Part shown: piece by piece, positions 1 through 64,000 of the stretch | How positions within the stretch are numbered: the stretch's first letter is position 1 | How the letters are laid out: each line of letters opens with the position of its first letter | Origin: Pigmentiphaga sp. NML080357 | GTDB lineage: Bacteria > Pseudomonadota > Gammaproteobacteria > Burkholderiales > Burkholderiaceae_B | DNA length: 64,000 nt | Direction: 5' to 3' | Assembly (NCBI RefSeq): GCF_002188465.1 | Contig: NZ_NINW01000038.1 | Coordinates: forward strand, 1-64,000 | The notes under the pieces: model-generated | What the model was told of the DNA's origin: nothing | The model's database searches: none | What the model saw: only the letters and a program-made list of their open reading frames with translations | Made by a program: the position numbers and the translations under genes

Positions 1-1
1 C

Positions 2-70
2 AGCGGCCGCTCGCGCCACGGCGGCCCCGCCGAGGGCGGCCCGGAAGGCGGCACCCCGGTAGCCGGATGA
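2..70 (+). CDS. 3' end of an upstream gene, possibly poly(A) polymerase PcnB (partial)
   Basis: The last 22 codons of an open frame end in TGA at 68-70, overlapping the ATG of folK in an ATGA arrangement that suggests translational coupling. The tail is rich in Gly, Arg and Pro, like the disordered C-termini of betaproteobacterial poly(A) polymerases, and pcnB-folK is a common gene order in this group. Another frame is also open here, ending TAG at 60-62, so the frame is chosen on the overlap and gene order only. The product name is inference. Confidence 0.35.
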   Translation, partial: SGRSRHGGPAEGGPEGGTPVAG

Positions 71-558
71 ACGCGTCCGCCTGGCAGGTGGCCTGGGTGG
101 GACTGGGCGCCAACCTGGGCGATCCGGCCGCCACCCTGCGCGAGGCCCTGGCCGCGCTGGCCGCCCATCCCGAGGTGCGGCAGGACGCGCTCTCGCGCTT
201 CTACCGCACCGGGCCGATCGACTCCAGCGGCCCGGACTACGTCAATGCCGTAGTGCGCCTGCGCACCACGCTGCCCCCCATGGGGCTGCTGGACCTGCTG
301 CAGGACATCGAACAGCGCCACGGCCGCGAACGCCCCTATCGCAACGCTCCCCGCACGCTGGACCTGGACCTGTTGCTGTACGACGGCCAGCGCCTGGACT
401 CACCCCGGCTGACCCTGCCCCATCCCCGCATGCACCAGCGCGCCTTCGTGCTGCGCCCCCTTGCCGACATCGATCCCGGCATGGTGTTGCCGCAGGGCCG
501 GATCGACGACCTGCTGCGGGCGTGCGCCGACCAGGACGTCGTCCCGCTGGCGGACTAG
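67..558 (+). CDS. folK: 2-amino-4-hydroxy-6-hydroxymethyldihydropteridine diphosphokinase (HPPK)
   Basis: This cytosolic enzyme transfers pyrophosphate from ATP to 6-hydroxymethyl-dihydropterin, the step before dihydropteroate synthase in folate synthesis. The protein has 163 residues, typical for the family. The N-terminal GLGANLGD (12-19) and the HPPK signature around RTLDLDLLLYD (96-106), with its two metal-binding Asp, are both present. The ATG overlaps the stop of the upstream gene. The next gene downstream is unrelated (LON-domain protein) and lies about 130 bases away on the same strand, so folK probably ends its transcription unit. Confidence 0.95.
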   Translation: MNASAWQVAWVGLGANLGDPAATLREALAALAAHPEVRQDALSRFYRTGPIDSSGPDYVNAVVRLRTTLPPMGLLDLLQDIEQRHGRERPYRNAPRTLDLDLLLYDGQRLDSPRLTLPHPRMHQRAFVLRPLADIDPGMVLPQGRIDDLLRACADQDVVPLAD

Positions 559-689
559 CGCCTGTTCGCCCTGAAAGCAGCCTCACAAGGCTGCAACGCT
601 TTTTTACCGCCTTTCCGCGCCACCGCCGCCCGCGTGGCCGCCGGGACGCGCTATTCTGGCGTCAAGGGCAACCACCCGACATTCCCGCC

Positions 690-1307
690 ATGATTTCGAC
701 GCCGCTCTTCCCCCTCAGCCGGGCGCTCTATCCAGAGGGCATCCTGCACCTGCGCATCTTCGAGATACGCTACCTCGACATGATCAAGCAGTGCATCGCC
801 GAGCAGAGTGAATTCGGGGTCGTGCCGCTCCTGGCCGGCAACGAAGTCCGCACGCCGGAAGGCAAGGAGGTCCTGGCCGACTTCGGCACCATGGCGAAGA
901 TCGAGCAATGGCAGGCCCCCATGCCGGGCCTCCTGCAGTTGCGCTGCGTGGGAACGACGCGCTTTCGCCTGGCATCCAGCGAACAGCGCAAATACGGGCT
1001 GTGGGTGGGGCAGATCGAGCCGCAGGCCGAGGACCCGGCGATTCCCGTGCCGGACTCCCTGCAACCAAGCGCCAACACGCTGGGACGCCTGATTGCCGAC
1101 ATGCAGCATGAACGGGTTCCGACGGCCGAGATGCCGATCGCGCCGCCGTTCCGCCTGGACGAATGCGGCTGGGTCGCCAACCGCTGGGCCGAGTTGCTGC
1201 CGCTGCTTCCTCCCCAGCAGCGGCACCTGCTGGCCGACGGCGACCCGCAGAGCCGGCTGGGCCAGATCCAGGACATCCTGAGGCGCCGCAAACTGCTGGT
1301 GGAGTGA
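690..1307 (+). CDS. LON substrate-binding domain protein
   Basis: A 205-residue protein made only of the N-terminal (LAN) domain of Lon protease. PLFPLSRALYPEG and RIFEIRYLDM (residues 4-30) match the start of that domain, and there is no AAA+ or protease domain. Stand-alone LON-domain proteins are widespread in proteobacteria and are thought to bind substrates; the exact role is unknown. The open frame reaches back to 522, but the first 56 codons overlap folK antisense-like sequence and have no conserved start, so ATG 690 is preferred. It converges with the GNAT gene, leaving 13 bases between them. Confidence 0.85.
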   Translation: MISTPLFPLSRALYPEGILHLRIFEIRYLDMIKQCIAEQSEFGVVPLLAGNEVRTPEGKEVLADFGTMAKIEQWQAPMPGLLQLRCVGTTRFRLASSEQRKYGLWVGQIEPQAEDPAIPVPDSLQPSANTLGRLIADMQHERVPTAEMPIAPPFRLDECGWVANRWAELLPLLPPQQRHLLADGDPQSRLGQIQDILRRRKLLVE

Positions 1308-1320
1308 GCTTCCCCGGGGC

Positions 1321-1944
1321 TCAGCCCGCCGCCAGCTCCATGGCGGGCTCGACGCCCCGCTGACGCATCGCGGCTTCGAGCCTCGCGCGCACCTGCGGCC
1401 ATTCCTCGTCGACGATGCTGTACATGGCCGAATGCCGCCTGCGCCCATCGGGCATGATGCGGTCATTGCGCAAGATGCCTTCCAGCCGGGCACCCAGCCG
1501 TTCGATGGCGCGGCGGGACTGCTGGTTCAGCTCATCGGTCTGCAACTGCACGCGCTGGCAACCCTGCCCTTCGAACGCGTGGCGCAGCATGAGGTACTTG
1601 GCCTCGGTATTGACGAAGGTCCGCTGCCATGAACCGCCTATCCAGGTGTAGCCGATTTCCCGCTTGCGATGCGCGGGTTCGATGCGGCAGTAGCGGGTCG
1701 AACCGACCACCCGGCCATCCTCGCGCAGCGTAGTGGCAAAAGGCATGGATTCGCCGGTGTCGCGGGCACGCAGCGCGGCCTCGATGTACGCCTCGGCCGC
1801 GGAGAGCTCGGCGGGGATCTGGGTATAGACGGTGCGCCACGCGTCGCCGTCTCGCGCCGCGGCCACGAGCGCCGCGGCGTCCTCGCGCGCCAGGGGCCGG
1901 AGCGCGACCAGGTTGCCGATCAACGAATACTGCGACGCCGCCAT
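1321..1944 (-). CDS. GNAT family N-acetyltransferase (RimJ/RimL type)
   Basis: A 207-residue acetyl-CoA-dependent N-acetyltransferase. The N-terminal LVALRPLAREDA is the usual RimJ/RimL opening, GSTRYCRIEP and EIGYTWIGGSWQRT form the central sheet, and NQQSRRAIERLGARLEG is the conserved acetyl-CoA-site helix with the Asn and the Gly-rich turn. Family members acetylate ribosomal protein termini or small molecules; the substrate here cannot be named. It is transcribed away from the hydroxyacid dehydrogenase cassette and appears monocistronic. Confidence 0.85.
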   Translation of the reverse strand: MAASQYSLIGNLVALRPLAREDAAALVAAARDGDAWRTVYTQIPAELSAAEAYIEAALRARDTGESMPFATTLREDGRVVGSTRYCRIEPAHRKREIGYTWIGGSWQRTFVNTEAKYLMLRHAFEGQGCQRVQLQTDELNQQSRRAIERLGARLEGILRNDRIMPDGRRRHSAMYSIVDEEWPQVRARLEAAMRQRGVEPAMELAAG

Positions 1945-2034
1945 GTCCGCCCTTGCGTGAACCCTCGACCCCGCATTGTAGACAGGATGCCGGACCGGGC
2001 ACTCAGCGGAACCTTCGTCGCCCGGCCTTGCCGT

Positions 2035-2997
2035 TCACCCTCCACGGACCCCGACGGGCGCGCCCGCCAGGTAGGCCTGCACGCCCGCCACGCTGGCCTG
2101 GTAGAAGCCCGCGATCGTCTCTCGCGTCGCATAGCCCAGGTGCGGCGTCAGGACCACGTTGTCCAGACGGGTCAGCGGATGACCGGCCGGCAGCGGCTCG
2201 GTCTCGAAAACGTCCAATCCCGCGCCGCCCAGCCGGCCTTGCGCCAGCGCCTCGACCAGCGCCGCCTCGTCCACGATCGGCCCCCGGGCGGTGTTGATCA
2301 GCAGCGCATCGCGCTTCATCAGCGCGAGTTCGCGCCGTCCGACCAGATGGCGGGACCGCTCGCTCAGGACCACGTGGATGCTGAGCACGTCCGACTGCTC
2401 GAACAGCGCGTCCTTGTCCACGCGCTGGACGCGGAAGGCGGCCGCCGCCTCGTCGGTCAGGTTGGGACTCCAGGCCACGACCCGCATGCCGAAGACCTGG
2501 CCGATGGCGGCCATGCGCTGGCCCACCCGCCCTAGCCCGAGCAGCCCCAGGGTCTTGCCATCCAGCAGCATCCCGGCAGTACGCTGCCAGGCCCCCTCGC
2601 GCACGCCGCGATCCTCGTAGGCGATGTGGCGGGCGGTAGCCAGGATCAGCCCCCAGGCCAGTTCGGGCGTCGCGTTGGATCCGTGGACCGCCGAGGACAC
2701 ATGGGACACGACGACGCCGCGCTCGGTCGCCGCCTGCAGGTCCAGCGTACGATGCGCCTTGCCCGTCACGGTCATGAACTCGAGGTTGGGCAGCCGCTCC
2801 AGCAGCGCGCGCGGCATGGGCGTGCGTTCACGCAGGTGGCACAGGATGTGATAGGGCTCGAGCACGGCCGCCGCCTCGTCCGGCACCTGCAGCTTGCGGT
2901 CGATCACGTCGATGCGGCACTGCCCTTCCAGCACCGACCAGTCGGCCGAACGCAGCGCCAGGTGCAGGTAGTCGTCCAGGATGGCCAGGCGCTTCAT
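2035..2997 (-). CDS. D-2-hydroxyacid dehydrogenase family protein
   Basis: A 320-residue NAD(P)-dependent oxidoreductase of the D-isomer 2-hydroxyacid dehydrogenase family, interconverting a 2-hydroxy acid and a 2-oxo acid. The Rossmann motif GLLGLGRVGQ lies at 151-160. The catalytic triad is visible as Arg in NTARGP (about 238), Glu in FETEP (265-267) and His in TPHLGYA (286). It is the last gene of a minus-strand cassette, and its ATG overlaps the stop of the capA-like gene by four bases (2994-2997), implying co-translation. The substrate is unknown; the context suggests oxidation or reduction of a product of the nearby dioxygenase. Confidence 0.88.
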   Translation of the reverse strand: MKRLAILDDYLHLALRSADWSVLEGQCRIDVIDRKLQVPDEAAAVLEPYHILCHLRERTPMPRALLERLPNLEFMTVTGKAHRTLDLQAATERGVVVSHVSSAVHGSNATPELAWGLILATARHIAYEDRGVREGAWQRTAGMLLDGKTLGLLGLGRVGQRMAAIGQVFGMRVVAWSPNLTDEAAAAFRVQRVDKDALFEQSDVLSIHVVLSERSRHLVGRRELALMKRDALLINTARGPIVDEAALVEALAQGRLGGAGLDVFETEPLPAGHPLTRLDNVVLTPHLGYATRETIAGFYQASVAGVQAYLAGAPVGVRGG

Positions 2998-4358
2998 GGC
3001 AGGCGCAGGACGCCCACGTCCCCCTCGATGTCCAGGCGGGTGCCGAAGGGGCGGGACAGCCGGGCGACGCGGTCCAGGATGCGCCGTGCGTCGTTCCCTC
3101 TGGCCAGCATGGGCCGGCCGCGTTGGCCTCGTGGCCGGCCGAACCCCATGTCGACGGGGTACAGGGTGACCGACACCAGCTTCCCGGCATCGAACTGGCA
3201 GGTGGCCAGGCAGCCTTCCCAGAACTCGCGCGTGGCCGGGAAACCCCGGCTGTCGTTGCCGGTGCGCGCGTCCAGGAACTCGGACGGCGTGGCGGCGGCG
3301 TCCAGGCCGAAGCGGTCATAGGCCTCGGCGGGGAAAGCGTTGATGGTCTCGTTCTGAAAAATGAAGTTGCCCAGGCTGTGGAAGATCGGCGCGCCCTTGT
3401 AGATATCGATGCCCATCGTCAGGTGCGGACCATGGCCCGCCACCACGTGCGCGCCGGCGTCCACGGCCGCACGGGCGAACTCGATGGCGAACTGCGCGGA
3501 TTCCTCCAATTCCACGTCGGTGGCCGCGGTGCGCCGGCCGGCGCTGCCGAACTCGTGACAGTGGAACGAAAACACCACCCAGTCCGCCTGCTTGCGCGCC
3601 TCGCGGATGAAGCGCAGGTTGGCCTCGGCGTCCCTGGCGTCGACCTTGGTCGACATGGCGAAGCCCTTGCCGCGGCGAAACTTGGCGCCCAGAAACGCCA
3701 CGCTGTCGTCGTCGTTCTTCGGCACCTCGTGCGGCGCGTAGAACTGCGAGCGATGCCGCACCTGCTCCTGCGCCAGGCCCAGTTCCTCGCTGATGCGCCG
3801 CAGCGTCGCCAGCGATTCGTCGTCCACCGTATAGGACGTGGAGAACCCCAGGGGATTGATGCCCGGGCGGCCGGCGCTGTCCGAGCGCGCGTCGGCCGCG
3901 CGGTTCCAGGGCCGGAAGAACGACGTGGCCGAGACCAGGCCGACACGGCCGGCATTCGTGTCCAGGTAACCCGGCCGGCGCGCCTCGGCCAGCGTGCGGC
4001 CCGCGCCGGAGTACGGAATGCCGGCGCGGTCCAGGTGCGCCAGGCTGGCCAGCACGCCCGACACGCCGTAGTCGGTGGCATGGTTGTTGGCGATGGACAC
4101 GATGTCCATGCCCATCCACTTCAGGTCCTCCAGCAAGGCCGGCGGGGTGCTCATGGGCGTGCCCTGCGTGAAGTTGGGCACGCCTTCGCCGGCCTCGCGT
4201 ACGGTGGTCTCCAGGTTGCCGAAACTGGCATCGGCGTCCCGCAACAGATCCACCAGCGCCAGGTAGTCGTCTTCGGCGTAGGGCTTCAGGGCCCTGGACA
4301 ACATCATGTCGCCGACCAACGCCAGCTTGATACGGCCCCGCTCAGCTTCGTACGACAT
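2994..4358 (-). CDS. CapA family protein (poly-gamma-glutamate synthesis/PGA_cap phosphoesterase fold)
   Basis: A 454-residue protein with the calcineurin-like PGA_cap fold. KLALVGDMMLSRA (11-23), GNLETT (47-52) and IANNHATDYG (89-98) supply the expected Asp, Asn and His metal ligands, and VAGHGPH is the distal His motif. Family members act in capsular poly-gamma-glutamate metabolism, but many stand-alone cytosolic copies occur in catabolic operons with no known reaction. There is no signal peptide or transmembrane segment, which argues against a capsule role. A GGAGG lies upstream of the ATG. The gene overlaps the dehydrogenase gene downstream and sits 12 bases after the dioxygenase gene. 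Confidence 0.82.
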   Translation of the reverse strand: MSYEAERGRIKLALVGDMMLSRALKPYAEDDYLALVDLLRDADASFGNLETTVREAGEGVPNFTQGTPMSTPPALLEDLKWMGMDIVSIANNHATDYGVSGVLASLAHLDRAGIPYSGAGRTLAEARRPGYLDTNAGRVGLVSATSFFRPWNRAADARSDSAGRPGINPLGFSTSYTVDDESLATLRRISEELGLAQEQVRHRSQFYAPHEVPKNDDDSVAFLGAKFRRGKGFAMSTKVDARDAEANLRFIREARKQADWVVFSFHCHEFGSAGRRTAATDVELEESAQFAIEFARAAVDAGAHVVAGHGPHLTMGIDIYKGAPIFHSLGNFIFQNETINAFPAEAYDRFGLDAAATPSEFLDARTGNDSRGFPATREFWEGCLATCQFDAGKLVSVTLYPVDMGFGRPRGQRGRPMLARGNDARRILDRVARLSRPFGTRLDIEGDVGVLRLP

Positions 4359-4370
4359 AGGCCCTCCGCC

Positions 4371-5420
4371 TTACTCGATGCTGCCCACGGTCTCGTAGAT
4401 CAGCTTGCCCGTGCGCGACGGGAAGCCGCCCCGAACCGCGCCCGCGCGCTGGTCGCGGTAGATGGTGCCGAGGGCCGGGCTCAATGCGCGGCTGTTCGGC
4501 ACCGACAGCCACATGCGCAGCAGGTGGCGCTTCTTCTCCGGCTCGTCGAAATCCTCGAACGCGGTGCGCGAATGCAGCATCATGTGATTGTTCAGAAATT
4601 GCAGGTCGCCCGGCTGGAACATCATCGAGAAATGAAAGTCGGTGCTGCCCGCCAGGCTGTCGAGGAAGTCCAGCGCTTCCTCCTGGATCGGCGTCAGGCG
4701 CGGCACGTCGGGAAAGCGCTGGGCAGAACGGATGTGCGTGCGCACGTAGCGGCACGAGAACTTGCCCTCGTGCATCGAGAAGATGGGCTGCTGGTAGTAC
4801 GGCAGCTGCCCGGGTTCTTCCTGCCCCTGCCAGCTCCAGTAGAAGGGCTGGTACAGGACCTCGAGCAGGTCGGGACGCTGCTTCAGGATCTCGTTGTGGA
4901 TGGCCTGCGAGCTGGCGATCATGCTCAGGCCGCCGCTGCGGGCAGTACGCAGCACGAACAGCGCCACGACATCGCAGGAATCGGTGTGATAGGTCAGCTT
5001 CTGGTTCGAGGTATAGCCCCGGCCCTGCGGGCTGTTGATGTCGATGCCGAGGTTGCGCACGTCGCCCAGGATGTCGCCTTTGGCGCTCTGCGAGACGGCC
5101 GTGCCCATGTGCTGGCCGATGCCCCAGTAGATGATGCGCAGGTCGTCCTTGCTGTAGCGCTCGGCCTGGATGCCGCGCAGCAGCTGCAGGCCCAGGCCGT
5201 TCTCGATCTGCTCGCGGGTATGGTCTATTACCTTCGACACCGTCGGCAGCGGGAAGTCCTCGCGAGTCATGGTCGAGATGAGCTTGCCTCGTGCGCGCAC
5301 GTTGCGCAGCGCGGCGTCGATTTCCTCGATCTCGGCGGGGGCGAATTCGTAGATCCAGTCCTTGCTGTCCTTGATTTCAGGGCCGCGCCAGGTGGCCGGT
5401 CCCGTGATGGCTGCACGCAT
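4371..5420 (-). CDS. TauD/TfdA family Fe(II)/2-oxoglutarate dioxygenase
   Basis: A 349-residue protein of the TauD/TfdA fold. The 2-His-1-carboxylate facial triad is visible: HTD at 145-147 and the distal His in MLHSRTAF (283), with Arg 285 nearby. The terminal Arg for 2-oxoglutarate is probably in the KRHLLRMWL stretch. TauD-like enzymes hydroxylate a substrate using oxygen and 2-oxoglutarate, often to release sulfite, an amine or an ether fragment. Its closest architecture is the gamma-butyrobetaine/clavaminate-like subgroup without the N-terminal zinc domain; the substrate is unknown. A GGAG precedes the start. The Bug gene lies immediately upstream in the same operon. Confidence 0.87.
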   Translation of the reverse strand: MRAAITGPATWRGPEIKDSKDWIYEFAPAEIEEIDAALRNVRARGKLISTMTREDFPLPTVSKVIDHTREQIENGLGLQLLRGIQAERYSKDDLRIIYWGIGQHMGTAVSQSAKGDILGDVRNLGIDINSPQGRGYTSNQKLTYHTDSCDVVALFVLRTARSGGLSMIASSQAIHNEILKQRPDLLEVLYQPFYWSWQGQEEPGQLPYYQQPIFSMHEGKFSCRYVRTHIRSAQRFPDVPRLTPIQEEALDFLDSLAGSTDFHFSMMFQPGDLQFLNNHMMLHSRTAFEDFDEPEKKRHLLRMWLSVPNSRALSPALGTIYRDQRAGAVRGGFPSRTGKLIYETVGSIE

Positions 5421-5444
5421 GTAAAGCTCCTGAAATGACCGGCG

Positions 5445-6413
5445 TCAGTCGAGGCTGATGCCGGTCGAATGGATGACCTTGCCCCAGCGGGCCACTTCTT
5501 CCTTGATGAAGCGTTCCGCCTCGGCCGGGCTGCTGGCGATCAGGTCGCGCGCGTCCAGGCCCTTGATGTCCTTGCCCGCGCCGTTGACCATCAGTTCCTC
5601 TCGTATCGCGGCCGACACCTTGGCGGCGATGTCGGCGGGCGTGCCCGGAGGCGCCACCATGCCGGTCCACGACACCGAGATGAAGCCCGGCATGGTCTCG
5701 TTCAGCGTCGGCACGTCCGGCAGCGCGGGATGGCGCTTCTCGCTGCCGATGGCCAGCACGCGCAGCTTGCCCTCGCGGATCTGCGGCAAGGCGGTGGCCA
5801 GTCCCTGGAACATCACCTCCACCTGGCCGGCGATCAGGTCCGCATAGGCGGGCGGGCCGCCCTTGTAGGGAATGTGGACCATGTCGATGCCGGTCATCAT
5901 CTTCAGCAGCTCGCCCGCCAGATGGGGCGTGGACCCCGTGCCGCCCGAGGCGAAGTTGAGCTTGCCAGGGTGAGCCTTGGCATAGGCGATCAGTTCCTGC
6001 AGCGTCTTCGCCGGCACCTTGGGATTGACCAGCAGCACGTTCGGATTGGCGGCGATGATCGACACCGGCACGAAGCGGTTGGGGTCGTAGGCGAGCTTCT
6101 TGTAGAAGCTCTGGTTGATCGCGATCGCCGTGGGCGGGGAAACCAGGAAGGTGTAGCCGTCGGGCTCGGCGCGGTAGACCGCCTCGCCGCCGATGTTGCC
6201 GTTCGCGCCGGAGCGGTTCTCCACCACGACCGGCTGGCCCCATTTCTTCTGGATGCCTTCGCCGGCCAGGCGGGCCAGCGTGTCGGCCGCGCCGCCGGCA
6301 GGCACCGGCACGATGATCTTGATCACCCGGTCGGGATAGCCGGCCGCCATCGCGGCACAGGGCAGGACCAGCGATGCGGCCGCCAGCAGCCGTCGCACGA
6401 TGTGCTTGAACAT
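5445..6413 (-). CDS. Bug family (TctC-type) periplasmic solute-binding protein
   Basis: A 322-residue secreted receptor of the tripartite tricarboxylate family. The start at 6413 is chosen because AAGGAG lies just upstream and the protein then begins with a standard signal peptide ending AAMAAGYP. The hallmark IIVPVPAGGAADTLAR follows, then VVENRSGANGNIGG and the C-terminal VARWGKVI helix. Bug proteins bind carboxylates or amides and hand them to TctAB-type transporters or act as sensors. No TctA/TctB is encoded nearby. Its place between the M24 genes and the dioxygenase suggests it captures the pathway substrate. Confidence 0.93.
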   Translation of the reverse strand: MFKHIVRRLLAAASLVLPCAAMAAGYPDRVIKIIVPVPAGGAADTLARLAGEGIQKKWGQPVVVENRSGANGNIGGEAVYRAEPDGYTFLVSPPTAIAINQSFYKKLAYDPNRFVPVSIIAANPNVLLVNPKVPAKTLQELIAYAKAHPGKLNFASGGTGSTPHLAGELLKMMTGIDMVHIPYKGGPPAYADLIAGQVEVMFQGLATALPQIREGKLRVLAIGSEKRHPALPDVPTLNETMPGFISVSWTGMVAPPGTPADIAAKVSAAIREELMVNGAGKDIKGLDARDLIASSPAEAERFIKEEVARWGKVIHSTGISLD

Positions 6414-6471
6414 GAGTGTCGTCTCCTTGTGTGTCGGCGCGTTCATGCGCCACGTTCGTTTTCGGCTGGCG

Positions 6472-7548
6472 TCAGCCGCCCAGCACCTGTCCGCGCAGCC
6501 CGCCGCCGCCCAGCACCAGCGGCGCGCTGTGGTACCAATGGCCGCCGCCATCCAGCGCCGCGTGAGCGGAAAACACCGCCAGGCTGCCCGGCGGCAGATG
6601 CACGAATTCCTGCTCGTGGGTGCGGGCCAGCGTCAAGGGCTGCACGCCCACGCACGACTCCAGCGACCAGCGCGACTGGCGGGCCGGCATGGCGGCCAAC
6701 CCGTCGGCGCCGGTTTCGGCCAGCCGCGACAGGCTTTCGCCGACCCAGGCCTCCACCGCGTCCCAGCCCGCCGGTCGTGCGCCCCGCGCATGGCTGCCGC
6801 CCAGGCGGACCCAGTGGCCCTTGTAGGCCACCGACAGCTCCAGCGCATAGGTCGGGCCGAGCGGGAACTCGCCCTCCAGCCGCCGCAAGGCGCCGGCGCG
6901 CGAGAGGTCGGGCGCCACGCGATGAAGCACCTCCTCGGCGCCGGCGGCGCGCGCGCTGGCCTCGATGGCGGCCGCGAGTTCCGACGTATTCCGGACATCG
7001 CCGGGCACCCCGGCCACGGCGGCCAGGCCGATGGCCAGCGCGCGATTCGCCAGCGCCAGCTCTTCCTTGCCGCAAGGCTGGCGCAGCGCGGTGAACAAAG
7101 GCCCGGCATCGACAACCGACGCGGTTCCCCAACCCTTCATCAGAGGCCCGGCTACCGCCGCCGGCAGGCTGTCCAGTCCCACCACGCCGATGCGCGATCC
7201 GGACCGCACGCCCTTGCCGGCCAACATCTCCAGCGCGCCCTGCGCGAGCCTGGGCGCGGACACGACCTCGCCCAGGTGCGAGACCTCGCGTATCCAGCCG
7301 TGCACGCGCGGCGTAAGCGATGCCAGCAGGATCGGCGCCTCGGCCGGCAGCACCAGGAGCATGGCCTCGCTCCAATAGGGCGTGAAGTTACTCAGCCAAT
7401 GCACGGCGGCCGGCTCGGCGAACGAGGTATAGACCAGCACCGCCGCCAGGCCATCCCGTTCCATCCCGGCCCGAAGGCGGGCGACACGCTCGTCCAGCAC
7501 CGAGGCCGGCAGTTCTTCCCGCGACCAGCTCATGAGTCCGCGACGCAT
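6472..7548 (-). CDS. degenerate M24 (creatinase/Xaa-Pro peptidase fold) protein
   Basis: A 358-residue protein with a creatinase-type N-terminal domain (about 1-130) and a pita-bread-like C-terminal half. None of the five M24 metal ligands can be matched: the first Asp region reads YALELSVAYKGHW, the second Asp position is Arg, the GHGIG motif is replaced by SCVGVQP, and the usual Glu of the EPG motif is His in AVFSAHAAL. A metallopeptidase reaction is therefore unlikely. The start at ATG 7548 has AAGGA eight bases upstream. It lies 34 bases after the other M24 gene and may form a heteromer with it, which is inference. Confidence 0.75.
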   Translation of the reverse strand: MRRGLMSWSREELPASVLDERVARLRAGMERDGLAAVLVYTSFAEPAAVHWLSNFTPYWSEAMLLVLPAEAPILLASLTPRVHGWIREVSHLGEVVSAPRLAQGALEMLAGKGVRSGSRIGVVGLDSLPAAVAGPLMKGWGTASVVDAGPLFTALRQPCGKEELALANRALAIGLAAVAGVPGDVRNTSELAAAIEASARAAGAEEVLHRVAPDLSRAGALRRLEGEFPLGPTYALELSVAYKGHWVRLGGSHARGARPAGWDAVEAWVGESLSRLAETGADGLAAMPARQSRWSLESCVGVQPLTLARTHEQEFVHLPPGSLAVFSAHAALDGGGHWYHSAPLVLGGGGLRGQVLGG

Positions 7549-7582
7549 AGAACGAATCCTTCTGTGGAATACCGATACCGGA

Positions 7583-8692
7583 TCAGGCCGAGACGGCCGG
7601 GGCGCTGCGCAGTTCGCGCGGCGTGCGGGTCAGCACCTTGCAGCCGCCGGCGGTCACGCGCACGGTGTCGCCCAGCACGATGTAGCCGGCCACCGGATGG
7701 TAGGTGTTGGGATGGACCACCAGGGTCATGTCGGGCTCCAGCACCAGATCGACATCCTCCAGGACATGTGGGCCGTCGACGTAGAGCCCCATGCCATGGC
7801 CGCGCACGCGGGTGTACTTGGAGGTCACGTATTCCCCCAGGCCATGGCGGCGGAATACGTCGTTCTGCGCGCGCGCCACGTCGCCATGGGTATTGCCCGG
7901 CTTCACAGCGGCGATGCCGGCCTCCAGCGCGTCCAGGTACACCTGGTAGGCATCGAGCTGCTCGCGCGTGGGATCGCCCAGCACCAGGGTGCGGCAGATC
8001 TGCGCGTAGTATCCGTCCAGGCAGGGCGTGAGTTCGGTGGTGACCAGATCGCCCGCGGCCAGGCGGCGTTCGCCCGGCGGGCGCATGGTACGGACTTCCT
8101 TGCCGCCCGACCCCATGATCATGAAATTCTCGGGACAGCCCTGGGTCCGCAGCCAGGCCTCGAGCTCGCCCACCAGCTCGAATTCCTTCCTGCCCACCCT
8201 GGCGGCCGCGCGAAAGATTTCGTAGCCCTCGTCGGCCAGGCGCACCGCCTCTTCGACCCGGTCCGCCTCGGCGGCGGTCTTGCGCACCATCAGGTCGTCC
8301 AGCAGGGCGGTAGACGCCCGCATGCCCGCGCCCGCGGCGCTGCACGCCAGCAGGGCCGGCGTCGAATGCGCGGGCGCCAGGCCGGTGCGTTCGGGCCGCG
8401 CGGCATCCAGTGCCTTCCGTACGCGAGCCAGCAGGTCGGCGTGCCACGCCACATTCAAGCCGGGTTGCTCGGCCGCGATTCGCTCGGCCTCGGCCGGCGT
8501 CTCGACCATCAGCCAGGCGTCGTTCGCGGTGACGAAGGCCACGGCCTGGCCTTCCATCGGCGTCACGTCCAGCACGTAACGCAGATAGTCGCTGCGCCAG
8601 GCATTGCCCGTTACCACCATCAGGTCCAGGCCCGCCTGTTCCATGGCGGCTCGCAAGCGGGCGCCCCGCTCCTGCCCGAGCTTCGTACTCAT
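7583..8692 (-). CDS. M24 family protein with substituted metal ligands
   Basis: A 369-residue protein with the creatinase/prolidase N-domain and a recognisable M24 catalytic-fold domain. ELTPCLDGYYAQICRT aligns with the two-Asp segment, but Asp becomes Glu/Thr and Gln. RGHGMGLYVDGPHV keeps the metal His while HE becomes DG. VVHPNTY replaces the EPG Glu by His, and VLGDTV lacks the final Glu. Creatinase itself is a metal-free member of this fold, so a hydrolytic C-N reaction without metal is possible. First gene of the minus-strand cassette; GGAGAG lies upstream. It diverges from a LysR gene across 155 bases. Confidence 0.82.
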   Translation of the reverse strand: MSTKLGQERGARLRAAMEQAGLDLMVVTGNAWRSDYLRYVLDVTPMEGQAVAFVTANDAWLMVETPAEAERIAAEQPGLNVAWHADLLARVRKALDAARPERTGLAPAHSTPALLACSAAGAGMRASTALLDDLMVRKTAAEADRVEEAVRLADEGYEIFRAAARVGRKEFELVGELEAWLRTQGCPENFMIMGSGGKEVRTMRPPGERRLAAGDLVTTELTPCLDGYYAQICRTLVLGDPTREQLDAYQVYLDALEAGIAAVKPGNTHGDVARAQNDVFRRHGLGEYVTSKYTRVRGHGMGLYVDGPHVLEDVDLVLEPDMTLVVHPNTYHPVAGYIVLGDTVRVTAGGCKVLTRTPRELRSAPAVSA

Positions 8693-8819
8693 GCTGTCTC
8701 TCCACCGGCCGGGCGGCGGACCGGCCTTTCATGTTCTGGTGCCCACTCCCGCGGGCTCTCGTCATGGCGACAGAATACGTAGGCTAGCTATAGGCAACAA
8801 ATACAATTTTCTCTACCAG

Positions 8820-8838
8820 ATATCGGAAATATTGATAT
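8820..8838 (+). promoter_or_regulatory. candidate LysR operator (T-N11-A type palindrome)
   Basis: ATATC-N9-GATAT is a perfect 5-base-arm inverted repeat with the spacing of LysR-type boxes, and the flanking CCAG/GCTGG nearly extends it. It lies 10 bases upstream of the LysR ATG in the intergenic region shared with the M24 operon, so it could mediate autoregulation and divergent control. No binding data exist. Confidence 0.45.
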
Positions 8839-8847
8839 GCTGGCGCC

Positions 8848-9927
8848 ATGAACCTGCGCGCACTCAAACGCTTCCTGGCGATCGCCGAACTCGGCAGCAT
8901 CAACAAGGCCGCCACCCACCTGAACGTTTCGCAGCCGTCGCTGACGAAAGACCTGCAAGACCTGGAAGAAGCGCTGGGGGTAGAACTATTCACCCGCAAC
9001 GCGCGGGGCGTGAGCCTGACCTCTTTCGGCGAAACCATCTATACCCGCGCCAAGCTGGTCGACGCCGAGTTCCGCAAGCTGGAAAGCGAGGCGCGCGCCC
9101 TGCGCGACGTCTCGATGGGCGAGGTGAACGTGGGCGTGGTCCCGGGCCTGCTGCAGAACCAGATCCTGCCCAAGGCCACCTTGAACCTGACGCAGCGCGC
9201 CCGGCGGCTGACGGTGAACTACCGATTCGGCCATCGCAGCAGCATGCTGGGTCCGCTGCTGCGCGGCGACCTGGATTTCGTCATCGTCGGCATCGAAGAC
9301 GACGAATACGCCGACGAACTGGTGTCCGAACCGCTCTTTCCCGACCGTACCGCCCTGTTCGTGCGCGCCGACCATCCGATACTGGAAACCTTCGATGGCA
9401 TCGGCGCCCACCTCGCCGACTACCCTTGGCTGGTGCTGTCGGAATGTTCGCAACTGGAAGTCATGCTCAGGCAGATGATGCGGGCGCAGGGCACGCCCTT
9501 CGCCAACAGCGTGATCCGTACCGATTCGTTCTATTTCTTCCGCTCGACGCTGGTGGCGAGCGATTGCATCGGCCTGGCCCGCTACGACTCCGCGCGGCTG
9601 GAGAAACATACCGGGAACATCGTGGAACTGCCGCTCCAGCCGGCGGTGCGCAAGAAGCTCTTGAGCACGCACATGATCGGCGTCGCCTACCGGCGCGATA
9701 CCATGCTGTCGACCGCGAGCAAGGCCTTGATCCAGGAGATTCGCCACCTGACGGACGATTTGCTGCAGCAGGAAATCACGACCGACATGCGAACAGGGGC
9801 CGCCATTGCTCCAGCTTCTGCTCGAAGCTATACATCGCTGCCGCCGGCGACGAAGAAGCCAACCGGAACACGCGGTAGCCGTAGTCGGCCAGATGATGGC
9901 CCAGCTTCCAGGACAGGCCACCGTTGA
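8848..9927 (+). CDS. LysR family transcriptional regulator with unusual C-terminal extension
   Basis: The N-terminal winged HTH (1-60; INKAATHLNVSQPSLTKDLQDLEEALGVELF split over the recognition helix) is typical, and the effector domain follows to about residue 310. The frame continues for some 50 further residues of Ser/Pro/Arg-rich sequence and ends inside the 3' end of the convergent glycosylase gene, with about 150 bases of overlap. LysR proteins are usually about 300 residues, so the tail may come from loss of the ancestral stop. It is divergent from the M24-Bug-TauD-CapA operon and probably regulates it, sensing a pathway intermediate. Confidence 0.88.
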   Translation: MNLRALKRFLAIAELGSINKAATHLNVSQPSLTKDLQDLEEALGVELFTRNARGVSLTSFGETIYTRAKLVDAEFRKLESEARALRDVSMGEVNVGVVPGLLQNQILPKATLNLTQRARRLTVNYRFGHRSSMLGPLLRGDLDFVIVGIEDDEYADELVSEPLFPDRTALFVRADHPILETFDGIGAHLADYPWLVLSECSQLEVMLRQMMRAQGTPFANSVIRTDSFYFFRSTLVASDCIGLARYDSARLEKHTGNIVELPLQPAVRKKLLSTHMIGVAYRRDTMLSTASKALIQEIRHLTDDLLQQEITTDMRTGAAIAPASARSYTSLPPATKKPTGTRGSRSRPDDGPASRTGHR

Positions 9928-10285
9928 AGCCTATGCGTTCGAGCCGCGGCGCGTGTTCCTTCAGGTAGGCGGCAAGCGGATTGACCTCGGCCTTGGTCAC
10001 GGCGGCATCGAGGCTGCCCTGGCGCCGGCAAGTGGCGACGACGTCCCAGATGCCCACGCGGTGCCGGATGGCAACGCGCAGTCGTTCCTCGTAAGGCATC
10101 TGGTGCAGAGCCTCGACATCCAGGCAAGCGCCCAGCAGGCGCCAGAACTGGTTGCGCGGATGGGCATAGTACTGGCCCATGTTCAGCGACGCCACGCCCG
10201 GGAAGCTGCCGAGCACCAGCACCGTGGCATCGGGCGCCAGGACCGGCGGAAAGCCGCTGAGCTGGGGCCGGACGGCGGCGCTCAC
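9776..10285 (-). CDS. DNA-deoxyinosine glycosylase (uracil-DNA glycosylase superfamily)
   Basis: A 169-residue DNA repair enzyme that excises hypoxanthine (deoxyinosine) arising from adenine deamination. The start is a GTG at 10285 that overlaps the preceding TGA in GTGA. The family motif VLGSFPGVASL with GQYYAHPRNQFW lies at about 24-48, and RLASSSPA near the C-terminus is the second conserved block. The wider open frame upstream is an antisense shadow of the spermidine-synthase-like gene. It is third in a row after htpG and the aminopropyltransferase-like gene, and its 3' end overlaps the convergent LysR gene. Confidence 0.85.
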   Translation of the reverse strand: MSAAVRPQLSGFPPVLAPDATVLVLGSFPGVASLNMGQYYAHPRNQFWRLLGACLDVEALHQMPYEERLRVAIRHRVGIWDVVATCRRQGSLDAAVTKAEVNPLAAYLKEHAPRLERIGFNGGLSWKLGHHLADYGYRVFRLASSSPAAAMYSFEQKLEQWRPLFACRS

Positions 10286-11091
10286 AATCGCCCCAGGCCC
10301 GGCACCAGCGAACGCGCCCATCTGCGCGCCGGCAGGCCGTAGCGCTGTTCCACCTCGTCGGCCCGCGCCAGCAGCGTCCTGGCATCGATGCGCAGGGGCG
10401 GGCCGGCCAGCGCGATCGCCACGCGATTGCCCTCCTCGATCTCGGGCAGCACCAGTACGCGGCCATCGAATGCCTCGTCGAGATGGCGCCGGTTCAATTC
10501 GAAACTCTCGTGCGCGCCGAACAGGTTGACGGTCACCACGCCGGCCTGGTGCGCGTGGGCGCTGACGACCTGGCGGCAGCCCCGGTAGAACGCCACGGAA
10601 TCGCGCACCGGGCCGCGCGCCTGGTGGTCGTACAAATCCACCATGAGCGCGCGGCAACTGCCGCGATGGGCGATGTCCTGCACCCACTCCCCCGCATCCG
10701 CGTGCGTCACGATGAAGCGGTCGCTCTCGGCCGGCAACCGGAAATAGGCGCGGCACGCGGCCGTGACTCGGGGATTCCACTCCACGGCGTGCACCAGGCT
10801 GTCCGTATGCTTGAGGCAGAACCGCACCAGCGAGCCGGCGCCCAGGCCCAGCGTGCCGATGGCCTCTTGCCCTTCCGGCGGGTCCAGGAACAGCAGCCAC
10901 GCCATCATCTGGCGCGTGTATTCGAGCACCAGCGAGAACGGGCTGCGCACTTTCATCGCGCCCTGTATCCAGGGGCTGCCGAAGTGCAGGTAGCGCACGC
11001 CCTGCTCTTCGGAGAACGTGGGGTCGTCGAACTCGCTGGGGCCCGCCGCGACAGGCCGGCCCCGCTCGGCAGGACGGCGGCCGCGGCTCAA
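10282..11091 (-). CDS. spermidine synthase-like SAM-dependent protein
   Basis: About 269 residues of the polyamine aminopropyltransferase fold. [18 protein letters not shown] and [12 protein letters not shown] open the domain, [15 protein letters not shown] is the SAM-type Gly-rich loop, HAVEWNPRV carries the acidic residue after strand 2, and MVDLYDHQ is the motif after strand 4. The canonical GGGDG of true spermidine synthases is replaced by GLGAGS, so a polyamine substrate is not assured. The proposed start is TTG 11091, which overlaps the htpG TGA (TTGA); no in-frame ATG lies before the conserved domain. Start confidence is moderate. Confidence 0.75.
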
Positions 11092-12992
11092 GACCGGCCC
11101 AGGAGCAGGCTGTTCATGCGGCGCACGAAAGCCGCCGGGTCCTCGAGCGTCGCTCCTTCGGCCAGCAGGGCCTGGTCCAGCAGCAGCTTGGCCCATTGTT
11201 CGAAGTCGGCGTCCCCGGCTTCTTTGATGCGTTCGATCAATGCGTGATGCGGATTGACCTCGAGGATGGGCCGCGACTCCGGCGCGGCCTGCCCCGCCGC
11301 CTTGAGCAGTCGCTGCAGGTGCTGGCTCATATCCTGGCTGTCGACCACCACGCAAGCGGGCGAATCGACCAGGCGGAAGGTCACGCGCACTTCCTTGACC
11401 GCATCGCCCAGCGCGTTCTTCAGTCGCTCGACCACCGGCTTGAAGGCCTCGGAGACTTCCTCCTGCTGCTTCTTCTCTTCCTCGTCGGCCATTGCGCCGA
11501 GGTCCAGCCCGCCCTTGGCGATGGACGCCAGGGGCTTGCCGTCGAATTCGCGGACGAAAGAGAGCATCCATTCGTCGACACGGTCGCTCAAGAGCAGCAC
11601 CTCGATGCCTTTCTTGCGGAAGATTTCCAGGTGCGGGCTGCTGCTGGCGGCGGCGAACGTCTCGGCCGTCACGTAATAGATCTTGTCCTGCCCTTCCTTC
11701 ATGCGCGACACGTAGTCGGCCAGGGAGACGGCCTGGTCGGCGACGCCCTCGTGGGTCGACGCAAAGCGCAACAGCTTGAGGATGCGCTCCATGTTGGCTG
11801 CGTCCTCGCCCACGCCTTCCTTGAGCACCTGGCCGAATTCGTTCCAGAAGGCCGCATAGTCTTCCTTGCGGTTCTCGGCCAGGTCTTCCAGCAGGCTCAG
11901 CACGCGCTTGGCGCTGCCCTCGCGGATCGCGCGCACGTCGCGGCTTTCCTGCAGGATCTCGCGCGACACGTTCAGCGGCAGGTCGGCCGAATCGATCACG
12001 CCCCGCACGAAACGCAGGTAGGCCGGCAGCAATTGCTCGGCATCGTCCATGATGAAGACGCGCTTGACGTACAGCTTCACCCCGTGCTTTTTGGTCCGGT
12101 CCCACAAGTCGAACGGCGCACGCCTGGGCACGTACAGCAACTGGGTATATTCGCTGCGGCCCTCGACCCGGTTGTGGGTCCAGGCCAGCGGCGCCTCGAA
12201 ATCGTGCGCCACGTGCTTGTAGAACTCGACGTATTGCTCGTCGGTAATGTCGGACTTGCTTCGCGTCCACAGGGCGCTCGCCTGGTTGACGGTCTCTTCC
12301 TCGTCCTTGGTCACGTACTCCGACTTCTCGGCGTCCCACTCCTCCTTCTTCATCCGGATCGGGATGGAGATGTGATCGGAATAGCGGCGCAGGATGTCGC
12401 GCAGCTTCCACGACGACAGGAATTCGTCTTCCCCTTCGCGCAGCGTCAGGATGATGTCCGTGCCGCGCCCCGCCTTCTCGGCCGCGGAGATCGTGAATTC
12501 CCCGTCGCCGGCCGACTCCCAGCGGATCGCCTGATCGGCCGGCACCCCGGCACGGCGGCTGATGACCGTGACGTTCCTGGCGACGATGAACGACGAATAG
12601 AATCCCACCCCGAACTGGCCGATCAGCTGCGCATCCTTCTGCTTGTCGCCGGTCAGTTGCTGGAAGAATTCGCGGGTACCCGAACGGGCGATGGTCCCGA
12701 GGTTGGCGATGGCCTCGTCCCGGGTCATGCCTATCCCGTTGTCGGAAATCGTGATGGTGCGCGCGGCCTTGTCGTACCCCACGTGTATCGCCAACTCCCC
12801 GCCGCCTTCCAGCAGCTCGGGCCGGTCGATGGCCTCGAAGCGCAGCTTGTCGCAGGCGTCGGATGCATTGGAGACGAGCTCGCGCAGGAAGATTTCCTTG
12901 TTGCTGTACAGCGAATGGATCATCAAGTGCAGCAACTGCTTGACTTCGGTCTGGAAGCCCAGGGTCTCGGAGGTGTGTGCGGTCTGGCTCAT
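11088..12992 (-). CDS. htpG: chaperone protein HtpG (bacterial Hsp90)
   Basis: A 634-residue ATP-dependent cytosolic chaperone. The start at 12992 gives [20 protein letters not shown], the usual Hsp90 opening; the longer open frame to 13190 is non-coding leader. The GHKL ATPase site is intact: [15 protein letters not shown] (38-51) with the Mg-binding Asn, DNGIGM (about 83-88) and GQFGVGFYS. The middle domain contains the catalytic-loop Arg region [10 protein letters not shown] sigma-32-type promoter lies about 150 bases upstream. Two downstream genes overlap in start and stop codons, making a likely three-gene heat-shock unit. Confidence 0.97.
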
Positions 12993-13139
12993 GGCAATGG
13001 GAAGGCCTCCTGCCCCGCCCCGGAGGACAAACCGCGGCCCGGCAGAACCGGCCACGCGGCGCCCGCCAGGGGCGGCGCAGAAAATGGCACTGTGATGAAA
13101 ACGGAAGTTCTTGCTAGCGGACAAAACGCCCTGGCGCCC

Positions 13140-13167
13140 AAGTGGGGATGCCATGGCATTTTTCAAG
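13140..13167 (-). promoter_or_regulatory. sigma-32 (RpoH) type heat-shock promoter of htpG
   Basis: Read on the minus strand, CTTGAAA (13167-13161) is followed after exactly 13 bases by CCCCACTT (13147-13140). This fits the RpoH consensus CTTGAAA-N13-17-CCCCATNT with one or two mismatches in the -10. It lies about 150 bases before the htpG ATG, and the composite repeat begins just upstream of the -35 element. Confidence 0.8.
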
Positions 13168-13187
13168 TGTAGGCGATAAGGGGAGAC

Positions 13188-13491
13188 CACCCCCTACGCC
13201 CTTCGGGCGCCCCCTCAAGGGGGCGGCGCTGGAAGGAGAGGCCACCCCACGCGGCTTACGCCGCGCCCCTCAAGGGGCGGCGCTGGCGGACCGGCAAAGC
13301 CGGATCCGCGGCGCCCTGGGTCTAGTGAGAATTTCTTAAGTTGTCACACCGCTGCTACCGCTGGCAGCCAGCGAAGCACCAGCGCCACACTTCAAGAAAG
13401 CGGCCCTAGACCCAGGATGCGGCGGATCTGGCTTTGCCTGTCCGCTCGCATCGCCCCCTGGGGGGCGCGCGTCAGCGCGTAGGGGGGGCCT
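13188..13491 (-). repeat. dispersed hairpin-rich composite repeat, copy A
   Basis: This fills most of the 500-base gap between the HNH gene and htpG. Read from the HNH stop codon it contains CCCCTACGCGC, a CCCCC/GGGGG hairpin, then an arm of about 40 bases ending CTGGGTCTAG (13406-13446). A core with GCTTCGCTGGCTGCCAGCGG follows, then the inverted arm starting CTAGACCCAGGGCG (13286-13325) and a C-rich hairpin flank that is tandemly duplicated (13188-13231 and 13243-13288). Copies B and C share arms, core and orientation. No protein is encoded. Confidence 0.85.
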
Positions 13492-14055
13492 CTACCCCGC
13501 CAACCGGCTCGTAGTCGGGACGCCGGCCATGAGGAACTCCATCTGGTCGGCCAGGATGCGGCGATTGCGCAGGATCATGCCTTCCCAGCGATTGGGCCGG
13601 TACGGCAGGTAGAGCAGCGGCATGCCGGCCTGTTCGGGCGTACGGTTGCCCTTGCGCTGGTTGCACGAGCGACACGCCGTGACGACGTTCTCCCAGGTGT
13701 TGGCGCCGCCGCGGGACTCGGGCCGGACGTGTTCGATCGTCAGTTCGGCCTCGGGAAAACAGCCGCCGCAATAGCCGCAGATATGTTTGTCGCGCGCGAA
13801 CAATCGTTCGCGGCTGATGCTGATGGACGCCGAGCGGTCGCCCCGGAACTCGCGGCCGCGCACGGCGATGATGCTGGCGGTGCTGACCGTGGAGACGAGC
13901 CCGGTCAACCGACTGGTGCCGCCCCGATAGGTGACGGTGTTCTCCCCCAGTTCCCAAGCCACCCGGCCCGCGACATGCAGGCAGATGGCCTTTTCGATAT
14001 CCACCCAGTGCACCGGCGTGCCGGCGACATCGAGCGCGAGAACCAGATGAGCCAC
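13492..14055 (-). CDS. HNH endonuclease family protein
   Basis: A 187-residue protein with a C-terminal HNH domain. Cys93 and Cys96 (CGYC) and Cys128/Cys131 (CRSCN) form the zinc knuckle, and [19 protein letters not shown] supplies the His-Asn core (109-123). The N-terminal half ([16 protein letters not shown]) is the conserved domain of a common stand-alone HNH family. Such proteins may cut DNA, but no restriction or phage neighbours are present. The start is GTG at 14055 with AGGAG six bases upstream. The stop codon adjoins repeat copy A. Confidence 0.88.
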
Positions 14056-14160
14056 AGTTTTCTCCTATGTGGATTGCCTATCGCTATCTTTCACTGGGTT
14101 TTTATACAGCGCATCAATGACCAAATCAAGACAAACGCTGATTCCGCATTACGGGAACCC

Positions 14161-14362
14161 CTAGCGGGAATTTCCTAAATTGCAACACCGTAGCTACCGC
14201 TGTCAGCCAGCGAAGCACCAGCACCCCAGACGGAGAAAATCGTACTAGACCCAGGGCGCTGCGGATCCGGCTTTGCCGGTCCGCCAGCGCCGCCCCCTCG
14301 AGGGGGAGCGGCCAAAGGCCGCCAGGGGGTGGGCTCCCCTCGCGCGCCAGCGCGTAGGGGAG
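14161..14362 (-). repeat. dispersed hairpin-rich composite repeat, copy B (half element)
   Basis: Occupies about two thirds of the 307-base gap between the MBL lipoprotein gene and the HNH gene. Read from the MBL stop, it has CCCCTACGCGC within two bases of the stop, two C/G-rich hairpins, the arm ending CTGGGTCTAG (to 14245), and the core GCTTCGCTGGCTG(A)CAGCGG. It ends near CTAG 14161 without the second arm, so it is a truncated copy. The remaining bases 14056-14160 form the AT-richer leader of the HNH gene. Confidence 0.82.
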
Positions 14363-15451
14363 TCAATTCCCCGGCGCCCGCACCAGCCACCTCTCGTCGC
14401 GCCACACCCGGCTCTCGCCGTGGCGCATGACGAAGAATTCGTCCGGCCCCATCCCGGCGTAGCGCCGGGCACGCGCCAGCTCGCGCGGCGGCTGGTCCAG
14501 GGCCTCGTCGGTCAGCTCGAAGGTGCCCCAATGGATGGCCACCGAAGCCTTGGCCCGCAGCTCCTGGTGCGCCTGGACTGCCTCGGTCGGATTCATGTGG
14601 TGGCCACGCATGAACCAGCGCGGCGCGTAGCCGCCTATGGGCAGCGCGGCCAGGTCGAAGGGGCCCATGCGCTCGCCGATGGTGGCGATGTCGCGCGAGT
14701 ACCCGAAATCGCCGCCGAACAGAAAGTTGAAGGCCGGCTCGCGGGTCTGGACGGCCCAGGCGCCCCATAGCGTCGCGCTGCGGTCGAATGGCGTGCGCGC
14801 GCTCCAGTGCTGGACCGGCAGCAGGGTCAGGATCGCGTCGCCCACGATGGTCTGGCCCCACCAGTCCAGGGGCCTCAGGTCGGTGGCCTCGGGCACGTTC
14901 TGGCGGAACCAGACGTCCACGCCCAGCGGCACCATGAAGACCGGCGGACCGCCGCGCTGCGCCGCCAGCGCCTTGACCGAATCGAGGTCCAGGTGATCGT
15001 AATGATTGTGGGAAATGACGACCGCGTCGATGTGCGGCAAGTCGGCCAGCGCGATGCCCGGCGGCTGGTGGCGCTTGGGTCCGGCGAAGGTAAACGGCGA
15101 GGCCCGCTCCGAAAACATCGGATCGGTCAGCAGGTTGAACCGGCCCAGTTGCACCAGCAGCGTCGAATGTCCGATCCAGCTTACGCGGACTTCGGACGAC
15201 GGCTCCTTGAGCCACGCCGCGTCGGCCACGACGGGCGCCAGCAGTTCCGTGGGCGCCGGCGGCAGATCCTGCATCCAGCGGTCGAACTGCCAGCGCCAGA
15301 AGTCCAGCGTCCCGGGCGTGGAATACGAGTAGAGGTTGCGGAAACCGTGCTCGGTATGATGCGGCTGGGCGGGGTCATAGTACGGGTTGACCGGAGAGCA
15401 CCCCGACAACGCACCCGCCGCCAAGACCGCCGCCAGCCACTTGCGCATCAT
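14363..15451 (-). CDS. MBL-fold metallohydrolase lipoprotein (NAPE-PLD/UlaG-like)
   Basis: A 362-residue metallo-beta-lactamase-fold hydrolase anchored as a lipoprotein: the N-terminus is a signal peptide with lipobox LSGC and Cys at 18. The metal motif HNHYDHLD is at 148-155, GHSTLLVQLG precedes it, FGGDFGYS supplies the bridging Asp, and IHWGTFELTDE the final His. This order matches the phospholipase D-like NAPE-PLD subgroup, which may hydrolyse N-acyl phospholipids; the bacterial substrates are uncertain. It lies three bases after the parC stop on the same strand and could be transcribed from the parEC unit. Confidence 0.87.
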   Translation of the reverse strand: MMRKWLAAVLAAGALSGCSPVNPYYDPAQPHHTEHGFRNLYSYSTPGTLDFWRWQFDRWMQDLPPAPTELLAPVVADAAWLKEPSSEVRVSWIGHSTLLVQLGRFNLLTDPMFSERASPFTFAGPKRHQPPGIALADLPHIDAVVISHNHYDHLDLDSVKALAAQRGGPPVFMVPLGVDVWFRQNVPEATDLRPLDWWGQTIVGDAILTLLPVQHWSARTPFDRSATLWGAWAVQTREPAFNFLFGGDFGYSRDIATIGERMGPFDLAALPIGGYAPRWFMRGHHMNPTEAVQAHQELRAKASVAIHWGTFELTDEALDQPPRELARARRYAGMGPDEFFVMRHGESRVWRDERWLVRAPGN

Positions 15452-15454
15452 GGG

Positions 15455-17763
15455 CTACAACACAGGCGAAAGCACGGGTTGCTTGGCCTTGGCGTCGAGC
15501 AGCCGGCCCTTGCGGGCTCGCTTGCCGACGTAGGCGGCCAACGCTTCGCCGGCGAGGATCTCCTCGTGCGGTTTGTTGCGGTAGATGCCGCTCACGCGCA
15601 ACCCCGCCGCCCCGACCGGCACGACCTGCGCCAGGCTGTCCTTGGCGTCGACATCCATCAGCGTCGTGCCGCGGCCGCCGGAAGACAGTGCCTTGACCTC
15701 GCCCAGGCCGAATACCAGGAAGCGCCCCTTGGCAGACAGCAGCGCGATCGACGCCGCGCCCTCGAATACCGGCACCGGCCGCAGCGGTCGATCGCCTTCG
15801 TCGAGCGTCATGAACTGCTTGCCGCCGCGCTGGCGCGTGGCCATGTCGCCCAACCGGGTGACGAAGCCCATGCCGCGCTCCGTGGTCAGCAGCCAACGGC
15901 TGTCGGACGCCGCGGCAATCATGTGGAGGATGTGGGTTCCCGCTTCCAGGTCGATGAGCGTGGTCACCGGCACGCCATCGCCGCGCGCCGAGGGCAGCGC
16001 GCTGACCGCCACGGAATAGACGCGCCCATTGCTGCCAAGGGCGACCAGCGTATCGGTGGTGCGGCATTCGAAGGCGCCGTAGAGCGCATCGCCTGCCTTG
16101 AAGGTGAACAGGCTGGCATCGTGGCCGTGGCCCTGGCGCGCGCGCAGCCAGCCCTTCTGGGACACGATGACGGTGACCGGCTCGTCGATGATCTTGGCCT
16201 CGACCGTGGCGCGTTCGGCGGCCTCGATCAGCGTGCGGCGATCGTCGCCGTACTGCTTGGCGTCGGCCTCGATTTCCTTGACGATGAGGCGCTTGAGCGA
16301 CGACGGGTTGGCCAGCAGCTCTTCCAGCTTGGCCCGCTCGTCCTTCAGGTCCTTCAATTCCTGCTCGATCTTGAAGCCTTCCAGGCGCGCCAGCTGGCGC
16401 AGGCGCATCTCGAGGATGTCCTCGGCCTGCCGTTCGGACAGGTTGAAGGCCTGCATCAGCGCGGGCTTGGGCTCGTCCGACTCGCGAATGACCTTGATCA
16501 CGGCATCCACGTTCAGGTAGACCACCATGCGGCCTTCCAGCACGTGGATGCGGTCCAGCACCTTGTCCAGGCGGTGGCGCGAGCGGCGGGTGACGGTCTG
16601 GGTGCGGAAGGCCAGCCATTCGTCGAGGATCTCGCGCATCGATTTCTGGCGCGGCCGGCCGTCGTTGCCCACCGCCACCAGGTTGATGGGCGCGCTGCTT
16701 TCCATCGACGTATGGGCCAGCAGCGTATTGACGAACTCCTCGCGATCCACGCGCGAGGTCTTGGGCTCGAACACCAGCCGCACGGCGGCATCCTTGCCCG
16801 ACTCGTCGCGGACCGCGTCCAGCAGGCTGAGCAGGGCAGCCTTGGTCTGTTGCTGCTCGTTGGTCAGGCTCTTCTTGCCTGCCTTGACCTTGGGATTGGT
16901 GAGCTCCTCGATTTCCTCGAGCACCTTCTGGCCGGACGTGGAAGGCGGCAGTTCGGTCACCACCAGCTGCCACTGGCCGCGCGCCATTTCCTCGAACTTC
17001 CAGCGCGCGCGCACCTTGATCGAGCCGCGACCGGCGCTGAAGATCTGCGCGATCTCGGGCTGCGGCGTGATGATCTGGCCGCCGCCCGGATAGTCGGGCC
17101 CCGGCAGCAGCGCGTAGAGCTCCTCGTCGGCGATCTTCGGATTCTTCAGCAGCGCGACCGCGGCCTGGGCCACTTCGCGCAGGTTATGGGGCGGGATCTC
17201 GGTGGCCATGCCCACCGCGATGCCGGAGGCGCCGTTGAGCAGCACCACGGGAAGGCGCGCCGGCAACTGCTTGGGCTCCTGGTAGGAGCCGTCGTAGTTG
17301 GGGATGAAATCGACCGTGCCTTCGTCCAGTTCGTCCAGCAGGAGGCGGGCGATGGGGGTGAGCCGCGCCTCGGTGTACCGCATGGCCGCCGCGCCGTCGC
17401 CGTCGCGCGAGCCGAAGTTGCCCTGTCCGTCGATGAGCGGATAGCGCAGCGAGAACGACTGCGCCATGCGCACCAGCGCGTCGTAGGCGGCCTGGTCGCC
17501 GTGCGGATGGTACTTGCCCAGTACGTCACCCACCACCCGCGCCGACTTCACGGGCTTGGCGTTGGCGCCCAGCCCCATGGCCTGCATCGCGTACAGGATG
17601 CGGCGCTGCACCGGCTTCTGGCCGTCGCTCACGTCGGGCAGCGCGCGCCCCTTGACCACCGATACCGCGTAATCCAGATAAGCCTGTTCGGCATAGCGCG
17701 CCAGCGTGATCGCGGCGTCGCCGCCCGGCGTCTCGAACAAGCCGGGTTGTCGTTCGTCCGTCA

Positions 17764-17764
<1 letters not shown>
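15455..17764 (-). CDS. parC: DNA topoisomerase IV subunit A
   Basis: A 769-residue type IIA topoisomerase subunit that breaks and rejoins DNA for decatenation, partnered with ParE. ATG 17764 shares its first base with the parE stop (TAATG); the 14 codons before it are leader. Active-site Tyr is at 130 ([10 protein letters not shown]). The quinolone region reads [13 protein letters not shown], with Gln at the position of E. coli Ser80 and Asp at Glu84; I believe this is usual for betaproteobacterial ParC and do not treat it as acquired resistance. The C-terminal half forms the beta-pinwheel domain. Confidence 0.96.
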
Positions 17765-19722
<1,958 letters not shown>

Positions 19723-19805
19723 GTTATCCCCAGCAACTGTGAAAAATGAAGGCTATTGTACGGATGGAGCGACGATCCATGCCCGCCGGGCCGGACACGT
19801 CCGCC

Positions 19806-19958
19806 TCAGAAGCCGCACAAGGCCATGAGCGCATCCCAGCCGACGACCAGCTCGGGACGCAAATAGCCCAGGAAGGCTACAGCAAGCACGGCGGCAAGCA
19901 AAGCGTAGGCCGGCAACGCGCGCCACCGCCGGCGCCTTCCGGGCGGCCGCGCGTTCAT
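19806..19958 (-). CDS. small single-pass membrane protein, coupled to the MFS gene
   Basis: A 50-residue ORF too short for routine calling. It begins with a strongly basic N-terminus (RPPGRRRRWR), followed by one hydrophobic helix at about 15-32 (PAYALLAAVLAVAFLGYL) and an acidic/aromatic tail. Its ATG overlaps the MFS stop codon (ATGA at 19958-19955), the same coupling seen at other real gene pairs in this window. The positive-inside charge pattern predicts a cytoplasmic N-terminus. I recognise no family; a transporter-associated small protein is a guess. Confidence 0.55.
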   Translation of the reverse strand: MNARPPGRRRRWRALPAYALLAAVLAVAFLGYLRPELVVGWDALMALCGF

Positions 19959-21166
19959 GCTGCCCCCGCCGGCGCCAGCGCCCGTTCGCGCACGGGCAGG
20001 CACAGCGCAGCAGCGGCCAGGCCCAGGGCTACGGACAGCCACCACACGACGTCGTAGCTCCCGGTGGCGACGTACAGCTTGCCCCCGAGCCAGACGCCGA
20101 CGAAGCTGCCGATCTGGTGCCCGAAGAATACGATGCCCGTGAGCGTGGCGGCATAGCGCATGCCGTAGATGTGGCCGACCAGCGCGGTGGTCAGCGGGAC
20201 CGTGCCCAGCCAGACCAGTCCCATCAGCGCCGAAAACGCATACAGCACGGCCGGCGTGAGCGGCAGGAAGATCAGCAGCAGGATCGCCGCCGAGCGCGTG
20301 GCGTACAGCAGCGCGAGGAGATGCTTCTTGCTGTGGCGCCCGCCCATCCTGCCGGCCCAGTACGAGCCGAACACGTTGAACAGGCCGATCAGCGCGATCG
20401 CCAGCGCGCCGTTGGACGCCTTCAGGCCGCCGTCGACGACGAAGGCCGGCAGGTGCAGCGTGATGAAGGCGGTGTGGAACCCGCACACCGCATAGCTCCA
20501 GAACAGGAAATGATAGGAGCCGTCGCCCACGGCCTGGCGCACGGCGGCGCCCAGCGATTGCGCGCCGGCCGCGTGCTCCGGCTTGCCGGTCAGCCTCGTC
20601 GCCAGCGGCAGCGCGAGCAGCATCAGCGCGGACAAGGCCCACAATGCGCCGGTCCAGTCGAAATGGTCGATCAGCAACTGGCCCGCCGGCACCACGACGA
20701 ATTGCCCCATCGACCCGCCCGCGCTGGCGATGCCCATCGCGGCGCTGCGCCGCTCCGGGGGCACCGACCGCGCCACTACGGGGAGCAGCACGGCAAACGT
20801 GGTGCCGGCCTGGCCCAGCCCCACCAGCACGCCGGCACAGAGGTACAGCATGAGTTCGGACCCGGCGTAGCGCGTCCCGATCAGACCCAGCGCGCACAGC
20901 AGCGCCGACACGACGATGGTGCGTCCCGAGCCCCATTTGTCGGCCACCGATCCCATCAGGATCGCCGCGACGCCCCACACCAGGTTCTGGATGGCGAAGG
21001 CCAGCGAGAAAACGTCGCGTCCCCAGCCATGGACGAGCCCCATGGGCTGCATGAACAGGCCGAAGGTGGCGCGCACGCCCATGGCGAAAAGCAGCACCAG
21101 CGAAGCGCAGACGACGATGCGGTCGGCGTGGGACGAAGACGGGGAAGAAACTCGCGACAACGGCAT
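19955..21166 (-). CDS. MFS transporter
   Basis: A 403-residue major facilitator with about twelve hydrophobic segments. MGVRATFGLFMQPM near residues 30-43 is the TM1 pattern of the oxalate/formate and monocarboxylate antiporter-like group, and GSVADKWGSGRTIV is the loop 2-3 motif (G-x3-D-R/K-x-G-x-R/K). The start at 21166 places the first helix 17 residues in; the frame upstream to 21265 is unsupported. The gene is near but separate from the GntR gene (115 bases), transcribed in the same direction, so GntR might control it. Substrate unknown, probably an organic acid. Confidence 0.87.
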   Translation of the reverse strand: MPLSRVSSPSSSHADRIVVCASLVLLFAMGVRATFGLFMQPMGLVHGWGRDVFSLAFAIQNLVWGVAAILMGSVADKWGSGRTIVVSALLCALGLIGTRYAGSELMLYLCAGVLVGLGQAGTTFAVLLPVVARSVPPERRSAAMGIASAGGSMGQFVVVPAGQLLIDHFDWTGALWALSALMLLALPLATRLTGKPEHAAGAQSLGAAVRQAVGDGSYHFLFWSYAVCGFHTAFITLHLPAFVVDGGLKASNGALAIALIGLFNVFGSYWAGRMGGRHSKKHLLALLYATRSAAILLLIFLPLTPAVLYAFSALMGLVWLGTVPLTTALVGHIYGMRYAATLTGIVFFGHQIGSFVGVWLGGKLYVATGSYDVVWWLSVALGLAAAALCLPVRERALAPAGAA

Positions 21167-21280
21167 GGGGATGATGACCTCGACGCCAAGGCGGCGCGCC
21201 GGATGCTCGCGCCCACGGCCGTGGCCCGGGCATTGTAGTCGCCGGGCCCGGTCGCAGCGCGGCAACCGGCGCGTGCGCCT

Positions 21281-22000
21281 TCAGTCCTGTTCCGCCGCGT
21301 GGTCCAGCAGGCGTCCGACGATGGACAGTATCTGCTGTGCCGCATCCGCGATGTGGCGCTCCAGGACGGCCTGGGCCTCGCCGGCCCGGCGGGAGCGGCA
21401 CAGGTCGATCAAGGCCATGTGCTCGTCGTGGGCTTGCTGCCGTATCGGGGCGTTGACCACCTGGAAGCGGAAATAGCGTTCGGACTTCTCATGCAGCGCG
21501 CGCACGATATTCAGTGCGGCGGGCCGCTGCGCCGCCTTGTAGAGCCGCTCGTGCAACTGCCAGTTCAACTGGCCCCATTGCTGCGGTCCCGCGGTATCCA
21601 TGCGCGCCACGCATTGCTCGGCCTGCGCCAGTTCGTCCGGGGAAATCAGCAAGGCCGATTCGTGCAGCAGCCAGGGCTCGAGGCGCAGCCGGATATCGAA
21701 CAGCTCCTGCACTTCGGCCCGCGACAGCATGGAGACGAAGGCGCCGCGATGGGGAATGGCGTCCACGAATCCTTCGGCGCTGAGTTGCCGGATGGCTTCC
21801 CGCACCGGTATCCGGCTCACCCCCAGTTCGTCGGCGAGCACTTCCTGGCGCAGCGGGGAACCGGGCGGGAGGTCGCCGGACAGGATGCGATCGCGCACGG
21901 CTTCGGCCACCAGTTCGGAAGTGGTCCTGCGCACGAGCCGGGTACCGGCGGCTTGCCCGGAAGCCGGGCGGGAGGGCGAAGATGAATCGTTTTTGGGCAT
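21281..22000 (-). CDS. GntR family (FadR/FCD) transcriptional regulator
   Basis: A 239-residue regulator with an N-terminal winged HTH (AVRDRILSGDLPPGSPLRQ... ELGVSRIPVREAIRQL) and a C-terminal FCD ligand domain. FDIRLRLEPWLL, QLNWQLHERLYKAA and EHMALIDLCRSRRAGEA carry the Asp and His residues that bind metal or carboxylate in this class. ATG 22000 gives normal family length; an in-frame ATG at 22063 is the alternative. It diverges from a dapA-like gene across an interval with two ATTGGATCCAAT-like palindromes, which it probably binds. FCD regulators are usually repressors released by a pathway acid. Confidence 0.88.
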   Translation of the reverse strand: MPKNDSSSPSRPASGQAAGTRLVRRTTSELVAEAVRDRILSGDLPPGSPLRQEVLADELGVSRIPVREAIRQLSAEGFVDAIPHRGAFVSMLSRAEVQELFDIRLRLEPWLLHESALLISPDELAQAEQCVARMDTAGPQQWGQLNWQLHERLYKAAQRPAALNIVRALHEKSERYFRFQVVNAPIRQQAHDEHMALIDLCRSRRAGEAQAVLERHIADAAQQILSIVGRLLDHAAEQD

Positions 22001-22115
22001 GGGCTGAAGATCGCATGGCGTCGGGGACGGCGCATCGGGAATTCCGGTGCGTACGTCCGGCATCCAGGTAAACCCGGACAGACGCGCTAAAGGGGAAACG
22101 ATTTAATAGCAGTAT

Positions 22116-22127
22116 ATTGGATCCACT
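22116..22127. promoter_or_regulatory. GntR operator candidate O1
   Basis: ATTGGATCCACT differs by one base from the perfect palindrome ATTGGATCCAAT at 22191. It lies 115 bases before the GntR start and 130 before the dapA-like start. FadR-class regulators commonly bind such short TGG-N-CCA palindromes; the assignment is inference. Confidence 0.55.
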
Positions 22128-22190
22128 ATCCAACCGCATATTCCGCTTCTGAAAGCATCCGGTTCATCCGGTTTTTTAATGGCCCAAGAA

Positions 22191-22202
22191 ATTGGATCCA
22201 AT
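22191..22202. promoter_or_regulatory. GntR operator candidate O2
   Basis: ATTGGATCCAAT is a perfect 12-base palindrome centred 75 bases (about seven helical turns) from O1 and about 55 bases upstream of the dapA-like ATG, where it could overlap the core promoter. Two sites on the same DNA face would allow looped repression of both divergent genes. Confidence 0.6.
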
Positions 22203-22253
22203 ATACATTAATCAATATCCGAAATTTGGATGCGGCAACCAGGAGTTCCAATC

Positions 22254-23162
22254 ATGACGATCCGATGGCAAGGCGTATTCCCCGCCGTCACCACCAAGCT
22301 CAAACCCGATCACTCGCTGGACGCCGAGGCCATGCGTGCCGGACTGGAGCGCCTGATCGCCAGCGGCGTGAGCGGCGTGCTGATGATGGGCATGGTAGGC
22401 GAAAACGCGCAGTTGTCGCCGCAGGAAAAAATGGAGGTACTGCGCATTGCGCTGGAAACGGTGCGCGGACGCATACCCGTGCTCTCGGGCGTGGCCGAGA
22501 CGAGCACGGACCGCGCCGCGGCGTTCGCCCGGGACGCGCAGGCGCTCGGCATCGACGGATTGATGGTCTTCCCCGGCCTGACCTACAAGTCGGACGACGA
22601 GGAAACCGTCGCCTTCTACCGCACCGTCGCCCAGGCATCGCGCCTGCCCATCCTGCTGTACAACAATCCGCGCGGCTACGGCGTGGACCTCACGCCCGAC
22701 GTGGTCGCCCGGCTGCTGGAAGAACCGACCATCGTGGCGATCAAGGAGGAATCGTACGACACCACCCGCGTCACCGATCTCATCTCGCGTTTCGGCGATC
22801 GCCTGTCGGTCGTCTGCGGCGTGGACGATCTGGTGCTCGAAAGCGCCGCGCTGGGAGTCAAGGCCTGGGTATCCGGCATGGCCAACGCGGTGCCACGCGA
22901 ATCCGTCGACCTGCTCGACATGGCCGTGGCCGGAGACTTCGTCCGGGCGCGGGCCCTGTATGCGGTGCTGACGCCGCTCTATCACCTCGACACGGTGGTC
23001 AAGCTGGTGCAGCACATCAAGCTCGCCGAACACCTGATCAGCGGTAGCGCGGAAACCGTCAAGCCGCCCCGGCTGAAGCTATCGGGCGCCGAACGGGAAC
23101 GCACCATCGCCATCGTCCGCGACACGCTGGCCGGCCTGCGCCGGCTGGGCTACGACTACTGA
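22254..23162 (+). CDS. dihydrodipicolinate synthase (DapA) family aldolase/lyase
   Basis: A 302-residue TIM-barrel class I aldolase. The Schiff-base Lys is at 164 (VAIKEE), the Tyr at 136 (LLYNNP) and the GxxGE-type motif at 46-50 (GMVGE). The divergent motifs and its regulation with a Bug gene indicate a catabolic member rather than lysine-synthetic DapA; enzymes of this type split or dehydrate 2-oxo acids or sugar acids. AGGAG lies upstream of ATG 22254. It forms an operon with the Bug gene 59 bases downstream and is probably repressed by the divergent GntR. Confidence 0.87.
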   Translation: MTIRWQGVFPAVTTKLKPDHSLDAEAMRAGLERLIASGVSGVLMMGMVGENAQLSPQEKMEVLRIALETVRGRIPVLSGVAETSTDRAAAFARDAQALGIDGLMVFPGLTYKSDDEETVAFYRTVAQASRLPILLYNNPRGYGVDLTPDVVARLLEEPTIVAIKEESYDTTRVTDLISRFGDRLSVVCGVDDLVLESAALGVKAWVSGMANAVPRESVDLLDMAVAGDFVRARALYAVLTPLYHLDTVVKLVQHIKLAEHLISGSAETVKPPRLKLSGAERERTIAIVRDTLAGLRRLGYDY

Positions 23163-23221
23163 CCTCCCCGCCCCGCCGTGCGACGCGCACGCCGGGGCCC
23201 ACACGACGGAAGGACCGCACC

Positions 23222-24175
23222 ATGAACCTCGCCCGCCTTCTTTGCGCCTCACTCGCCAGCCTCTGCGCGCTGGCATCGTCCTGGGCCGCCGGCTATCCCG
23301 CCAAGCCCATGGAACTGGTCGTCGCCTACCAACCCGGTGGCGGCAGCGACAACACGGCCCGCGCCATCGCCGAAGCCGTACGGCCGCTGCTTCCGCAGAC
23401 GGTCTTCGTCGTCAACAAGCCGGGAGCCAGCGGATCCATCGGCTGGTCCTACGTCGCCACGGGTCCGGCCGACGGCTATCGTCTCGTGCTCATGACGCCC
23501 GAGATGCTGGTCGTGCCCCTGATGGGCATAGGCAAGACGACGGCGGACGACTTCCAGCCCATCGCCCGCTTCACCGACGACCCGTCCTCGATCACGGTGC
23601 GGGCCGATGCTCCCTGGCGCACCATCGAGGAGTTCCTGGCGCATGCCAAGGCCAATCCCGGCCGCGTGGCGATCTCGAACGCCGGCAACGGCACGGTGCC
23701 CCACATGGCGGCCGCGGCACTGGGAGACGCCGCGGGCATTGAATTCGTCCACGTCCCCTACCAGGGCTCCGCGCCGGCCATCATGGGCTTGCTGTCGGGC
23801 GACGTGCAGGCCACCACGGTGGCCTATGCCGAATTGCGCCAGCACGTGGAAGCCGGCAAGCTGCGCACGCTCGCGGTCATGTCCGACAAGCGGATCGAAA
23901 CATTGGCCCAGACGCCCACGTTCAAGGAACTGGGCCATAACCTGTTGTTCAGCGTCTGGCGCGGCATAGGCGTACCCAAGGGCACGCCGGCCGAAGCGGT
24001 CGAGAAATGGCGGGTGGCCTCCCGCGCGCTGGCCCAGTCCGCCGAGTTCCAGGCCACCATGCGCAAGCAGAACCTGACTCCCGCCTATGCCGACCTGCCC
24101 GAGTTCGCGTCCGACGTGGGGCGCCAGGGCCAGGCGTTCAAGGCGCTGGTGCCGAAGCTGAATCTCAAGCAGTAG
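23222..24175 (+). CDS. Bug family periplasmic solute-binding protein
   Basis: A 317-residue Bug receptor. The signal peptide ends SSWAAGYP (about residue 23); the family blocks LVVAYQPGGGSDNTARAIA and FVVNKPGASGSIG follow, then ISNAGNGTVPHMAAAAL and VPYQGSAPAIMGLL lining the ligand cleft. Ligands of this family are carboxylates such as succinate, citrate, aspartate or nicotinate. Co-transcription with the dapA-like lyase suggests it binds that enzyme's substrate or a precursor. It converges with the next Bug gene; a perfect 9-bp hairpin lies between them. Confidence 0.92.
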   Translation: MNLARLLCASLASLCALASSWAAGYPAKPMELVVAYQPGGGSDNTARAIAEAVRPLLPQTVFVVNKPGASGSIGWSYVATGPADGYRLVLMTPEMLVVPLMGIGKTTADDFQPIARFTDDPSSITVRADAPWRTIEEFLAHAKANPGRVAISNAGNGTVPHMAAAALGDAAGIEFVHVPYQGSAPAIMGLLSGDVQATTVAYAELRQHVEAGKLRTLAVMSDKRIETLAQTPTFKELGHNLLFSVWRGIGVPKGTPAEAVEKWRVASRALAQSAEFQATMRKQNLTPAYADLPEFASDVGRQGQAFKALVPKLNLKQ

Positions 24176-24183
24176 CAGGAGAA

Positions 24184-24206
24184 GCCGGCGCGTGGCCCGC
24201 GCCGGC
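24184..24206. terminator. GC-rich hairpin between convergent Bug genes
   Basis: GCCGGCGCG (24184-24192) and CGCGCCGGC (24198-24206) form a perfect 9-bp stem with a 5-base loop, midway between two convergent stop codons. There is no T-run on either side, so it may act as a Rho-assisted or bidirectional terminator or as a 3'-end stabiliser. Confidence 0.5.
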
Positions 24207-24215
24207 AGCCTGCGA

Positions 24216-25196
24216 TCAGTCGATGATGATGTTGGCCTTCTGGATGACCGGCCGCCACAGCTGGATCTGGTCCTTGATGTACTGGGCGAACTCCTCGGGC
24301 GTGTTGTACATCGGCTCCAGCCCTTCCTTGCGGAACTGCTCCAGCGTCTCCGGGTTCTTCAGCGCGGCGACGATCTCCTTGTTCAGGCGATCGACGATGG
24401 GCTTGGGCGTGCCGGCGATCGTCAACAGGCCATACCACTGGCTTGCCTCGAAGCCCTCCAGCCCCTTGGTCTCGCTGATGGTGGGCACATTGGGCAATTG
24501 CGGCAGGCGCTTGGCGGTGGCGACGGCGATCGGGCGCAAGCGGCCTGCCTGCAGGAACGGCGCGAGCGGCGGATAGCCGGTCAGCACCATCGAGGTCACG
24601 CCGCCGACCAGGTCGTTCAGCGCCGGCGCCGTTCCCTTGTAGGGCACGTGCTGGATCTGGATGTTGGCCTTGAGCTTGAAGTACTCGGTCGCGAGATGGG
24701 CCGCGCTGCCGTTGCCGCCCGAGGCATAGTCGTAGCCATTGGGCTTGGCGCGGGCCGCCTTGATCAGCTCATCCACGTTGTGCACGTCGAGCTTGGCCGG
24801 GTTGACCGCCAGCACGTTGGGCACCCCTGCGACCAGCGAAATGGGCGCGAAGTCCTTCACGGGGTCGTAGGGCAGCCGGCGATAAAGCGTGGCGTTGGCG
24901 CCGAAGGTGCCGATGGCGCCCATGATCAAGGTGTAGCCGTCGGCAGGCTGCGACTTGGCATATTGCGTGCCGACGATGCCCCCCGCGCCTGGCTTGTTCT
25001 CCACCACGATGGGTTGCCCCAGCGCCGCGCCGAGCTGCTTGCTCATGACGCGGGCGATGATGTCGGTGCTGCCGCCGGGCGTGAACGGCACCACCAGCGT
25101 AATGGGCCTGGACGGATAGTTGTCGGCCGCGTGCAGCGGTCCTCCCGCGATACCGGCGCTGGCGAGCGCCGAGGCAACGACGACTTTCTTGAACAT
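24216..25196 (-). CDS. Bug family periplasmic solute-binding protein
   Basis: A 326-residue Bug receptor with a signal peptide (cleavage near PLHAADNYP), LVVPFTPGGSTDIIARVM, VVENKPGAGGIVGTQY and the closing VIQKANI. It is the last gene of the minus-strand CoA-dependent cassette (hydratase, CoA-transferase, lyase), about 85 bases after the lyase gene. By association it should bind the C5 dicarboxylate the cassette degrades; this is inference, since Bug ligands cannot be read from sequence. Confidence 0.92.
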   Translation of the reverse strand: MFKKVVVASALASAGIAGGPLHAADNYPSRPITLVVPFTPGGSTDIIARVMSKQLGAALGQPIVVENKPGAGGIVGTQYAKSQPADGYTLIMGAIGTFGANATLYRRLPYDPVKDFAPISLVAGVPNVLAVNPAKLDVHNVDELIKAARAKPNGYDYASGGNGSAAHLATEYFKLKANIQIQHVPYKGTAPALNDLVGGVTSMVLTGYPPLAPFLQAGRLRPIAVATAKRLPQLPNVPTISETKGLEGFEASQWYGLLTIAGTPKPIVDRLNKEIVAALKNPETLEQFRKEGLEPMYNTPEEFAQYIKDQIQLWRPVIQKANIIID

Positions 25197-25280
25197 GATG
25201 GCAGGTCTCCTTGGTATGTGCTTGTGTGATGTCCATCGGGGCTCGCGCCCGCTTGCCTGGCGGCCTAGGGCCTATTCACC

Positions 25281-26201
25281 CTACGTACGGGCGGCCCGCG
25301 CCTCGATGCGCCGCTGGCGCGCGAGCAGCCGGCGGGCGCGTTCGACGACCGGGATGTCGATCATCTTGCCGTCCAGTTGAAACGACGCGCGCCCTTGGGC
25401 TTGCGCCTGATCCGCGGCCTCGATGACGCGCACGGCATGCGCCACCTCCTCTGGCCGCGGCCCGTACTCCTCGTTGACGATGGCGACCTGCCCCGGGTGG
25501 ATGCAGCTCGCTCCGTCGAAACCGAACTGCCTCGACCGCCGCACCATGGCGCGAAAACGGTCCCAGTCGGAAAAATCGGCAACCGTGCCGATATAGCCCA
25601 GCGGCATCACGCCGGCGGCCCGCGCCGCCAGGATCATGCGCTGCTTGGGCATCAGCAAGGCTTCGTCGGTCGGCTCGAAACCGCCGTTCAAGGCGAAATC
25701 CTCGCCCCCTATGTTGATCGCCGCCACGCGCGGCGATGCGCGGGCGATGTCGGTCATCTGCTCGAACGCCTCCGGCGTCTCGATCATGAGCAGGAAGCGC
25801 GTCTTTCCCAGGGCCAGGCCGCGCGCGGCCTCCAGGTCCGTCACCAGTTCGTCGAGCAGCCTGACGTGCGACGGGCCGTCGACCTTGGTAATGGCGATCG
25901 CATCGACCTCGCCGCACACGCTGGCCTCGATATCGCGCACGCACGACGCAAGCGGACGGTTCACGCGCACCAGCACGTCGGCGCCGCCGCGCCGCACCTG
26001 GGCCGCGGCACTCGCCACGGCGGCGCGGGCGGCGTCCTTCTCGGCCGCCGGCACGCTGTCTTCCAGGTCCAGCATGATGGCGTCCGCCCCGCGGGTGTGC
26101 GCCTTCTCGATGAAGCGCGGCACGTTCGCCGGCACGTAAAGCAGCGAGCGCCACACCGGCAGATCGCGTTGTTTGGCCAGCTCGGCCATGCTCGTGGTCA
26201 T
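25281..26201 (-). CDS. HpcH/HpaI aldolase/CitE family CoA lyase
   Basis: A 306-residue TIM-barrel lyase of the CitE/citramalyl-CoA lyase type, which cleaves acyl-CoA hydroxy acids to acetyl-CoA (or similar) plus pyruvate or another 2-oxo acid. RSLLYVPANVPRF (18-30), DLEDSVP (45-51) and IETPEA (140-145, with a Mg-binding Glu) are the family blocks, and GASCIHPGQV is near the C-terminus. The start at 26201 follows an AGGAAAC box. It lies between the CaiB/BaiF gene (14 bases upstream) and the Bug gene. With those neighbours, (S)-citramalyl-CoA lyase is the best guess. Confidence 0.87.
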   Translation of the reverse strand: MTTSMAELAKQRDLPVWRSLLYVPANVPRFIEKAHTRGADAIMLDLEDSVPAAEKDAARAAVASAAAQVRRGGADVLVRVNRPLASCVRDIEASVCGEVDAIAITKVDGPSHVRLLDELVTDLEAARGLALGKTRFLLMIETPEAFEQMTDIARASPRVAAINIGGEDFALNGGFEPTDEALLMPKQRMILAARAAGVMPLGYIGTVADFSDWDRFRAMVRRSRQFGFDGASCIHPGQVAIVNEEYGPRPEEVAHAVRVIEAADQAQAQGRASFQLDGKMIDIPVVERARRLLARQRRIEARAART

Positions 26202-26215
26202 GTTTCCTCCGCTCG

Positions 26216-27469
26216 TCAGGCGGCCGCGCGGGGCGAGGCATGGTCCACGGTCGCTCCGCTCGCCACCATGGCGTCGATGGCCCGGTCGTCGACGCCGACG
26301 CTGCGCAACAGCTCGATGCTGTGCTCGCCGATGTGGGGGGCCGGCCACTTGAGCGCCGGCTCGTAGGTCGAGAACCGGACCGGGTTGCGCAGGTTGGTGA
26401 TCGTGCCTTCCGTGGGATGCTCGATCTTCTGGAACAGCCCCGTCTCGGCCAGATGCGGGTCCTCCAGTACGGAATCCAGCGTATGCAGCGGCATCGCGGG
26501 AATGTCGGCCGCCTCCAGGATCTCCAGCCATTGCGCGGTGGTCTTGGTGGCGAACACCTCGTTGCGGATCCGGAACATCTCGCCGATGTTCTCGAAGCGC
26601 GCGCGCTTCTCGGCAAAACGCGGATCGGTCCGCAGCTCGGGGCGTCCCATGGCGTCGAACATGGCAAAGACCTGGGCGTCGGTATTGGCCGTTACGCAGA
26701 TATAGCCGTCGGCGGTGCGTATGGGCCGCGAGTTGGGATCGAGCAGGCGGGAATCGCCGGCCGCGCCCAGCGGCGGGTCGAAGGTCTTGAGGAACATGTG
26801 CTCGGCCAGCACGAAGGCCGTCATGCTCTCGAACATGGGCACCTCCACCACCTGCGGGCCGCCGTGCCGCAACCGCTGCACCACGGCCATCAGGATGCTG
26901 TTGGCCACCATCACGCCGACCGTCCGGTCGGCGATGACCATGGGCACGAAGCGCGGCTGGCCATCCCCGCCGTTGTTGATGGCGGCGAGCCCGGAAGCCC
27001 CCTGGATGATGGAATCGTAGGCGGGCTTGTCGCGATACCGGCCCTCCTGTCCGAAGCCCACCACGCTGCAATAGATCAGGTCGGGCTTGAGCGCGATCAG
27101 GTCTTCCGCGGCGAGTCCCAGCCGCGCTGCGGCCGGGGGCCGCATGTTGTGCACCACCACGTCGGCGGTGGCAATCAGTTTCCTGAGCGCATCGAGCGCG
27201 CCGGGCTTCTTCAGGTCCAGCGCCAGGCTTTTCTTGTTGCGGTTCAGGTGCAGGTACTTGGCGGCCATGCCCGGCGTCGGCGAACGGCCGCCGATCCAGC
27301 GAGCCAGGTCGCCCGAAGGATGTTCGATCTTGATGACCTCGGCGCCGAAATCGGCCAGGAACTGCGTCGCATAGGGGCCGACCACCACTTGCGTCAGGTC
27401 GACCACCCTCAGCCCTTCCAGCGGAGCGCGGGCGCCAGCCTGGCCGCCGTTCTGCATGCCTGTATTCAT
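26216..27469 (-). CDS. CaiB/BaiF family (class III) CoA-transferase
   Basis: A 417-residue cytosolic CoA-transferase that moves CoA between carboxylic acids through an aspartyl-CoA intermediate. RVVDLTQVVVGPYATQFLADFGAEVIKIE (split over 21-49) opens the family fold, LNRNKKSLALDLK follows, and the catalytic Asp is 181 in MVIADRTVG. The start ATG at 27469 overlaps the hydratase stop (ATGA). With the hydratase and CitE-like lyase it completes the activation-hydration-cleavage sequence for a C5 dicarboxylate such as itaconate or mesaconate. Confidence 0.88.
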   Translation of the reverse strand: MNTGMQNGGQAGARAPLEGLRVVDLTQVVVGPYATQFLADFGAEVIKIEHPSGDLARWIGGRSPTPGMAAKYLHLNRNKKSLALDLKKPGALDALRKLIATADVVVHNMRPPAAARLGLAAEDLIALKPDLIYCSVVGFGQEGRYRDKPAYDSIIQGASGLAAINNGGDGQPRFVPMVIADRTVGVMVANSILMAVVQRLRHGGPQVVEVPMFESMTAFVLAEHMFLKTFDPPLGAAGDSRLLDPNSRPIRTADGYICVTANTDAQVFAMFDAMGRPELRTDPRFAEKRARFENIGEMFRIRNEVFATKTTAQWLEILEAADIPAMPLHTLDSVLEDPHLAETGLFQKIEHPTEGTITNLRNPVRFSTYEPALKWPAPHIGEHSIELLRSVGVDDRAIDAMVASGATVDHASPRAAA

Positions 27470-28353
27470 GCCGCCTCCCGCTGGGCCGATCCCTGCAGGG
27501 TGGTCTTGCCGGCCTCGGTCACGACGCGAAACTCGATCGTGCCCGGTTCGTCTCCCGTCCGGCTTTCGATGCGGAACGGGTCTCCCTCGAACAGGGGGGC
27601 GGTATTGCGCGTGGTCACGCGGGCCAGGCGCGGGCCGCCCCAGGCCTGGTGCAGGTGCTCGGTGGCACACAGCGCGGACAGGCCGCCGTTGACCACCAGG
27701 CCCGGATATCCCTCTACCTGCGTGGCATAGGGAAAGTCGTAATGGATGCGGTGGCCGTTGAAGCACAGCGCGCTGTAGCGAAAGATCATCACGGCATCGG
27801 CCACGATGGGGTCGGACCTGCGCTGCGCCTCGAAGGCAGGCGCCGTCGCGGCCTTGGCCGAACCGCTTCCCTTGCCGAGCGTACTGTTGCGGTACACGAC
27901 GTCCTGCTCCTCGATCACCGCCGTGCCGGCCGCACCGCCGATGGTGTGGCGCACGGTAACGAACACCAGAGGCCCGGAGCTGCCCTCCTTGGGGGTGATC
28001 GACGCGATGGTGGATACCCGCTCCAGCTCGTCGCCGACACGGATGGGCGCGACGAACTGGATGCGCTTGCCGGCGAACATGCGCTTGGGCAACGGCACCG
28101 GCGGCAGGAAGTCCCCCAGCGCAGGATGGCCGTCGCGGCCGAGCTGCGAACGCGGTACGACACGCGGGAAGAGCACGCTGTACCACATCTGGGGAAACTC
28201 CGAGCCACGCGCGAACGTGGCGCCGCGGGCGGACTCCAGGGTGGCGGACAGGCGCTCGGCCAGTTGCGGGGTGACGACGTCGGTGGAGGTTTCGCTGCGG
28301 CCCACCCAGGCTTGCAGGTCTTCCAGGGCCGCGGGCGTGGTATCGGGAGTCAC
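27466..28353 (-). CDS. FAS1-like/MaoC family dehydratase (mesaconyl/itaconyl-CoA hydratase type)
   Basis: A 295-residue double-hotdog hydratase. The N-terminal half (PPVPLPKRMFAGKRIQF) is the FAS1-like dehydratase domain, and the C-terminal hotdog has FNGHRIHYDFPYA (198-210), the hydratase-2-like motif with catalytic Asp and His. Proteins of this length and order include mesaconyl-C4-CoA and itaconyl-CoA hydratases. The start is GTG at 28353. It is the first gene of the minus-strand unit and lies opposite the CysB-like LysR gene across about 100 bases. Confidence 0.83.
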   Translation of the reverse strand: MTPDTTPAALEDLQAWVGRSETSTDVVTPQLAERLSATLESARGATFARGSEFPQMWYSVLFPRVVPRSQLGRDGHPALGDFLPPVPLPKRMFAGKRIQFVAPIRVGDELERVSTIASITPKEGSSGPLVFVTVRHTIGGAAGTAVIEEQDVVYRNSTLGKGSGSAKAATAPAFEAQRRSDPIVADAVMIFRYSALCFNGHRIHYDFPYATQVEGYPGLVVNGGLSALCATEHLHQAWGGPRLARVTTRNTAPLFEGDPFRIESRTGDEPGTIEFRVVTEAGKTTLQGSAQREAA

Positions 28354-28436
28354 GATGCTGTCTCGCTGATGTTCTCGTCTATGTAGCCATCGTAGTGCGG
28401 CGCGGGTTTTCCAGGAAATGATAAATTGCGGAGGTC

Positions 28437-28453
28437 TATTCTAAAATGGAATA
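28437..28453 (+). promoter_or_regulatory. candidate LysR operator between hydratase and LysR genes
   Basis: TATTC-N7-GAATA is a perfect inverted repeat of LysR-box type placed five bases before the LysR ATG, in the divergent interval with the CoA cassette. Autoregulation plus activation of the cassette is the usual arrangement; unproven here. Confidence 0.45.
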
Positions 28454-28458
28454 CCCGG

Positions 28459-29394
28459 ATGAAATTGCAGCAGATACGGGCGTTCTGCGCCGTGGTGGAC
28501 CACGACATGAGCGTGTCGCGGGCGGCACGGGCGCTGCATACGACGCAGTCGGCGGTCAGCAAGCAGGTGGGGCAGCTGGAAGACAGCCTGGGCGCGGCGC
28601 TGCTGATCCGGTCCAAGAGCCGGATACTGGGATTGACCGACGTGGGACGCCAGGTGCTGCGCTGCATGCGCAGCATGCTGGCTTCTACCGAGGACATCGC
28701 CCATATCGTGGCGGATCACCGGCGCGAGGCGGGCGGACGGCTGGCGATCGCCACCACCCATACCCACGCGCGCTACGCCCTGCAGGACATCGTGCCGGGA
28801 TTCGCCAAGCGCCATCCGGGGGTGGGCCTGCACCTGGTGCAGGCCACGCCCTCGGAAATCGCCAATCTGGTCGCCACGGGCGAAGTGGACCTCGGCCTGT
28901 CGACCGCGCCGCAGATCCTGCCGCCCTCGCTCGCCACCATTCCCTGCTACGAACTCAAGCACGTCCTGATCGGCGAGCGCGGCCACCCGGTGTTCGCCGC
29001 CCAGGCGCTGACCCTGCCCGTCATCGCCCGCTATCCGCTCATCACGTATAGCGAGCAGCACGCCATCGGCCGTCGCGTCAACGAAGCCTTCGCCGCGACA
29101 GGCCTGGCCCCCAAGATCGCAATGCGCGGCACCGACGTGGAGATCATGAAAAGCTATGCCGCCACCGGCGTGGGCCTGGCCGTGATCCCGCTGATCGCCT
29201 ATTCCCGGTCGCGCGACCGCAAGCTCGATGCGCGGCCCGTGGACCACCTGTTCCCGACCAGCACGGTCTACGCCCTGGCGCGGCGAGGCGCCTACTGGCC
29301 GCGCCACCTGTACGAATTCGTCGGCAAGCTGGCCCCCGGGCTGACCCGGGCGGCGATCGAAGAGGCGCTCCTGAGCACCGAACCGCCCGCGTGA
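28459..29394 (+). CDS. LysR family regulator, CysB-like
   Basis: A 311-residue LysR regulator. The HTH is at 1-60 (VSRAARALHTTQSAVSKQVGQLE in the recognition region), and the effector domain contains IATTHTHARYALQDIVPGF, closely resembling the anion-binding segment of CysB/Cbl. CysB proteins sense O- or N-acetylserine and thiosulfate, but related copies next to catabolic operons answer to other ligands. ATG 28459 is preferred over an earlier in-frame ATG at 28426 because it matches the MKLQQIRAF opening of the subfamily. Divergent from the CoA-transferase cassette. Confidence 0.9.
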   Translation: MKLQQIRAFCAVVDHDMSVSRAARALHTTQSAVSKQVGQLEDSLGAALLIRSKSRILGLTDVGRQVLRCMRSMLASTEDIAHIVADHRREAGGRLAIATTHTHARYALQDIVPGFAKRHPGVGLHLVQATPSEIANLVATGEVDLGLSTAPQILPPSLATIPCYELKHVLIGERGHPVFAAQALTLPVIARYPLITYSEQHAIGRRVNEAFAATGLAPKIAMRGTDVEIMKSYAATGVGLAVIPLIAYSRSRDRKLDARPVDHLFPTSTVYALARRGAYWPRHLYEFVGKLAPGLTRAAIEEALLSTEPPA

Positions 29395-29469
29395 ACCCGG
29401 CCCGCGCATCGGCCGGCGCCCCTCCCCGGGCGGCCCCAAGACGGGCGTAAAAGCGCAAAAATGAAAATG

Positions 29470-29481
29470 GTTTTTGAAAAC
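29470..29481. promoter_or_regulatory. possible IclR operator
   Basis: GTTTT-TG-AAAAC, a short AT-rich inverted repeat in otherwise GC-rich DNA, about 85 bases upstream of the iclR-type gene. IclR proteins often bind similar palindromes near their own promoters; support is positional only. Confidence 0.3.
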
Positions 29482-29563
29482 GGTTGTCTTCGCGAACAGG
29501 CGCTCCTAGAGTGAGCTTCGACGGCGGACACTCCGGTCCGCCCCGCCGGATACCGCCAACACG

Positions 29564-30415
29564 ATGCGACGCCGCTCCAAGCCGCCCGCCAACGTCACCG
29601 CCCTCGAGCGAGGCTTCGCCGTGCTCGACTGCTTTGCCCGCGCCCGTGGCCCGCTGGGCAACGGCGAGGTTGCCGAAGCGACGGGCATACCCCGCCCCAC
29701 TGCCTATCGCCTGATTTCCACCCTGGTTGCGCTGGGGCAATTGCGCCCCTGCCCGGACTCGGACAAGTACGAACTCGCGGCCGGCGTGGTACGCCTGGCG
29801 CAGTCCTTCCTCGGGGCCATCGACGCCCGCCGGATGGTCCGGCCGCACCTGGTGGCCCTGGCCGAAGCCTGTGGCGCCTCGGCCTTCCTCGGACTGCGCG
29901 ACGGGATCGACATACTGGTGGTGGAGGCGGCGCGGGCGCGTTCGGCGGTTGCCTTCCTCGGCGCCGACGTCGGTACGCGCATGTCGCTGGCCAGTTCGGC
30001 GCTGGGCCGGGCGTGGCTGGCGGGCGTGGATCCCGTGACACGGGCCACGGTAAGCGCCGACACACTGCGCGCCGGCAGCGCCGTGCCCGGGTCGCGGCTG
30101 GAGGCCGCGCTGCGCAAGGCGCAACGGCTCGGCTATGCGGCCTCGCTGGGCGAGTGGCACACCCAGATCAACGCCGTCGCCACGCCGGTACAGGCCCCCA
30201 GCGGCGAAGTGTTTGCCATCAATTGCGGCGGCCCCTCGTTCCTCATCACGCCCGACAAGCTGCAGGACCTCGTCATTCCCCGGCTGCTGCGGGCGGCGGC
30301 CGACTTCGCCGCCGAAATCGGCGGCGTATCGGGCGCGGCCTTGACCTCGTCCACCGCGGCCGCGCCGCCCGCGGCGACCGCCGCCCCCCCACGCCGGCGA
30401 ACCGCGCCCGCCTGA
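29564..30415 (+). CDS. IclR family transcriptional regulator
   Basis: A 283-residue IclR regulator. The winged HTH lies at about 10-65 (ALERGFAVLDCFARARGPLGNGEVAEATGIPRPTAYRLI split across the helices), and the effector domain contains FLGADVGTRMSLASSALGRAWLA and the INAVATPV block. The C-terminal 25 residues are an Ala/Pro/Arg-rich tail of low complexity, unusual for the family. It is followed 40 bases later by a Bug gene and a TauD-like dioxygenase on the same strand, which it probably regulates. Confidence 0.9.
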   Translation: MRRRSKPPANVTALERGFAVLDCFARARGPLGNGEVAEATGIPRPTAYRLISTLVALGQLRPCPDSDKYELAAGVVRLAQSFLGAIDARRMVRPHLVALAEACGASAFLGLRDGIDILVVEAARARSAVAFLGADVGTRMSLASSALGRAWLAGVDPVTRATVSADTLRAGSAVPGSRLEAALRKAQRLGYAASLGEWHTQINAVATPVQAPSGEVFAINCGGPSFLITPDKLQDLVIPRLLRAAADFAAEIGGVSGAALTSSTAAAPPAATAAPPRRRTAPA

Positions 30416-30455
30416 GCGTTCCGCCGGCTCTTCACGATAAAGAAAGGAGACAACC

Positions 30456-31448
30456 ATGCCCGACTTCCTGCCCCATCCCCGGCGGCGCACGGCCCTCGCG
30501 GCCCTGCTCGCCGCCGCGGCCGGCCCGCGCCTGGCAGGCGCGCAGCCCGATCCGGCCTGGCCCAGCCGGCCGGTCAAGCTCATCGTGCCCTTCGCCCCGG
30601 GCGGCCCCACGGACACCATCGCCCGCATGCTGGCCGAAAAGATGCAGGCCGCCTGGCAGCAGCCGGTCGTGGTGGACTACAAGCCCGGCGGCGGCACCAT
30701 TACCGGCACCAACACGGTCGCCAAGGCGCCTCCGGACGGCTACACCCTGGGCATGGCCATCAGCGCGCTGATGATCAATCCGAGCATGCAGGCCTCGTTG
30801 CCCTACGACACGCGCAAGGACCTGGCTGCCGTCTCCCAGGTGGCACTGACGCACTTCGGCCTGTTCGCGCATCCCTCGCTGCCGGTCGACACCGTGCCCG
30901 AGCTCATCGCCTACGCCAAGCGCAACCCCGGCAAGCTCAGCTACGCCACGCCCGGGGTGGGGACGGGCACGCATCTGGCCGGCGAACTGCTCGCCCACAT
31001 GGCGGGCATCGAGTTGGTGCACGTGCCGTACAAGGGCAGCAGCCCCGCGCAGCAGGACGTGATCGGCGGCCGTGTGCCGCTCCTGTTCGACGTCATGTTC
31101 TCGGCCATGCCCTACGTCGAGGACAAGCGCCTCAAGCTGATCGCCCTGGCCAGCCCCAAGCGCGCCGCGAGCCAACCCGACGTGCCGCTGATCGCCGAGA
31201 CGGTGCCGGGGTTCTCGGCCATGAGCACCATAGGAATCATCGAACCGGCCGGCGTGCCCGCCGAACTGCGGCGGCGAGTGGGCGCCGACATCGCGCGCAT
31301 CGTCAAGGCGCCCGACCTGTCGGCGCGCATGGGGCAACTGGGCATGGAACCGGTGGGCTCCACGCCCGAGCAATACGCCGCGCTGATCGACGCGGAAATC
31401 GACAAATGGGCCAAGGTGGTCAAGACCGCCGGCATCAAGATCGAGTGA
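30456..31448 (+). CDS. Bug family periplasmic solute-binding protein
   Basis: A 330-residue Bug receptor with signal peptide (PRRRTALAALLAAAAG, cleavage near LAGAQP). The Arg cluster resembles a twin-arginine motif but lacks the full consensus. LIVPFAPGGPTDTIARML, VVDYKPGGGTITGTN and LSYATPGVGTGTHLAGELL are the family blocks. It lies between the IclR gene and a TfdA-like dioxygenase, so the ligand is probably a compound that the dioxygenase oxidises after uptake. Confidence 0.92.
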   Translation: MPDFLPHPRRRTALAALLAAAAGPRLAGAQPDPAWPSRPVKLIVPFAPGGPTDTIARMLAEKMQAAWQQPVVVDYKPGGGTITGTNTVAKAPPDGYTLGMAISALMINPSMQASLPYDTRKDLAAVSQVALTHFGLFAHPSLPVDTVPELIAYAKRNPGKLSYATPGVGTGTHLAGELLAHMAGIELVHVPYKGSSPAQQDVIGGRVPLLFDVMFSAMPYVEDKRLKLIALASPKRAASQPDVPLIAETVPGFSAMSTIGIIEPAGVPAELRRRVGADIARIVKAPDLSARMGQLGMEPVGSTPEQYAALIDAEIDKWAKVVKTAGIKIE

Positions 31449-31470
31449 CTTTCAAGGAGCGACTCTCATC

Positions 31471-32349
31471 ATGGCACTCTCGCTTACCCCCCTGACGCCA
31501 GGCTTCGTCGCCGAGGCATCCGGCCTGGACATCAGCCGCCCGCTGGACGAGGTCTCGGTCCGCGCCATCGAAAAGGCGATGGACGACTATGCCGTGCTGG
31601 TATTCCGCGACCAGCCCCTGGACCAGGACCAGCAGATCCGCTTCGCGAAGTATTTCGGCCCGCTCGATCTTGGCCTGCGCAAGGTCAAGGGCGGCGCCCA
31701 CCGGTTCGACTACGCGGAGCTGGCCGACATTTCCAACGTCACGGCCGACGGCGCCGTCGCTGGCCGCGAACATGCGAAGATCGTCGGCAACATCGCGAAC
31801 CAGCTCTGGCACAGCGACAGCTCGTTCCAGCGGCCCCGCGCGAAATATTCGATGCTGTCCGCGGTAGTAGTGCCCGGCCACGGCGGCGAAACCGAGTTCG
31901 CCGACCTGCGCGCCGCCTACGACCACCTGCCCGCGGACATGAAAGCGACCATCCGCGACCTGAAGGCCGTGCACTACGCGCTGCATTCGCGCTTCCTGCT
32001 CGGCGATACCGACTACACCGAGGCCCAGCGCCAGGCCATTCCCGCAGTGCAATGGCCGCTGGTGCAGACCGACCCGCGTTCGGGGCGCAAGATCCTGTTC
32101 GTCGGCATCCATGCCTGCGAGGTGGTCGGCATGACGGTGGCCGAAGGCCGCATGCTGCTGCTCGACCTGCTCGAGCACGCCACCCAACGCGAGTTCGTCT
32201 ACCGCCACCACTGGCGCGTGGGAGACCTGGTCATGTGGGACAACACCGCCACGCTGCACCGCGGGCGGCGCTTCGACTTCGGCCAGCGGCGCGAGCTGCG
32301 GCGCGCCACGACGGAAGAGGTGCAGACCTCCATCGAAGCCGCGGCCTAG
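31471..32349 (+). CDS. TauD/TfdA family Fe(II)/2-oxoglutarate dioxygenase
   Basis: A 292-residue dioxygenase close in pattern to TfdA. The facial triad is His114-x-Asp116 (WHSDSSF) with His263 (TLHRG), and the 2-oxoglutarate Arg lies in RELRRAT (about 274-278). WRVGDLVMWDNTAT is the conserved block before the distal His. TfdA-type enzymes cleave aryloxy- or alkoxyacetate-type ethers, but related copies use other acids. AAGGAG precedes the start, 22 bases after the Bug stop. Its stop overlaps the convergent glycosyltransferase stop by four bases. Confidence 0.9.
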   Translation: MALSLTPLTPGFVAEASGLDISRPLDEVSVRAIEKAMDDYAVLVFRDQPLDQDQQIRFAKYFGPLDLGLRKVKGGAHRFDYAELADISNVTADGAVAGREHAKIVGNIANQLWHSDSSFQRPRAKYSMLSAVVVPGHGGETEFADLRAAYDHLPADMKATIRDLKAVHYALHSRFLLGDTDYTEAQRQAIPAVQWPLVQTDPRSGRKILFVGIHACEVVGMTVAEGRMLLLDLLEHATQREFVYRHHWRVGDLVMWDNTATLHRGRRFDFGQRRELRRATTEEVQTSIEAAA

Positions 32350-33533
32350 GGCCTGTGGGCGGCCCGGGCCTCCGGTTGCCAGAGCGCATCCTGCGCGCCC
32401 GTTTGCGCGGGAATGCCATGGGCGCGCAGGATCTCGGCCAGGATGTGGGGAATCTCGAAAACGGCCTGGTTGTCGATGCTCGCCACGTTTGCGCGGAAGG
32501 TGGCCAGCGAGCGGATCATCTCGGCCGCCGCCGGGCGGATCGAGCGGAAACTGTCCAGCACCATGCCCGCCCCCGCCTCGCGCACCCACTGCGCGTTGTA
32601 GCGCTCCTGCGGCATGGTGGCCCGGTTGCTGACCACGATGACGGGCAACCCCCGGCGTACCGCTTCGCTGATGCTCCCGGGCCCCGGCTTGCCGATGAAA
32701 AAGTCGCCCAGCGTCATGAAGTACGGGATTTCCGAGGTGAAATCCTGCACCAGCCGCGGGGCGCGGGCTGGCTGCGCGCGCAGCCGCTCGGCCAGCGCCC
32801 GGTTGCGCCCGCACAGCAGGATGAGCTGCGTGTCGGCCAGTTCCTGGGCGATGCGCAGCATGGCCCTGGACCCTTCCCCGCCGAACATCACCACGCCGGT
32901 GGGCTGTGCCGGATCGAGTCCGTGCCGGCGCCGCTCCTGCGCCCGGTCAGCCACGGCCTGCCTGTAGAAGTCCGGCCGGATGACCATGCCCGACGTGGCA
33001 TGGATCTGGCGCTCGGCATACCCCATCGCGCGTGCCTGCTCGACTGCCTTCGGCGTGCCGCATATCACGTGCTGCTGCAGGCCGCGCTCCATCCAGAACC
33101 GCGGCGGATAGTCGGCGAGGTCGGTCAGGATGGTCACATAGGGCGCGCCCGGCCGCGCCTCGGCCAGGCTTTCATACATCACGCGGTTGAAGTTCGGCAC
33201 CATCGACACGACGGCATCCGGAAGGGTCTCGCTCCAGTGCCTGCGCAGCTTGCGCGCCATCAGCCGGTGCCCGAGGCGGATGCCGCCTTGCAGCAATCTC
33301 AGCTCGTGCCGCATGGCGAGCGTCCAGCCGCGTGCCAGGCGCTTGTTGTAGATGTCTTCGGGGCGCATGCCGACCACTTTGCGGAAAATATCGCGCGAAT
33401 CGAGGACTTCGAAGAGATTGACCAGCCGTACGGTCCATGGCCAGCCCAATTCGCCGATGGCGGCTTCGATCGCCAGCGCGGAAGCGCGATGGCCGCCTCC
33501 GGCATTGAAGTAAACGAGATCTATGGTGGTCAT
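32346..33533 (-). CDS. MGDG synthase-like glycosyltransferase (GT28)
   Basis: A 395-residue glycosyltransferase of the monogalactosyldiacylglycerol-synthase/MurG superfamily, adding a hexose from a nucleotide sugar to a lipid acceptor at the membrane surface. VYFNAGGGHRASALAIEAA (7-25) is the acceptor-domain signature, MFGGEGSRAM lies in the hinge, and FFIGKPGPGSISEA with GLPVIVV is the donor-binding block. The start at 33533 is set by the conserved N-terminus; the frame further upstream is unsupported. Bacterial relatives make glycolipids that replace phospholipids under phosphate limitation. No lipid genes are adjacent. Confidence 0.85.
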   Translation of the reverse strand: MTTIDLVYFNAGGGHRASALAIEAAIGELGWPWTVRLVNLFEVLDSRDIFRKVVGMRPEDIYNKRLARGWTLAMRHELRLLQGGIRLGHRLMARKLRRHWSETLPDAVVSMVPNFNRVMYESLAEARPGAPYVTILTDLADYPPRFWMERGLQQHVICGTPKAVEQARAMGYAERQIHATSGMVIRPDFYRQAVADRAQERRRHGLDPAQPTGVVMFGGEGSRAMLRIAQELADTQLILLCGRNRALAERLRAQPARAPRLVQDFTSEIPYFMTLGDFFIGKPGPGSISEAVRRGLPVIVVSNRATMPQERYNAQWVREAGAGMVLDSFRSIRPAAAEMIRSLATFRANVASIDNQAVFEIPHILAEILRAHGIPAQTGAQDALWQPEARAAHRP

Positions 33534-33643
33534 CGTCGCGTCGTGTAGCCAGTTCGCCGAGAGACAAAACAGTGACGAGAATGCGGCAATAGTGTGAACG
33601 GACCATGACAACCCCTATCCGCCGCGGTCCGGCGCACCGCGGG

Positions 33644-33672
33644 GCCCGCCGGCCGGCGCGCGGCCGGCGGGC
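33644..33672. other. perfect 11-bp GC inverted repeat upstream of the tRNA
   Basis: GCCCGCCGGCC (33644-33654) and GGCCGGCGGGC (33662-33672) pair perfectly around a 7-base loop. It lies between the glycosyltransferase start and the tRNA promoter and overlaps no gene. There is no T-run, so simple intrinsic termination is doubtful. Confidence 0.6.
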
Positions 33673-33677
33673 GATGC

Positions 33678-33683
33678 TAGAAT
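33678..33683 (+). promoter_or_regulatory. possible extended -10 of the tRNA-Arg promoter
   Basis: TGCTAGAAT is an extended -10-like element followed by a G-rich discriminator, about 40 bases before the mature tRNA 5' end. No clear -35 hexamer is seen because the preceding bases form the GC hairpin. Confidence 0.35.
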
Positions 33684-33722
33684 GCGGGGTTTGCCGGACC
33701 TGCATCGCGGATCCCGGCAAGG

Positions 33723-33797
33723 CTCGCCATAGTTCAATGGATAGAACAGGGTCCTCCTAAGACTCAGATGCAGGTTCGATTCCTGCTGGCGAGGCCA
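33723..33797 (+). tRNA. tRNA-Arg (anticodon CCT)
   Basis: A full cloverleaf can be drawn. Acceptor CTCGCCA (33723-33729) pairs with TGGCGAG (33787-33793), D-stem GTTC/GAAC, and anticodon stem GGGTC/GACTC around CTCCTAA with anticodon CCT at 33756-33758. The T-stem is GCAGG/CCTGC around TTCGATT, the discriminator is G, and CCA is encoded at 33795-33797. The 1-72 pair is C-G, which is unusual but makes a seven-pair acceptor. It reads AGG codons, rare in GC-rich genomes. No attachment-site-like duplication or integrase is nearby. Confidence 0.92.
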
Positions 33798-33853
33798 CCA
33801 TCGAGCATGCCGCAGCGCCGGTCCCGGCGCCCTATACCGCAGCGGAGGCGACC

Positions 33854-35272
33854 ATGGACCTGTTCCGAGTCAAGAGCATCGACAGCATGATGGAACAGCG
33901 CCAGGCGGCCGGCCTGCGCAAGAGCCTTTCCACCTTCGACCTCGTCATGCTGGGCGTGGGCGCCGTCGTGGGATCGGGCATCTTCATCCTTACCGGCACG
34001 GGCAGCCTCATCGCCGGCCCCGCCCTGTCGCTCTCCTTCGTCCTCGCCGCCGTCGCGTGCTTCTTCTCGGCCCTGTCGTATGCCGAGTTCTCGTCCTCGC
34101 TCCCTGTCTCGGGCTCCGTCTACACCTACGTCTATGCCACCCTGGGCGAACTGCCCGCCTGGCTCATAGGCTGGATACTGATACTCGAGTTCGGCCTGGC
34201 CGCCTCCGCCGTGGCGGCCGGCTGGTCAGGCTACCTCCAGTCGCTGGTCGTGAGCCTGGGCATACAGTTGCCCGAGGCGCTGCGCGCCGCGCCGGGCGCG
34301 ATGCCTGACCGCGCCACGCTGTTCAACCTGCCGGCCTTCCTGGTCATCGCCGCCGTCACCGCCCTGCTCTCGGTCGGCATACGCGAGTCCAAGCGCGTCA
34401 ACAACATCATGGTCGTGATCAAGATCCTGGTGGTCGTCCTGTTCATCGCCGCCGGGGCGATGCACGTGCGCACCGAGAACTGGACGCCCTTCATGCCCTA
34501 CGGGATGAGCGGCGTCTATGCCGGCGCAGCCCTGATGTTCTATGCCTTCATCGGCTTCGACGCCGTGGCCTCGTCGGCCGAGGAAGTCAGGAACCCGCAG
34601 CGCTCGCTGCCGCTCGGCATCCTCGGCTCGCTGCTGATCTGCACCGTGCTGTACGTGCTGGTGACGCTGGTCATGACCGGCATCGTGCCCTACGGGGACT
34701 TCGCGGCCAACTCAGACCATCCGGTTTCGCTGGCGCTGCAACGCACCGGCCAGATGGGCCTGGCCGGCGTCATCGACCTGGGGGCCATCCTGGGCATGAC
34801 GACCGTCATCCTGGTCATGAGCTACGGCCTGACCCGCATCCTCTACGCCATGGCGCGAGACGGCCTGCTGCCTCGCAAGCTGGCCGCCCTGCATCCGCGC
34901 TATGCGACGCCCTTTTCCCTAACCTGGTCGGTGGGTCTCATCTTCGCGCTGATCGCCGGCCTCGTGCCGCTGGCCGTGCTGGCCGAGCTCATCAACATCG
35001 GCACCCTCACCGCATTCTCGCTGATCTCGCTGGCGGTCATCGTGCTGCGCAGGACCCACCCAGACCTGCCGCGCGGCTTCCGCTGCCCCGGCGTGCCCTA
35101 TGTCCCGCTCGCCGCCGTCGCCTGCTGCGTCTTCCTCATCGCGCATCTGGGCAGCTTCACCTGGCTGGCCTTTTGCCTGTGGATCCTCGCGGGTCTGGCG
35201 GTGTATTTCCTCTACTCGCGCCGCAAGGCCGTTCTGGGCGCGTCCGTGGCTGCTACAGAGTCTGGGCGCTGA
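33854..35272 (+). CDS. amino acid permease (APC superfamily, cationic amino acid transporter-like)
   Basis: A 472-residue inner-membrane transporter with about 12-14 hydrophobic segments. LGVGAVVGSGIFILTG (34-49) is the APC TM1 signature with its unwound Gly motif, and FIGFDAVASSAEEVRNPQRSLP (split 231-252) is the TM6 region typical of the CAT subfamily, which moves cationic or other amino acids. GGAGG precedes the ATG. It stands 56 bases after the tRNA-Arg gene and is followed by a 207-base gap, so it is probably monocistronic. Confidence 0.9.
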   Translation: MDLFRVKSIDSMMEQRQAAGLRKSLSTFDLVMLGVGAVVGSGIFILTGTGSLIAGPALSLSFVLAAVACFFSALSYAEFSSSLPVSGSVYTYVYATLGELPAWLIGWILILEFGLAASAVAAGWSGYLQSLVVSLGIQLPEALRAAPGAMPDRATLFNLPAFLVIAAVTALLSVGIRESKRVNNIMVVIKILVVVLFIAAGAMHVRTENWTPFMPYGMSGVYAGAALMFYAFIGFDAVASSAEEVRNPQRSLPLGILGSLLICTVLYVLVTLVMTGIVPYGDFAANSDHPVSLALQRTGQMGLAGVIDLGAILGMTTVILVMSYGLTRILYAMARDGLLPRKLAALHPRYATPFSLTWSVGLIFALIAGLVPLAVLAELINIGTLTAFSLISLAVIVLRRTHPDLPRGFRCPGVPYVPLAAVACCVFLIAHLGSFTWLAFCLWILAGLAVYFLYSRRKAVLGASVAATESGR

Positions 35273-35479
35273 TCCGCGACGCGAGTCGCGCCCAGACGGG
35301 GCATACGTTCGGACACAGGCAAGTCCACGCCACCGGCGAGCGCGCAAGGCCAGCGTTGCGCTCAAATCGACAAAACCCTCTTCTGTTCGTGCAACCCGGA
35401 CCGCCATTCGCGCCGCTAGCATCTTGCACAGTCCGACGCCCAGAGCGGCAACGCCTATAACGATACGAGGAGACAGCCG

Positions 35480-36739
35480 ATGCCACGGTCCAGTCATCGA
35501 AGGCAGATCTTGGGATTAATGGCCGGCCTCGGCATTGCGCCCTTCGCCCGGGGGCAGCCCACGCGTCGGCCCTTGAAGATCGGCATGGGCATGGGACTGA
35601 CAGGCAGCGTGGCCGCCAACGGCAAGGCCGCCCTTCTGGCCATGCAGATATGGGCCGAGGACGTCAACGCGCGCGGCGGGTTGCTGAACCGGCAGGTCAA
35701 ACTGGTCTACTACGATGACCAATCCAACGGATCGTTGGTGCCAGGCATCTATACCAAGCTGCTCGACGTCGACAAGGTCGACCTCATCGTATCGGGGTAC
35801 GGCACGAATTTCATCGCGCCCGCGCTGCCGGTGGCGATGCGCAGGCGCATGGTCCTGATGTCGCTGTTCGGCACCAACTCGAATGCCCAGTTCAAGTACG
35901 ACCGGTACTTCGAGATCAAGCCCAATGGGGCAGATCCCGCGGTGGACCTGACCGCCGGATTCTTCGATGTAGTGGCAAGCGCCAAGCCGCGACCCACGTC
36001 CATCGCGCTGGTGGGCGTGGATAACGAGTACGGAGCGATGGTGCTGCAAGGCGCCCGGGCCAACGCGAGGAAACACGGATTCAAGGTTGTCTACGACAAG
36101 ACCTATCCTCCCAACACGACTAATTTCTCGCCCATGCTCGGGTCGGTCGCCGCGACCGCGCCGGACGCCGTGTTCGTCGCGTCATTCCCTCCCGATACCG
36201 TTGGCATAGTGCGGGCAGCCCATGAGGTCAACCTGCGCACCACCGTATTCGGCGGCGGCATGGTCGGACTGCAATATGCCGCCGTCAAACAGCAGCTCGG
36301 CAATCTGATGAATGGCCTCGTCTCTCCGGAAATGTACGTTCCGGAGCCGACACTGTCCTTCAAGGGAATAGAAGCTTTTCTGTCGAAATACCAACCCAGG
36401 GCGGAGAAACTGGGCGTGGATCCCCTGGGATATTACGTGCCGCCCTTCGCCTACGCCATGATGGAGATCCTTGGTCAGGCCGTAGAGAAGACCGGCGGTA
36501 CGGATCAAAAGATGCTGGCGGACTACATCCATGCGACCCGGTTCGACACGGTTGTCGGCTCGGTGAAGTTCGGCGCCAACGGCGAGTGGGAAAAGGGTCG
36601 TACGTTATGGTCCCAGTACCACAGCGTCCAAGGCAACAGCATCGACCAATTCAAGCGTGCGGGCCGCGTCCATATCCTGGCTCCCGCTGAATTCAAATCC
36701 GGCGATCTCCGCTATCCGTATCCGCCCTCGGTCAGCTGA
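35480..36739 (+). CDS. branched-chain amino acid-type ABC transporter substrate-binding protein (LivK family)
   Basis: A 419-residue periplasmic binding protein (Peripla_BP_6 fold). The signal peptide is short (RRQILGLMAGLGIAPFARG), then LKIGMGMGLTGSVAANGKAAL carries the ligand-loop residues, with DVNARGGLLNRQVKLVYYDD after it. Family members bind branched-chain amino acids, amides, urea or aromatic acids. GAGGA lies before ATG 35480. It is the first gene of a complete five-gene Liv operon; with no enzyme gene attached, the ligand cannot be narrowed. Confidence 0.92.
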   Translation: MPRSSHRRQILGLMAGLGIAPFARGQPTRRPLKIGMGMGLTGSVAANGKAALLAMQIWAEDVNARGGLLNRQVKLVYYDDQSNGSLVPGIYTKLLDVDKVDLIVSGYGTNFIAPALPVAMRRRMVLMSLFGTNSNAQFKYDRYFEIKPNGADPAVDLTAGFFDVVASAKPRPTSIALVGVDNEYGAMVLQGARANARKHGFKVVYDKTYPPNTTNFSPMLGSVAATAPDAVFVASFPPDTVGIVRAAHEVNLRTTVFGGGMVGLQYAAVKQQLGNLMNGLVSPEMYVPEPTLSFKGIEAFLSKYQPRAEKLGVDPLGYYVPPFAYAMMEILGQAVEKTGGTDQKMLADYIHATRFDTVVGSVKFGANGEWEKGRTLWSQYHSVQGNSIDQFKRAGRVHILAPAEFKSGDLRYPYPPSVS

Positions 36740-36794
36740 CCCTCGCGCGCTTGCGCGATGAAAAACGTCTTTCCCACAATGGCATGGACTTTCC

Positions 36795-37670
36795 ATGGAC
36801 GATACCTTGAGCCTGACGGTCAACACGCTATTTGCCGGCATCATGCTGGGGGGCTTCTTCGCAGCCACCGCCCTGGGGGTGACCATCGCCTTCGGCATGC
36901 TGAACATTGTGAACATCGCTCACCCCGCGTTCGTGCTGCTAGGCGCTTACCTCGCCATCTTGCTCAATCGATGGTTGAGTATGGATCCGTTCGTGGCGGG
37001 CCTGGCGCTGGCACCGCTGTTTTTCCTTGCCGGATACGCGGTCTATCGGATCTATTACCTGTGCTTCGAGCGCTCAGGGCAGGATGCGCTGCGAGGGCTG
37101 GTATTCTTCTTCGGCCTCCTGTTCCTGATCGAAGCCTTCCTGATCGTGGCGTTCGGCGTCGACTACCAATCGGTGCACGCCAGTTACACCGACGAGATCC
37201 TCCGATGGGGCTCTCTGGCCGTACCGCTGAGAATCCTCGTTCCCTTCGGCGTGTCCCTGGCAATGATCGTCCTGCTTCGCCAGTTCCTGAAACGAACGTT
37301 CTTCGGACGCGCCGTGATGGCCGTGGCGCAGGACCCCGTCGCGCTGAGGCTGATGGGAACCAGCCCGACGGGCATCAAGAGCTGCGCGCTCGGCCTGGCT
37401 ACCGCCACCGCCGCGATCAGTGGAGCAATGCTCGTCGTGATCCAGCCGATCCAGCCGGCCCTTGGCCGGGAGTACATCGGCATGGTGTTTGCGGTATGCA
37501 TCCTCGGCGGCATGGGCAGCCTGTACGGCGCGCTTGCCGGTGCAGTGATCCTCGGCATAGCCGAGACAACGACGGCTACGTTCTTCGGCCCGTCCTGGGC
37601 TCCTGCCACAGCCTTCGGCCTGCTGCTGTTGACCCTGGCCTTCCGCCCTTCAGGACTCTTCAGCCGATGA
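36795..37670 (+). CDS. branched-chain amino acid ABC transporter permease LivH-type
   Basis: A 291-residue inner-membrane permease with eight or so hydrophobic helices. FGMLNIVNIAHPAFVLLGAYLA (split 33-54) is the LivH signature, and YIGMVFAVCILGGMGSLYGALAGAVILG is the conserved cytoplasmic-loop EAA-like block near the C-terminus. It partners with the LivM-type permease; its stop codon overlaps the next start in ATGA (37667-37670). The gene begins 55 bases after the binding-protein stop. Confidence 0.92.
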   Translation: MDDTLSLTVNTLFAGIMLGGFFAATALGVTIAFGMLNIVNIAHPAFVLLGAYLAILLNRWLSMDPFVAGLALAPLFFLAGYAVYRIYYLCFERSGQDALRGLVFFFGLLFLIEAFLIVAFGVDYQSVHASYTDEILRWGSLAVPLRILVPFGVSLAMIVLLRQFLKRTFFGRAVMAVAQDPVALRLMGTSPTGIKSCALGLATATAAISGAMLVVIQPIQPALGREYIGMVFAVCILGGMGSLYGALAGAVILGIAETTTATFFGPSWAPATAFGLLLLTLAFRPSGLFSR

Positions 37671-38623
37671 ATTCGAGCCGTTTTTTTTACCTCGCCGCCA
37701 CGGGCATGTTCTTGCTGGCCGCCCTCGCTCCCTTCGTGTACAGCGGCGAGTATTTCTACTTCGCCGCCTACTCGGTGCTGCAGCTCATTCTGATGGCCAC
37801 CGCCTGGAACCTGCTGGGAGGATTCACCGGCTATGTCAATTTCGGCGCATCCGCATTCTTCGCAACCGGCACCTACACTTCGATCGTCATGGTCAAGCTC
37901 ATGGCCGCGCCGCTGCTGGCCTGCATGCTCGCCGCCGCAGCCGCGGCTGCCCTGCTGGGCGCCATGGTCGGGTACCTCACGCTGCGATTGCGCGGCGTCT
38001 ATTTCTCCATCGCCACCCTCGCGCTGTCCGTCGTCCTGTTCACGCTGGTCATCAATTGGGAATTCGTAGGCGGAGCGCGAGGGGCCTACGTCATCATGGT
38101 CGACGCCCTTCCCCCCGGCTATGCGACGCCTATCCAACTGCTGTGCGCCGTCCTGGCCTTGCAGGCCCTCGCCGGCGTCGCGCTGGCGAGAGCTGTCCAA
38201 CGATCGCCCCTGGGCAGCGGGCTAGCCGCCATCCGGGACGACGAAGTCGCCTCCGAGGCGCTCGGCGTGCCTACGCTGAAAATGAAGATTATCGTGACGA
38301 GCTTGAGCGGCGGGCTGATGGGACTGGCAGGCTCGACTTTCCCCCATTTTCTGAATTATGTCGAACCCACCGCGGCGTTCAGTCTCACACTCTCGATCAA
38401 CAGCATCGCGGTGCCGCTCATCGGCGGCATGCATTCCTGGCTAGGGCCGGTAGTAGGCGGGCTCTTGCTGGGCAGCCTGCTCCAATACACCACGGTGGCC
38501 TTGTCGCCGGACTGGAATCTGATCATTGTCGGCGCGGCGCTGCTCGTATGCGTCACGGTGGCCCCGCAAGGCATCCTGGGCGCAGTGGAAGTCCTGCTCC
38601 GCAGGAAAAGGAACCGGTCATGA
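37667..38623 (+). CDS. branched-chain amino acid ABC transporter permease LivM-type
   Basis: A 318-residue permease. ATAWNLLGGFTGYVNFGASAFFATGTYTS (split 41-69) is the LivM signature; the transporter-loop block near SINSIAVPLIGGMHSWLGPVVGG follows. About nine hydrophobic segments are visible. The start ATG is embedded in the LivH stop and the stop overlaps the LivG start (38620-38623), so all three are translationally coupled. The much longer frame starting at 36758 is an antiphase artefact ahead of this gene. Confidence 0.92.
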   Translation: MNSSRFFYLAATGMFLLAALAPFVYSGEYFYFAAYSVLQLILMATAWNLLGGFTGYVNFGASAFFATGTYTSIVMVKLMAAPLLACMLAAAAAAALLGAMVGYLTLRLRGVYFSIATLALSVVLFTLVINWEFVGGARGAYVIMVDALPPGYATPIQLLCAVLALQALAGVALARAVQRSPLGSGLAAIRDDEVASEALGVPTLKMKIIVTSLSGGLMGLAGSTFPHFLNYVEPTAAFSLTLSINSIAVPLIGGMHSWLGPVVGGLLLGSLLQYTTVALSPDWNLIIVGAALLVCVTVAPQGILGAVEVLLRRKRNRS

Positions 38624-39348
38624 ATGCCCCCATCCTGCTGCAGGCAAGCGGCATCGTCAAGCGCTTCGGTGGCTTCGTTGCGCTGGAAGGCGTCGATCTG
38701 GACATCCGACCAGGCGAGCGGCTGGGCCTGATCGGGCCCAATGGCTCCGGCAAGAGCACGCTCGTCAACTGCATCGCTGGCGCGCTGCTGGCGGATGAAG
38801 GAAGCATTATTTTTGACAACGAGGATGTCACCCGGTTTGCGCCCCACGCGAGGGCACGACGCGGCATCGCGCGCAGCTTCCAGATTCCTCGGCCATTGAC
38901 CAGCATGACCGTAGCGCAGAACCTGCACGTGCCGCTGCGCTACGCCCGGCGTCCACCGCTATCGGCGGCCGAGCTCGCCGACGCTGCGAACGAGATCCTG
39001 CGGTCCGTCGGCCTGCTGCACAAATCTGCCCATCCCGCTCGCGGACTCACCCAGGTCGAACTGAGGAAGCTCGAACTGGCGCGAGCCATCGCCATGCAGC
39101 CTCGTCTGCTGGTGGCGGACGAGGCCCTCGCCGGGCTCTCGGGATCCGAGATTGAAGAAATTCTGGCCCTGTTGCTTGGCCTGAAGGAGCACGGTGTGGC
39201 CGTGCTGATGATCGAACACATCATGCACGCCATGATGAAGTTCTCGGAGCGCATCGTCGTCCTGATGGCGGGCAGGAAGATCGCGGACGGCGACCCGCGG
39301 CAGGTGGTGCAAATGTCCGCGGTCGTCAAGGCATATCTTGGAGAATAG
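38620..39348 (+). CDS. branched-chain amino acid ABC transporter ATPase LivG-type, atypical signature
   Basis: A 242-residue ABC ATPase. Walker A GPNGSGKS (39-46) and the His-loop (MIEHIMHAM) are intact, and the catalytic Glu is present in Walker B LLVADEALAG (163-172), although the usual DEP is DEA. The ABC signature normally LSxGQ reads LTQVELRKLE (143-152), lacking the Ser and both Gly positions. If real, this would weaken ATP contact across the dimer, leaving the LivF partner to supply the competent site. The start overlaps the LivM stop. Confidence 0.88.
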   Translation: MNAPILLQASGIVKRFGGFVALEGVDLDIRPGERLGLIGPNGSGKSTLVNCIAGALLADEGSIIFDNEDVTRFAPHARARRGIARSFQIPRPLTSMTVAQNLHVPLRYARRPPLSAAELADAANEILRSVGLLHKSAHPARGLTQVELRKLELARAIAMQPRLLVADEALAGLSGSEIEEILALLLGLKEHGVAVLMIEHIMHAMMKFSERIVVLMAGRKIADGDPRQVVQMSAVVKAYLGE

Positions 39349-39350
39349 GC

Positions 39351-40076
39351 GTGGGGGCGATTGCAATCAGGAACGTATGCGCAGGCTACGGCTCGGTGCA
39401 GGTTCTTCACGGTCTGTCGTTGGACGTCGGCGACGGCGAGACGGTGGCCCTGCTTGGAACCAACGGCAACGGCAAGAGCACCTTGATCAAACTGGTCGCA
39501 GGACTCATCAAGCCCGCGTCGGGCGAAGTGACGGCGACGATCGACGGGGTCTGTCACGACTTGGCGGAATATTCAGTCGAACAGATCGTGAACCTCGGGA
39601 TTTCAGTCGTCCCGGAAGGCCGGCACCTGTTCCCCCAGTTGAGCGTAGAAGAAAATCTGTTGCTGGGCGGCTCTCGCCCTGCCGTCCGCGGCCGCGTCAA
39701 GGAAGGCCTGGAACTGTGCTTCGAGGTTTTTCCCCGCCTGGCCGAACGCCGCGGACAAATAGCCGGCAGGATGAGCGGCGGCGAACAGCAGATGGTGGCC
39801 CTGGGACGTGCCATCATGTCCTGGCCGCGTATTATGCTGATCGACGAGCCTTCGGTCGGACTCGCCCCCATCCTGGTCCAGCAGATGATCGAGAAGATTG
39901 CAGAACTCAAGGCGCGGCGCGGCTTGACGGTGTTGATGGCAGAGCAGAATTTCACCCAGGCGATGCGCATCGCCGATCGCGGCTATGTCATTGTCCATGG
40001 CGAAATCCGCTTCTCGGGAAATCGAGCCAGTCTCCACGAGAATGCCCTGGTCAGGGAGCTCTACATGGGCGTCTAG
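39351..40076 (+). CDS. branched-chain amino acid ABC transporter ATPase LivF-type
   Basis: A 241-residue ABC ATPase with canonical motifs: Walker A GTNGNGKST (36-44), signature MSGGEQQMVALGRAI, Walker B IMLIDEPSVGLAP and the His-loop region VLMAEQNFTQAM with Gln-Asn as in LivF. The start is GTG at 39351, two bases after the LivG stop. It is the last gene of the operon; its stop overlaps the convergent dehydrogenase stop by four bases (40073-40076). Confidence 0.92.
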   Translation: MGAIAIRNVCAGYGSVQVLHGLSLDVGDGETVALLGTNGNGKSTLIKLVAGLIKPASGEVTATIDGVCHDLAEYSVEQIVNLGISVVPEGRHLFPQLSVEENLLLGGSRPAVRGRVKEGLELCFEVFPRLAERRGQIAGRMSGGEQQMVALGRAIMSWPRIMLIDEPSVGLAPILVQQMIEKIAELKARRGLTVLMAEQNFTQAMRIADRGYVIVHGEIRFSGNRASLHENALVRELYMGV

Positions 40077-40978
40077 CCCCGCGCCATTTCCTCGAGCACT
40101 GCGAACACGGCCGCCGTATCGTGGTCGCGATGGCCACGCGCCATAAGCGCTCGATAGACGGGCACGCTGGCATCCAGCAATGGCGTCTGAATGCCCAGCG
40201 TCCGCACCGCCTCGCCTATCAGCGCAAGATCCTTGTCGAACACGGATGCCTTCACCGTCGGCACATCCCATGCCCGGGCGATCATCAGCGGCCCGCGGAT
40301 TTCCAGCATCCGCGATTGGCCGCCGCCGTCGGCCAGGATCTCCACCATCGTTTCCGGCGCGAGTCCCGCCCGCATGCCCACCAGGATCGCTTCGGCGGCT
40401 GCGACATTATGGATGGCAACCAGCAGATTCGAGGCAAGTTTCATCGACATGCCGTTGCCGAATGTGCCCAGGTCGTAGTGATTGCGCGCGAACCCGGCGA
40501 ATATGGGCCCATAGGCTGCAATGGCGTCGGTATCGCCGCTCGCATACACCACGATGTCCTTCCTGCGCGCTTGCGCCCCGGTGCCTGACACAGGCGTATC
40601 CAGGAGCACCATTCCGGCGGCATTCAGAATGCCGCGTGCCGCTTGCTTGGCGCCATGCGCCAACGTGCTGGCATCGGCGACGATGCTGCCCGGGGCCGCG
40701 TGTCCCGCCAGTTCGCGCGCGGTGTCCAGCAACGCTTCGGCAGTGGGCAGGGAAAGCAGGAATCGATCGGACGAGGCGGCCAGCGACCGGATGGAGGCTA
40801 CCGCTTCCCCGCCGGCCTGCGCCAATGCGAGACGGGCGTCCTCCACGGGGTCATAGCCGATGACTCGAAATCCGGCGGCAAGAAGATTAGCGCTCATGGC
40901 CGAGCCCATGATGCCCAGCCCGGCGACTGCGACAGTGCAACGAGTCCCGGAGGACGAATTCGATTCGAACGGTGCCAT
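40073..40978 (-). CDS. NAD(P)-dependent beta-hydroxyacid dehydrogenase (3-hydroxyisobutyrate dehydrogenase family)
   Basis: A 301-residue oxidoreductase with Rossmann motif AGLGIMGSAMSANLL near the N-terminus, the substrate loop LDTPVSGTG, and catalytic Lys in GNGMSMKLASNLL, typical of 3-hydroxyisobutyrate, tartronate-semialdehyde and related reductases. The C-terminal helical domain has VFDKDLAL. ATG 40978 has a GCAGG box; ATG 40990 is an alternative, and the frame further upstream is unsupported. It diverges from a Bug-led cassette across about 230 bases and may share its regulator. Confidence 0.88.
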   Translation of the reverse strand: MAPFESNSSSGTRCTVAVAGLGIMGSAMSANLLAAGFRVIGYDPVEDARLALAQAGGEAVASIRSLAASSDRFLLSLPTAEALLDTARELAGHAAPGSIVADASTLAHGAKQAARGILNAAGMVLLDTPVSGTGAQARRKDIVVYASGDTDAIAAYGPIFAGFARNHYDLGTFGNGMSMKLASNLLVAIHNVAAAEAILVGMRAGLAPETMVEILADGGGQSRMLEIRGPLMIARAWDVPTVKASVFDKDLALIGEAVRTLGIQTPLLDASVPVYRALMARGHRDHDTAAVFAVLEEMARG

Positions 40979-41208
40979 ATGAACCTGCATAGTGGACGGA
41001 TAAGGGGTGAGGCGAGAAGCGGCATGGGCACTGTAGGACGGCGCCATTCGCCGAAGGCGGAGAAATATGCGGAAAACTTGCACATTCGCAGTGTTCCCTG
41101 CCCGCCGGGCACATATTGGAAAACGCCAATAGCGCATCGGAAACAGACATAACCGGCAGGGGCGATCGGCTTACCATGGTCGCCATAAAGAAAGACCGGA
41201 GACACCGC

Positions 41209-42192
41209 ATGAAATCCGCTTCCTGCGCCGGATTGCGCCGAGGACTGCCTTTCGCCCTGTTCCTCGTCGGGTTCGCCTGCCGTCCGGCTCTCGCCGCAGA
41301 GGCCTTCCCCTCCAAGCCCATCACCGTGATCGTCTCGCTGCAGGCGGGAAGCGCCTCGGACATCGCGACCCGGGTGGTCGCCAATGATTTGTCGAAGAAG
41401 CTGGGCGTGAAAGTGATCGTCGAGAACCTGCCCGGCGCGGGCGGCGTACTGGGCGCAGCCCGGCTGCACAGCGCCAAGCCCGACGGCTACACGCTGGCGG
41501 CGCTGAACAATGGCCTGATCACCTTCGTTCCGAACCTGCCCGACCGGCCGTCTTTCGACATCGGCACGCTGTCGGCGGTCAGCATGATTGCCGAACTCCC
41601 GAGCGTGCTGGTCGTGCCCGCAGCCCTGCCCGTATCGACGCTGCAAGCGTTCGTGGACTATTCCAGGCGGCATCCCGGCAAGCTCTCCTACGGCTCGGTC
41701 GGGATGGGCAGCCCCCAGCATATCGCCATGGAGATGCTGAAGTCGGCCACCGGCGCCGACCTCTTGCACGTCCCGTATCGGGGCGGCCCCCAGGCCGTCG
41801 CGGACGTGGTCTCCGGCCAGATCCAGGCCACCTGGATCGCGGTATCGGTCGCGGTCCCGTTCATCAAGACGGACCAATTGCGCGCATTGGCGGTCGGCGG
41901 CGGCGAGCGGTCGCCCCAGTTGCCCGATACGCCGACCTTGAAAGAAGCCGGTGTCGCCGAATTCGAGTACGTCCCCTGGGTGGGAATGTATGCGCCACCC
42001 GATACGCCCGCCCCTGTACTGCACAAGCTGAGCGAGGCGGTCCGCGAGGTGCTGGGCCGCAAGGCCAGCCGCGACCAGATCGCCGGCTATGGGTTGCGAG
42101 CGAAGGGCAGTACGCCCGCCGAGCTGCAGCAGCTGGGGGAGTCCGAACGCAGGGAAATGGCGGCAGTCATCGAAGGGTTGCGCCTGCGGTGA
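41209..42192 (+). CDS. Bug family periplasmic solute-binding protein
   Basis: A 327-residue Bug receptor. ATG 41209 is preferred because GGAG lies upstream and it opens a signal peptide (SCAGLRRGLPFALFLVGFAC, cleavage near ALAAEAFP). The family blocks VIVSLQAGSASDIATRVV and VIVENLPGAGGVLGAARL, then LSYGSVGMGSPQHIAMEML and VPYRGGPQAVADV, are present. It is the first gene of a plus-strand cassette of six or seven genes that also includes a second, DctP-like, binding-fold protein. Confidence 0.92.
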   Translation: MKSASCAGLRRGLPFALFLVGFACRPALAAEAFPSKPITVIVSLQAGSASDIATRVVANDLSKKLGVKVIVENLPGAGGVLGAARLHSAKPDGYTLAALNNGLITFVPNLPDRPSFDIGTLSAVSMIAELPSVLVVPAALPVSTLQAFVDYSRRHPGKLSYGSVGMGSPQHIAMEMLKSATGADLLHVPYRGGPQAVADVVSGQIQATWIAVSVAVPFIKTDQLRALAVGGGERSPQLPDTPTLKEAGVAEFEYVPWVGMYAPPDTPAPVLHKLSEAVREVLGRKASRDQIAGYGLRAKGSTPAELQQLGESERREMAAVIEGLRLR

Positions 42193-42233
42193 CGCAAGGC
42201 ATACCCACCACCAACGACTAGCGAACTTGGATC

Positions 42234-43355
42234 ATGCCCAATTCCATCGAGCAGGAACTCGTCCGGTGCGCGACAGCGCGAGCGTGGCTGGCAGGCGACG
42301 TGGGGCACGCGCCGCCGACGCGGCCGGGCCCAGCCGCGGTCATGCGGGTCAGTGCCCATCCCGCGGACGACGCCTTCGTCGTCCAACAGGTATTCCAGCC
42401 CGCGTTCTCGGTCCTGCGGCGCATGTCCGGGGGACGGCTCGCGGCCGAGGGTCACTGGGCGGAACGCGCCCATCCCGCCATCGAGGGCTTCGAGGCGCTG
42501 GCGGATGGACGGACCGACCTTGCGCCCTGCTACACGAACTGGCGGGCCGACGACTACCCCATGACCCAGCTCCTCGCGCTGCCCGGCCTCTTTCCGAACA
42601 GCGAGATCGGCACCGAAGTCGCGGAGCGGCTCTACTCGAAATACCTGAGGGCCGAGTTCGAGAAACCTGGACTGCTGATGGGTCGGTTGAAGGCCACCGG
42701 CGCCTATCATCTCTTCTCCCATAAGCCGGTGAAGCGCCTTGCCGATCTGCGCGGCATGTCGATCGGCGTCAATGCCGGCCTGGACAGCCGGATCGCGGTC
42801 GCGCTCGACGCCGCTCCCGTGGCGCTGAGTTCGGTCGAACTGCTTCCGGCTTTCCTTGCCGGAAGTATCGACGCGGTGTCGCTCGCCGACGGGTCGGCCG
42901 ACGTCTTCGGCGTGGGTGTGAAAGCACCGTATCGAATCGAGGTGGGGGTCTCCATGATGAACATGGAATTCGGCCTGAGCGAGGCGTTCGTGCGACGGCT
43001 GCCTCCTGATCTCCAATCCGTCCTGAACGACTGGCTGCGAGCCGAGGCCCAGGCCGAAACCCAGATCCTGTACGGCCTGGGCGGCGCCCTGGCGCGGGAA
43101 AAATTCGCCGCCGCGGGCTGCGCGTTCCTGGAGCTGGAGACCCGCGACCGCCGCGAGCTCGACGAGAGAATGGCGGACCTGGCCGATCGGGCCACGCGCG
43201 AGCTCGACCGCCGGTCCCTGCCTGCATCGGATTTCGTCGCCGAGGCAAGAGCGCTTGCCCGCAGCCTGATGGTCAAGGATGCCAACCAGTTGATGCGCGA
43301 CGCCATCGAACGACCGATACGCCTGCTGCCCGCGTCCGGCGCAGTCCCCGCCTGA
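42234..43355 (+). CDS. TRAP transporter DctP-like solute-binding-fold protein without signal peptide
   Basis: A 373-residue protein whose middle resembles DctP-type TRAP receptors: EGFEALADGRTDLAPCYTNW, then LLALPGLFPNSEIGTEVAERLY, LADLRGMSIGVNAG in place of the DLKGLKIR motif, and VELLPAFLAGSIDAV. The N-terminus (MPNSIEQELVRCATARAWLAG) is not a signal peptide, so export is not expected unless the true start is elsewhere. No TRAP permease genes are adjacent. It may be a cytosolic binding protein or sensor. The family assignment is from pattern, not alignment. Confidence 0.65.
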   Translation: MPNSIEQELVRCATARAWLAGDVGHAPPTRPGPAAVMRVSAHPADDAFVVQQVFQPAFSVLRRMSGGRLAAEGHWAERAHPAIEGFEALADGRTDLAPCYTNWRADDYPMTQLLALPGLFPNSEIGTEVAERLYSKYLRAEFEKPGLLMGRLKATGAYHLFSHKPVKRLADLRGMSIGVNAGLDSRIAVALDAAPVALSSVELLPAFLAGSIDAVSLADGSADVFGVGVKAPYRIEVGVSMMNMEFGLSEAFVRRLPPDLQSVLNDWLRAEAQAETQILYGLGGALAREKFAAAGCAFLELETRDRRELDERMADLADRATRELDRRSLPASDFVAEARALARSLMVKDANQLMRDAIERPIRLLPASGAVPA

Positions 43356-43378
43356 TCCCTTTCCTGTCGAGGTATCCC

Positions 43379-43711
43379 ATGAGCGCCTATTGGCTGGCAC
43401 GAAGCCGGGTCATCGATCCGGTGCGCTACCTGAAGTATGCGGAGCAGGTTCCCGCGATCATCGAAAAGTATGGCGCGCGGGTGCTGTCCCGCGGCGCGCC
43501 ATTCGTGCACGTCGAAGGCGCGAGCCATTTCACGCGCTTCGTCGTGCTGGAGTTCCCCTCCCTCCAGCACGCGCTCGATTGCTACCACTCGCCGGAATAC
43601 CAGCGTGCCCGGCAACACCGGCTCGACGGGGCCGGCGAAGCGGAGATCACGCTTCTCGAGGCGGGCGAATTCACTTCGGCAATGACCCTGGAGCACGCGT
43701 CGAACGCGTGA
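43379..43711 (+). CDS. DUF1330 domain protein
   Basis: A 110-residue ferredoxin-like-fold protein. YWLARSRVIDPVRYLKYAEQVPAIIEKYGARVLSRG matches the DUF1330 domain (split over 4-39), and the C-terminal FPSLQHALDCYHSPEYQRAR is the second conserved block. The family is related to dimeric alpha/beta-barrel (EthD/YciI-like) proteins; its biochemical role is unknown, though small catabolic monooxygenase- or isomerase-like functions have been suggested. GAGG lies before the ATG. Its TGA overlaps a GTG of the next frame, but the VOC gene starts further in. Confidence 0.85.
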   Translation: MSAYWLARSRVIDPVRYLKYAEQVPAIIEKYGARVLSRGAPFVHVEGASHFTRFVVLEFPSLQHALDCYHSPEYQRARQHRLDGAGEAEITLLEAGEFTSAMTLEHASNA

Positions 43712-43749
43712 TCGATCCCGAACGCCACCGCCCCATGGAGGCCGCAACG

Positions 43750-44223
43750 ATGCCCCTGCAATACATCGAGCACTATCTCGTCCAGACCACGGATTTCGAA
43801 GGCACCATCCGCTGGTACCAGCACGTCCTCGGGCTCGCGCCGGGGCCGACGCCGAATTTCGGGTTTCCCGTCCAGTGGATGTACCTGGGCGACCGCGACG
43901 TCCTGCATATCACCCATGGCGGCCGCAAAGCCACCGACAATCGCAAGCGCTACCTCGGCCAGCAGTCCGAGCAGACCAGCGGCTCCGGCGTCATCGACCA
44001 TATCGGCTTTCGCTGCAGCGGCCTGCGCGACACGGTATCCGACCTGAAGGCCAAGCGCATCGATTTCCGGCAGCGGCGGGTCAACGACCAGGGGCTCTAC
44101 CAGCTTTTCCTGTTCGACCCGAACGGCGTGAAGATCGAGCTCAACTTTCCCGCGGCCGAGGCCGCCGGCATGGAGCCGGAGATCGACGCGAGCACATTCA
44201 CCTACCAGCACGTAAAGGACTGA
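43750..44223 (+). CDS. VOC family (glyoxalase/extradiol dioxygenase-fold) protein
   Basis: A 157-residue vicinal-oxygen-chelate protein. YIEHYLVQTTDFEGTIRWYQHVLGL opens the first module with a metal-type His, HIGFRCSGL is the second, and FLFDPNGVKIELNF ends in the conserved Glu of the metal site. VOC enzymes include lactoylglutathione lyases, extradiol dioxygenases and epimerases. ATG 43750 has GGAGG nine bases upstream, so it is preferred over the GTG at 43708. Its place with an RraA-like aldolase suggests a step in aromatic or hydroxyacid breakdown. Confidence 0.85.
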   Translation: MPLQYIEHYLVQTTDFEGTIRWYQHVLGLAPGPTPNFGFPVQWMYLGDRDVLHITHGGRKATDNRKRYLGQQSEQTSGSGVIDHIGFRCSGLRDTVSDLKAKRIDFRQRRVNDQGLYQLFLFDPNGVKIELNFPAAEAAGMEPEIDASTFTYQHVKD

Positions 44224-44251
44224 GCGATAGTCATCGCCCTGAGGACGCTCC

Positions 44252-44923
44252 ATGAAACCAGGCTTTTGCATCCATCCCGCCCCGCCCGCCCCCGCATCCG
44301 GGATCCTCGACGCGATACGGGGCATACCGACCCCGAATATCTCGGACAGCCTGGGCAAGCTCTTGCCTGCCGGGACCGCGCTCAAGCCGCTGCACCGGGG
44401 CGGCGGCATGATCGGGCCGGCCGTCACGGTCAGGACGCCTCCCGGCGACAACCTGATGGTCTACAAAGCCATCGCCAGCGCGAGGCCCGGCGACGTCCTG
44501 GTCGTGGACGCGGGAGGCGTGCTGGAGCAGGCCATCGTCGGTGAAATCATGACCGCCTGGGCGTGCAAGCGCGGGCTGGCCGGGATCGTCATCCATGGCG
44601 CCGTGCGCGACATCGATTGCATCGCCGAATCGGAGTTCCCGGTCTATGCATGCGGCTATACCCATCGGGGCCCTTACCGGGACGGTCCCGGCGAGCTCAA
44701 CGTCGCGGTATCGCTGGGCGGCATGGTGGTGCAGCCGGGAGACCTGGTGGTGGGCGACCGCAACGGCGTCGTCGCGATTCCACGGCAGCAGCTGGAGTAC
44801 GTCGCCCGCACCGCGCGCGCCATCCAGCAACGGGAGGAACAAGTGGTCGCGCAGATCGAGGCCGGCGCCTACGATCACACATGGATAGACGAGGCCCTGA
44901 TCCAGCGGGGCTACGAGCTATGA
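44252..44923 (+). CDS. RraA/HMG-aldolase family protein
   Basis: A 223-residue protein of the RraA fold that in catabolic operons is often 4-hydroxy-4-methyl-2-oxoglutarate/4-carboxy-4-hydroxy-2-oxoadipate aldolase, splitting the substrate to pyruvate and a 2-oxo acid. ARPGDVLVVDAGG, VGEIMTAWACKRGLAGIVIHGAVRDID with the Arg-Asp pair, and GDLVVGDRNGVVAIP are the family blocks. Regulators of RNase E (true RraA) lack catabolic neighbours, so the aldolase reading is favoured. GAGG lies before the start. Next gene seven bases downstream. Confidence 0.85.
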   Translation: MKPGFCIHPAPPAPASGILDAIRGIPTPNISDSLGKLLPAGTALKPLHRGGGMIGPAVTVRTPPGDNLMVYKAIASARPGDVLVVDAGGVLEQAIVGEIMTAWACKRGLAGIVIHGAVRDIDCIAESEFPVYACGYTHRGPYRDGPGELNVAVSLGGMVVQPGDLVVGDRNGVVAIPRQQLEYVARTARAIQQREEQVVAQIEAGAYDHTWIDEALIQRGYEL

Positions 44924-44930
44924 GGCCGCC

Positions 44931-45932
44931 ATGCGCACACTGGTGATCGGCGCCGGCCCCATCGGCACCTACCTGGCGGCGAAGCTTGCCGCTGCGGGCG
45001 TCGACGTCATGCTGCACGGACGCGGCCCCATCTTTCGCGACATCGAGGCCCATGGCGCGCGGCTCGCGCGGCAGTCCGGCACGCAGACGCAGACGATAGC
45101 CCTGCGGTGCAGCGCCGTGCCGCCGGACGCGCGCAACTGGGAGATGGTGGTGTTCGCCGTCAAGGCCCAGGACCTGCCGGCCGCGGCGCGCCAGTTCGCC
45201 CGCCACGTCGAGGATGCTCGCATCGTGCTGCCCCAGAATGGACTCCCCTGGTGGCAGTTCCTGGGCACGGCCGGTCATCCCTTGCGATTGCGCTCGGTCG
45301 ACCCCGATGGCGATGCCGAACGCGCCCTGCCCCTGGAACGCATCGTGGGCTGCACCGTCACCAAGGGCTTATCGTTCCGTCCGGATGCAACGCTGGTGGA
45401 AGCCGTCGTCGCCACCGACCAGTTTGCCGTGGGCGATGTGCTGGAAGGCTCGCTGGCGGCGGAGCGGCCGGCCGACTTGCTGGCCCACTGCGGACTTCCG
45501 GTCAAGCTCGCCGCCGATATCCGCCTCGAGAAGTGGCGCAAGCTGCTGATCAACGTCGCCTTCAATCCGCTGGGCGCCATCTCTCATCTCGGCTTCGGAC
45601 AGGTCCTGGACGACGAGCAGGGAGAATGGCTGGCCGGCCAACTGATGGGCGAGGCTTTGCAGATAGCGCGGGCCTGCGGCCTGTCGGCGGCTGTCGACGT
45701 CGAGGCCGCCTTTGCGCGGGCACGCAGCAGCCGCCTGCACAAGACCTCCATGCTGCAGGACGTGGAAGCCGGACGCCCCCTGGAGCTGGATCCCATCCTG
45801 GGCGTCCTGCTGGAACTGGCCGCCCATCATCAACTGCCGGCCCCCACCCTGCGCGTCGTCTACGCCTGCCTGCGGCTGATCGGCCTGGCCCTCGTAGAAG
45901 GCCCTATTCAACGCCGCCCGCGAAAGGCATAA
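44931..45932 (+). CDS. ketopantoate reductase (ApbA/PanE) family protein
   Basis: A 333-residue NADPH-dependent reductase. GAGPIGTYLAAKLAAAG (7-23) is the nucleotide-binding motif, VFAVKAQDLPAA the next block, and EKWRKLLINVAFNPLGAI carries the Lys and Asn of the active site. Several copies occur per genome and most sit in catabolic clusters, so ketopantoate may not be the substrate. GAGG lies before the ATG. It ends 32 bases before the AraC gene and is last in the enzyme run. Confidence 0.85.
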   Translation: MRTLVIGAGPIGTYLAAKLAAAGVDVMLHGRGPIFRDIEAHGARLARQSGTQTQTIALRCSAVPPDARNWEMVVFAVKAQDLPAAARQFARHVEDARIVLPQNGLPWWQFLGTAGHPLRLRSVDPDGDAERALPLERIVGCTVTKGLSFRPDATLVEAVVATDQFAVGDVLEGSLAAERPADLLAHCGLPVKLAADIRLEKWRKLLINVAFNPLGAISHLGFGQVLDDEQGEWLAGQLMGEALQIARACGLSAAVDVEAAFARARSSRLHKTSMLQDVEAGRPLELDPILGVLLELAAHHQLPAPTLRVVYACLRLIGLALVEGPIQRRPRKA

Positions 45933-45964
45933 GCTGAGGCGATTCCTTCTCGGAGTTGCTCTCG

Positions 45965-46891
45965 ATGGGGACGAAGACGATACCCACCTTCTCGCTTGCC
46001 CAGAAGCGCTTCTGCTGGGAAGGAGTCGGCATCCGCAGCACCGAATCCGCCGAGCGCAACATGCCCGCGCACCGCCACAGCTTCTTCCAGATTTTCTTCG
46101 TCGCGTCGGGCAGCGCCGTCCACGACATCGCGGGAAGAATCGTCCAGGCCAGCGCCGGCCACATTTTCTTCGTCAGCCCCTACACGATCCACCAGGTCGT
46201 CTTTCCCGAAGACGCCGAATGCTACGTCCTGTACTTCGACGCCCCCTTCCTGCGGCGAGGATTCTCCGTTTCCGAAATAGCCGCCCAGGACTCCCAGCTG
46301 TATGCGCTCCCCGAACTGGCTCCGTTCGTGTACCAGCGTTTCTGCACCTACGAGCTCGACGCCGAGGCAACACAGCAGATGCGCGAGCGCTGCGAGCGGA
46401 TCCGTGCCGCCTGCGAGCGCAAGGGCATCCTGGACCAGGCGGAGGTCAGGGCCGAACTGACCCTGCTGCTGACGACCGTGGCCAGGCGCTACAGCGATGA
46501 ATTCAAGCGGATCGACAAGTCCAATGCCGTCGCGCCTTGCCTCGACAAGCGTGCCCGCGCCGCGCTGAGCTTCCTTCAAGAGAACTTCGACAGGCCCTTG
46601 ACGCTCTCGGACGTCGCCGAGAAAGTACACCTGACCGGCACCTATCTCACTCACCTGCTCAAGCACGAGACGGGGAAGTCGTTCAAGCCGCTGCTCGACC
46701 AGATCCGCCTGGAAAACTCGAAGAACCTGCTGGCCTACACCGACATGCCCTTGCAGAAGATCGCGATCTCTTCAGGCTTCCTCGATCACGCGCATTTCGC
46801 CAAGCGATTCAAGGCCTATACCCGCCTGACCCCGGCCCAGTTCCGCCGGCAGAAGCGCCGCCTCGAGCCGCCGCCCGAGGTGGGCGCGTGA
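45965..46891 (+). CDS. AraC family transcriptional regulator
   Basis: A 308-residue regulator. The N-terminal cupin (HRHSFFQIFFVASGSAVHDIAGR, then IFFVSPYTIHQV) is of the ligand-sensing AraC type, and two C-terminal HTH units appear as LTLSDVAEKVHLTGTYLTHLLK and LQKIAISSGFLDHAHFAKRFKAYTRLTPAQFRR. ATG 45965 is taken as start; a TTG at 45956 is an alternative. It follows the Bug-DctP-RraA cassette and probably regulates it. Its 3' end is only six bases from the convergent molybdoenzyme gene. Confidence 0.9.
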   Translation: MGTKTIPTFSLAQKRFCWEGVGIRSTESAERNMPAHRHSFFQIFFVASGSAVHDIAGRIVQASAGHIFFVSPYTIHQVVFPEDAECYVLYFDAPFLRRGFSVSEIAAQDSQLYALPELAPFVYQRFCTYELDAEATQQMRERCERIRAACERKGILDQAEVRAELTLLLTTVARRYSDEFKRIDKSNAVAPCLDKRARAALSFLQENFDRPLTLSDVAEKVHLTGTYLTHLLKHETGKSFKPLLDQIRLENSKNLLAYTDMPLQKIAISSGFLDHAHFAKRFKAYTRLTPAQFRRQKRRLEPPPEVGA

Positions 46892-46897
46892 CCGGCG

Positions 46898-49207
46898 TCA
46901 TGCTTGCGCCGCCAGCTCGGGCACCTCGAACGCCCGCACCGCCGGCGCCTCGCCTTCCCACTTGCGGATGTCCACGAGCGCCGACAGCGCGCTGGGAGCC
47001 TGGGCCAGGCGCGAAGTGCCGACGTCGACGGTCAGCACGTTGGGATTGCCGTGCCGCTCCAGGTCGACGCCCTCGGGATCGAACCATGCGCCGGTGGACA
47101 TGATCGCCACGCCGGGCATCACGCCGGCGCTGACCACGGCCGCCGCGACGCAGGCCCCGCGGTCGTTGTACACCTTGACCAGGTCGCCATGCGCAATGCC
47201 GCGGCTGGCGGCATCCACCTCGGACATGTGCACGCGTTCGCGTCCGTGGATCTTGCCCGCTACCGAGACCGAGCCCGCATCCAGCTGCGAATGAAGCTTG
47301 TCCCCGGGCTGCGAGGTCACCAGGTGCAGCGGAAAGCGGACGGCCGCCTCGGCACCCAGCCATTCCACCGGCTCGACCCAGGACGGGTGCGGCGGGCAGT
47401 CGTCGTAGCCGAAACCGGCGATGCGCTCGGAATAGATCTCGATCTTCCCCGAGGGAGTTTGCAGCGGATGGGCCTCAGGGTCGCGGCGGAAGTCCTCGAA
47501 CAGGACGAATTCGCGCGAAGGCTCGGGCAGCTCCAGGTAGCCGGCCTCCCAGAATGCGTCGAATGCCGGCGCGTCGAAGCCGCCGTCGCGCCAATTCCTG
47601 GCCAGGTTGTCGTAGATATGGCGCAGCCACTGGAACTCGTCGCGGCCTTCGGTGAAGGCGGCTTCGTGGCCTGCCATGGCGGACAGTTCACGGTAGATGT
47701 CGAAGTCGTTCCGGCTTTGCGCATGCGGCGCCAGTGCCCGGTGCATGGCCAGCACGAAGCGGTCGCGCGACGAGCCGCCGATGTCGTTGCGTTCGAGCGT
47801 GGTGGTGGCGGGCAGCACGATGTCGCCGCGCCTCGCGGTCGGCGTCCACCAGCTGTCGTGCACGATGATGGTTTCGGGCCGGCTCCATGCGCGCATCAGC
47901 CGGTTCAGGTCCTGGTGGTGGTGGAAAGGGTTGCCGCCGGCCCAGTACACCAGCCGGATGTCCGGATAGGTATCGCGTTTGCCGTTGAACTCGAAGGGCT
48001 CGCCGGGTTGCAGCAGCATGTCGGCGATGCGCGCGACGGGGATGGAGCGGCCGGTCGGATTGCGGCCCGCGCTCATCTCGGGCGCGGCGACGCCGGGCCG
48101 GGGATTGCCCACCCCGTTCATGGACCCGTGGCCGAACGCGAACCCGCCGCCGGGCAGGCCGATCTGGCCCAGCGCCGCCGCCAGCGCGATGACCGCCCAG
48201 TACGGCTGCTCGCCGCGATGGGCGCGCTGCAGCGACCACGTGCAGCTGAGCAGCGTGCGCGTCCCCGCCGCCCGGCGGGCGAGATCGCGGATCTCGCCCG
48301 CCGGGACGCCGCACACGCGTTCGGCCCATTCCGCATTCTTGGCGATGCCGTCGGTCTTGCCCAGTACGTAGTCGGCAAAGCGGTCGAAACCGGCGCAGTG
48401 GGTGCGGACGAAATCGGCGGCGTGGCGCTGCTCGGACACCAGCGTGTGCACCATCGCCAGCATCATGGCGGTATCGGTGTTGGGCCGGATGGGTATCCAG
48501 CGCGCCGCCACGCCTTCCGGCACGTCCGCGCGCGTGGGACTGACCACGACGAACTCGATGCCGGCGCGGCGGGCGCGCTCGAGCCACTTCGGCGCCGAAT
48601 GCTCGCCCGCGCCGCCGGAGGTGATCTGCGTATTTCGCAGCGGCAGGCCGCCGAAGGCGAGGAACAGCCGGGTATGCGCCTCGACGCTCTTCCAGTCGGT
48701 GACGCGGCCGGTCACCGGCGCATACGTGCCGATGACGTGCGGCAGCAGGAACTGCGCCGCGCCCCAGCTGTAGTTGCCGGCCTGGTTCACGCACCCGCCG
48801 CCGGCATTCAGGAAGCGGTGCGTGAGGGTACGCGCGTGATGCAGCCGGCCCGCCGACGACCAGCCATAGGATCCGCCGAAGATGGCGGCATCGCCGTGCT
48901 GCGCGCGCACGCGCGCCAGTTCGTCGGCGACCAGCCTGAGGGCGACGTCCCACTCCACCTCGACGAAGGGCTCCGTGCCGCGGGCCGAGCCGTCGGCCGC
49001 GCCGCGGTCGCGCAGCCAGCTCCGGCGCACCGCCGGCCGGGCGATGCGCAACGGAGAATGCACCATGCCCGGCATGGATTGCAGGATCGCCGAAGGCGCG
49101 GGGTCATGGGGAAACGGCTCGCAGGCGCGCAGCCGGCCGTCTTCGACCACGGCGGTAAAGGCTCCCCAGTGCGACAGCGAGGGATAACGTTTGGTCTCTG
49201 CAGGCAT
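46898..49207 (-). CDS. molybdopterin-dependent oxidoreductase, BisC/TorZ-like
   Basis: A 769-residue DMSO-reductase-family enzyme. SYGWSSAGRLHHA (113-125) carries the Ser that ligates Mo in BisC/TorA-type enzymes, and the N-terminus has no Cys motif for an iron-sulfur cluster. SGGAGEHSAPKW and FEFNGKRDTYPDIRLVYWAGGNPFHHHQDLN are cofactor-binding blocks. No twin-arginine signal is present, so it is cytosolic like biotin sulfoxide reductase (BisC), which reduces biotin or methionine sulfoxide. It lies 27 bases downstream of the lrp-like gene on the same strand, suggesting co-transcription. Substrate unproven. Confidence 0.88.
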   Translation of the reverse strand: MPAETKRYPSLSHWGAFTAVVEDGRLRACEPFPHDPAPSAILQSMPGMVHSPLRIARPAVRRSWLRDRGAADGSARGTEPFVEVEWDVALRLVADELARVRAQHGDAAIFGGSYGWSSAGRLHHARTLTHRFLNAGGGCVNQAGNYSWGAAQFLLPHVIGTYAPVTGRVTDWKSVEAHTRLFLAFGGLPLRNTQITSGGAGEHSAPKWLERARRAGIEFVVVSPTRADVPEGVAARWIPIRPNTDTAMMLAMVHTLVSEQRHAADFVRTHCAGFDRFADYVLGKTDGIAKNAEWAERVCGVPAGEIRDLARRAAGTRTLLSCTWSLQRAHRGEQPYWAVIALAAALGQIGLPGGGFAFGHGSMNGVGNPRPGVAAPEMSAGRNPTGRSIPVARIADMLLQPGEPFEFNGKRDTYPDIRLVYWAGGNPFHHHQDLNRLMRAWSRPETIIVHDSWWTPTARRGDIVLPATTTLERNDIGGSSRDRFVLAMHRALAPHAQSRNDFDIYRELSAMAGHEAAFTEGRDEFQWLRHIYDNLARNWRDGGFDAPAFDAFWEAGYLELPEPSREFVLFEDFRRDPEAHPLQTPSGKIEIYSERIAGFGYDDCPPHPSWVEPVEWLGAEAAVRFPLHLVTSQPGDKLHSQLDAGSVSVAGKIHGRERVHMSEVDAASRGIAHGDLVKVYNDRGACVAAAVVSAGVMPGVAIMSTGAWFDPEGVDLERHGNPNVLTVDVGTSRLAQAPSALSALVDIRKWEGEAPAVRAFEVPELAAQA

Positions 49208-49234
49208 GGCACAGCTCTTGGTTGATAGGCAAGG

Positions 49235-49693
49235 TCACGCGTAGTCCAACGGCAGCGCCGTCGTGTACTTCAGTTCTTCCATCGCGAAACTCGAACTCAC
49301 GTCGAACAGTTCCACGACCTGTATCAGCTTCTTGTACACCATATCGAAGCCCTGGATGTCGGGCACCACGACCTTGAGCAGGTAGTCGATCTCGCCGCTC
49401 ATCCGGTAGAACTCCACCACCTCGGGCATGTCGCGCACGCCGGCGGCGAATTTCTGCAACCACTGCAGATCGTGATGATTGGTCTTGACCGCCACGAACA
49501 CCGTCACGCCCACGCCCAGCTTGCGGTTGTCGAGCAGGCATACCTGCTTGCGGATCACTCCTTCCTGGGTCAGGCGCTGGATGCGCTTCCAGCACGCGGT
49601 AGGCGACAGGCTGACCCGCTCGGCGATCTCGTTGACCGAAAGCGTGGCATCCTCCTGGAGGATAGAAAGAATATTGCTGTCTTTTTTATCCAT
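49235..49693 (-). CDS. Lrp/AsnC family transcriptional regulator
   Basis: A 152-residue regulator. The N-terminal HTH is LSVNEIAERVSLSPTACWKRIQRL (split over 18-41) and the C-terminal RAM (ACT-like) domain holds FVAVKTNHHD and GEIDYLLKVVVPD, which binds amino acids at the dimer interface. It diverges from the metC-like gene across 204 bases, and the lyase, DapA, Bug and DadA genes handle amino-acid-type substrates, so amino-acid-responsive control of the whole cassette is likely. The BisC-like gene follows on its own strand. Confidence 0.92.
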   Translation of the reverse strand: MDKKDSNILSILQEDATLSVNEIAERVSLSPTACWKRIQRLTQEGVIRKQVCLLDNRKLGVGVTVFVAVKTNHHDLQWLQKFAAGVRDMPEVVEFYRMSGEIDYLLKVVVPDIQGFDMVYKKLIQVVELFDVSSSFAMEELKYTTALPLDYA

Positions 49694-49897
49694 GGGAAAT
49701 TGATCACTATTCTAGACATTGAACGATAAATAATTTTCCCATTTTCTGACAAAAGCGAGTCCATTAAGAAAAAAAATTAATGCGCCTCGCCCCTACACTT
49801 TCCCTACGCTCGCGCCGCATCCGACGATGCCGCGCACGGCCGACGAGGCGCGGCGCGAAAGGCCGCTCGCCACATGAATTCGAGGACAGCAGCAGCA
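49694..49897. promoter_or_regulatory. divergent lrp/metC control region
   Basis: The 204 bases between the Lrp-like and MetC-like starts include an AT-rich core (about 49685-49790, with TAATTTT- and AAAAAAAATTAA-type tracts) that stands out in this GC-rich DNA. Lrp-family proteins bind degenerate AT-rich sites and bend DNA, so this is the likely target; no single box could be fixed by eye. Confidence 0.5.
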
Positions 49898-51100
49898 ATG
49901 AAAGAAAAGACCAGACTGGTCACCGCCGGCAGGCACCCCGAGCGTTTCGCCGGGCTCGTGAACACCCCCGTCTTCCGAGGATCGACGATTCTTCACGGAT
50001 CCATGGCCGAATGGGAAGACAAGAAGAAACGGCGGGCCGCCGACGAAGCCGGGGCCAGCACCTATGGCCGCTTCGGCACGCCTACCCACCATGCGCTGGA
50101 GGAGGCCATTGCCGAACTGGAGGGCGGATACCGCTCGCAGGTGTACCCCTCGGGCCTGGCGGCCTGCGCCACGGCGCTGACCTCGCTGCTGGCCGCCGGC
50201 GATCACGTGCTGCTGACCGACAGCGCCTATTCCCCGACACGCACCTTCCTGACGCGCGTGCTGGGACGGTTCGGCGTGGAAGCCACGATTTACGACCCCA
50301 CCGCGGGCGCCGGCATCGAAGCCTGCATGCGGCCCAATACCCGCGTGGTGTACGTGGAATCGCCGGGTTCCGAGACCTTCGAGATACAGGACATCCCCGC
50401 CATCGCGGCCGTGGCGCATCGTCACGGCGCCAAGGTCGTCATGGACAATACCTGGGGCACGCCGCTGTTCTTCAAGCCGTTCGAGCACGGCGTGGACGTT
50501 TCCATCCAGGCCGCCACGAAGTACATCGTCGGCCACTCCGACGCGATGCTCGGCATCGTCACCTGCACGCAGGAAACCTGGCCGCTGATCAAGCGCACCA
50601 CGCAAGACCTCGGCCAGACCGCCGGTCCGGACGACGTATATCTGGCGCTGCGCGGACTGCGCACGATGAACGTGCGCCTTGCCCAGCACTGGAAGGCCGG
50701 CGTCGAGGTCGCCTCCTGGCTCGAAACACGGCCCGAGGTCGAGAAGGTCCTGCACCCCGCATTGCCCAGCCATCCCGGCCACGCGCTGTGGAAACGCGAT
50801 TTCAAGGGTGCGAGCGGCCTGTTCGCCGTCGTTCTGAAACCGGCCTCGCCCGCCGCGGTGGAAGCCTTCATCGACAGCCTGCAGCTATTCGGCATCGGCG
50901 TCTCGTGGGGCGGCTACGAAAGCCTGGTCATCCCTTTCAACCCCTCGGGAGACCGCACGACGGCCGAATGGCCCTACACCGGCCAGGCGCTGCGCCTGCA
51001 CATCGGCCTGGAGGATCCGGCGGACCTGATCGCGGACCTGGAACAGGGCTTTGCCATGCTGGCCGAGGTCGAATCGGCCCCCGTCGCCCGCCGGGCCTGA
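49898..51100 (+). CDS. cystathionine beta-lyase (MetC-like), PLP-dependent
   Basis: A 400-residue Cys/Met-metabolism PLP enzyme. YGRFGTPT (56-63) contains the phosphate-binding Tyr/Arg pair, MDNTWGTP (182-189) the Asp contacting the pyridine nitrogen, and ATKYIVGHSD (206-215) the Schiff-base Lys 208. The sequence follows the proteobacterial MetC pattern, which releases homocysteine, pyruvate and ammonia from cystathionine, but related lyases act on other beta-substituted amino acids. ATG 49898 is preferred to 49874 because MKEKTRLVTAG is the conserved opening. First gene of the Lrp-linked plus-strand cassette. Confidence 0.87.
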   Translation: MKEKTRLVTAGRHPERFAGLVNTPVFRGSTILHGSMAEWEDKKKRRAADEAGASTYGRFGTPTHHALEEAIAELEGGYRSQVYPSGLAACATALTSLLAAGDHVLLTDSAYSPTRTFLTRVLGRFGVEATIYDPTAGAGIEACMRPNTRVVYVESPGSETFEIQDIPAIAAVAHRHGAKVVMDNTWGTPLFFKPFEHGVDVSIQAATKYIVGHSDAMLGIVTCTQETWPLIKRTTQDLGQTAGPDDVYLALRGLRTMNVRLAQHWKAGVEVASWLETRPEVEKVLHPALPSHPGHALWKRDFKGASGLFAVVLKPASPAAVEAFIDSLQLFGIGVSWGGYESLVIPFNPSGDRTTAEWPYTGQALRLHIGLEDPADLIADLEQGFAMLAEVESAPVARRA

Positions 51101-51154
51101 TCGCGCCCGACCCACGGAGTATCATGTAACAGTTATTCAATTGGTGGAATCGCA

Positions 51155-52090
51155 ATGGCTAAGATGAAAATCGAAGGGTCGTTCGTCGCCCTCATCACCC
51201 CCTTCAACAGCGACGGCAGCGTCGATTTCGAGGGCTTTCGCACGCTGCTGAAGTTCCATGAGGACAACGGCACCGCGGCCGTCCTGATCATGGGCTCGAC
51301 CGGCGAGGTCTCGATGCTGTCGCAGCAGGAACGGCAGCAGATCATCGCCGAGACGGCGAAGATGAAGACCGGGAAGATGAAGTTCTTCTACGGCTGCACC
51401 GGCAACAACACGGCCACGACCATCGACTACCTGCGCTTTGCGCACGCCAACGGCGCCGACGGCGCTATCCTGGCCGCGCCGGCGTACATCTGCGGGTCGG
51501 AATCCGATATCGAGGACTACTTCCTGGAAGTGGCCGACGCCACCGACCTGCCGCTGGGCATCTACAACAACCCTCCCCGCGTGAAGACCGACCTGCACTG
51601 GGACAACCTGCTGCGCATCTTCAAGCATCCCAACTACGTGGTGCACAAGGAATCGACCACGCGCGTGGGACAGGTCGCGCAGGTGCTGCGCGCGCGTCCC
51701 GACGTGGCCGTGATGTGCTGCGACTCGCCCAACCTGGGCCTGGTCGTGCCCACCATGAGCCTGGGCGGCCACGGCACGGCCAACATGACCGGCAACATCG
51801 CGCCCGCCGAGATCGCCGTCATCTCCAAGCCCTGGAAGACGCCCGAAGTGTCTGAGAGCTTCCGCGACATGTATCTGCACATGCTGCCCATGCTGCACTT
51901 CTCGTACTCGGCCATCAATCCGGTCGCCATCAAGTCGCTCATGAAAGCGGTTGGCCTGCCCGCCGGCGAGCTGCGCAAGCCGCTCAAGGGCCTAGCGCCC
52001 GAGGCACTGCAGAAGGGCCTGCGCGTCGTGCGCGAGCTCGAGCTCGACAAGAAATACGGCTGGAGCTCGCCCGAGCTGAAGTCGCTCTGA
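51155..52090 (+). CDS. dihydrodipicolinate synthase (DapA) family protein
   Basis: A 311-residue class I TIM-barrel aldolase. Motif GSTGE at 47-51, Tyr 137 (GIYNNP) and Schiff-base Lys 165 (VVHKES) are in place, so the fold should be active. Unlike housekeeping DapA it sits 54 bases after a MetC-like gene and 19 before an SDR gene, in a Lrp-controlled cassette. A catabolic lyase or synthase joining or splitting pyruvate and an aldehyde is more likely than lysine synthesis. Confidence 0.87.
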   Translation: MAKMKIEGSFVALITPFNSDGSVDFEGFRTLLKFHEDNGTAAVLIMGSTGEVSMLSQQERQQIIAETAKMKTGKMKFFYGCTGNNTATTIDYLRFAHANGADGAILAAPAYICGSESDIEDYFLEVADATDLPLGIYNNPPRVKTDLHWDNLLRIFKHPNYVVHKESTTRVGQVAQVLRARPDVAVMCCDSPNLGLVVPTMSLGGHGTANMTGNIAPAEIAVISKPWKTPEVSESFRDMYLHMLPMLHFSYSAINPVAIKSLMKAVGLPAGELRKPLKGLAPEALQKGLRVVRELELDKKYGWSSPELKSL

Positions 52091-52109
52091 CCGGACGGGG
52101 ACACGATCC

Positions 52110-52889
52110 ATGGACCTCGGCATCCAAGGCAGGAAGGCGCTGGTGTTCGGCGGCAGCCGCGGCATGGGGCGCGCCTGCGCGCTCCAGCTGTCGCAGGAAG
52201 GCGTGCACGTGACGATCGCCGCGCGCACGCTCGCGACGCTCGAACAGGCAGCGGCCGAGATCACCGCGCAGACCGGCAATCCGGTGACGGTCGCCGTGGC
52301 CGACATCACCACCGAAGCGGGCAGGAATGCGGCCTTGGCCGCCTGCCCCGCGCCCGACATCCTGGTGAACAACGCCGACGGCCCGGCGCCCGGCGATTTT
52401 CGCAAGTGGACGCTGGATGACTGGCACCAGGCGCTGGATTCGATGATGCTCGGCCCCATCGAGATGATCCGCCGCACGGTGGACGGCATGATCGACCGCA
52501 AGTTCGGCCGTATCGTCAACATCGTCTCGCGCAGCGTGAAGACGCCGCAGATCGAGCTGGGCCTGTCCAACGGCGCGCGCTCGGGGCTGGTGGGTTTCGT
52601 GGCCGGGCTGGCGCGCCAGACGGTGCGCCACAACGTCACGATCAACAACCTCTTGCCCGGCGTGTTCGCCACCGACGCGCAGCGCCGGCACATCGAAGGC
52701 ATGCTGGAGGATACCGGCAAGACCTTCGAGCAATTGTGGGAAGAGCGCGGCAGCAACAATCCCGCGGGACGCTACGGGCGGGCAGAAGAACTGGGCGCGC
52801 TGTGCGCGTTCGTCTGCTCGGCGCATGCGGGCTATATCACCGGCCAGAGCCTGTTGATCGATGGCGGGGGGTATCCGGGAACGTATTGA
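52110..52889 (+). CDS. short-chain dehydrogenase/reductase family protein with degenerate catalytic motif
   Basis: A 259-residue SDR fold protein. The nucleotide motif GGSRGMG (14-20) is close to GxxxGxG, ILVNNADGP replaces NNAG, and the Ser 140 region is IVSRSV. The catalytic YxxxK is Ser153-Asn-Gly-Ala-Arg157, so both Tyr and Lys are missing. A known BKR-like SDR subgroup shares this loss and its reaction is unclear. Its stop codon is followed at once by repeat copy C. Confidence 0.85.
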   Translation: MDLGIQGRKALVFGGSRGMGRACALQLSQEGVHVTIAARTLATLEQAAAEITAQTGNPVTVAVADITTEAGRNAALAACPAPDILVNNADGPAPGDFRKWTLDDWHQALDSMMLGPIEMIRRTVDGMIDRKFGRIVNIVSRSVKTPQIELGLSNGARSGLVGFVAGLARQTVRHNVTINNLLPGVFATDAQRRHIEGMLEDTGKTFEQLWEERGSNNPAGRYGRAEELGALCAFVCSAHAGYITGQSLLIDGGGYPGTY

Positions 52890-53146
52890 GCCCCCCCTAC
52901 GCGCTTACGCGCGCCCCCCAGGGGGCGATGCGGGTGGACCGGCGGAGCCGGATGCACCGCATCCTGGGTCTAGTACCGCTCTCTTGGTTTGGGGCACCTG
53001 TGCTTCGCTGGCTGCCAGCGGCAGCAACGATGTGGCAATTGGAGAAAGCCGTGCTGGATCCAGGGCGCCGCGGATCCGGCTTTGCCGGTCCGCCAGCGCC
53101 GCCCCTTGAGGGGCGCGGCATGAGCCGCGCGGGGTGGGTTTCCCTT
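52890..53146 (+). repeat. dispersed hairpin-rich composite repeat, copy C
   Basis: Fills most of the 369-base gap between the SDR and Bug genes. From the SDR TGA it reads CCCCTACGCGC, a CCCCC/GGGGG hairpin, arm 1 ending CCTGGGTCTAG (52934-52973), core GCTTCGCTGGCTGCCAGCGG (about 53003-53022), then the inverted arm 2 from CTGGATCCAGGGCG (53054) and a final CCCCTTGAGGGG hairpin. It is full-length, like copy A, and oriented the same way relative to the upstream gene. Bases 53147-53258 are the Bug leader. Confidence 0.85.
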
Positions 53147-53258
53147 TGCCGGAGGAGACGAAAAACCGGCTTGGGCCAGTAGGAACCGGAGCATTTTCTA
53201 ATAACCGAAAAATATATAGAAAACGGGGACAATTCTGTTTTCGCATATGGGGAAAATC

Positions 53259-54263
53259 ATGAACCGCTACACTCGCCGTAATTTCCTGAATACCGCCCTG
53301 GCGGCCGCCGGTCTGGCCGGCGCTGCAGCCGTTGCCGCACCGGCCTTCGCGCAGGGGGACTATCCGACGCGTCCGATCACCATTGTCGTTCCGCATGCTC
53401 CGGGCGGCGCGGTCGACAGTACGGCCCGGCTGTTCGCCGACAAGCTCAAGGACGAGCTCAAGCAATCCGTCGTGGTCGAGAACCGCGCGGGCGCTTCGGG
53501 CATGATCGGGGCGGCCTATGTGGCGCGCGCCGAGCCCGATGGCTATACGCTCTACTTCAACGCTTCCATCCACGCCATCAACCCGCTGCTCTACAAGAAG
53601 AACATCAAGTTCGACGCGGTCAAGGATTTCGCGCCGGTCAGCATGCTGGCCCAGGGCGCGCTGATTTTCAGCGTGAACCCCCACGTCCCCGCGAACAGCG
53701 TGCAGGAGTTCGTTTCCAAGCTCAAGGCCGATCCGAACAAGTACACCTTCGTCACCAGCGGCTTCGGTTCGGCCGGCCACCTGGGCGCGGCCCAGTTCCT
53801 GCATGAAGCCAACCTGACCGGCGACATCCCCATCGTGCTGTACAAGGGCGCGGCGCCCGCGCTGCAGGACCTCGTGGGCGGGCAGGTCTCGGCCATGATG
53901 GATCCGATGCTGTCTTCGCTGCCGCACGTGAAGGCCGGCAAGCTGCGCGCATTAGCCGTCACGGGCCGCGAACGCAGCCCGCTGCTGCCCGACGTGCCGA
54001 CCATGCGCGAATCAGGATTCAAGGACTTCGAGTTCTATTCCTGGTATGGCCTGTGGGCGCCCGCCAAGGTGCCGGCCGCCATCGTGAAGAAGCTCGACGC
54101 CGCGTCGGCCAAGATCATGGCCACGCCCGAGATCAAGGACCGCCTGGCCTCGCTCGGCTTCGAATCGGCCTACAAGAACTCGGCCGACTTCGCCAAGTAC
54201 ATCGACTCGGAAATGGCGCGCTACCAGAAGATCATCGACGCGGCCCACATCACCGTCGAATAA
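53259..54263 (+). CDS. Bug family periplasmic solute-binding protein with Tat-like signal
   Basis: A 334-residue Bug receptor. The N-terminus TRRNFLNTALAAAGLAGAA has a twin-arginine consensus-like RRNFL followed by a hydrophobic stretch, with cleavage near AFAQGDYP, so Tat export is possible. The family blocks IVVPHAPGGAVDSTARLF, VVENRAGASGMIGAAY and VLYKGAAPALQDL follow. The start at 53259 is taken because GGGG lies seven bases upstream; an in-frame ATG at 53247 is the alternative. It precedes the DadA-like gene by 15 bases. Confidence 0.92.
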   Translation: MNRYTRRNFLNTALAAAGLAGAAAVAAPAFAQGDYPTRPITIVVPHAPGGAVDSTARLFADKLKDELKQSVVVENRAGASGMIGAAYVARAEPDGYTLYFNASIHAINPLLYKKNIKFDAVKDFAPVSMLAQGALIFSVNPHVPANSVQEFVSKLKADPNKYTFVTSGFGSAGHLGAAQFLHEANLTGDIPIVLYKGAAPALQDLVGGQVSAMMDPMLSSLPHVKAGKLRALAVTGRERSPLLPDVPTMRESGFKDFEFYSWYGLWAPAKVPAAIVKKLDAASAKIMATPEIKDRLASLGFESAYKNSADFAKYIDSEMARYQKIIDAAHITVE

Positions 54264-54278
54264 GTACGCATAGCACTC

Positions 54279-55538
54279 ATGAAGGTACTCGTGCTGGGCG
54301 CCGGCGTGGTCGGCGTCGCTACCGCCTATTACCTCTGGAAGGACGGCCACGAAGTCACCGTGGTCGACCGCCAGTCCGGCCCGGGCCGGGAAACGAGCTA
54401 TGGCAACGCCGGCGGACTGTGCCCCAGCTTCGCCGGCCCGTGGGCCGCGCCCGGCATGGTATCCAAGGTGCTCAAGCTTTCGTTGCAGCGCAATTCGCCC
54501 ATCCGCTTTTCGCCGCTGCCCGAGCCGCGCAAGGTCGCATGGGTGCTGCAATGGATGCGCAATTGCAACGCCGATCGCTTCCGCGTCAACAAGCTGCGCA
54601 TGCAGCGCGTGGCGCATTACAGCCTGCGTTGCCTGCGCGAGATCGCGGCGAACGAAGCGCTTCCTTCCTTCGACTTCCACGAAGGCGGCGTGCTGCAGCT
54701 CTTCCGCACGCCGGCCGAGCTCGAACTCGGCCGGCTGTCGGCCAAGGCGCTGGAGGAATATGGCGTGCCCTGGCGCATTCTTGCGCCGGACGAGATCGAC
54801 TCGGTGGAACCGGCCATGCGCCGCAGCTCCGTTGAGATGTCGGGCGCCCTGCACCTGCCGGCGGACGCTTCGGGCGACAGCTATAAATTCGCGCAGGGAC
54901 TGGCGGCCTTCCTGCAGCAGCGAGGCGTGGCGTTCCGCTACGGCGTGCGCATCGAATCGCTTGCGCGCGCGGGCGACGCCGTCGGCGCGGTCCGTACTTC
55001 GCAAGGCGACCTGCACGCCGATGCCTATGTCGTCGCACTGGGCAGCCATGCGCCGTTCCTGCTGCGCCCGCTGGGCCTGCGTCTGCCCGTCTATCCCCTC
55101 AAGGGCTATTCCATCACCGTGCCGGTGTCCGACCCTGCCGCCGCGCCGCGCATGGCGGTCATGGACGAACACAACAAGATCATGATCTCGCGGCTGGGCG
55201 ACCGCATCCGCGCCGCCGGAATGGCCGAGCTCACCGGCTATGGGCTGGCCCTGGACCCGGCGCGCCGGGAGTTGCTGACGAACGTCGTACGCGAGCTGTT
55301 TCCGCAGGGCCTCGCATGGGACCAGGTGGAATTCTGGGCCGGGCTGCGGCCCATGACGCCCGACGGCCCGCCCATCCTCGGCCGTACGCGGTGGCGCAAC
55401 CTGTTCCTGAACAGCGGCCATGGATCGAACGGCTGGACGCAGTCCTGCGGCACTTCCAAGGTCGTGGCCGATATCGTGGCCGGACGCGCGCCCGACATCG
55501 ACCTGGACGGGTTGACGGCGGAACGCTTTCACGCATGA
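54279..55538 (+). CDS. FAD-dependent D-amino acid dehydrogenase (DadA-like)
   Basis: A 419-residue DAO-fold flavoprotein. VLVLGAGVVGVATAYYL (3-19) is the FAD dinucleotide motif, TSYGNAGGLCPSFAGPW the following block, and LRPMTPDGPPILGRT with NSGHGSNGWTQSCGTSKVVAD the C-terminal FAD-contact region, as in E. coli DadA. It oxidises D-amino acids to 2-oxo acids plus ammonium, feeding electrons to the respiratory chain. It is the last gene of the Lrp-MetC-DapA-SDR-Bug cassette and is not paired with an alanine racemase gene. Confidence 0.9.
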   Translation: MKVLVLGAGVVGVATAYYLWKDGHEVTVVDRQSGPGRETSYGNAGGLCPSFAGPWAAPGMVSKVLKLSLQRNSPIRFSPLPEPRKVAWVLQWMRNCNADRFRVNKLRMQRVAHYSLRCLREIAANEALPSFDFHEGGVLQLFRTPAELELGRLSAKALEEYGVPWRILAPDEIDSVEPAMRRSSVEMSGALHLPADASGDSYKFAQGLAAFLQQRGVAFRYGVRIESLARAGDAVGAVRTSQGDLHADAYVVALGSHAPFLLRPLGLRLPVYPLKGYSITVPVSDPAAAPRMAVMDEHNKIMISRLGDRIRAAGMAELTGYGLALDPARRELLTNVVRELFPQGLAWDQVEFWAGLRPMTPDGPPILGRTRWRNLFLNSGHGSNGWTQSCGTSKVVADIVAGRAPDIDLDGLTAERFHA

Positions 55539-55561
55539 CCGGGGCCGCGATGCGCGGCCTT

Positions 55562-55611
55562 GGCGCTCCTACCTTTTTCGCTTACTTTTTTTACCTCGCG
55601 TAGGAGACGCC
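55562..55611. other. imperfect inverted repeat with T-rich loop
   Basis: GGCG-CTCCTAC (55562-55572) pairs with GTAGGAG-A-CGCC (55600-55611), an 11-bp stem with one bulge around a 27-base pyrimidine-rich loop. It lies 23 bases after the DadA stop and 50 before the glgX ATG. It may be a terminator or leader structure of glgX. Confidence 0.4.
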
Positions 55612-55661
55612 CGCCGGCGGCTGTTGCATGCTATGGGCCGGGTCACTGCGGAAGAACCAGC

Positions 55662-57836
55662 ATGGCAAACGGGCAATATCGGCTTGCCGAGGGTCACCCC
55701 TACCCTCTAGGCGCGACTTGGGACGGAAAGGGCACCAATTTCGCGCTGTTTTCCGCTCATGCCACCAAAGTCGAACTCTGTCTGTTCGATTCCGATGGCC
55801 GCGAAACAGAACGGATAGAGCTGCCGGAATTCACCGACGAAATCTGGCACGGGTATCTGCATGGCCTGCCGCCAGGCACGCTGTATGGCTACCGGGTGCA
55901 TGGCCCCTACGCGCCGGACGAAGGCCACCGGTTCAATCCCAACAAACTCCTGCTCGACCCCTACGCCAAGGCACACGCCGGGCAGCTGCGCTGGGCGCCG
56001 GAAGTCTTCGGCTACCGCATCGGCGACCCGGATGCCGACCTGTCGTTCGACGAGCGGGACAGCGCCCCCTTCGTGCCCAAATGCCTCGTGGTCGACACGG
56101 CCACCGGCGAGCGGCCGGACCGGCTGCGCGTGCCCTGGGACCTGACCGTCATCTATGAACTGCACGCGGCCGGCTACACCAAGCTGCATCCGGCCGTACC
56201 GCCCGAATTGCGCGGCACCATCGCGGGACTGCAGCAGCAGGAGGTGGTCGACTACATACGCAGCCTGGGCGTCACCTCGGTCGAACTGCTGCCGGTGCAC
56301 ACCTTCGTCAACGACAACCACCTGCTCGAAAAAGGATTGACCAACTACTGGGGCTACAACACCCTGGGCTTCTTCGCCCCCGACCCGCGCTATTTCGCGG
56401 GCCATCCGGTGCAGGAATTCACGCGCATGGTGGACCGCTTCCACGACGCCGGGCTGGAGATCATCATGGACGTGGTCTACAACCACACCGCCGAAGGCAA
56501 CGAACTCGGGCCGACGCTTTCGTTCAAGGGCATCGACAACGCGTCCTACTACCGGCTGCTGCCGGACCAGCCCCGGTACTACATCAACGACACCGGTACG
56601 GGCAATACGCTCAACCTCAGCCATCCGCGGACCTTGCAGATGGTCACCGACAGCCTGCGCTACTGGGCGACCGAAATGAAAGTCGACGGCTTTCGCTTCG
56701 ACCTGGCCACCATCCTGGGACGCGAGGCGCACGGCTTCGACGAGGGGGGCGGTTTCCTCGACAGTTGCCGGCAGGACCCGGTGCTCTCCAGCGTCAAGCT
56801 GATTGCCGAGCCCTGGGATTGCGGCCCGGGCGGCTACCAGGTGGGCGGTTTTCCGCCGGGCTGGGCGGAATGGAACGACCGGTTCCGCGACACTGTCCGC
56901 GGTTTCTGGAAAGGCGATGCGGGCACGGCCGCCGACTTCGCCACGCGCATCACCGCATCGGGCGACAAATTCAACCGGCGCGGACGCAAGCCCTGGGCCA
57001 GCGTGAATTTCATCACGGCGCACGACGGCTTCACGCTGAACGACCTGGTGTCCTACAACGACAAGCATAACGAGGCCAACGGCGAGGACAACCGCGACGG
57101 CCATTCCGACAACCGTTCCTGGAACTGCGGCGCGGAAGGCCCCACGGACGATCCCGCGATCCAGGCCTTGCGCGAACGCCAGAAGCGCAACATGCTGGCC
57201 ACCCTGCTGCTGTCGCAAGGCACCCCCATGATCCTGGCTGGCGACGAATTCGGCCGGACCCAGCGCGGCAACAACAACGCCTATTGCCAGGACAACGAAA
57301 TCAGCTGGGTGGACTGGGAGGGAATCGACGAGGCCGGACATGCCCTGCAGGAGTTCGTGCGCAAGCTGACCTACCTGCGCCGGCGCCTGCCCGTGCTGAG
57401 GCGCAACCGCTTCCTGACCGGGGAATACAACGAGGCGCTGGCGATTACCGACGTGCAATGGCTGTCGCCCGCCGCCACGCCGCTGACGGCCGAACAGTGG
57501 GCGGACGACGCCATGCGCTGCTTCGGCATGCTGATCGACGGCCGCGCCCAGGCATCGGGCATCAAGCGGCCCGCCTCGGATGCGACGCTGCTCCTGGTTT
57601 TCAACGCCCACCACGACGCCGTCAACTTCACACTGCCCGACGTTCCGGGCCCCGACGCGTGGACCTGCCTGCTGGACACCAACATGCCCGTGCGCGAAGA
57701 CCTCCCCGTCTTCAACGCCGGCGAGGTCTACCAGGTCACGGCCCATTCCCTGCTGCTGTTCGCGCTCGAGGCCAAGGGCGCCTCCGCCCGCGTACTGGCC
57801 AATATCGAGACGCGCCTGACCGATTCCACCGAGTAG
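55662..57836 (+). CDS. glgX: glycogen debranching enzyme
   Basis: A 724-residue isoamylase-type GH13 enzyme that hydrolyses alpha-1,6 branches of limit dextrin. An N-terminal CBM48 domain (about 10-100) is followed by the catalytic barrel with [20 protein letters not shown], nucleophile Asp347 (GFRFDLAT), acid Glu383 (LIAEPWD) and Asp455 (ITAHDG). ATG 55662 ([11 protein letters not shown]) is chosen; the frame upstream to 55560 includes the inverted repeat and is not coding. No other glg gene is in the window, so it is probably transcribed alone. Confidence 0.95.
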
Positions 57837-57957
57837 ATCCAATCGGTCCCGCGGCTTGAGCAGGCTCACGAGGAGATTCCCAGCACAAAACGAAGTGGGT
57901 ACAATGCGGCCCGGCCGCAACAAGTAACCCTTTATTTCAATTGATACCATATTCCCG

Positions 57958-59871
57958 ATGTCGGCTGACCGAGCGAGCCTCCAAGTGACCGATGCCGGAG
58001 CCTTTTCCCCCAAGCCTGTTGCCGTACGGCCGCGCATACGCGGGCGAGGCCTGATCTACGGGCTCTCCGCCCTGGCCCTCCTGGCCTGCTCGGTCACCGG
58101 AGGGCTCCACTGGCCGATCGCGCTTCCCCTCATCGCCACCCTGGTGGCCGGCGCCATCGTCCTGCCGCTGCGAGAATCGACGCTGCTCGCGATGGCCGCC
58201 GTGGTCTTCACCTCGCTGCTGGATTTCTGGAGCTGGGTCGTAGGCCCGCTGCCGCTCATCTGGCGCATGCCCGAGGTCCCGGCGGCCCCGTTGTTCGCCG
58301 TCACCGCCCTGCTGTCGGTCGCCATCGTCCATCTCTGCCTGTCCGCCGCCCAGGCGGCAACCGAGGACGCGGCGGCCCGCGCGGCGCAATCGCCGACCAG
58401 CCGGCCCGCCTCGCGCCTGGAACCGCTGCTGGATGCCCTGCCCCACGCGGTGGCCATTGCCGACGCCGGCGGCGCGCTGACCTACGCGAACGGCCCTTAT
58501 CTCGCCCTGCTCGACAAGCCCTCGTCGGTCGCGCTGGGGCGTACCCTGGCCGAGCTCTGGCCCCGCCGAGCCGCCTCGCTCCTCGCGCCTCCCATGGAGC
58601 AATCGTCGCACGGCAAGGCAACCAGCTTCCGCCTGCCGTTCACCACCCCGGACAACGTCAAGCGCGAGTTCGACGTGTTTCTTTCGCCTCATGGCGACGG
58701 CCAGGGCGGCGCGCACGCGACGCTCATGATGCTGGTCGACGTGACGGACGCCGTGCGCGCCAAGCACGGGCTGATCGAACGGGAGTCGATGTACAAGGCC
58801 GTAATCGAGCACGCGCCGATCGGCATCCTGAGCCAGGTCGACGGACTGCTGATCTACGCGAACCCCGCGGCGCTGCTGATGCTGTCGGCGGACTGGTCCG
58901 GGCGCGCCATCGGCAGGCCGTTTTCCGACTTCATCATCGAGCGGGACCGTGAAAAGGTCCGCCGCCGCATCGACGAACTGGCCCAGGCTCCCGGGTTCGC
59001 GGAATTCAAGCCCTACCGGCTGGTCGCGCTCGACGGCCAGAAGCGGGACGTCGAACTGGCGGCGATCAGCGTCACGCGCGACGGCAAGCAGCGCGTGGAA
59101 TTGTTCTGCGTCGACGTCACGGAACGCCGCCTGACCGAGGACAAGATACGCCAGTTGAACGAAACGCTGGAATTGCGGGTGGCCGAGCGTACCGCCGAGC
59201 TCGAGGCCTTCACCAGCTCCGTCAGCCACGACCTGCGCGCGCCAGCCCGACAGATCATGTCGGCGGCCGACATCATGCTGCGCAAGAGCGGGCAGCCCGG
59301 CAGCGACCTCAAGCCCATGCTGTCCGCGCTGCTGACCACCGCCGAGCGCATGAACCGCACCATCGATGCGCTGCTGGAGCTCTCGCGCCTGGGACGGGCC
59401 GGCATCGTGCCCTCGCTGTGGCCCCTGGGCACCATGGTGCAGGAGATCCGTTCCGAATTGACCGCCAGCCTGGGCGACCGGTCGATCGCCTGGCGCATCG
59501 ACAACCTGCCGCGGGTCTTCGCCGATCCGCACCTGATCCGGCTGGTGATGGTGAACCTGCTCGACAATGCGATCAAGTTCACACGCTACACGCCCAGCCC
59601 GCTGATCGAGATCTGGGCCGACGAATACGAGCAGACCATCGCCATCAACGTGCGCGACAACGGCGCCGGATTCGACATGCGTCATGCGGGCAAGCTGTTC
59701 ACGATGTTCAGCCGCCTGCACTCGAACCGCGATTTCGAAGGCACGGGCGTCGGCCTGGCGCACTGCCGCCGCATCGTCGAACGCCACGGCGGACGCATCG
59801 TCGCGCATGGCGAGCCGGGCAAGGGCGCCACGCTACGCTTTACGCTGCCGCACGAACCCCATCCCGCCTGA
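57958..59871 (+). CDS. membrane PAS-domain sensor histidine kinase
   Basis: A 637-residue kinase. Residues 30-130 hold about four hydrophobic helices with little periplasmic loop, followed by two PAS domains (about 155-265 and 275-390, the second with a VELFCVDVTER linker) and a coiled-coil linker (395-415). The HisKA domain has phospho-acceptor His424 (SVSHDLRAP). The HATPase shows the N-box (VNLLDNAIKFT, 532-542), G1 DNGAGFD and G2 GTGVGL. The C-terminal half resembles phytochrome-type kinases. No response regulator is adjacent, so its partner is encoded elsewhere. Confidence 0.92.
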   Translation: MSADRASLQVTDAGAFSPKPVAVRPRIRGRGLIYGLSALALLACSVTGGLHWPIALPLIATLVAGAIVLPLRESTLLAMAAVVFTSLLDFWSWVVGPLPLIWRMPEVPAAPLFAVTALLSVAIVHLCLSAAQAATEDAAARAAQSPTSRPASRLEPLLDALPHAVAIADAGGALTYANGPYLALLDKPSSVALGRTLAELWPRRAASLLAPPMEQSSHGKATSFRLPFTTPDNVKREFDVFLSPHGDGQGGAHATLMMLVDVTDAVRAKHGLIERESMYKAVIEHAPIGILSQVDGLLIYANPAALLMLSADWSGRAIGRPFSDFIIERDREKVRRRIDELAQAPGFAEFKPYRLVALDGQKRDVELAAISVTRDGKQRVELFCVDVTERRLTEDKIRQLNETLELRVAERTAELEAFTSSVSHDLRAPARQIMSAADIMLRKSGQPGSDLKPMLSALLTTAERMNRTIDALLELSRLGRAGIVPSLWPLGTMVQEIRSELTASLGDRSIAWRIDNLPRVFADPHLIRLVMVNLLDNAIKFTRYTPSPLIEIWADEYEQTIAINVRDNGAGFDMRHAGKLFTMFSRLHSNRDFEGTGVGLAHCRRIVERHGGRIVAHGEPGKGATLRFTLPHEPHPA

Positions 59872-59906
59872 AGGCCGCTGCGCCGCCGGCCGCGCTTGTC
59901 GAGCAT

Positions 59907-59935
59907 AAAAAAACCTCCCGCGACGGGGAGGTTTT
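59907..59935. terminator. bidirectional Rho-independent terminator
   Basis: AACCTCCC-GCGACG-GGGAGGTT forms an 8-bp stem (10 bp with the A/T ends). On the minus strand it is followed by seven T, a strong terminator for ppa, which ends at 59991. On the plus strand four T follow, weaker, for the histidine kinase ending at 59871. Confidence 0.85.
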
Positions 59936-59990
59936 GCATCGAACGGCGCTCGCCTCGCGGAGCGCCTCCGGGGCAACACGTCCCCCGGTC

Positions 59991-60527
59991 TTACTTGCCG
60001 GCCTGCTGGTAGCGGCCGATGCTCTGCGTGATCTCCTGGCGGGCCGCGTCGGGGCCGTCCCAGCCCTTGACCTTGACCCACTTGCCCTTCTCCAGGTCCT
60101 TGTAGTGCTCGAAGAAGTGCTGGATCCGCAGGAGGTATTCGGGGGGCAGGTCTTCGGGCTTCTGCCAGTCGCGGTAGATCGGCAGGATCTTGTCGACCGG
60201 CACGGCCAGCAGCTTGGCGTCGCCGCCCGCTTCGTCGTCCATGTTGAGGATGCCGATGGGGCGGCAACGCACGACGGCGCCCACGGTGACCGGATGAGGC
60301 GTGATGACCAGCACGTCGACGGGATCGCCATCGTCGGACAAGGTCTGCGGCACGTAGCCGTAATTGCACGGATAGTGCATGGCGGTCATCATGAAGCGGT
60401 CGACGAACAGCGCGCCGGTTTCCTTGTCGACTTCGTACTTGATCGGATCCGCGTTCATCGGGATCTCAATGATGACGTTGAATTCTTCCGGCGCCTTTTT
60501 GCCGGGACCGACTCGATCGAGATTCAT
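59991..60527 (-). CDS. ppa: inorganic pyrophosphatase (family I)
   Basis: A 178-residue cytosolic Mg-dependent enzyme that hydrolyses pyrophosphate to two phosphates, pulling biosynthetic reactions forward. The signature [10 protein letters not shown] (65-74) with its Asp triad and [23 protein letters not shown] at the N-terminus (split 16-38) are intact. It is monocistronic with a terminator just downstream of its stop; the upstream gene hemY reads the same way but ends 72 bases before. Confidence 0.96.
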
Positions 60528-60599
60528 AACTGCCTGGGAGGTTGAGAAAATTACTGGACCGGCCGCGCGGGGCGGCCGGCATGGAGATTCCGGCCGGCG

Positions 60600-61895
60600 C
60601 TACAGCCCGGCGGCGCGATCGGGCGCGACGGCCTCCTCGCTTTCGAACTGCGGGCGCGACGCCGCGGCGCCGAACAGCACCGTGTCGTCGGCCTTGAGCA
60701 CCGGCACGCCTATCATGCCTTCGGTCGCGAGCCGCCAGTGGCGCACGGCCTCCACGGCGCGATCGGTGCGGTCGTACAGGCTGGCCAGCAAGGCGTGCGT
60801 GCGGGAATCGTCGCGCTCGCTCAGGCTGCGCTCCAGGTACCGCTGCGCCGGCCCCCACAGGCGGCCGCACAGGCACAGCGTGCCGAGCGACTGCAGCAGG
60901 TCGGGATCGTTCGGGTGCTCGCGCAGCCAGCCTTCGGCCTTCTCGAGCCGAGGCTGGATCTGCTCGGGGGTGCAGCGGGCATAGGCCTGCAGCAGGGCCG
61001 GCGTCAATTGCGCATCGAGCGCGGCCTCGAGGATCCTGCGGGTGCGCATCTCATCGCCATCGGCCTCGAAAACGGCGGCGCCGGCCAGCGCGACTTCGGG
61101 CAGGATGCGCTCGTCGTCCTTCAGGTCTTTCCAGATCGCCCGGCGCGTGGCGGCATCGCTGGCCGAACGCAGCAACTCGGCCGCCGCGGTGGCGATCATG
61201 CGGTTGCTGGCGGCAGGATGCAGCGCATTGCGCTTGGACAAATTGCGCGCCAGCTTCAGCACCTCGGCCCAATGCCCGAGGTCGCGATGCGCGCGCAACG
61301 TGAGCCGCAGCGAGTGCATGTGCCGCGGACCGCTTTCATGCAACTGGGACAACAGCGCCAGGGCTTCTTCGGGGCGCTGCTGATCGAGGAGCATGTCAGC
61401 CTCGACGATGGCGACGGCGGGCTTGAGCGCGGTGTCGGAGCCCGCCGCTTCGCGCGCCTGCGCGAGCAGCGTGTCGCGCCGGGCGAACTCCTGCATGGCG
61501 TGGGCGGCGCGGGCCGCCGACAGGTTGGCCAGCACCCGGCGCGAAGGCACGTCGGTCTGGCCCGCCACGCCGCTCATGTCGGATTCGGCCTTGGCATAGC
61601 GTCCCTCGAGCAGGTTGATCCAGCCCCGTTCGAGCAGTTCCTGCTGCTGGGCGAGCGCCCGGCGCGCGCGCCAGCGGCGTACGCGCACCGGCAGGTCCAG
61701 CGTCCAGGAGATGGCCCGCAGCGCGGCGTACAGTGCCGCGAATAGCACGAGCAGGATCAGCGCCGCCAGGCTGGCCGACAATTCCACGCGATACGGCGGC
61801 AGGAGCAGCGCCACATTGCCCGAGTGATAGCGCAGCCCCACCGCGAGTCCGACGGCGGCCACCAGCAGCAGCAGGGTCCAGAACCAGGTGCGCAT
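60600..61895 (-). CDS. hemY: HemY-like TPR membrane protein of the haem operon
   Basis: A 431-residue protein with two N-terminal membrane helices (about 6-24 and 42-62) and a cytosolic TPR-like helical region (about 95-410), the proteobacterial HemY pattern, distinct from Gram-positive HemY oxidase. Its role in late porphyrin metabolism is suggested by operon position but the activity is not settled. ATG 61895 follows GAGGTAAGC and begins two bases after the HemX stop. The longer frame to 62099 is unsupported. Confidence 0.9.
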   Translation of the reverse strand: MRTWFWTLLLLVAAVGLAVGLRYHSGNVALLLPPYRVELSASLAALILLVLFAALYAALRAISWTLDLPVRVRRWRARRALAQQQELLERGWINLLEGRYAKAESDMSGVAGQTDVPSRRVLANLSAARAAHAMQEFARRDTLLAQAREAAGSDTALKPAVAIVEADMLLDQQRPEEALALLSQLHESGPRHMHSLRLTLRAHRDLGHWAEVLKLARNLSKRNALHPAASNRMIATAAAELLRSASDAATRRAIWKDLKDDERILPEVALAGAAVFEADGDEMRTRRILEAALDAQLTPALLQAYARCTPEQIQPRLEKAEGWLREHPNDPDLLQSLGTLCLCGRLWGPAQRYLERSLSERDDSRTHALLASLYDRTDRAVEAVRHWRLATEGMIGVPVLKADDTVLFGAAASRPQFESEEAVAPDRAAGL

Positions 61896-61897
61896 GC

Positions 61898-63055
61898 TTA
61901 CCTCTGCACGCCCGGAGCCGCGCTGCGCGGCAGGACCGAGCGCACCGCGGCCAGGCTGTCGTTGAGGCTGGGCAGCTCGATGGAAATATCGGTCTCGCGG
62001 ATCTGCTTGAGCAGCGCCATGGCGTTGCGCGTGGCGGGCGCGGCGGGATCGAAATAGGCGGGCAAGGCCTGGGCGACGGCGTCGAGGTCGGCGCGCCATG
62101 CCTGCTCCTGGCGCGACAACAGGGCCAGGCGGGCATTGAGCAGGCGCAGCTTGAGATTCTCGCGCACCATGCTGCCTTGCTCGGGCGATACCAGCAAGGC
62201 CTCGGGCTTGTCGATGCGGCGGATACGGATCAGGTCACGCATGTCGTCCATGAAGCCGTCGCGCAGCGGCCCCCACCAGGCGAAGGCGCGCTTCCACCAG
62301 GACGCGTCCTCGCCGGCCGGCGGCTCGGCGGCCGGCGCATCCGGCGTCGCAACGCCGTCGGCTTCGTGGGCCGGCTGCACGCTGGCCAGGAGCGGAAGCC
62401 GGTCGAGCAGCGCGATCAACTGGTCGATCTTCACCACCAGGCCGGAGACGTCGATGGACGGCAATCCCCGCAGGCGTTCGAGGTCCTGGGCGATGGCGCG
62501 GCGCACCGCGGTGAATTGCGGGCGGTCGGCGCGCGCCAGGCGGGCATCGGCCACCTGCAGCGCGGCGATCGAATTCTGCACGTTGCCCGCCAGTTGCAGT
62601 TGCTGCGCGGCGATGGACAAGGCCTGCTCGACCTCGATCAGCGTCCATTCGTCCTCGCCGCGCGACAGTTCCTGGTAGAGCTGCTCGAGCGCGGCCTGCT
62701 GGCTCTGCGACTCCAGGACCTTGGATTCGAGCACGGCGAGCTTGTCGGTATTGCCCTGGGCGACCGACAGCGCCTGGCGCGCCCTGGCCTGCGCATCCCG
62801 CGCGAAGGAATCGATCTCGTTGAAACGGCGGGCCGATTCGCGGCCGATGGCATCGACCAGCTGCTGCTGGCGCCACAGGGCTGCCGCCAGCACCACGATC
62901 ACGATCAGCGCGAAGGCGAGCACGGTGCCCAGCCAGGGGAAGGAGCGATTGGCCCTGCCCTTGGAAGCGCGGCTGAGGCGCTCGGTTGCGGAACGGGAAT
63001 CGTTGGGCGCAGGCCCCTGAGCGGAAGCGGGAGATGCGTTCTCGGATGCAGTCAT
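61898..63055 (-). CDS. hemX: HemX-like membrane protein / uroporphyrinogen-III C-methyltransferase-annotated family
   Basis: A 385-residue protein with an Ala/Ser-rich N-terminal stretch, one membrane helix (about 42-62, WLGTVLAFALIVIVVLAAAL), a Gln-rich coiled coil (about 65-140) and an alpha-helical C-terminal domain. Members are annotated as HemX, often with a methyltransferase name inherited from an old assignment; no SAM site is visible. The ATG overlaps the HemD stop (63052-63055), so it is coupled to hemD. Partner of HemY. Confidence 0.9.
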   Translation of the reverse strand: MTASENASPASAQGPAPNDSRSATERLSRASKGRANRSFPWLGTVLAFALIVIVVLAAALWRQQQLVDAIGRESARRFNEIDSFARDAQARARQALSVAQGNTDKLAVLESKVLESQSQQAALEQLYQELSRGEDEWTLIEVEQALSIAAQQLQLAGNVQNSIAALQVADARLARADRPQFTAVRRAIAQDLERLRGLPSIDVSGLVVKIDQLIALLDRLPLLASVQPAHEADGVATPDAPAAEPPAGEDASWWKRAFAWWGPLRDGFMDDMRDLIRIRRIDKPEALLVSPEQGSMVRENLKLRLLNARLALLSRQEQAWRADLDAVAQALPAYFDPAAPATRNAMALLKQIRETDISIELPSLNDSLAAVRSVLPRSAAPGVQR

Positions 63056-63879
63056 GACACCGATTCTATCGCGGCCAGGATTTCCTCATCCCTGGGCGCG
63101 CAAGTTTGTAACATTGGCGGGCCGCCGCGGCCGTGCGCCGCCTGGGCGACCACCGATATTAAATGCCGGGCGATCCGCGGATGGGTTGCAATGAGGCGAC
63201 AATCCGCCCACCAGGCGAGCAGGCCGTGAGGCGCGAGTTGCGCCCGGATGGCGTCCACTCCTTCGGCGCTGGTCAGCAGCCAGGTTGCCGGCTGCCCTTG
63301 CCGGGCCAGCGTGCGCAGCGATTCGATCTGTGCCGGCGTCCATGCCTGCGGCCGGCGGCGATAGGCGGCGTACACCGTCAAGGCGGTGCCCGATTCGCGC
63401 AGGCGCGCCGCCAGCCAGTTGCGGCCGCTGCCCTGGTCGCCGTGGCCGCCGCGGACGATCAGCGCCCTGGCGGGGGGCGCCTGGGCCGAGAGGACCGCCC
63501 ACAGCGCTTCGGAATCGAATTGCGGGCTGTCGGCCGGCGGCTGCAGCAATCGCGGCGCGGCGCCGAACGCCGGATGCTCGCGCAAGGCCCGGGCGCTGGC
63601 AGGGCCGACCACCGCCGCGGCGCAATGCGCCGGCCAGGACCAGCCCGGGCCGCCCGTCGCCCGCCATTTGTCGAGGAACACGCGGACGGCGTTGCCGCTC
63701 ACGAACACGACGAGGTCGAAGTCCGCCGGATCCGGCGCGGCGCCTTCCTGCGGCGTCAGGCACAGCGCGGGCAGGTCCAGCACCCGCCATCCGCGCGCCG
63801 CCAGCGCCTGTCCCAGGACGCCGTTCTGCCCCTGCGGGCGGGTCAGGATGACGGTCGGCACGGGTGACGGAGCCGGCAT
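63052..63879 (-). CDS. hemD: uroporphyrinogen-III synthase
   Basis: A 275-residue enzyme cyclising hydroxymethylbilane to uroporphyrinogen III with ring-D inversion. The family is weakly conserved; TVILTRPQGQNGVLGQALAARG (N-terminal), FDLVVFVSGNAVRVF, RALIVRGGHGDQGSG and WLLTSAEGVDAI near 195-208 match its two lobes. It lies between hemC (6 bases upstream) and hemX, with the hemX start overlapping its stop. The N-terminal start at 63879 fits the usual length. Confidence 0.93.
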   Translation of the reverse strand: MPAPSPVPTVILTRPQGQNGVLGQALAARGWRVLDLPALCLTPQEGAAPDPADFDLVVFVSGNAVRVFLDKWRATGGPGWSWPAHCAAAVVGPASARALREHPAFGAAPRLLQPPADSPQFDSEALWAVLSAQAPPARALIVRGGHGDQGSGRNWLAARLRESGTALTVYAAYRRRPQAWTPAQIESLRTLARQGQPATWLLTSAEGVDAIRAQLAPHGLLAWWADCRLIATHPRIARHLISVVAQAAHGRGGPPMLQTCAPRDEEILAAIESVS

Positions 63880-63885
63880 GGCGGC

Positions 63886-64000
63886 TCAGCCCAGGGTAGC
63901 GAGTAGATCCGCCGCGCCGGCCTGCAGGAGTTCTTCGGCGACCGCCAGGCCGAGCGCCTCGGCCTGCGCGGCGGGTCCGACGCGTTCGGCGCGTATGATG
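63886..64000 (-). CDS. hemC: porphobilinogen deaminase, C-terminal fragment (runs off the window)
   Basis: The last 37 codons before TGA at 63886-63888 read as RAERVGPAAQAEALG...ELLQAGAADLLATLG, matching the C-terminal end of hydroxymethylbilane synthase. The gene continues beyond the window edge, so only the tail is present. Next to hemD with six bases between, it completes hemC-hemD-hemX-hemY, the standard order in proteobacteria. Confidence 0.8.
   Translation of the reverse strand, partial: IIRAERVGPAAQAEALGLAVAEELLQAGAADLLATLG

What the first reader, a model, noticed from the sequence alone, without database searches (positions are those of the whole stretch)
13188..53146. Three copies of a composite hairpin repeat, each starting at a stop codon in the same orientation
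Copies A (13188-13491), B (14161-14362) and C (52890-53146) share arms of about 40 bases ending in CTGGGTCTAG, a core GCTTCGCTGGCTGCCAGCGG, and several C-run/G-run hairpins. CCCCTACGCGC lies within about six bases of the stop codon of the upstream gene in all three (HNH, MBL, SDR), whichever strand that gene is on. A passive insertion should land anywhere and in either orientation. A fixed relation to stop codons suggests a 3'-UTR RNA element (terminator, stabiliser or processing site) or a mobile element that targets gene ends.
Basis: partly seen in the sequence, partly recalled or inferred. Interest (0 to 1): 0.72.

Follow-up and report, generated by a model that had tools for sequence, protein, structure and literature searches.

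The report
Stop-codon hairpin repeats in Pigmentiphaga
A family of repeated DNA pieces that fold into hairpins sits immediately after the stop codons of many bacterial genes, in related genera almost always facing the same way as the gene, which suggests that it acts in the messenger RNA at the end of the message rather than being randomly scattered.

Summary
The repeat is real. The genome (genus Pigmentiphaga, Alcaligenaceae) holds at least 50 copies with the 20-bp core. Copies A and C are two inverted copies of an ~89-nt, three-hairpin module around a ~102-bp palindromic centre. B has one module plus a damaged centre.

The module is the key unit. It occurs alone in other Burkholderiales genera: 42 of 46 sampled places outside this genus are sense-oriented behind a gene, nearly all starting within about 12 nt of its stop codon. 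Its helices covary: 95.8% of cells paired, 88 double-change cells against 23 +/- 4 in shuffles. No T-tract follows directly (0 of 42), and copies lie inside the atp operon.

In Pigmentiphaga, composites hug stop codons beyond chance (19 of 31 tandem copies within 10 nt) but have no fixed orientation (18 to 13). Their halves reassort at the core. No Y1/RAYT transposase was found in the six genomes with the core.

Best reading: a REP-like 3'-UTR RNA module, probably the published but functionally unexplained Betaproteobacterial repeat element (BRE). Sequence identity with BRE could not be tested.

The parts
13188..13491 (-). Composite copy A, between the 3' end of the HNH gene and the Hsp90 (htpG) gene, both on the - strand; abuts the HNH stop codon TAG
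13188..13232 (+). extra partial hairpin unit of copy A (C-run, GC stem, C5-TCAA-G5)
   Evidence: sequence
13238..13325 (+). three-hairpin module (far module of A, antisense to the flanking genes)
   Evidence: covariance model R1, 78.5 bits
13315..13416 (-). central palindromic unit of A, from CCTGGGTCTAG to CTAGACCCAGG
13358..13377 (-). 20-bp core GCTTCGCTGGCTGCCAGCGG
13406..13492 (-). three-hairpin module in sense behind the HNH gene (C-run 3 nt after the stop)
   Evidence: R1, 78.7 bits
14161..14362 (-). Partial composite copy B, between the 3' end of the MBL-fold gene and the HNH gene
14197..14216 (-). core of B (one mismatch)
14245..14335 (-). three-hairpin module of B in sense behind the MBL-fold gene
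   Evidence: R1, 85.1 bits
14336..14362 (-). additional stop-proximal hairpin of B starting 2 nt after the stop
   Evidence: sequence; fold
52890..53146 (+). Composite copy C, between the SDR gene and a TctC-family gene; starts 1 nt after the SDR stop codon (TGA 52887-52889)
52887..52973 (+). three-hairpin module in sense behind the SDR gene
   Evidence: R1, 76.6 bits
52963..53064 (+). central palindromic unit of C
   Evidence: sequence
53002..53021 (+). core of C
53054..53141 (-). three-hairpin module (far module of C, antisense to the SDR gene)
   Evidence: R1, 77.1 bits

Best explanation
The basic unit is an ~89-nt module placed directly behind a stop codon and read in the sense of the gene: a C-run, a GC hairpin, a C-run/G-run hairpin and a long GGACCGGC..AGCCGGATCC hairpin. 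SHOWN: its position, its orientation outside Pigmentiphaga, its covarying helices, the absence of a T-tract directly after it, and its presence inside an operon (atpA|atpG, atpD|atpC). INFERRED: it works in the mRNA as a 3'-end stem-loop element. It would block 3' exonucleases, so that the upstream message is protected or processed at the gene boundary, and being only about 8-26 nt from the stop codon it may also act on the terminating ribosome, as stop-proximal REP sequences do in E. coli. In Pigmentiphaga the module was combined into composites: two modules in inverted orientation around a ~102-bp palindromic centre, folding as one long hairpin. Either end can then serve the gene that ends there, and both ends serve a convergent pair. 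Composites spread or were exchanged within the genus (inferred from presence/absence and from half-element reassortment at the core) by a mechanism that does not use a recognisable Y1/RAYT transposase.
For: Sense and behind a gene in 21 of 22 loci from 11 genomes outside the genus, 17 of 19 loci in genus g2 (p=0.0007) and 4 of 5 named plasmid places. M hairpin within 66 nt of the stop in 19 of 22 and 16 of 19. Structure: 22 pairs, 95.8% of cells paired, 11 pairs and 88 cells with double changes against 6.5 and 23.2 in shuffles and 5-20 cells when slid. The 37-nt hairpin taken without regard to genes: 93.0% paired, 227 double-change cells against 68 +/- 12. No T-run of 4 within 20 nt after helix 3 in any of 42. 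atpA-module-atpG in this genome and in G581 of another family, atpD-module-atpC here (gene families by Pfam). Composites: 19 of 31 tandem copies within 10 nt of the stop; five convergent copies with 360-590 nt of spare space have one end within 11 nt of a stop; 1 divergent of 47. Giant hairpin z=-12.7 (A) and -8.8 (C). Site B starts at the stop codon in 6 species; at site A in 4 relatives the gene appears to end at the module's TGA (read by eye).
Against: No RNA data of any kind. In this genome the lone hairpins are less strict: of 52, 13 of 36 tandem ones are antisense and 4 lie in divergent gaps. In composites the far module is antisense in tandem contexts. Conservation of palindromy can also come from DNA-level processes. 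Alignment A1 was chosen from sense, stop-near modules and the structure derived from it, which ignored genes, is the check, and there two weaker measures (pairs with a double change 8, further pair types 27) stay within the shuffled range (maxima 9 and 28). In one search further pair types are reached by 32 of 500 shuffles. 5 of 42 have a T-run of 5 within 70 nt. Most gene calls are from my own codon-usage finder. The simple sign test for 'closer to stop than to start' is only p=0.06. The Methylibium copy lies inside an annotated transposase gene.
Confidence: 0.6

Rival explanations
1. A selfish REPIN/MITE-like hairpin element: insertion is blind, and purifying selection leaves only copies directly behind stop codons, where they do least harm. 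No function for the host.
For: Patchy presence: the core is in 6 of 11 Pigmentiphaga genomes and site C is empty in 8 of the 9 relatives shown. Mosaic halves, 166-229 exact hairpins per genome in seven species of the genus, truncated forms, palindromic composites like REPINs.
Against: Blind insertion does not predict the sense orientation of 42 of 46 modules outside the genus, nor 0-10 nt spacing in gaps of hundreds of nt. No Y1/RAYT transposase in the six genomes with the core.
Confidence: 0.22
2. Transcription terminators: the hairpins end transcripts in both directions, so they sit at gene ends and between convergent genes.
For: Convergent 15 and divergent 1 of 47 composites, against 28 and 44 of 173 ordinary gene pairs with gaps of 60 nt or more; strong GC hairpins directly after stops; a second centre family carries CGGCGTTTTTT (L307, L309).
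Against: No T-run of 4 within 20 nt after helix 3 in 42 of 42; no intrinsic-terminator match inside copies A or B (C not scanned; one match lies 46 nt beyond A, and 2 matches in the region are no more than shuffles give); modules between atpA and atpG and atpD and atpC, and in 29 of 41 cases the next gene is on the same strand within 150 nt. Rho-dependent termination is not excluded.
Confidence: 0.13
3. A DNA-level site (recombination, supercoiling or nucleoid protein binding); the core GCTTCGCTGGCTGCCAGCGG is a recombination site and the stop-codon position is secondary.
For: Left and right halves are uncorrelated across the core (r -0.03 to 0.04) while segments within a half correlate (r 0.26-0.27, p=0.002). 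The core is the least variable segment (mean distance 0.026 against 0.15-0.30), but the copies were selected by it. Tandem array of at least 6 centre units.
Against: The core is confined to Pigmentiphaga within the family (two stray one-mismatch matches), while the stop-anchored module is much wider. Homologous exchange inside a 20-bp identity block would give the same mosaic pattern. Composites with diverged cores exist (L308, L321, L323).
Confidence: 0.05

Closest known systems
Betaproteobacterial repeat element, BRE (Hot et al. 2011, PMC3110155; abstract, passages and section 14 seen)
   Same: ~90 bp (75-91), GC-rich, intergenic, some overlap ORF ends by a few bases, tandem copies, found in Alcaligenaceae and Comamonadaceae; none of the 13 listed Bordetella loci is between divergent genes; first seen in a transcribed region (bprJ)
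   Different: BRE counts are lower (1-29 per genome under their cut-off) and mean GC is lower (69.0% against 71-82% here). Stop-codon anchoring, sense orientation, covarying structure and the inverted composite are not described in the section seen ('stop codon' 0 occurrences in the main text). Sequence identity not tested: the sequence is only in a figure and supplement.
Bor repeats of Bordetella (Petrillo et al. 2006, PMC1590033; passages seen)
   Same: REP-like 26-30 bp hairpins near coding regions in the same family; may be the long hairpin alone
   Different: consensus not readable here, so identity untested; described as short single hairpins
REP sequences (E. coli and others; PMC3733652 and PMC12306157, passages seen; Liang 2015 known only through PMC12306157)
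   Same: palindromic, at gene 3' ends, termini may supply the stop codon, act on translation when within 15 nt of the stop
   Different: three hairpins instead of one, no GTAG tag, sense orientation outside Pigmentiphaga, no RAYT in the six genomes with the core
REPINs (PMC3116915, passages seen)
   Same: two inverted hairpin units with a spacer, folding as one hairpin; tandem clusters
   Different: far larger (about 250 bp), at least two centre families, no RAYT found
BOX elements of pneumococcus (PMC3049150, passages seen)
   Same: outer modules around a repeatable centre, A(B)nC; many overlap gene 3' ends and encode the stop codon (36 of 58 overlapping CDSs)
   Different: unrelated host; here the outer modules are inverted copies of one unit and most copies have one centre

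Membership tests
BRE | ~90-bp GC-rich intergenic repeat in Alcaligenaceae and Comamonadaceae | tested here: met
   89 model positions; GC 0.71-0.82 (somewhat above BRE's mean of 69%); hairpin in 6 of 43 genera of the family and in Variovorax and Diaphorobacter plasmids
BRE | sequence match to the B. pertussis repeat at 3605317-3605401 | not testable with these tools
   sequence only in figure/supplement; no named Bordetella genome could be read here
REP (GTAG-tagged) | GTAG or CGTC tetranucleotide tag at one end | tested here: not met
   alignment A1 shows no conserved GTAG or CGTC at either end
REP/REPIN | cognate RAYT (Y1_Tnp, PF01797) in the genome | tested here: not met
   0 matches in all six Pigmentiphaga genomes with the core; matches in 4 of 15 genomes: 3 of the 4 f49 genomes, and a fragment in G198
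REPIN | two inverted palindromic units with spacer forming one hairpin | tested here: met
   copies A and C; B has one module
BOX-like A(B)nC | variable number of central units between fixed outer modules | tested here: met
   n=1 in most; at least 6 tandem units of 108 bp at the C20 and C32 contig ends
intrinsic terminator | hairpin followed directly by a T-run | tested here: not met
   0 of 42; none inside A or B
MITE of a known IS | terminal repeats shared with an autonomous element; target-site duplication | tested here: inconclusive
   117 CCTGGRTCTAG sites counted, only part listed; six genes beside close copy pairs are not transposases; empty sites too diverged to read a duplication
Rfam families | covariance model match | tested here: not met
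   no match at gathering score in the window except a tRNA; one 14-bit sub-threshold match to Bp1_781 (gathering 80) over copy B

The most novel reading that the evidence does not exclude
A widespread, stop-codon-anchored, strand-specific RNA module that is read by the terminating ribosome: two C-runs compete for one G-run just beyond the stop codon, so that the ribosome's presence sets which hairpin forms and thereby sets decay or intercistronic expression. In Pigmentiphaga this RNA module has become the end-piece of a mobile palindrome that inserts at stop codons, sometimes supplying the stop codon itself, and whose halves are exchanged at a fixed 20-bp core without any known REP transposase.
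Probability: 0.2. Interest if true: 0.85.

Novelty: new variant of a known kind. Interest (0 to 1): 0.55.

Why it matters
BRE and Bor repeats have been listed in Betaproteobacteria without an established function. A rule of position and strand, with covarying helices, turns 'scattered repeat' into a testable RNA hypothesis, and the atpA-atpG copies give a ready site for the test. Stop-proximal palindromes that tune translation are, as far as the passages seen here say, described for E. coli REPs; an unrelated, larger and strand-specific version in another order would suggest that the end of the reading frame is a common control point. The composites raise the open question of how a palindrome can spread next to stop codons without a RAYT.

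Tried and rejected
Fixed orientation of composites: rejected (18:13). Short intergenic gaps as the whole reason for closeness to stops: tested against gap-based nulls and rejected, although the effect weakens to p=0.018 when 40 nt are reserved on the start side. RAYT mobilisation: no Y1_Tnp in the six genomes with the core. Autonomous IS with CCTGGGTCTAG ends: none seen in the listed part of 117 sites; six genes beside close copy pairs are MinC, a class I tRNA synthetase, a histidine kinase, LpxC, a redoxin and FtsZ. Phage or plasmid origin: no phage match and one 15% match on a plasmid. The HNH gene as mobiliser: a related gene lies near htpG in genomes without the element there (G198, G193, G194). 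Vertical conservation at atpA-atpG: not supported; none of the 29 other loci of the order has the module by the covariance model, several have unrelated strong hairpins there and several have none (the L281 junction was read only). Target-site duplication: not readable. Rfam: nothing. One protein was given out of frame and matched nothing; repeated in frame (Hsp90). The C20 and C32 contig ends were compared by eye, not joined.
Full report
OBSERVATION. Copies A, B and C are in the window as described. The 20-bp core with up to 3 mismatches occurs 62 times in the 5.73-Mb genome against 3 reversed-control matches. I fetched 52 of the 62 places (the other 10 have 2 or 3 mismatches); 50 of the 52 have the arm within 90 nt and were kept, 2 were dropped, and 46 have both arms. 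Composites with a diverged core exist as well and one search scored only 40 of 297 candidates, so 50 is a lower bound.

ANATOMY. Read with the core as GCTTCGCTGGCTGCCAGCGG, a composite is: outer module (C-run, GC hairpin, C-run/G-run hairpin, long hairpin), centre of about 102 bp with inverted ends CCTGGGTCTAG and CTAGACCCAGG, then an outer module in inverted orientation. A and C fold as one long hairpin (-219.8 and -180.7 kcal/mol, z -12.7 and -8.8); B, which has one module and a damaged centre, does not (z -3.5). The contig ends of C20 and C32 carry an array of 108-bp centre units, at least 6, that looks the same in both. Several lone modules and two inverted pairs (L307, L309) carry a different centre, CCTGGGGTAC.ACCAGGCTG...CGGCGTTTTTT.

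POSITION OF COMPOSITES. My codon-usage gene finder was applied to all 50. Three were unassigned; of 47, 31 lie between tandem genes, 15 between convergent and 1 between divergent genes; ordinary pairs with gaps of 60 nt or more are 101 tandem, 28 convergent and 44 divergent of 173. In tandem gaps the composite points either way (18 and 13, p=0.47). The stop-side remainder has a median of 7 nt and the start-side remainder 53 nt; the sign test alone gives p=0.06. Because short gaps force closeness, I compared with nulls: 19 of 31 are within 10 nt of the stop, against 3-4% for length-weighted and 20-26% for gap-uniform insertion. The position within the gap departs from uniform (KS p=1.2e-5 with no reserved start region, n=26 of 31; 2e-4 with 20 nt, n=25; 6e-4 with 30 nt, n=25; 0.018 with 40 nt, n=22), and convergent copies hug one stop (p=1e-4, n=9 of 15 with enough spare space). 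In all, 31 of 47 have an end within 10 nt of a stop.

THE MODULE ALONE. The exact hairpin GGACCGGCNNAGCCGGATCC is in 63 of 268 family genomes, 6 of 43 genera, with zero controls; seven Pigmentiphaga genomes have 166-229 each, three others 1-7 and one none. A looser 24-nt pattern is in 12 of 399 genomes of the order. The core with at most one mismatch is in 8 of 268, six of them Pigmentiphaga; the two others are single one-mismatch matches. In one locus per genome from 19 genomes of genus g2, 17 modules are in sense behind a gene, 16 with the hairpin within 66 nt of the stop. In 22 further loci from 11 genomes outside the genus (6 of the loci also g2), 21 are sense and 19 within 66 nt; two of the other three begin with a further hairpin unit at the stop, and in one no gene was called. 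Of five plasmid places, four (Variovorax, Diaphorobacter) have the C-run within 10 nt of a stop, three of these by public annotation; the fifth (Methylibium) lies inside a transposase gene. Together 42 of 46. In the window's own genome the rule is looser: of 52 hairpins outside the 50 composites (a few belong to composites with a diverged core), 3 were unassigned, 36 tandem (23 sense, 13 antisense), 9 convergent, 4 divergent. A covariance model found 15 modules in 464 kb including the window; 10 of 15 have a same-strand gene upstream and 8 abut its end.

STRUCTURE. Hairpins within 9 mismatches of four consensus strings in all loci then held, without regard to genes, gave 121 distinct 37-mers: 93.0% of cells paired against 85.0 +/- 0.4 in shuffles, 227 double-change cells against 68 +/- 12, 25-43% paired when slid; the number of pairs with a double change (8) and of further pair types (27) lies within the shuffled range. 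The whole module, aligned from 42 sense, stop-near loci, has three helices with 22 pairs, 11 with compensatory changes (shuffles 6.5 +/- 1.2), 95.8% of cells paired, 88 double-change cells against 23 +/- 4, and covariation 0.263 against 0.02-0.06 when slid; further pair types (22) are reached by 32 of 500 shuffles. The first paired base lies 8-26 nt after the stop, median 13 (selected set). None of 42 has four T within 20 nt after helix 3; 5 have five T within 70 nt.

INSIDE AN OPERON. The module lies between atpA and atpG and between atpD and atpC in this genome, and between atpA and atpG in G581 of another family (Pfam families of the six genes). It is not an ancestral feature of that junction: none of 29 other loci of the order has it, though several have unrelated strong hairpins and others none. 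This speaks against a plain terminator and for an RNA role at gene boundaries.

EVOLUTION. Site C is empty in 8 of the 9 relatives shown, and G191 has a lone module directly after the stop. Site B has a module starting at the stop codon in five relatives and none in four. At site A, in four of these relatives I read the HNH frame as running into the module and ending at its TGA (by eye). In this genome four composites have the called stop inside the left hairpin. Among 46 full composites, segments of one half correlate (r 0.26-0.27, p=0.002) but segments on either side of the 20-bp core do not (r -0.03 to 0.04); identical left halves occur with different right halves and the reverse. The left outer module is also uncorrelated with its own centre (r -0.07). 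The low variability of the core is partly by selection, since copies were found by it. So pieces are exchanged at conserved blocks. Y1_Tnp is absent from the six genomes with the core.

COMPARISON. BRE (PMC3110155) matches in size, taxa, tandem copies and gene-end context; its mean GC is lower. Its authors named no function, and the term 'stop codon' does not occur in the held main text. Whether the module is BRE by sequence I could not test. REP sequences within 15 nt of a stop lower translation in E. coli (as reported in PMC12306157). BOX elements share the A(B)nC plan and stop-codon overlap (PMC3049150). Searches for earlier description; apart from the papers named, no title or abstract start listed there showed the stop-anchored sense module or the Pigmentiphaga composite, but most subscription papers are not held.

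VERDICT. New variant of a known kind.

Noticed in passing
L165 (C20 end) and L066 (C32 start): Two contig ends carry what looks like the same tandem array of 108-bp centre units; they are probably neighbours, broken by the repeat.
   Followed up: partly
L307 and L309: Same outer modules around a second centre family (CCTGGGGTAC.ACCAGGCTG...CGGCGTTTTTT...) that does have T-runs and could be a terminator version.
   Followed up: no
L071 and L072: Two composites have a different right half joined at the core (GCTGGCTGCCAGCGT...), a further half type.
   Followed up: no
L255-L283, atpA-atpG junctions: Several genera have strong but unrelated hairpins at the atpA-atpG junction, as if a stem-loop is favoured there; others have none.
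   Followed up: partly
L010, end of the composite on the minC side: A run of about 20 C directly after the element, possibly length-variable.
   Followed up: no
L342 and L343: Near-identical lone modules with the same left centre behind genes of equal score and distance, probably a duplicated region.
   Followed up: no
L375 (Methylibium plasmid RPME01), 1501-1551: A module-like hairpin lies inside an annotated transposase gene.
   Followed up: no
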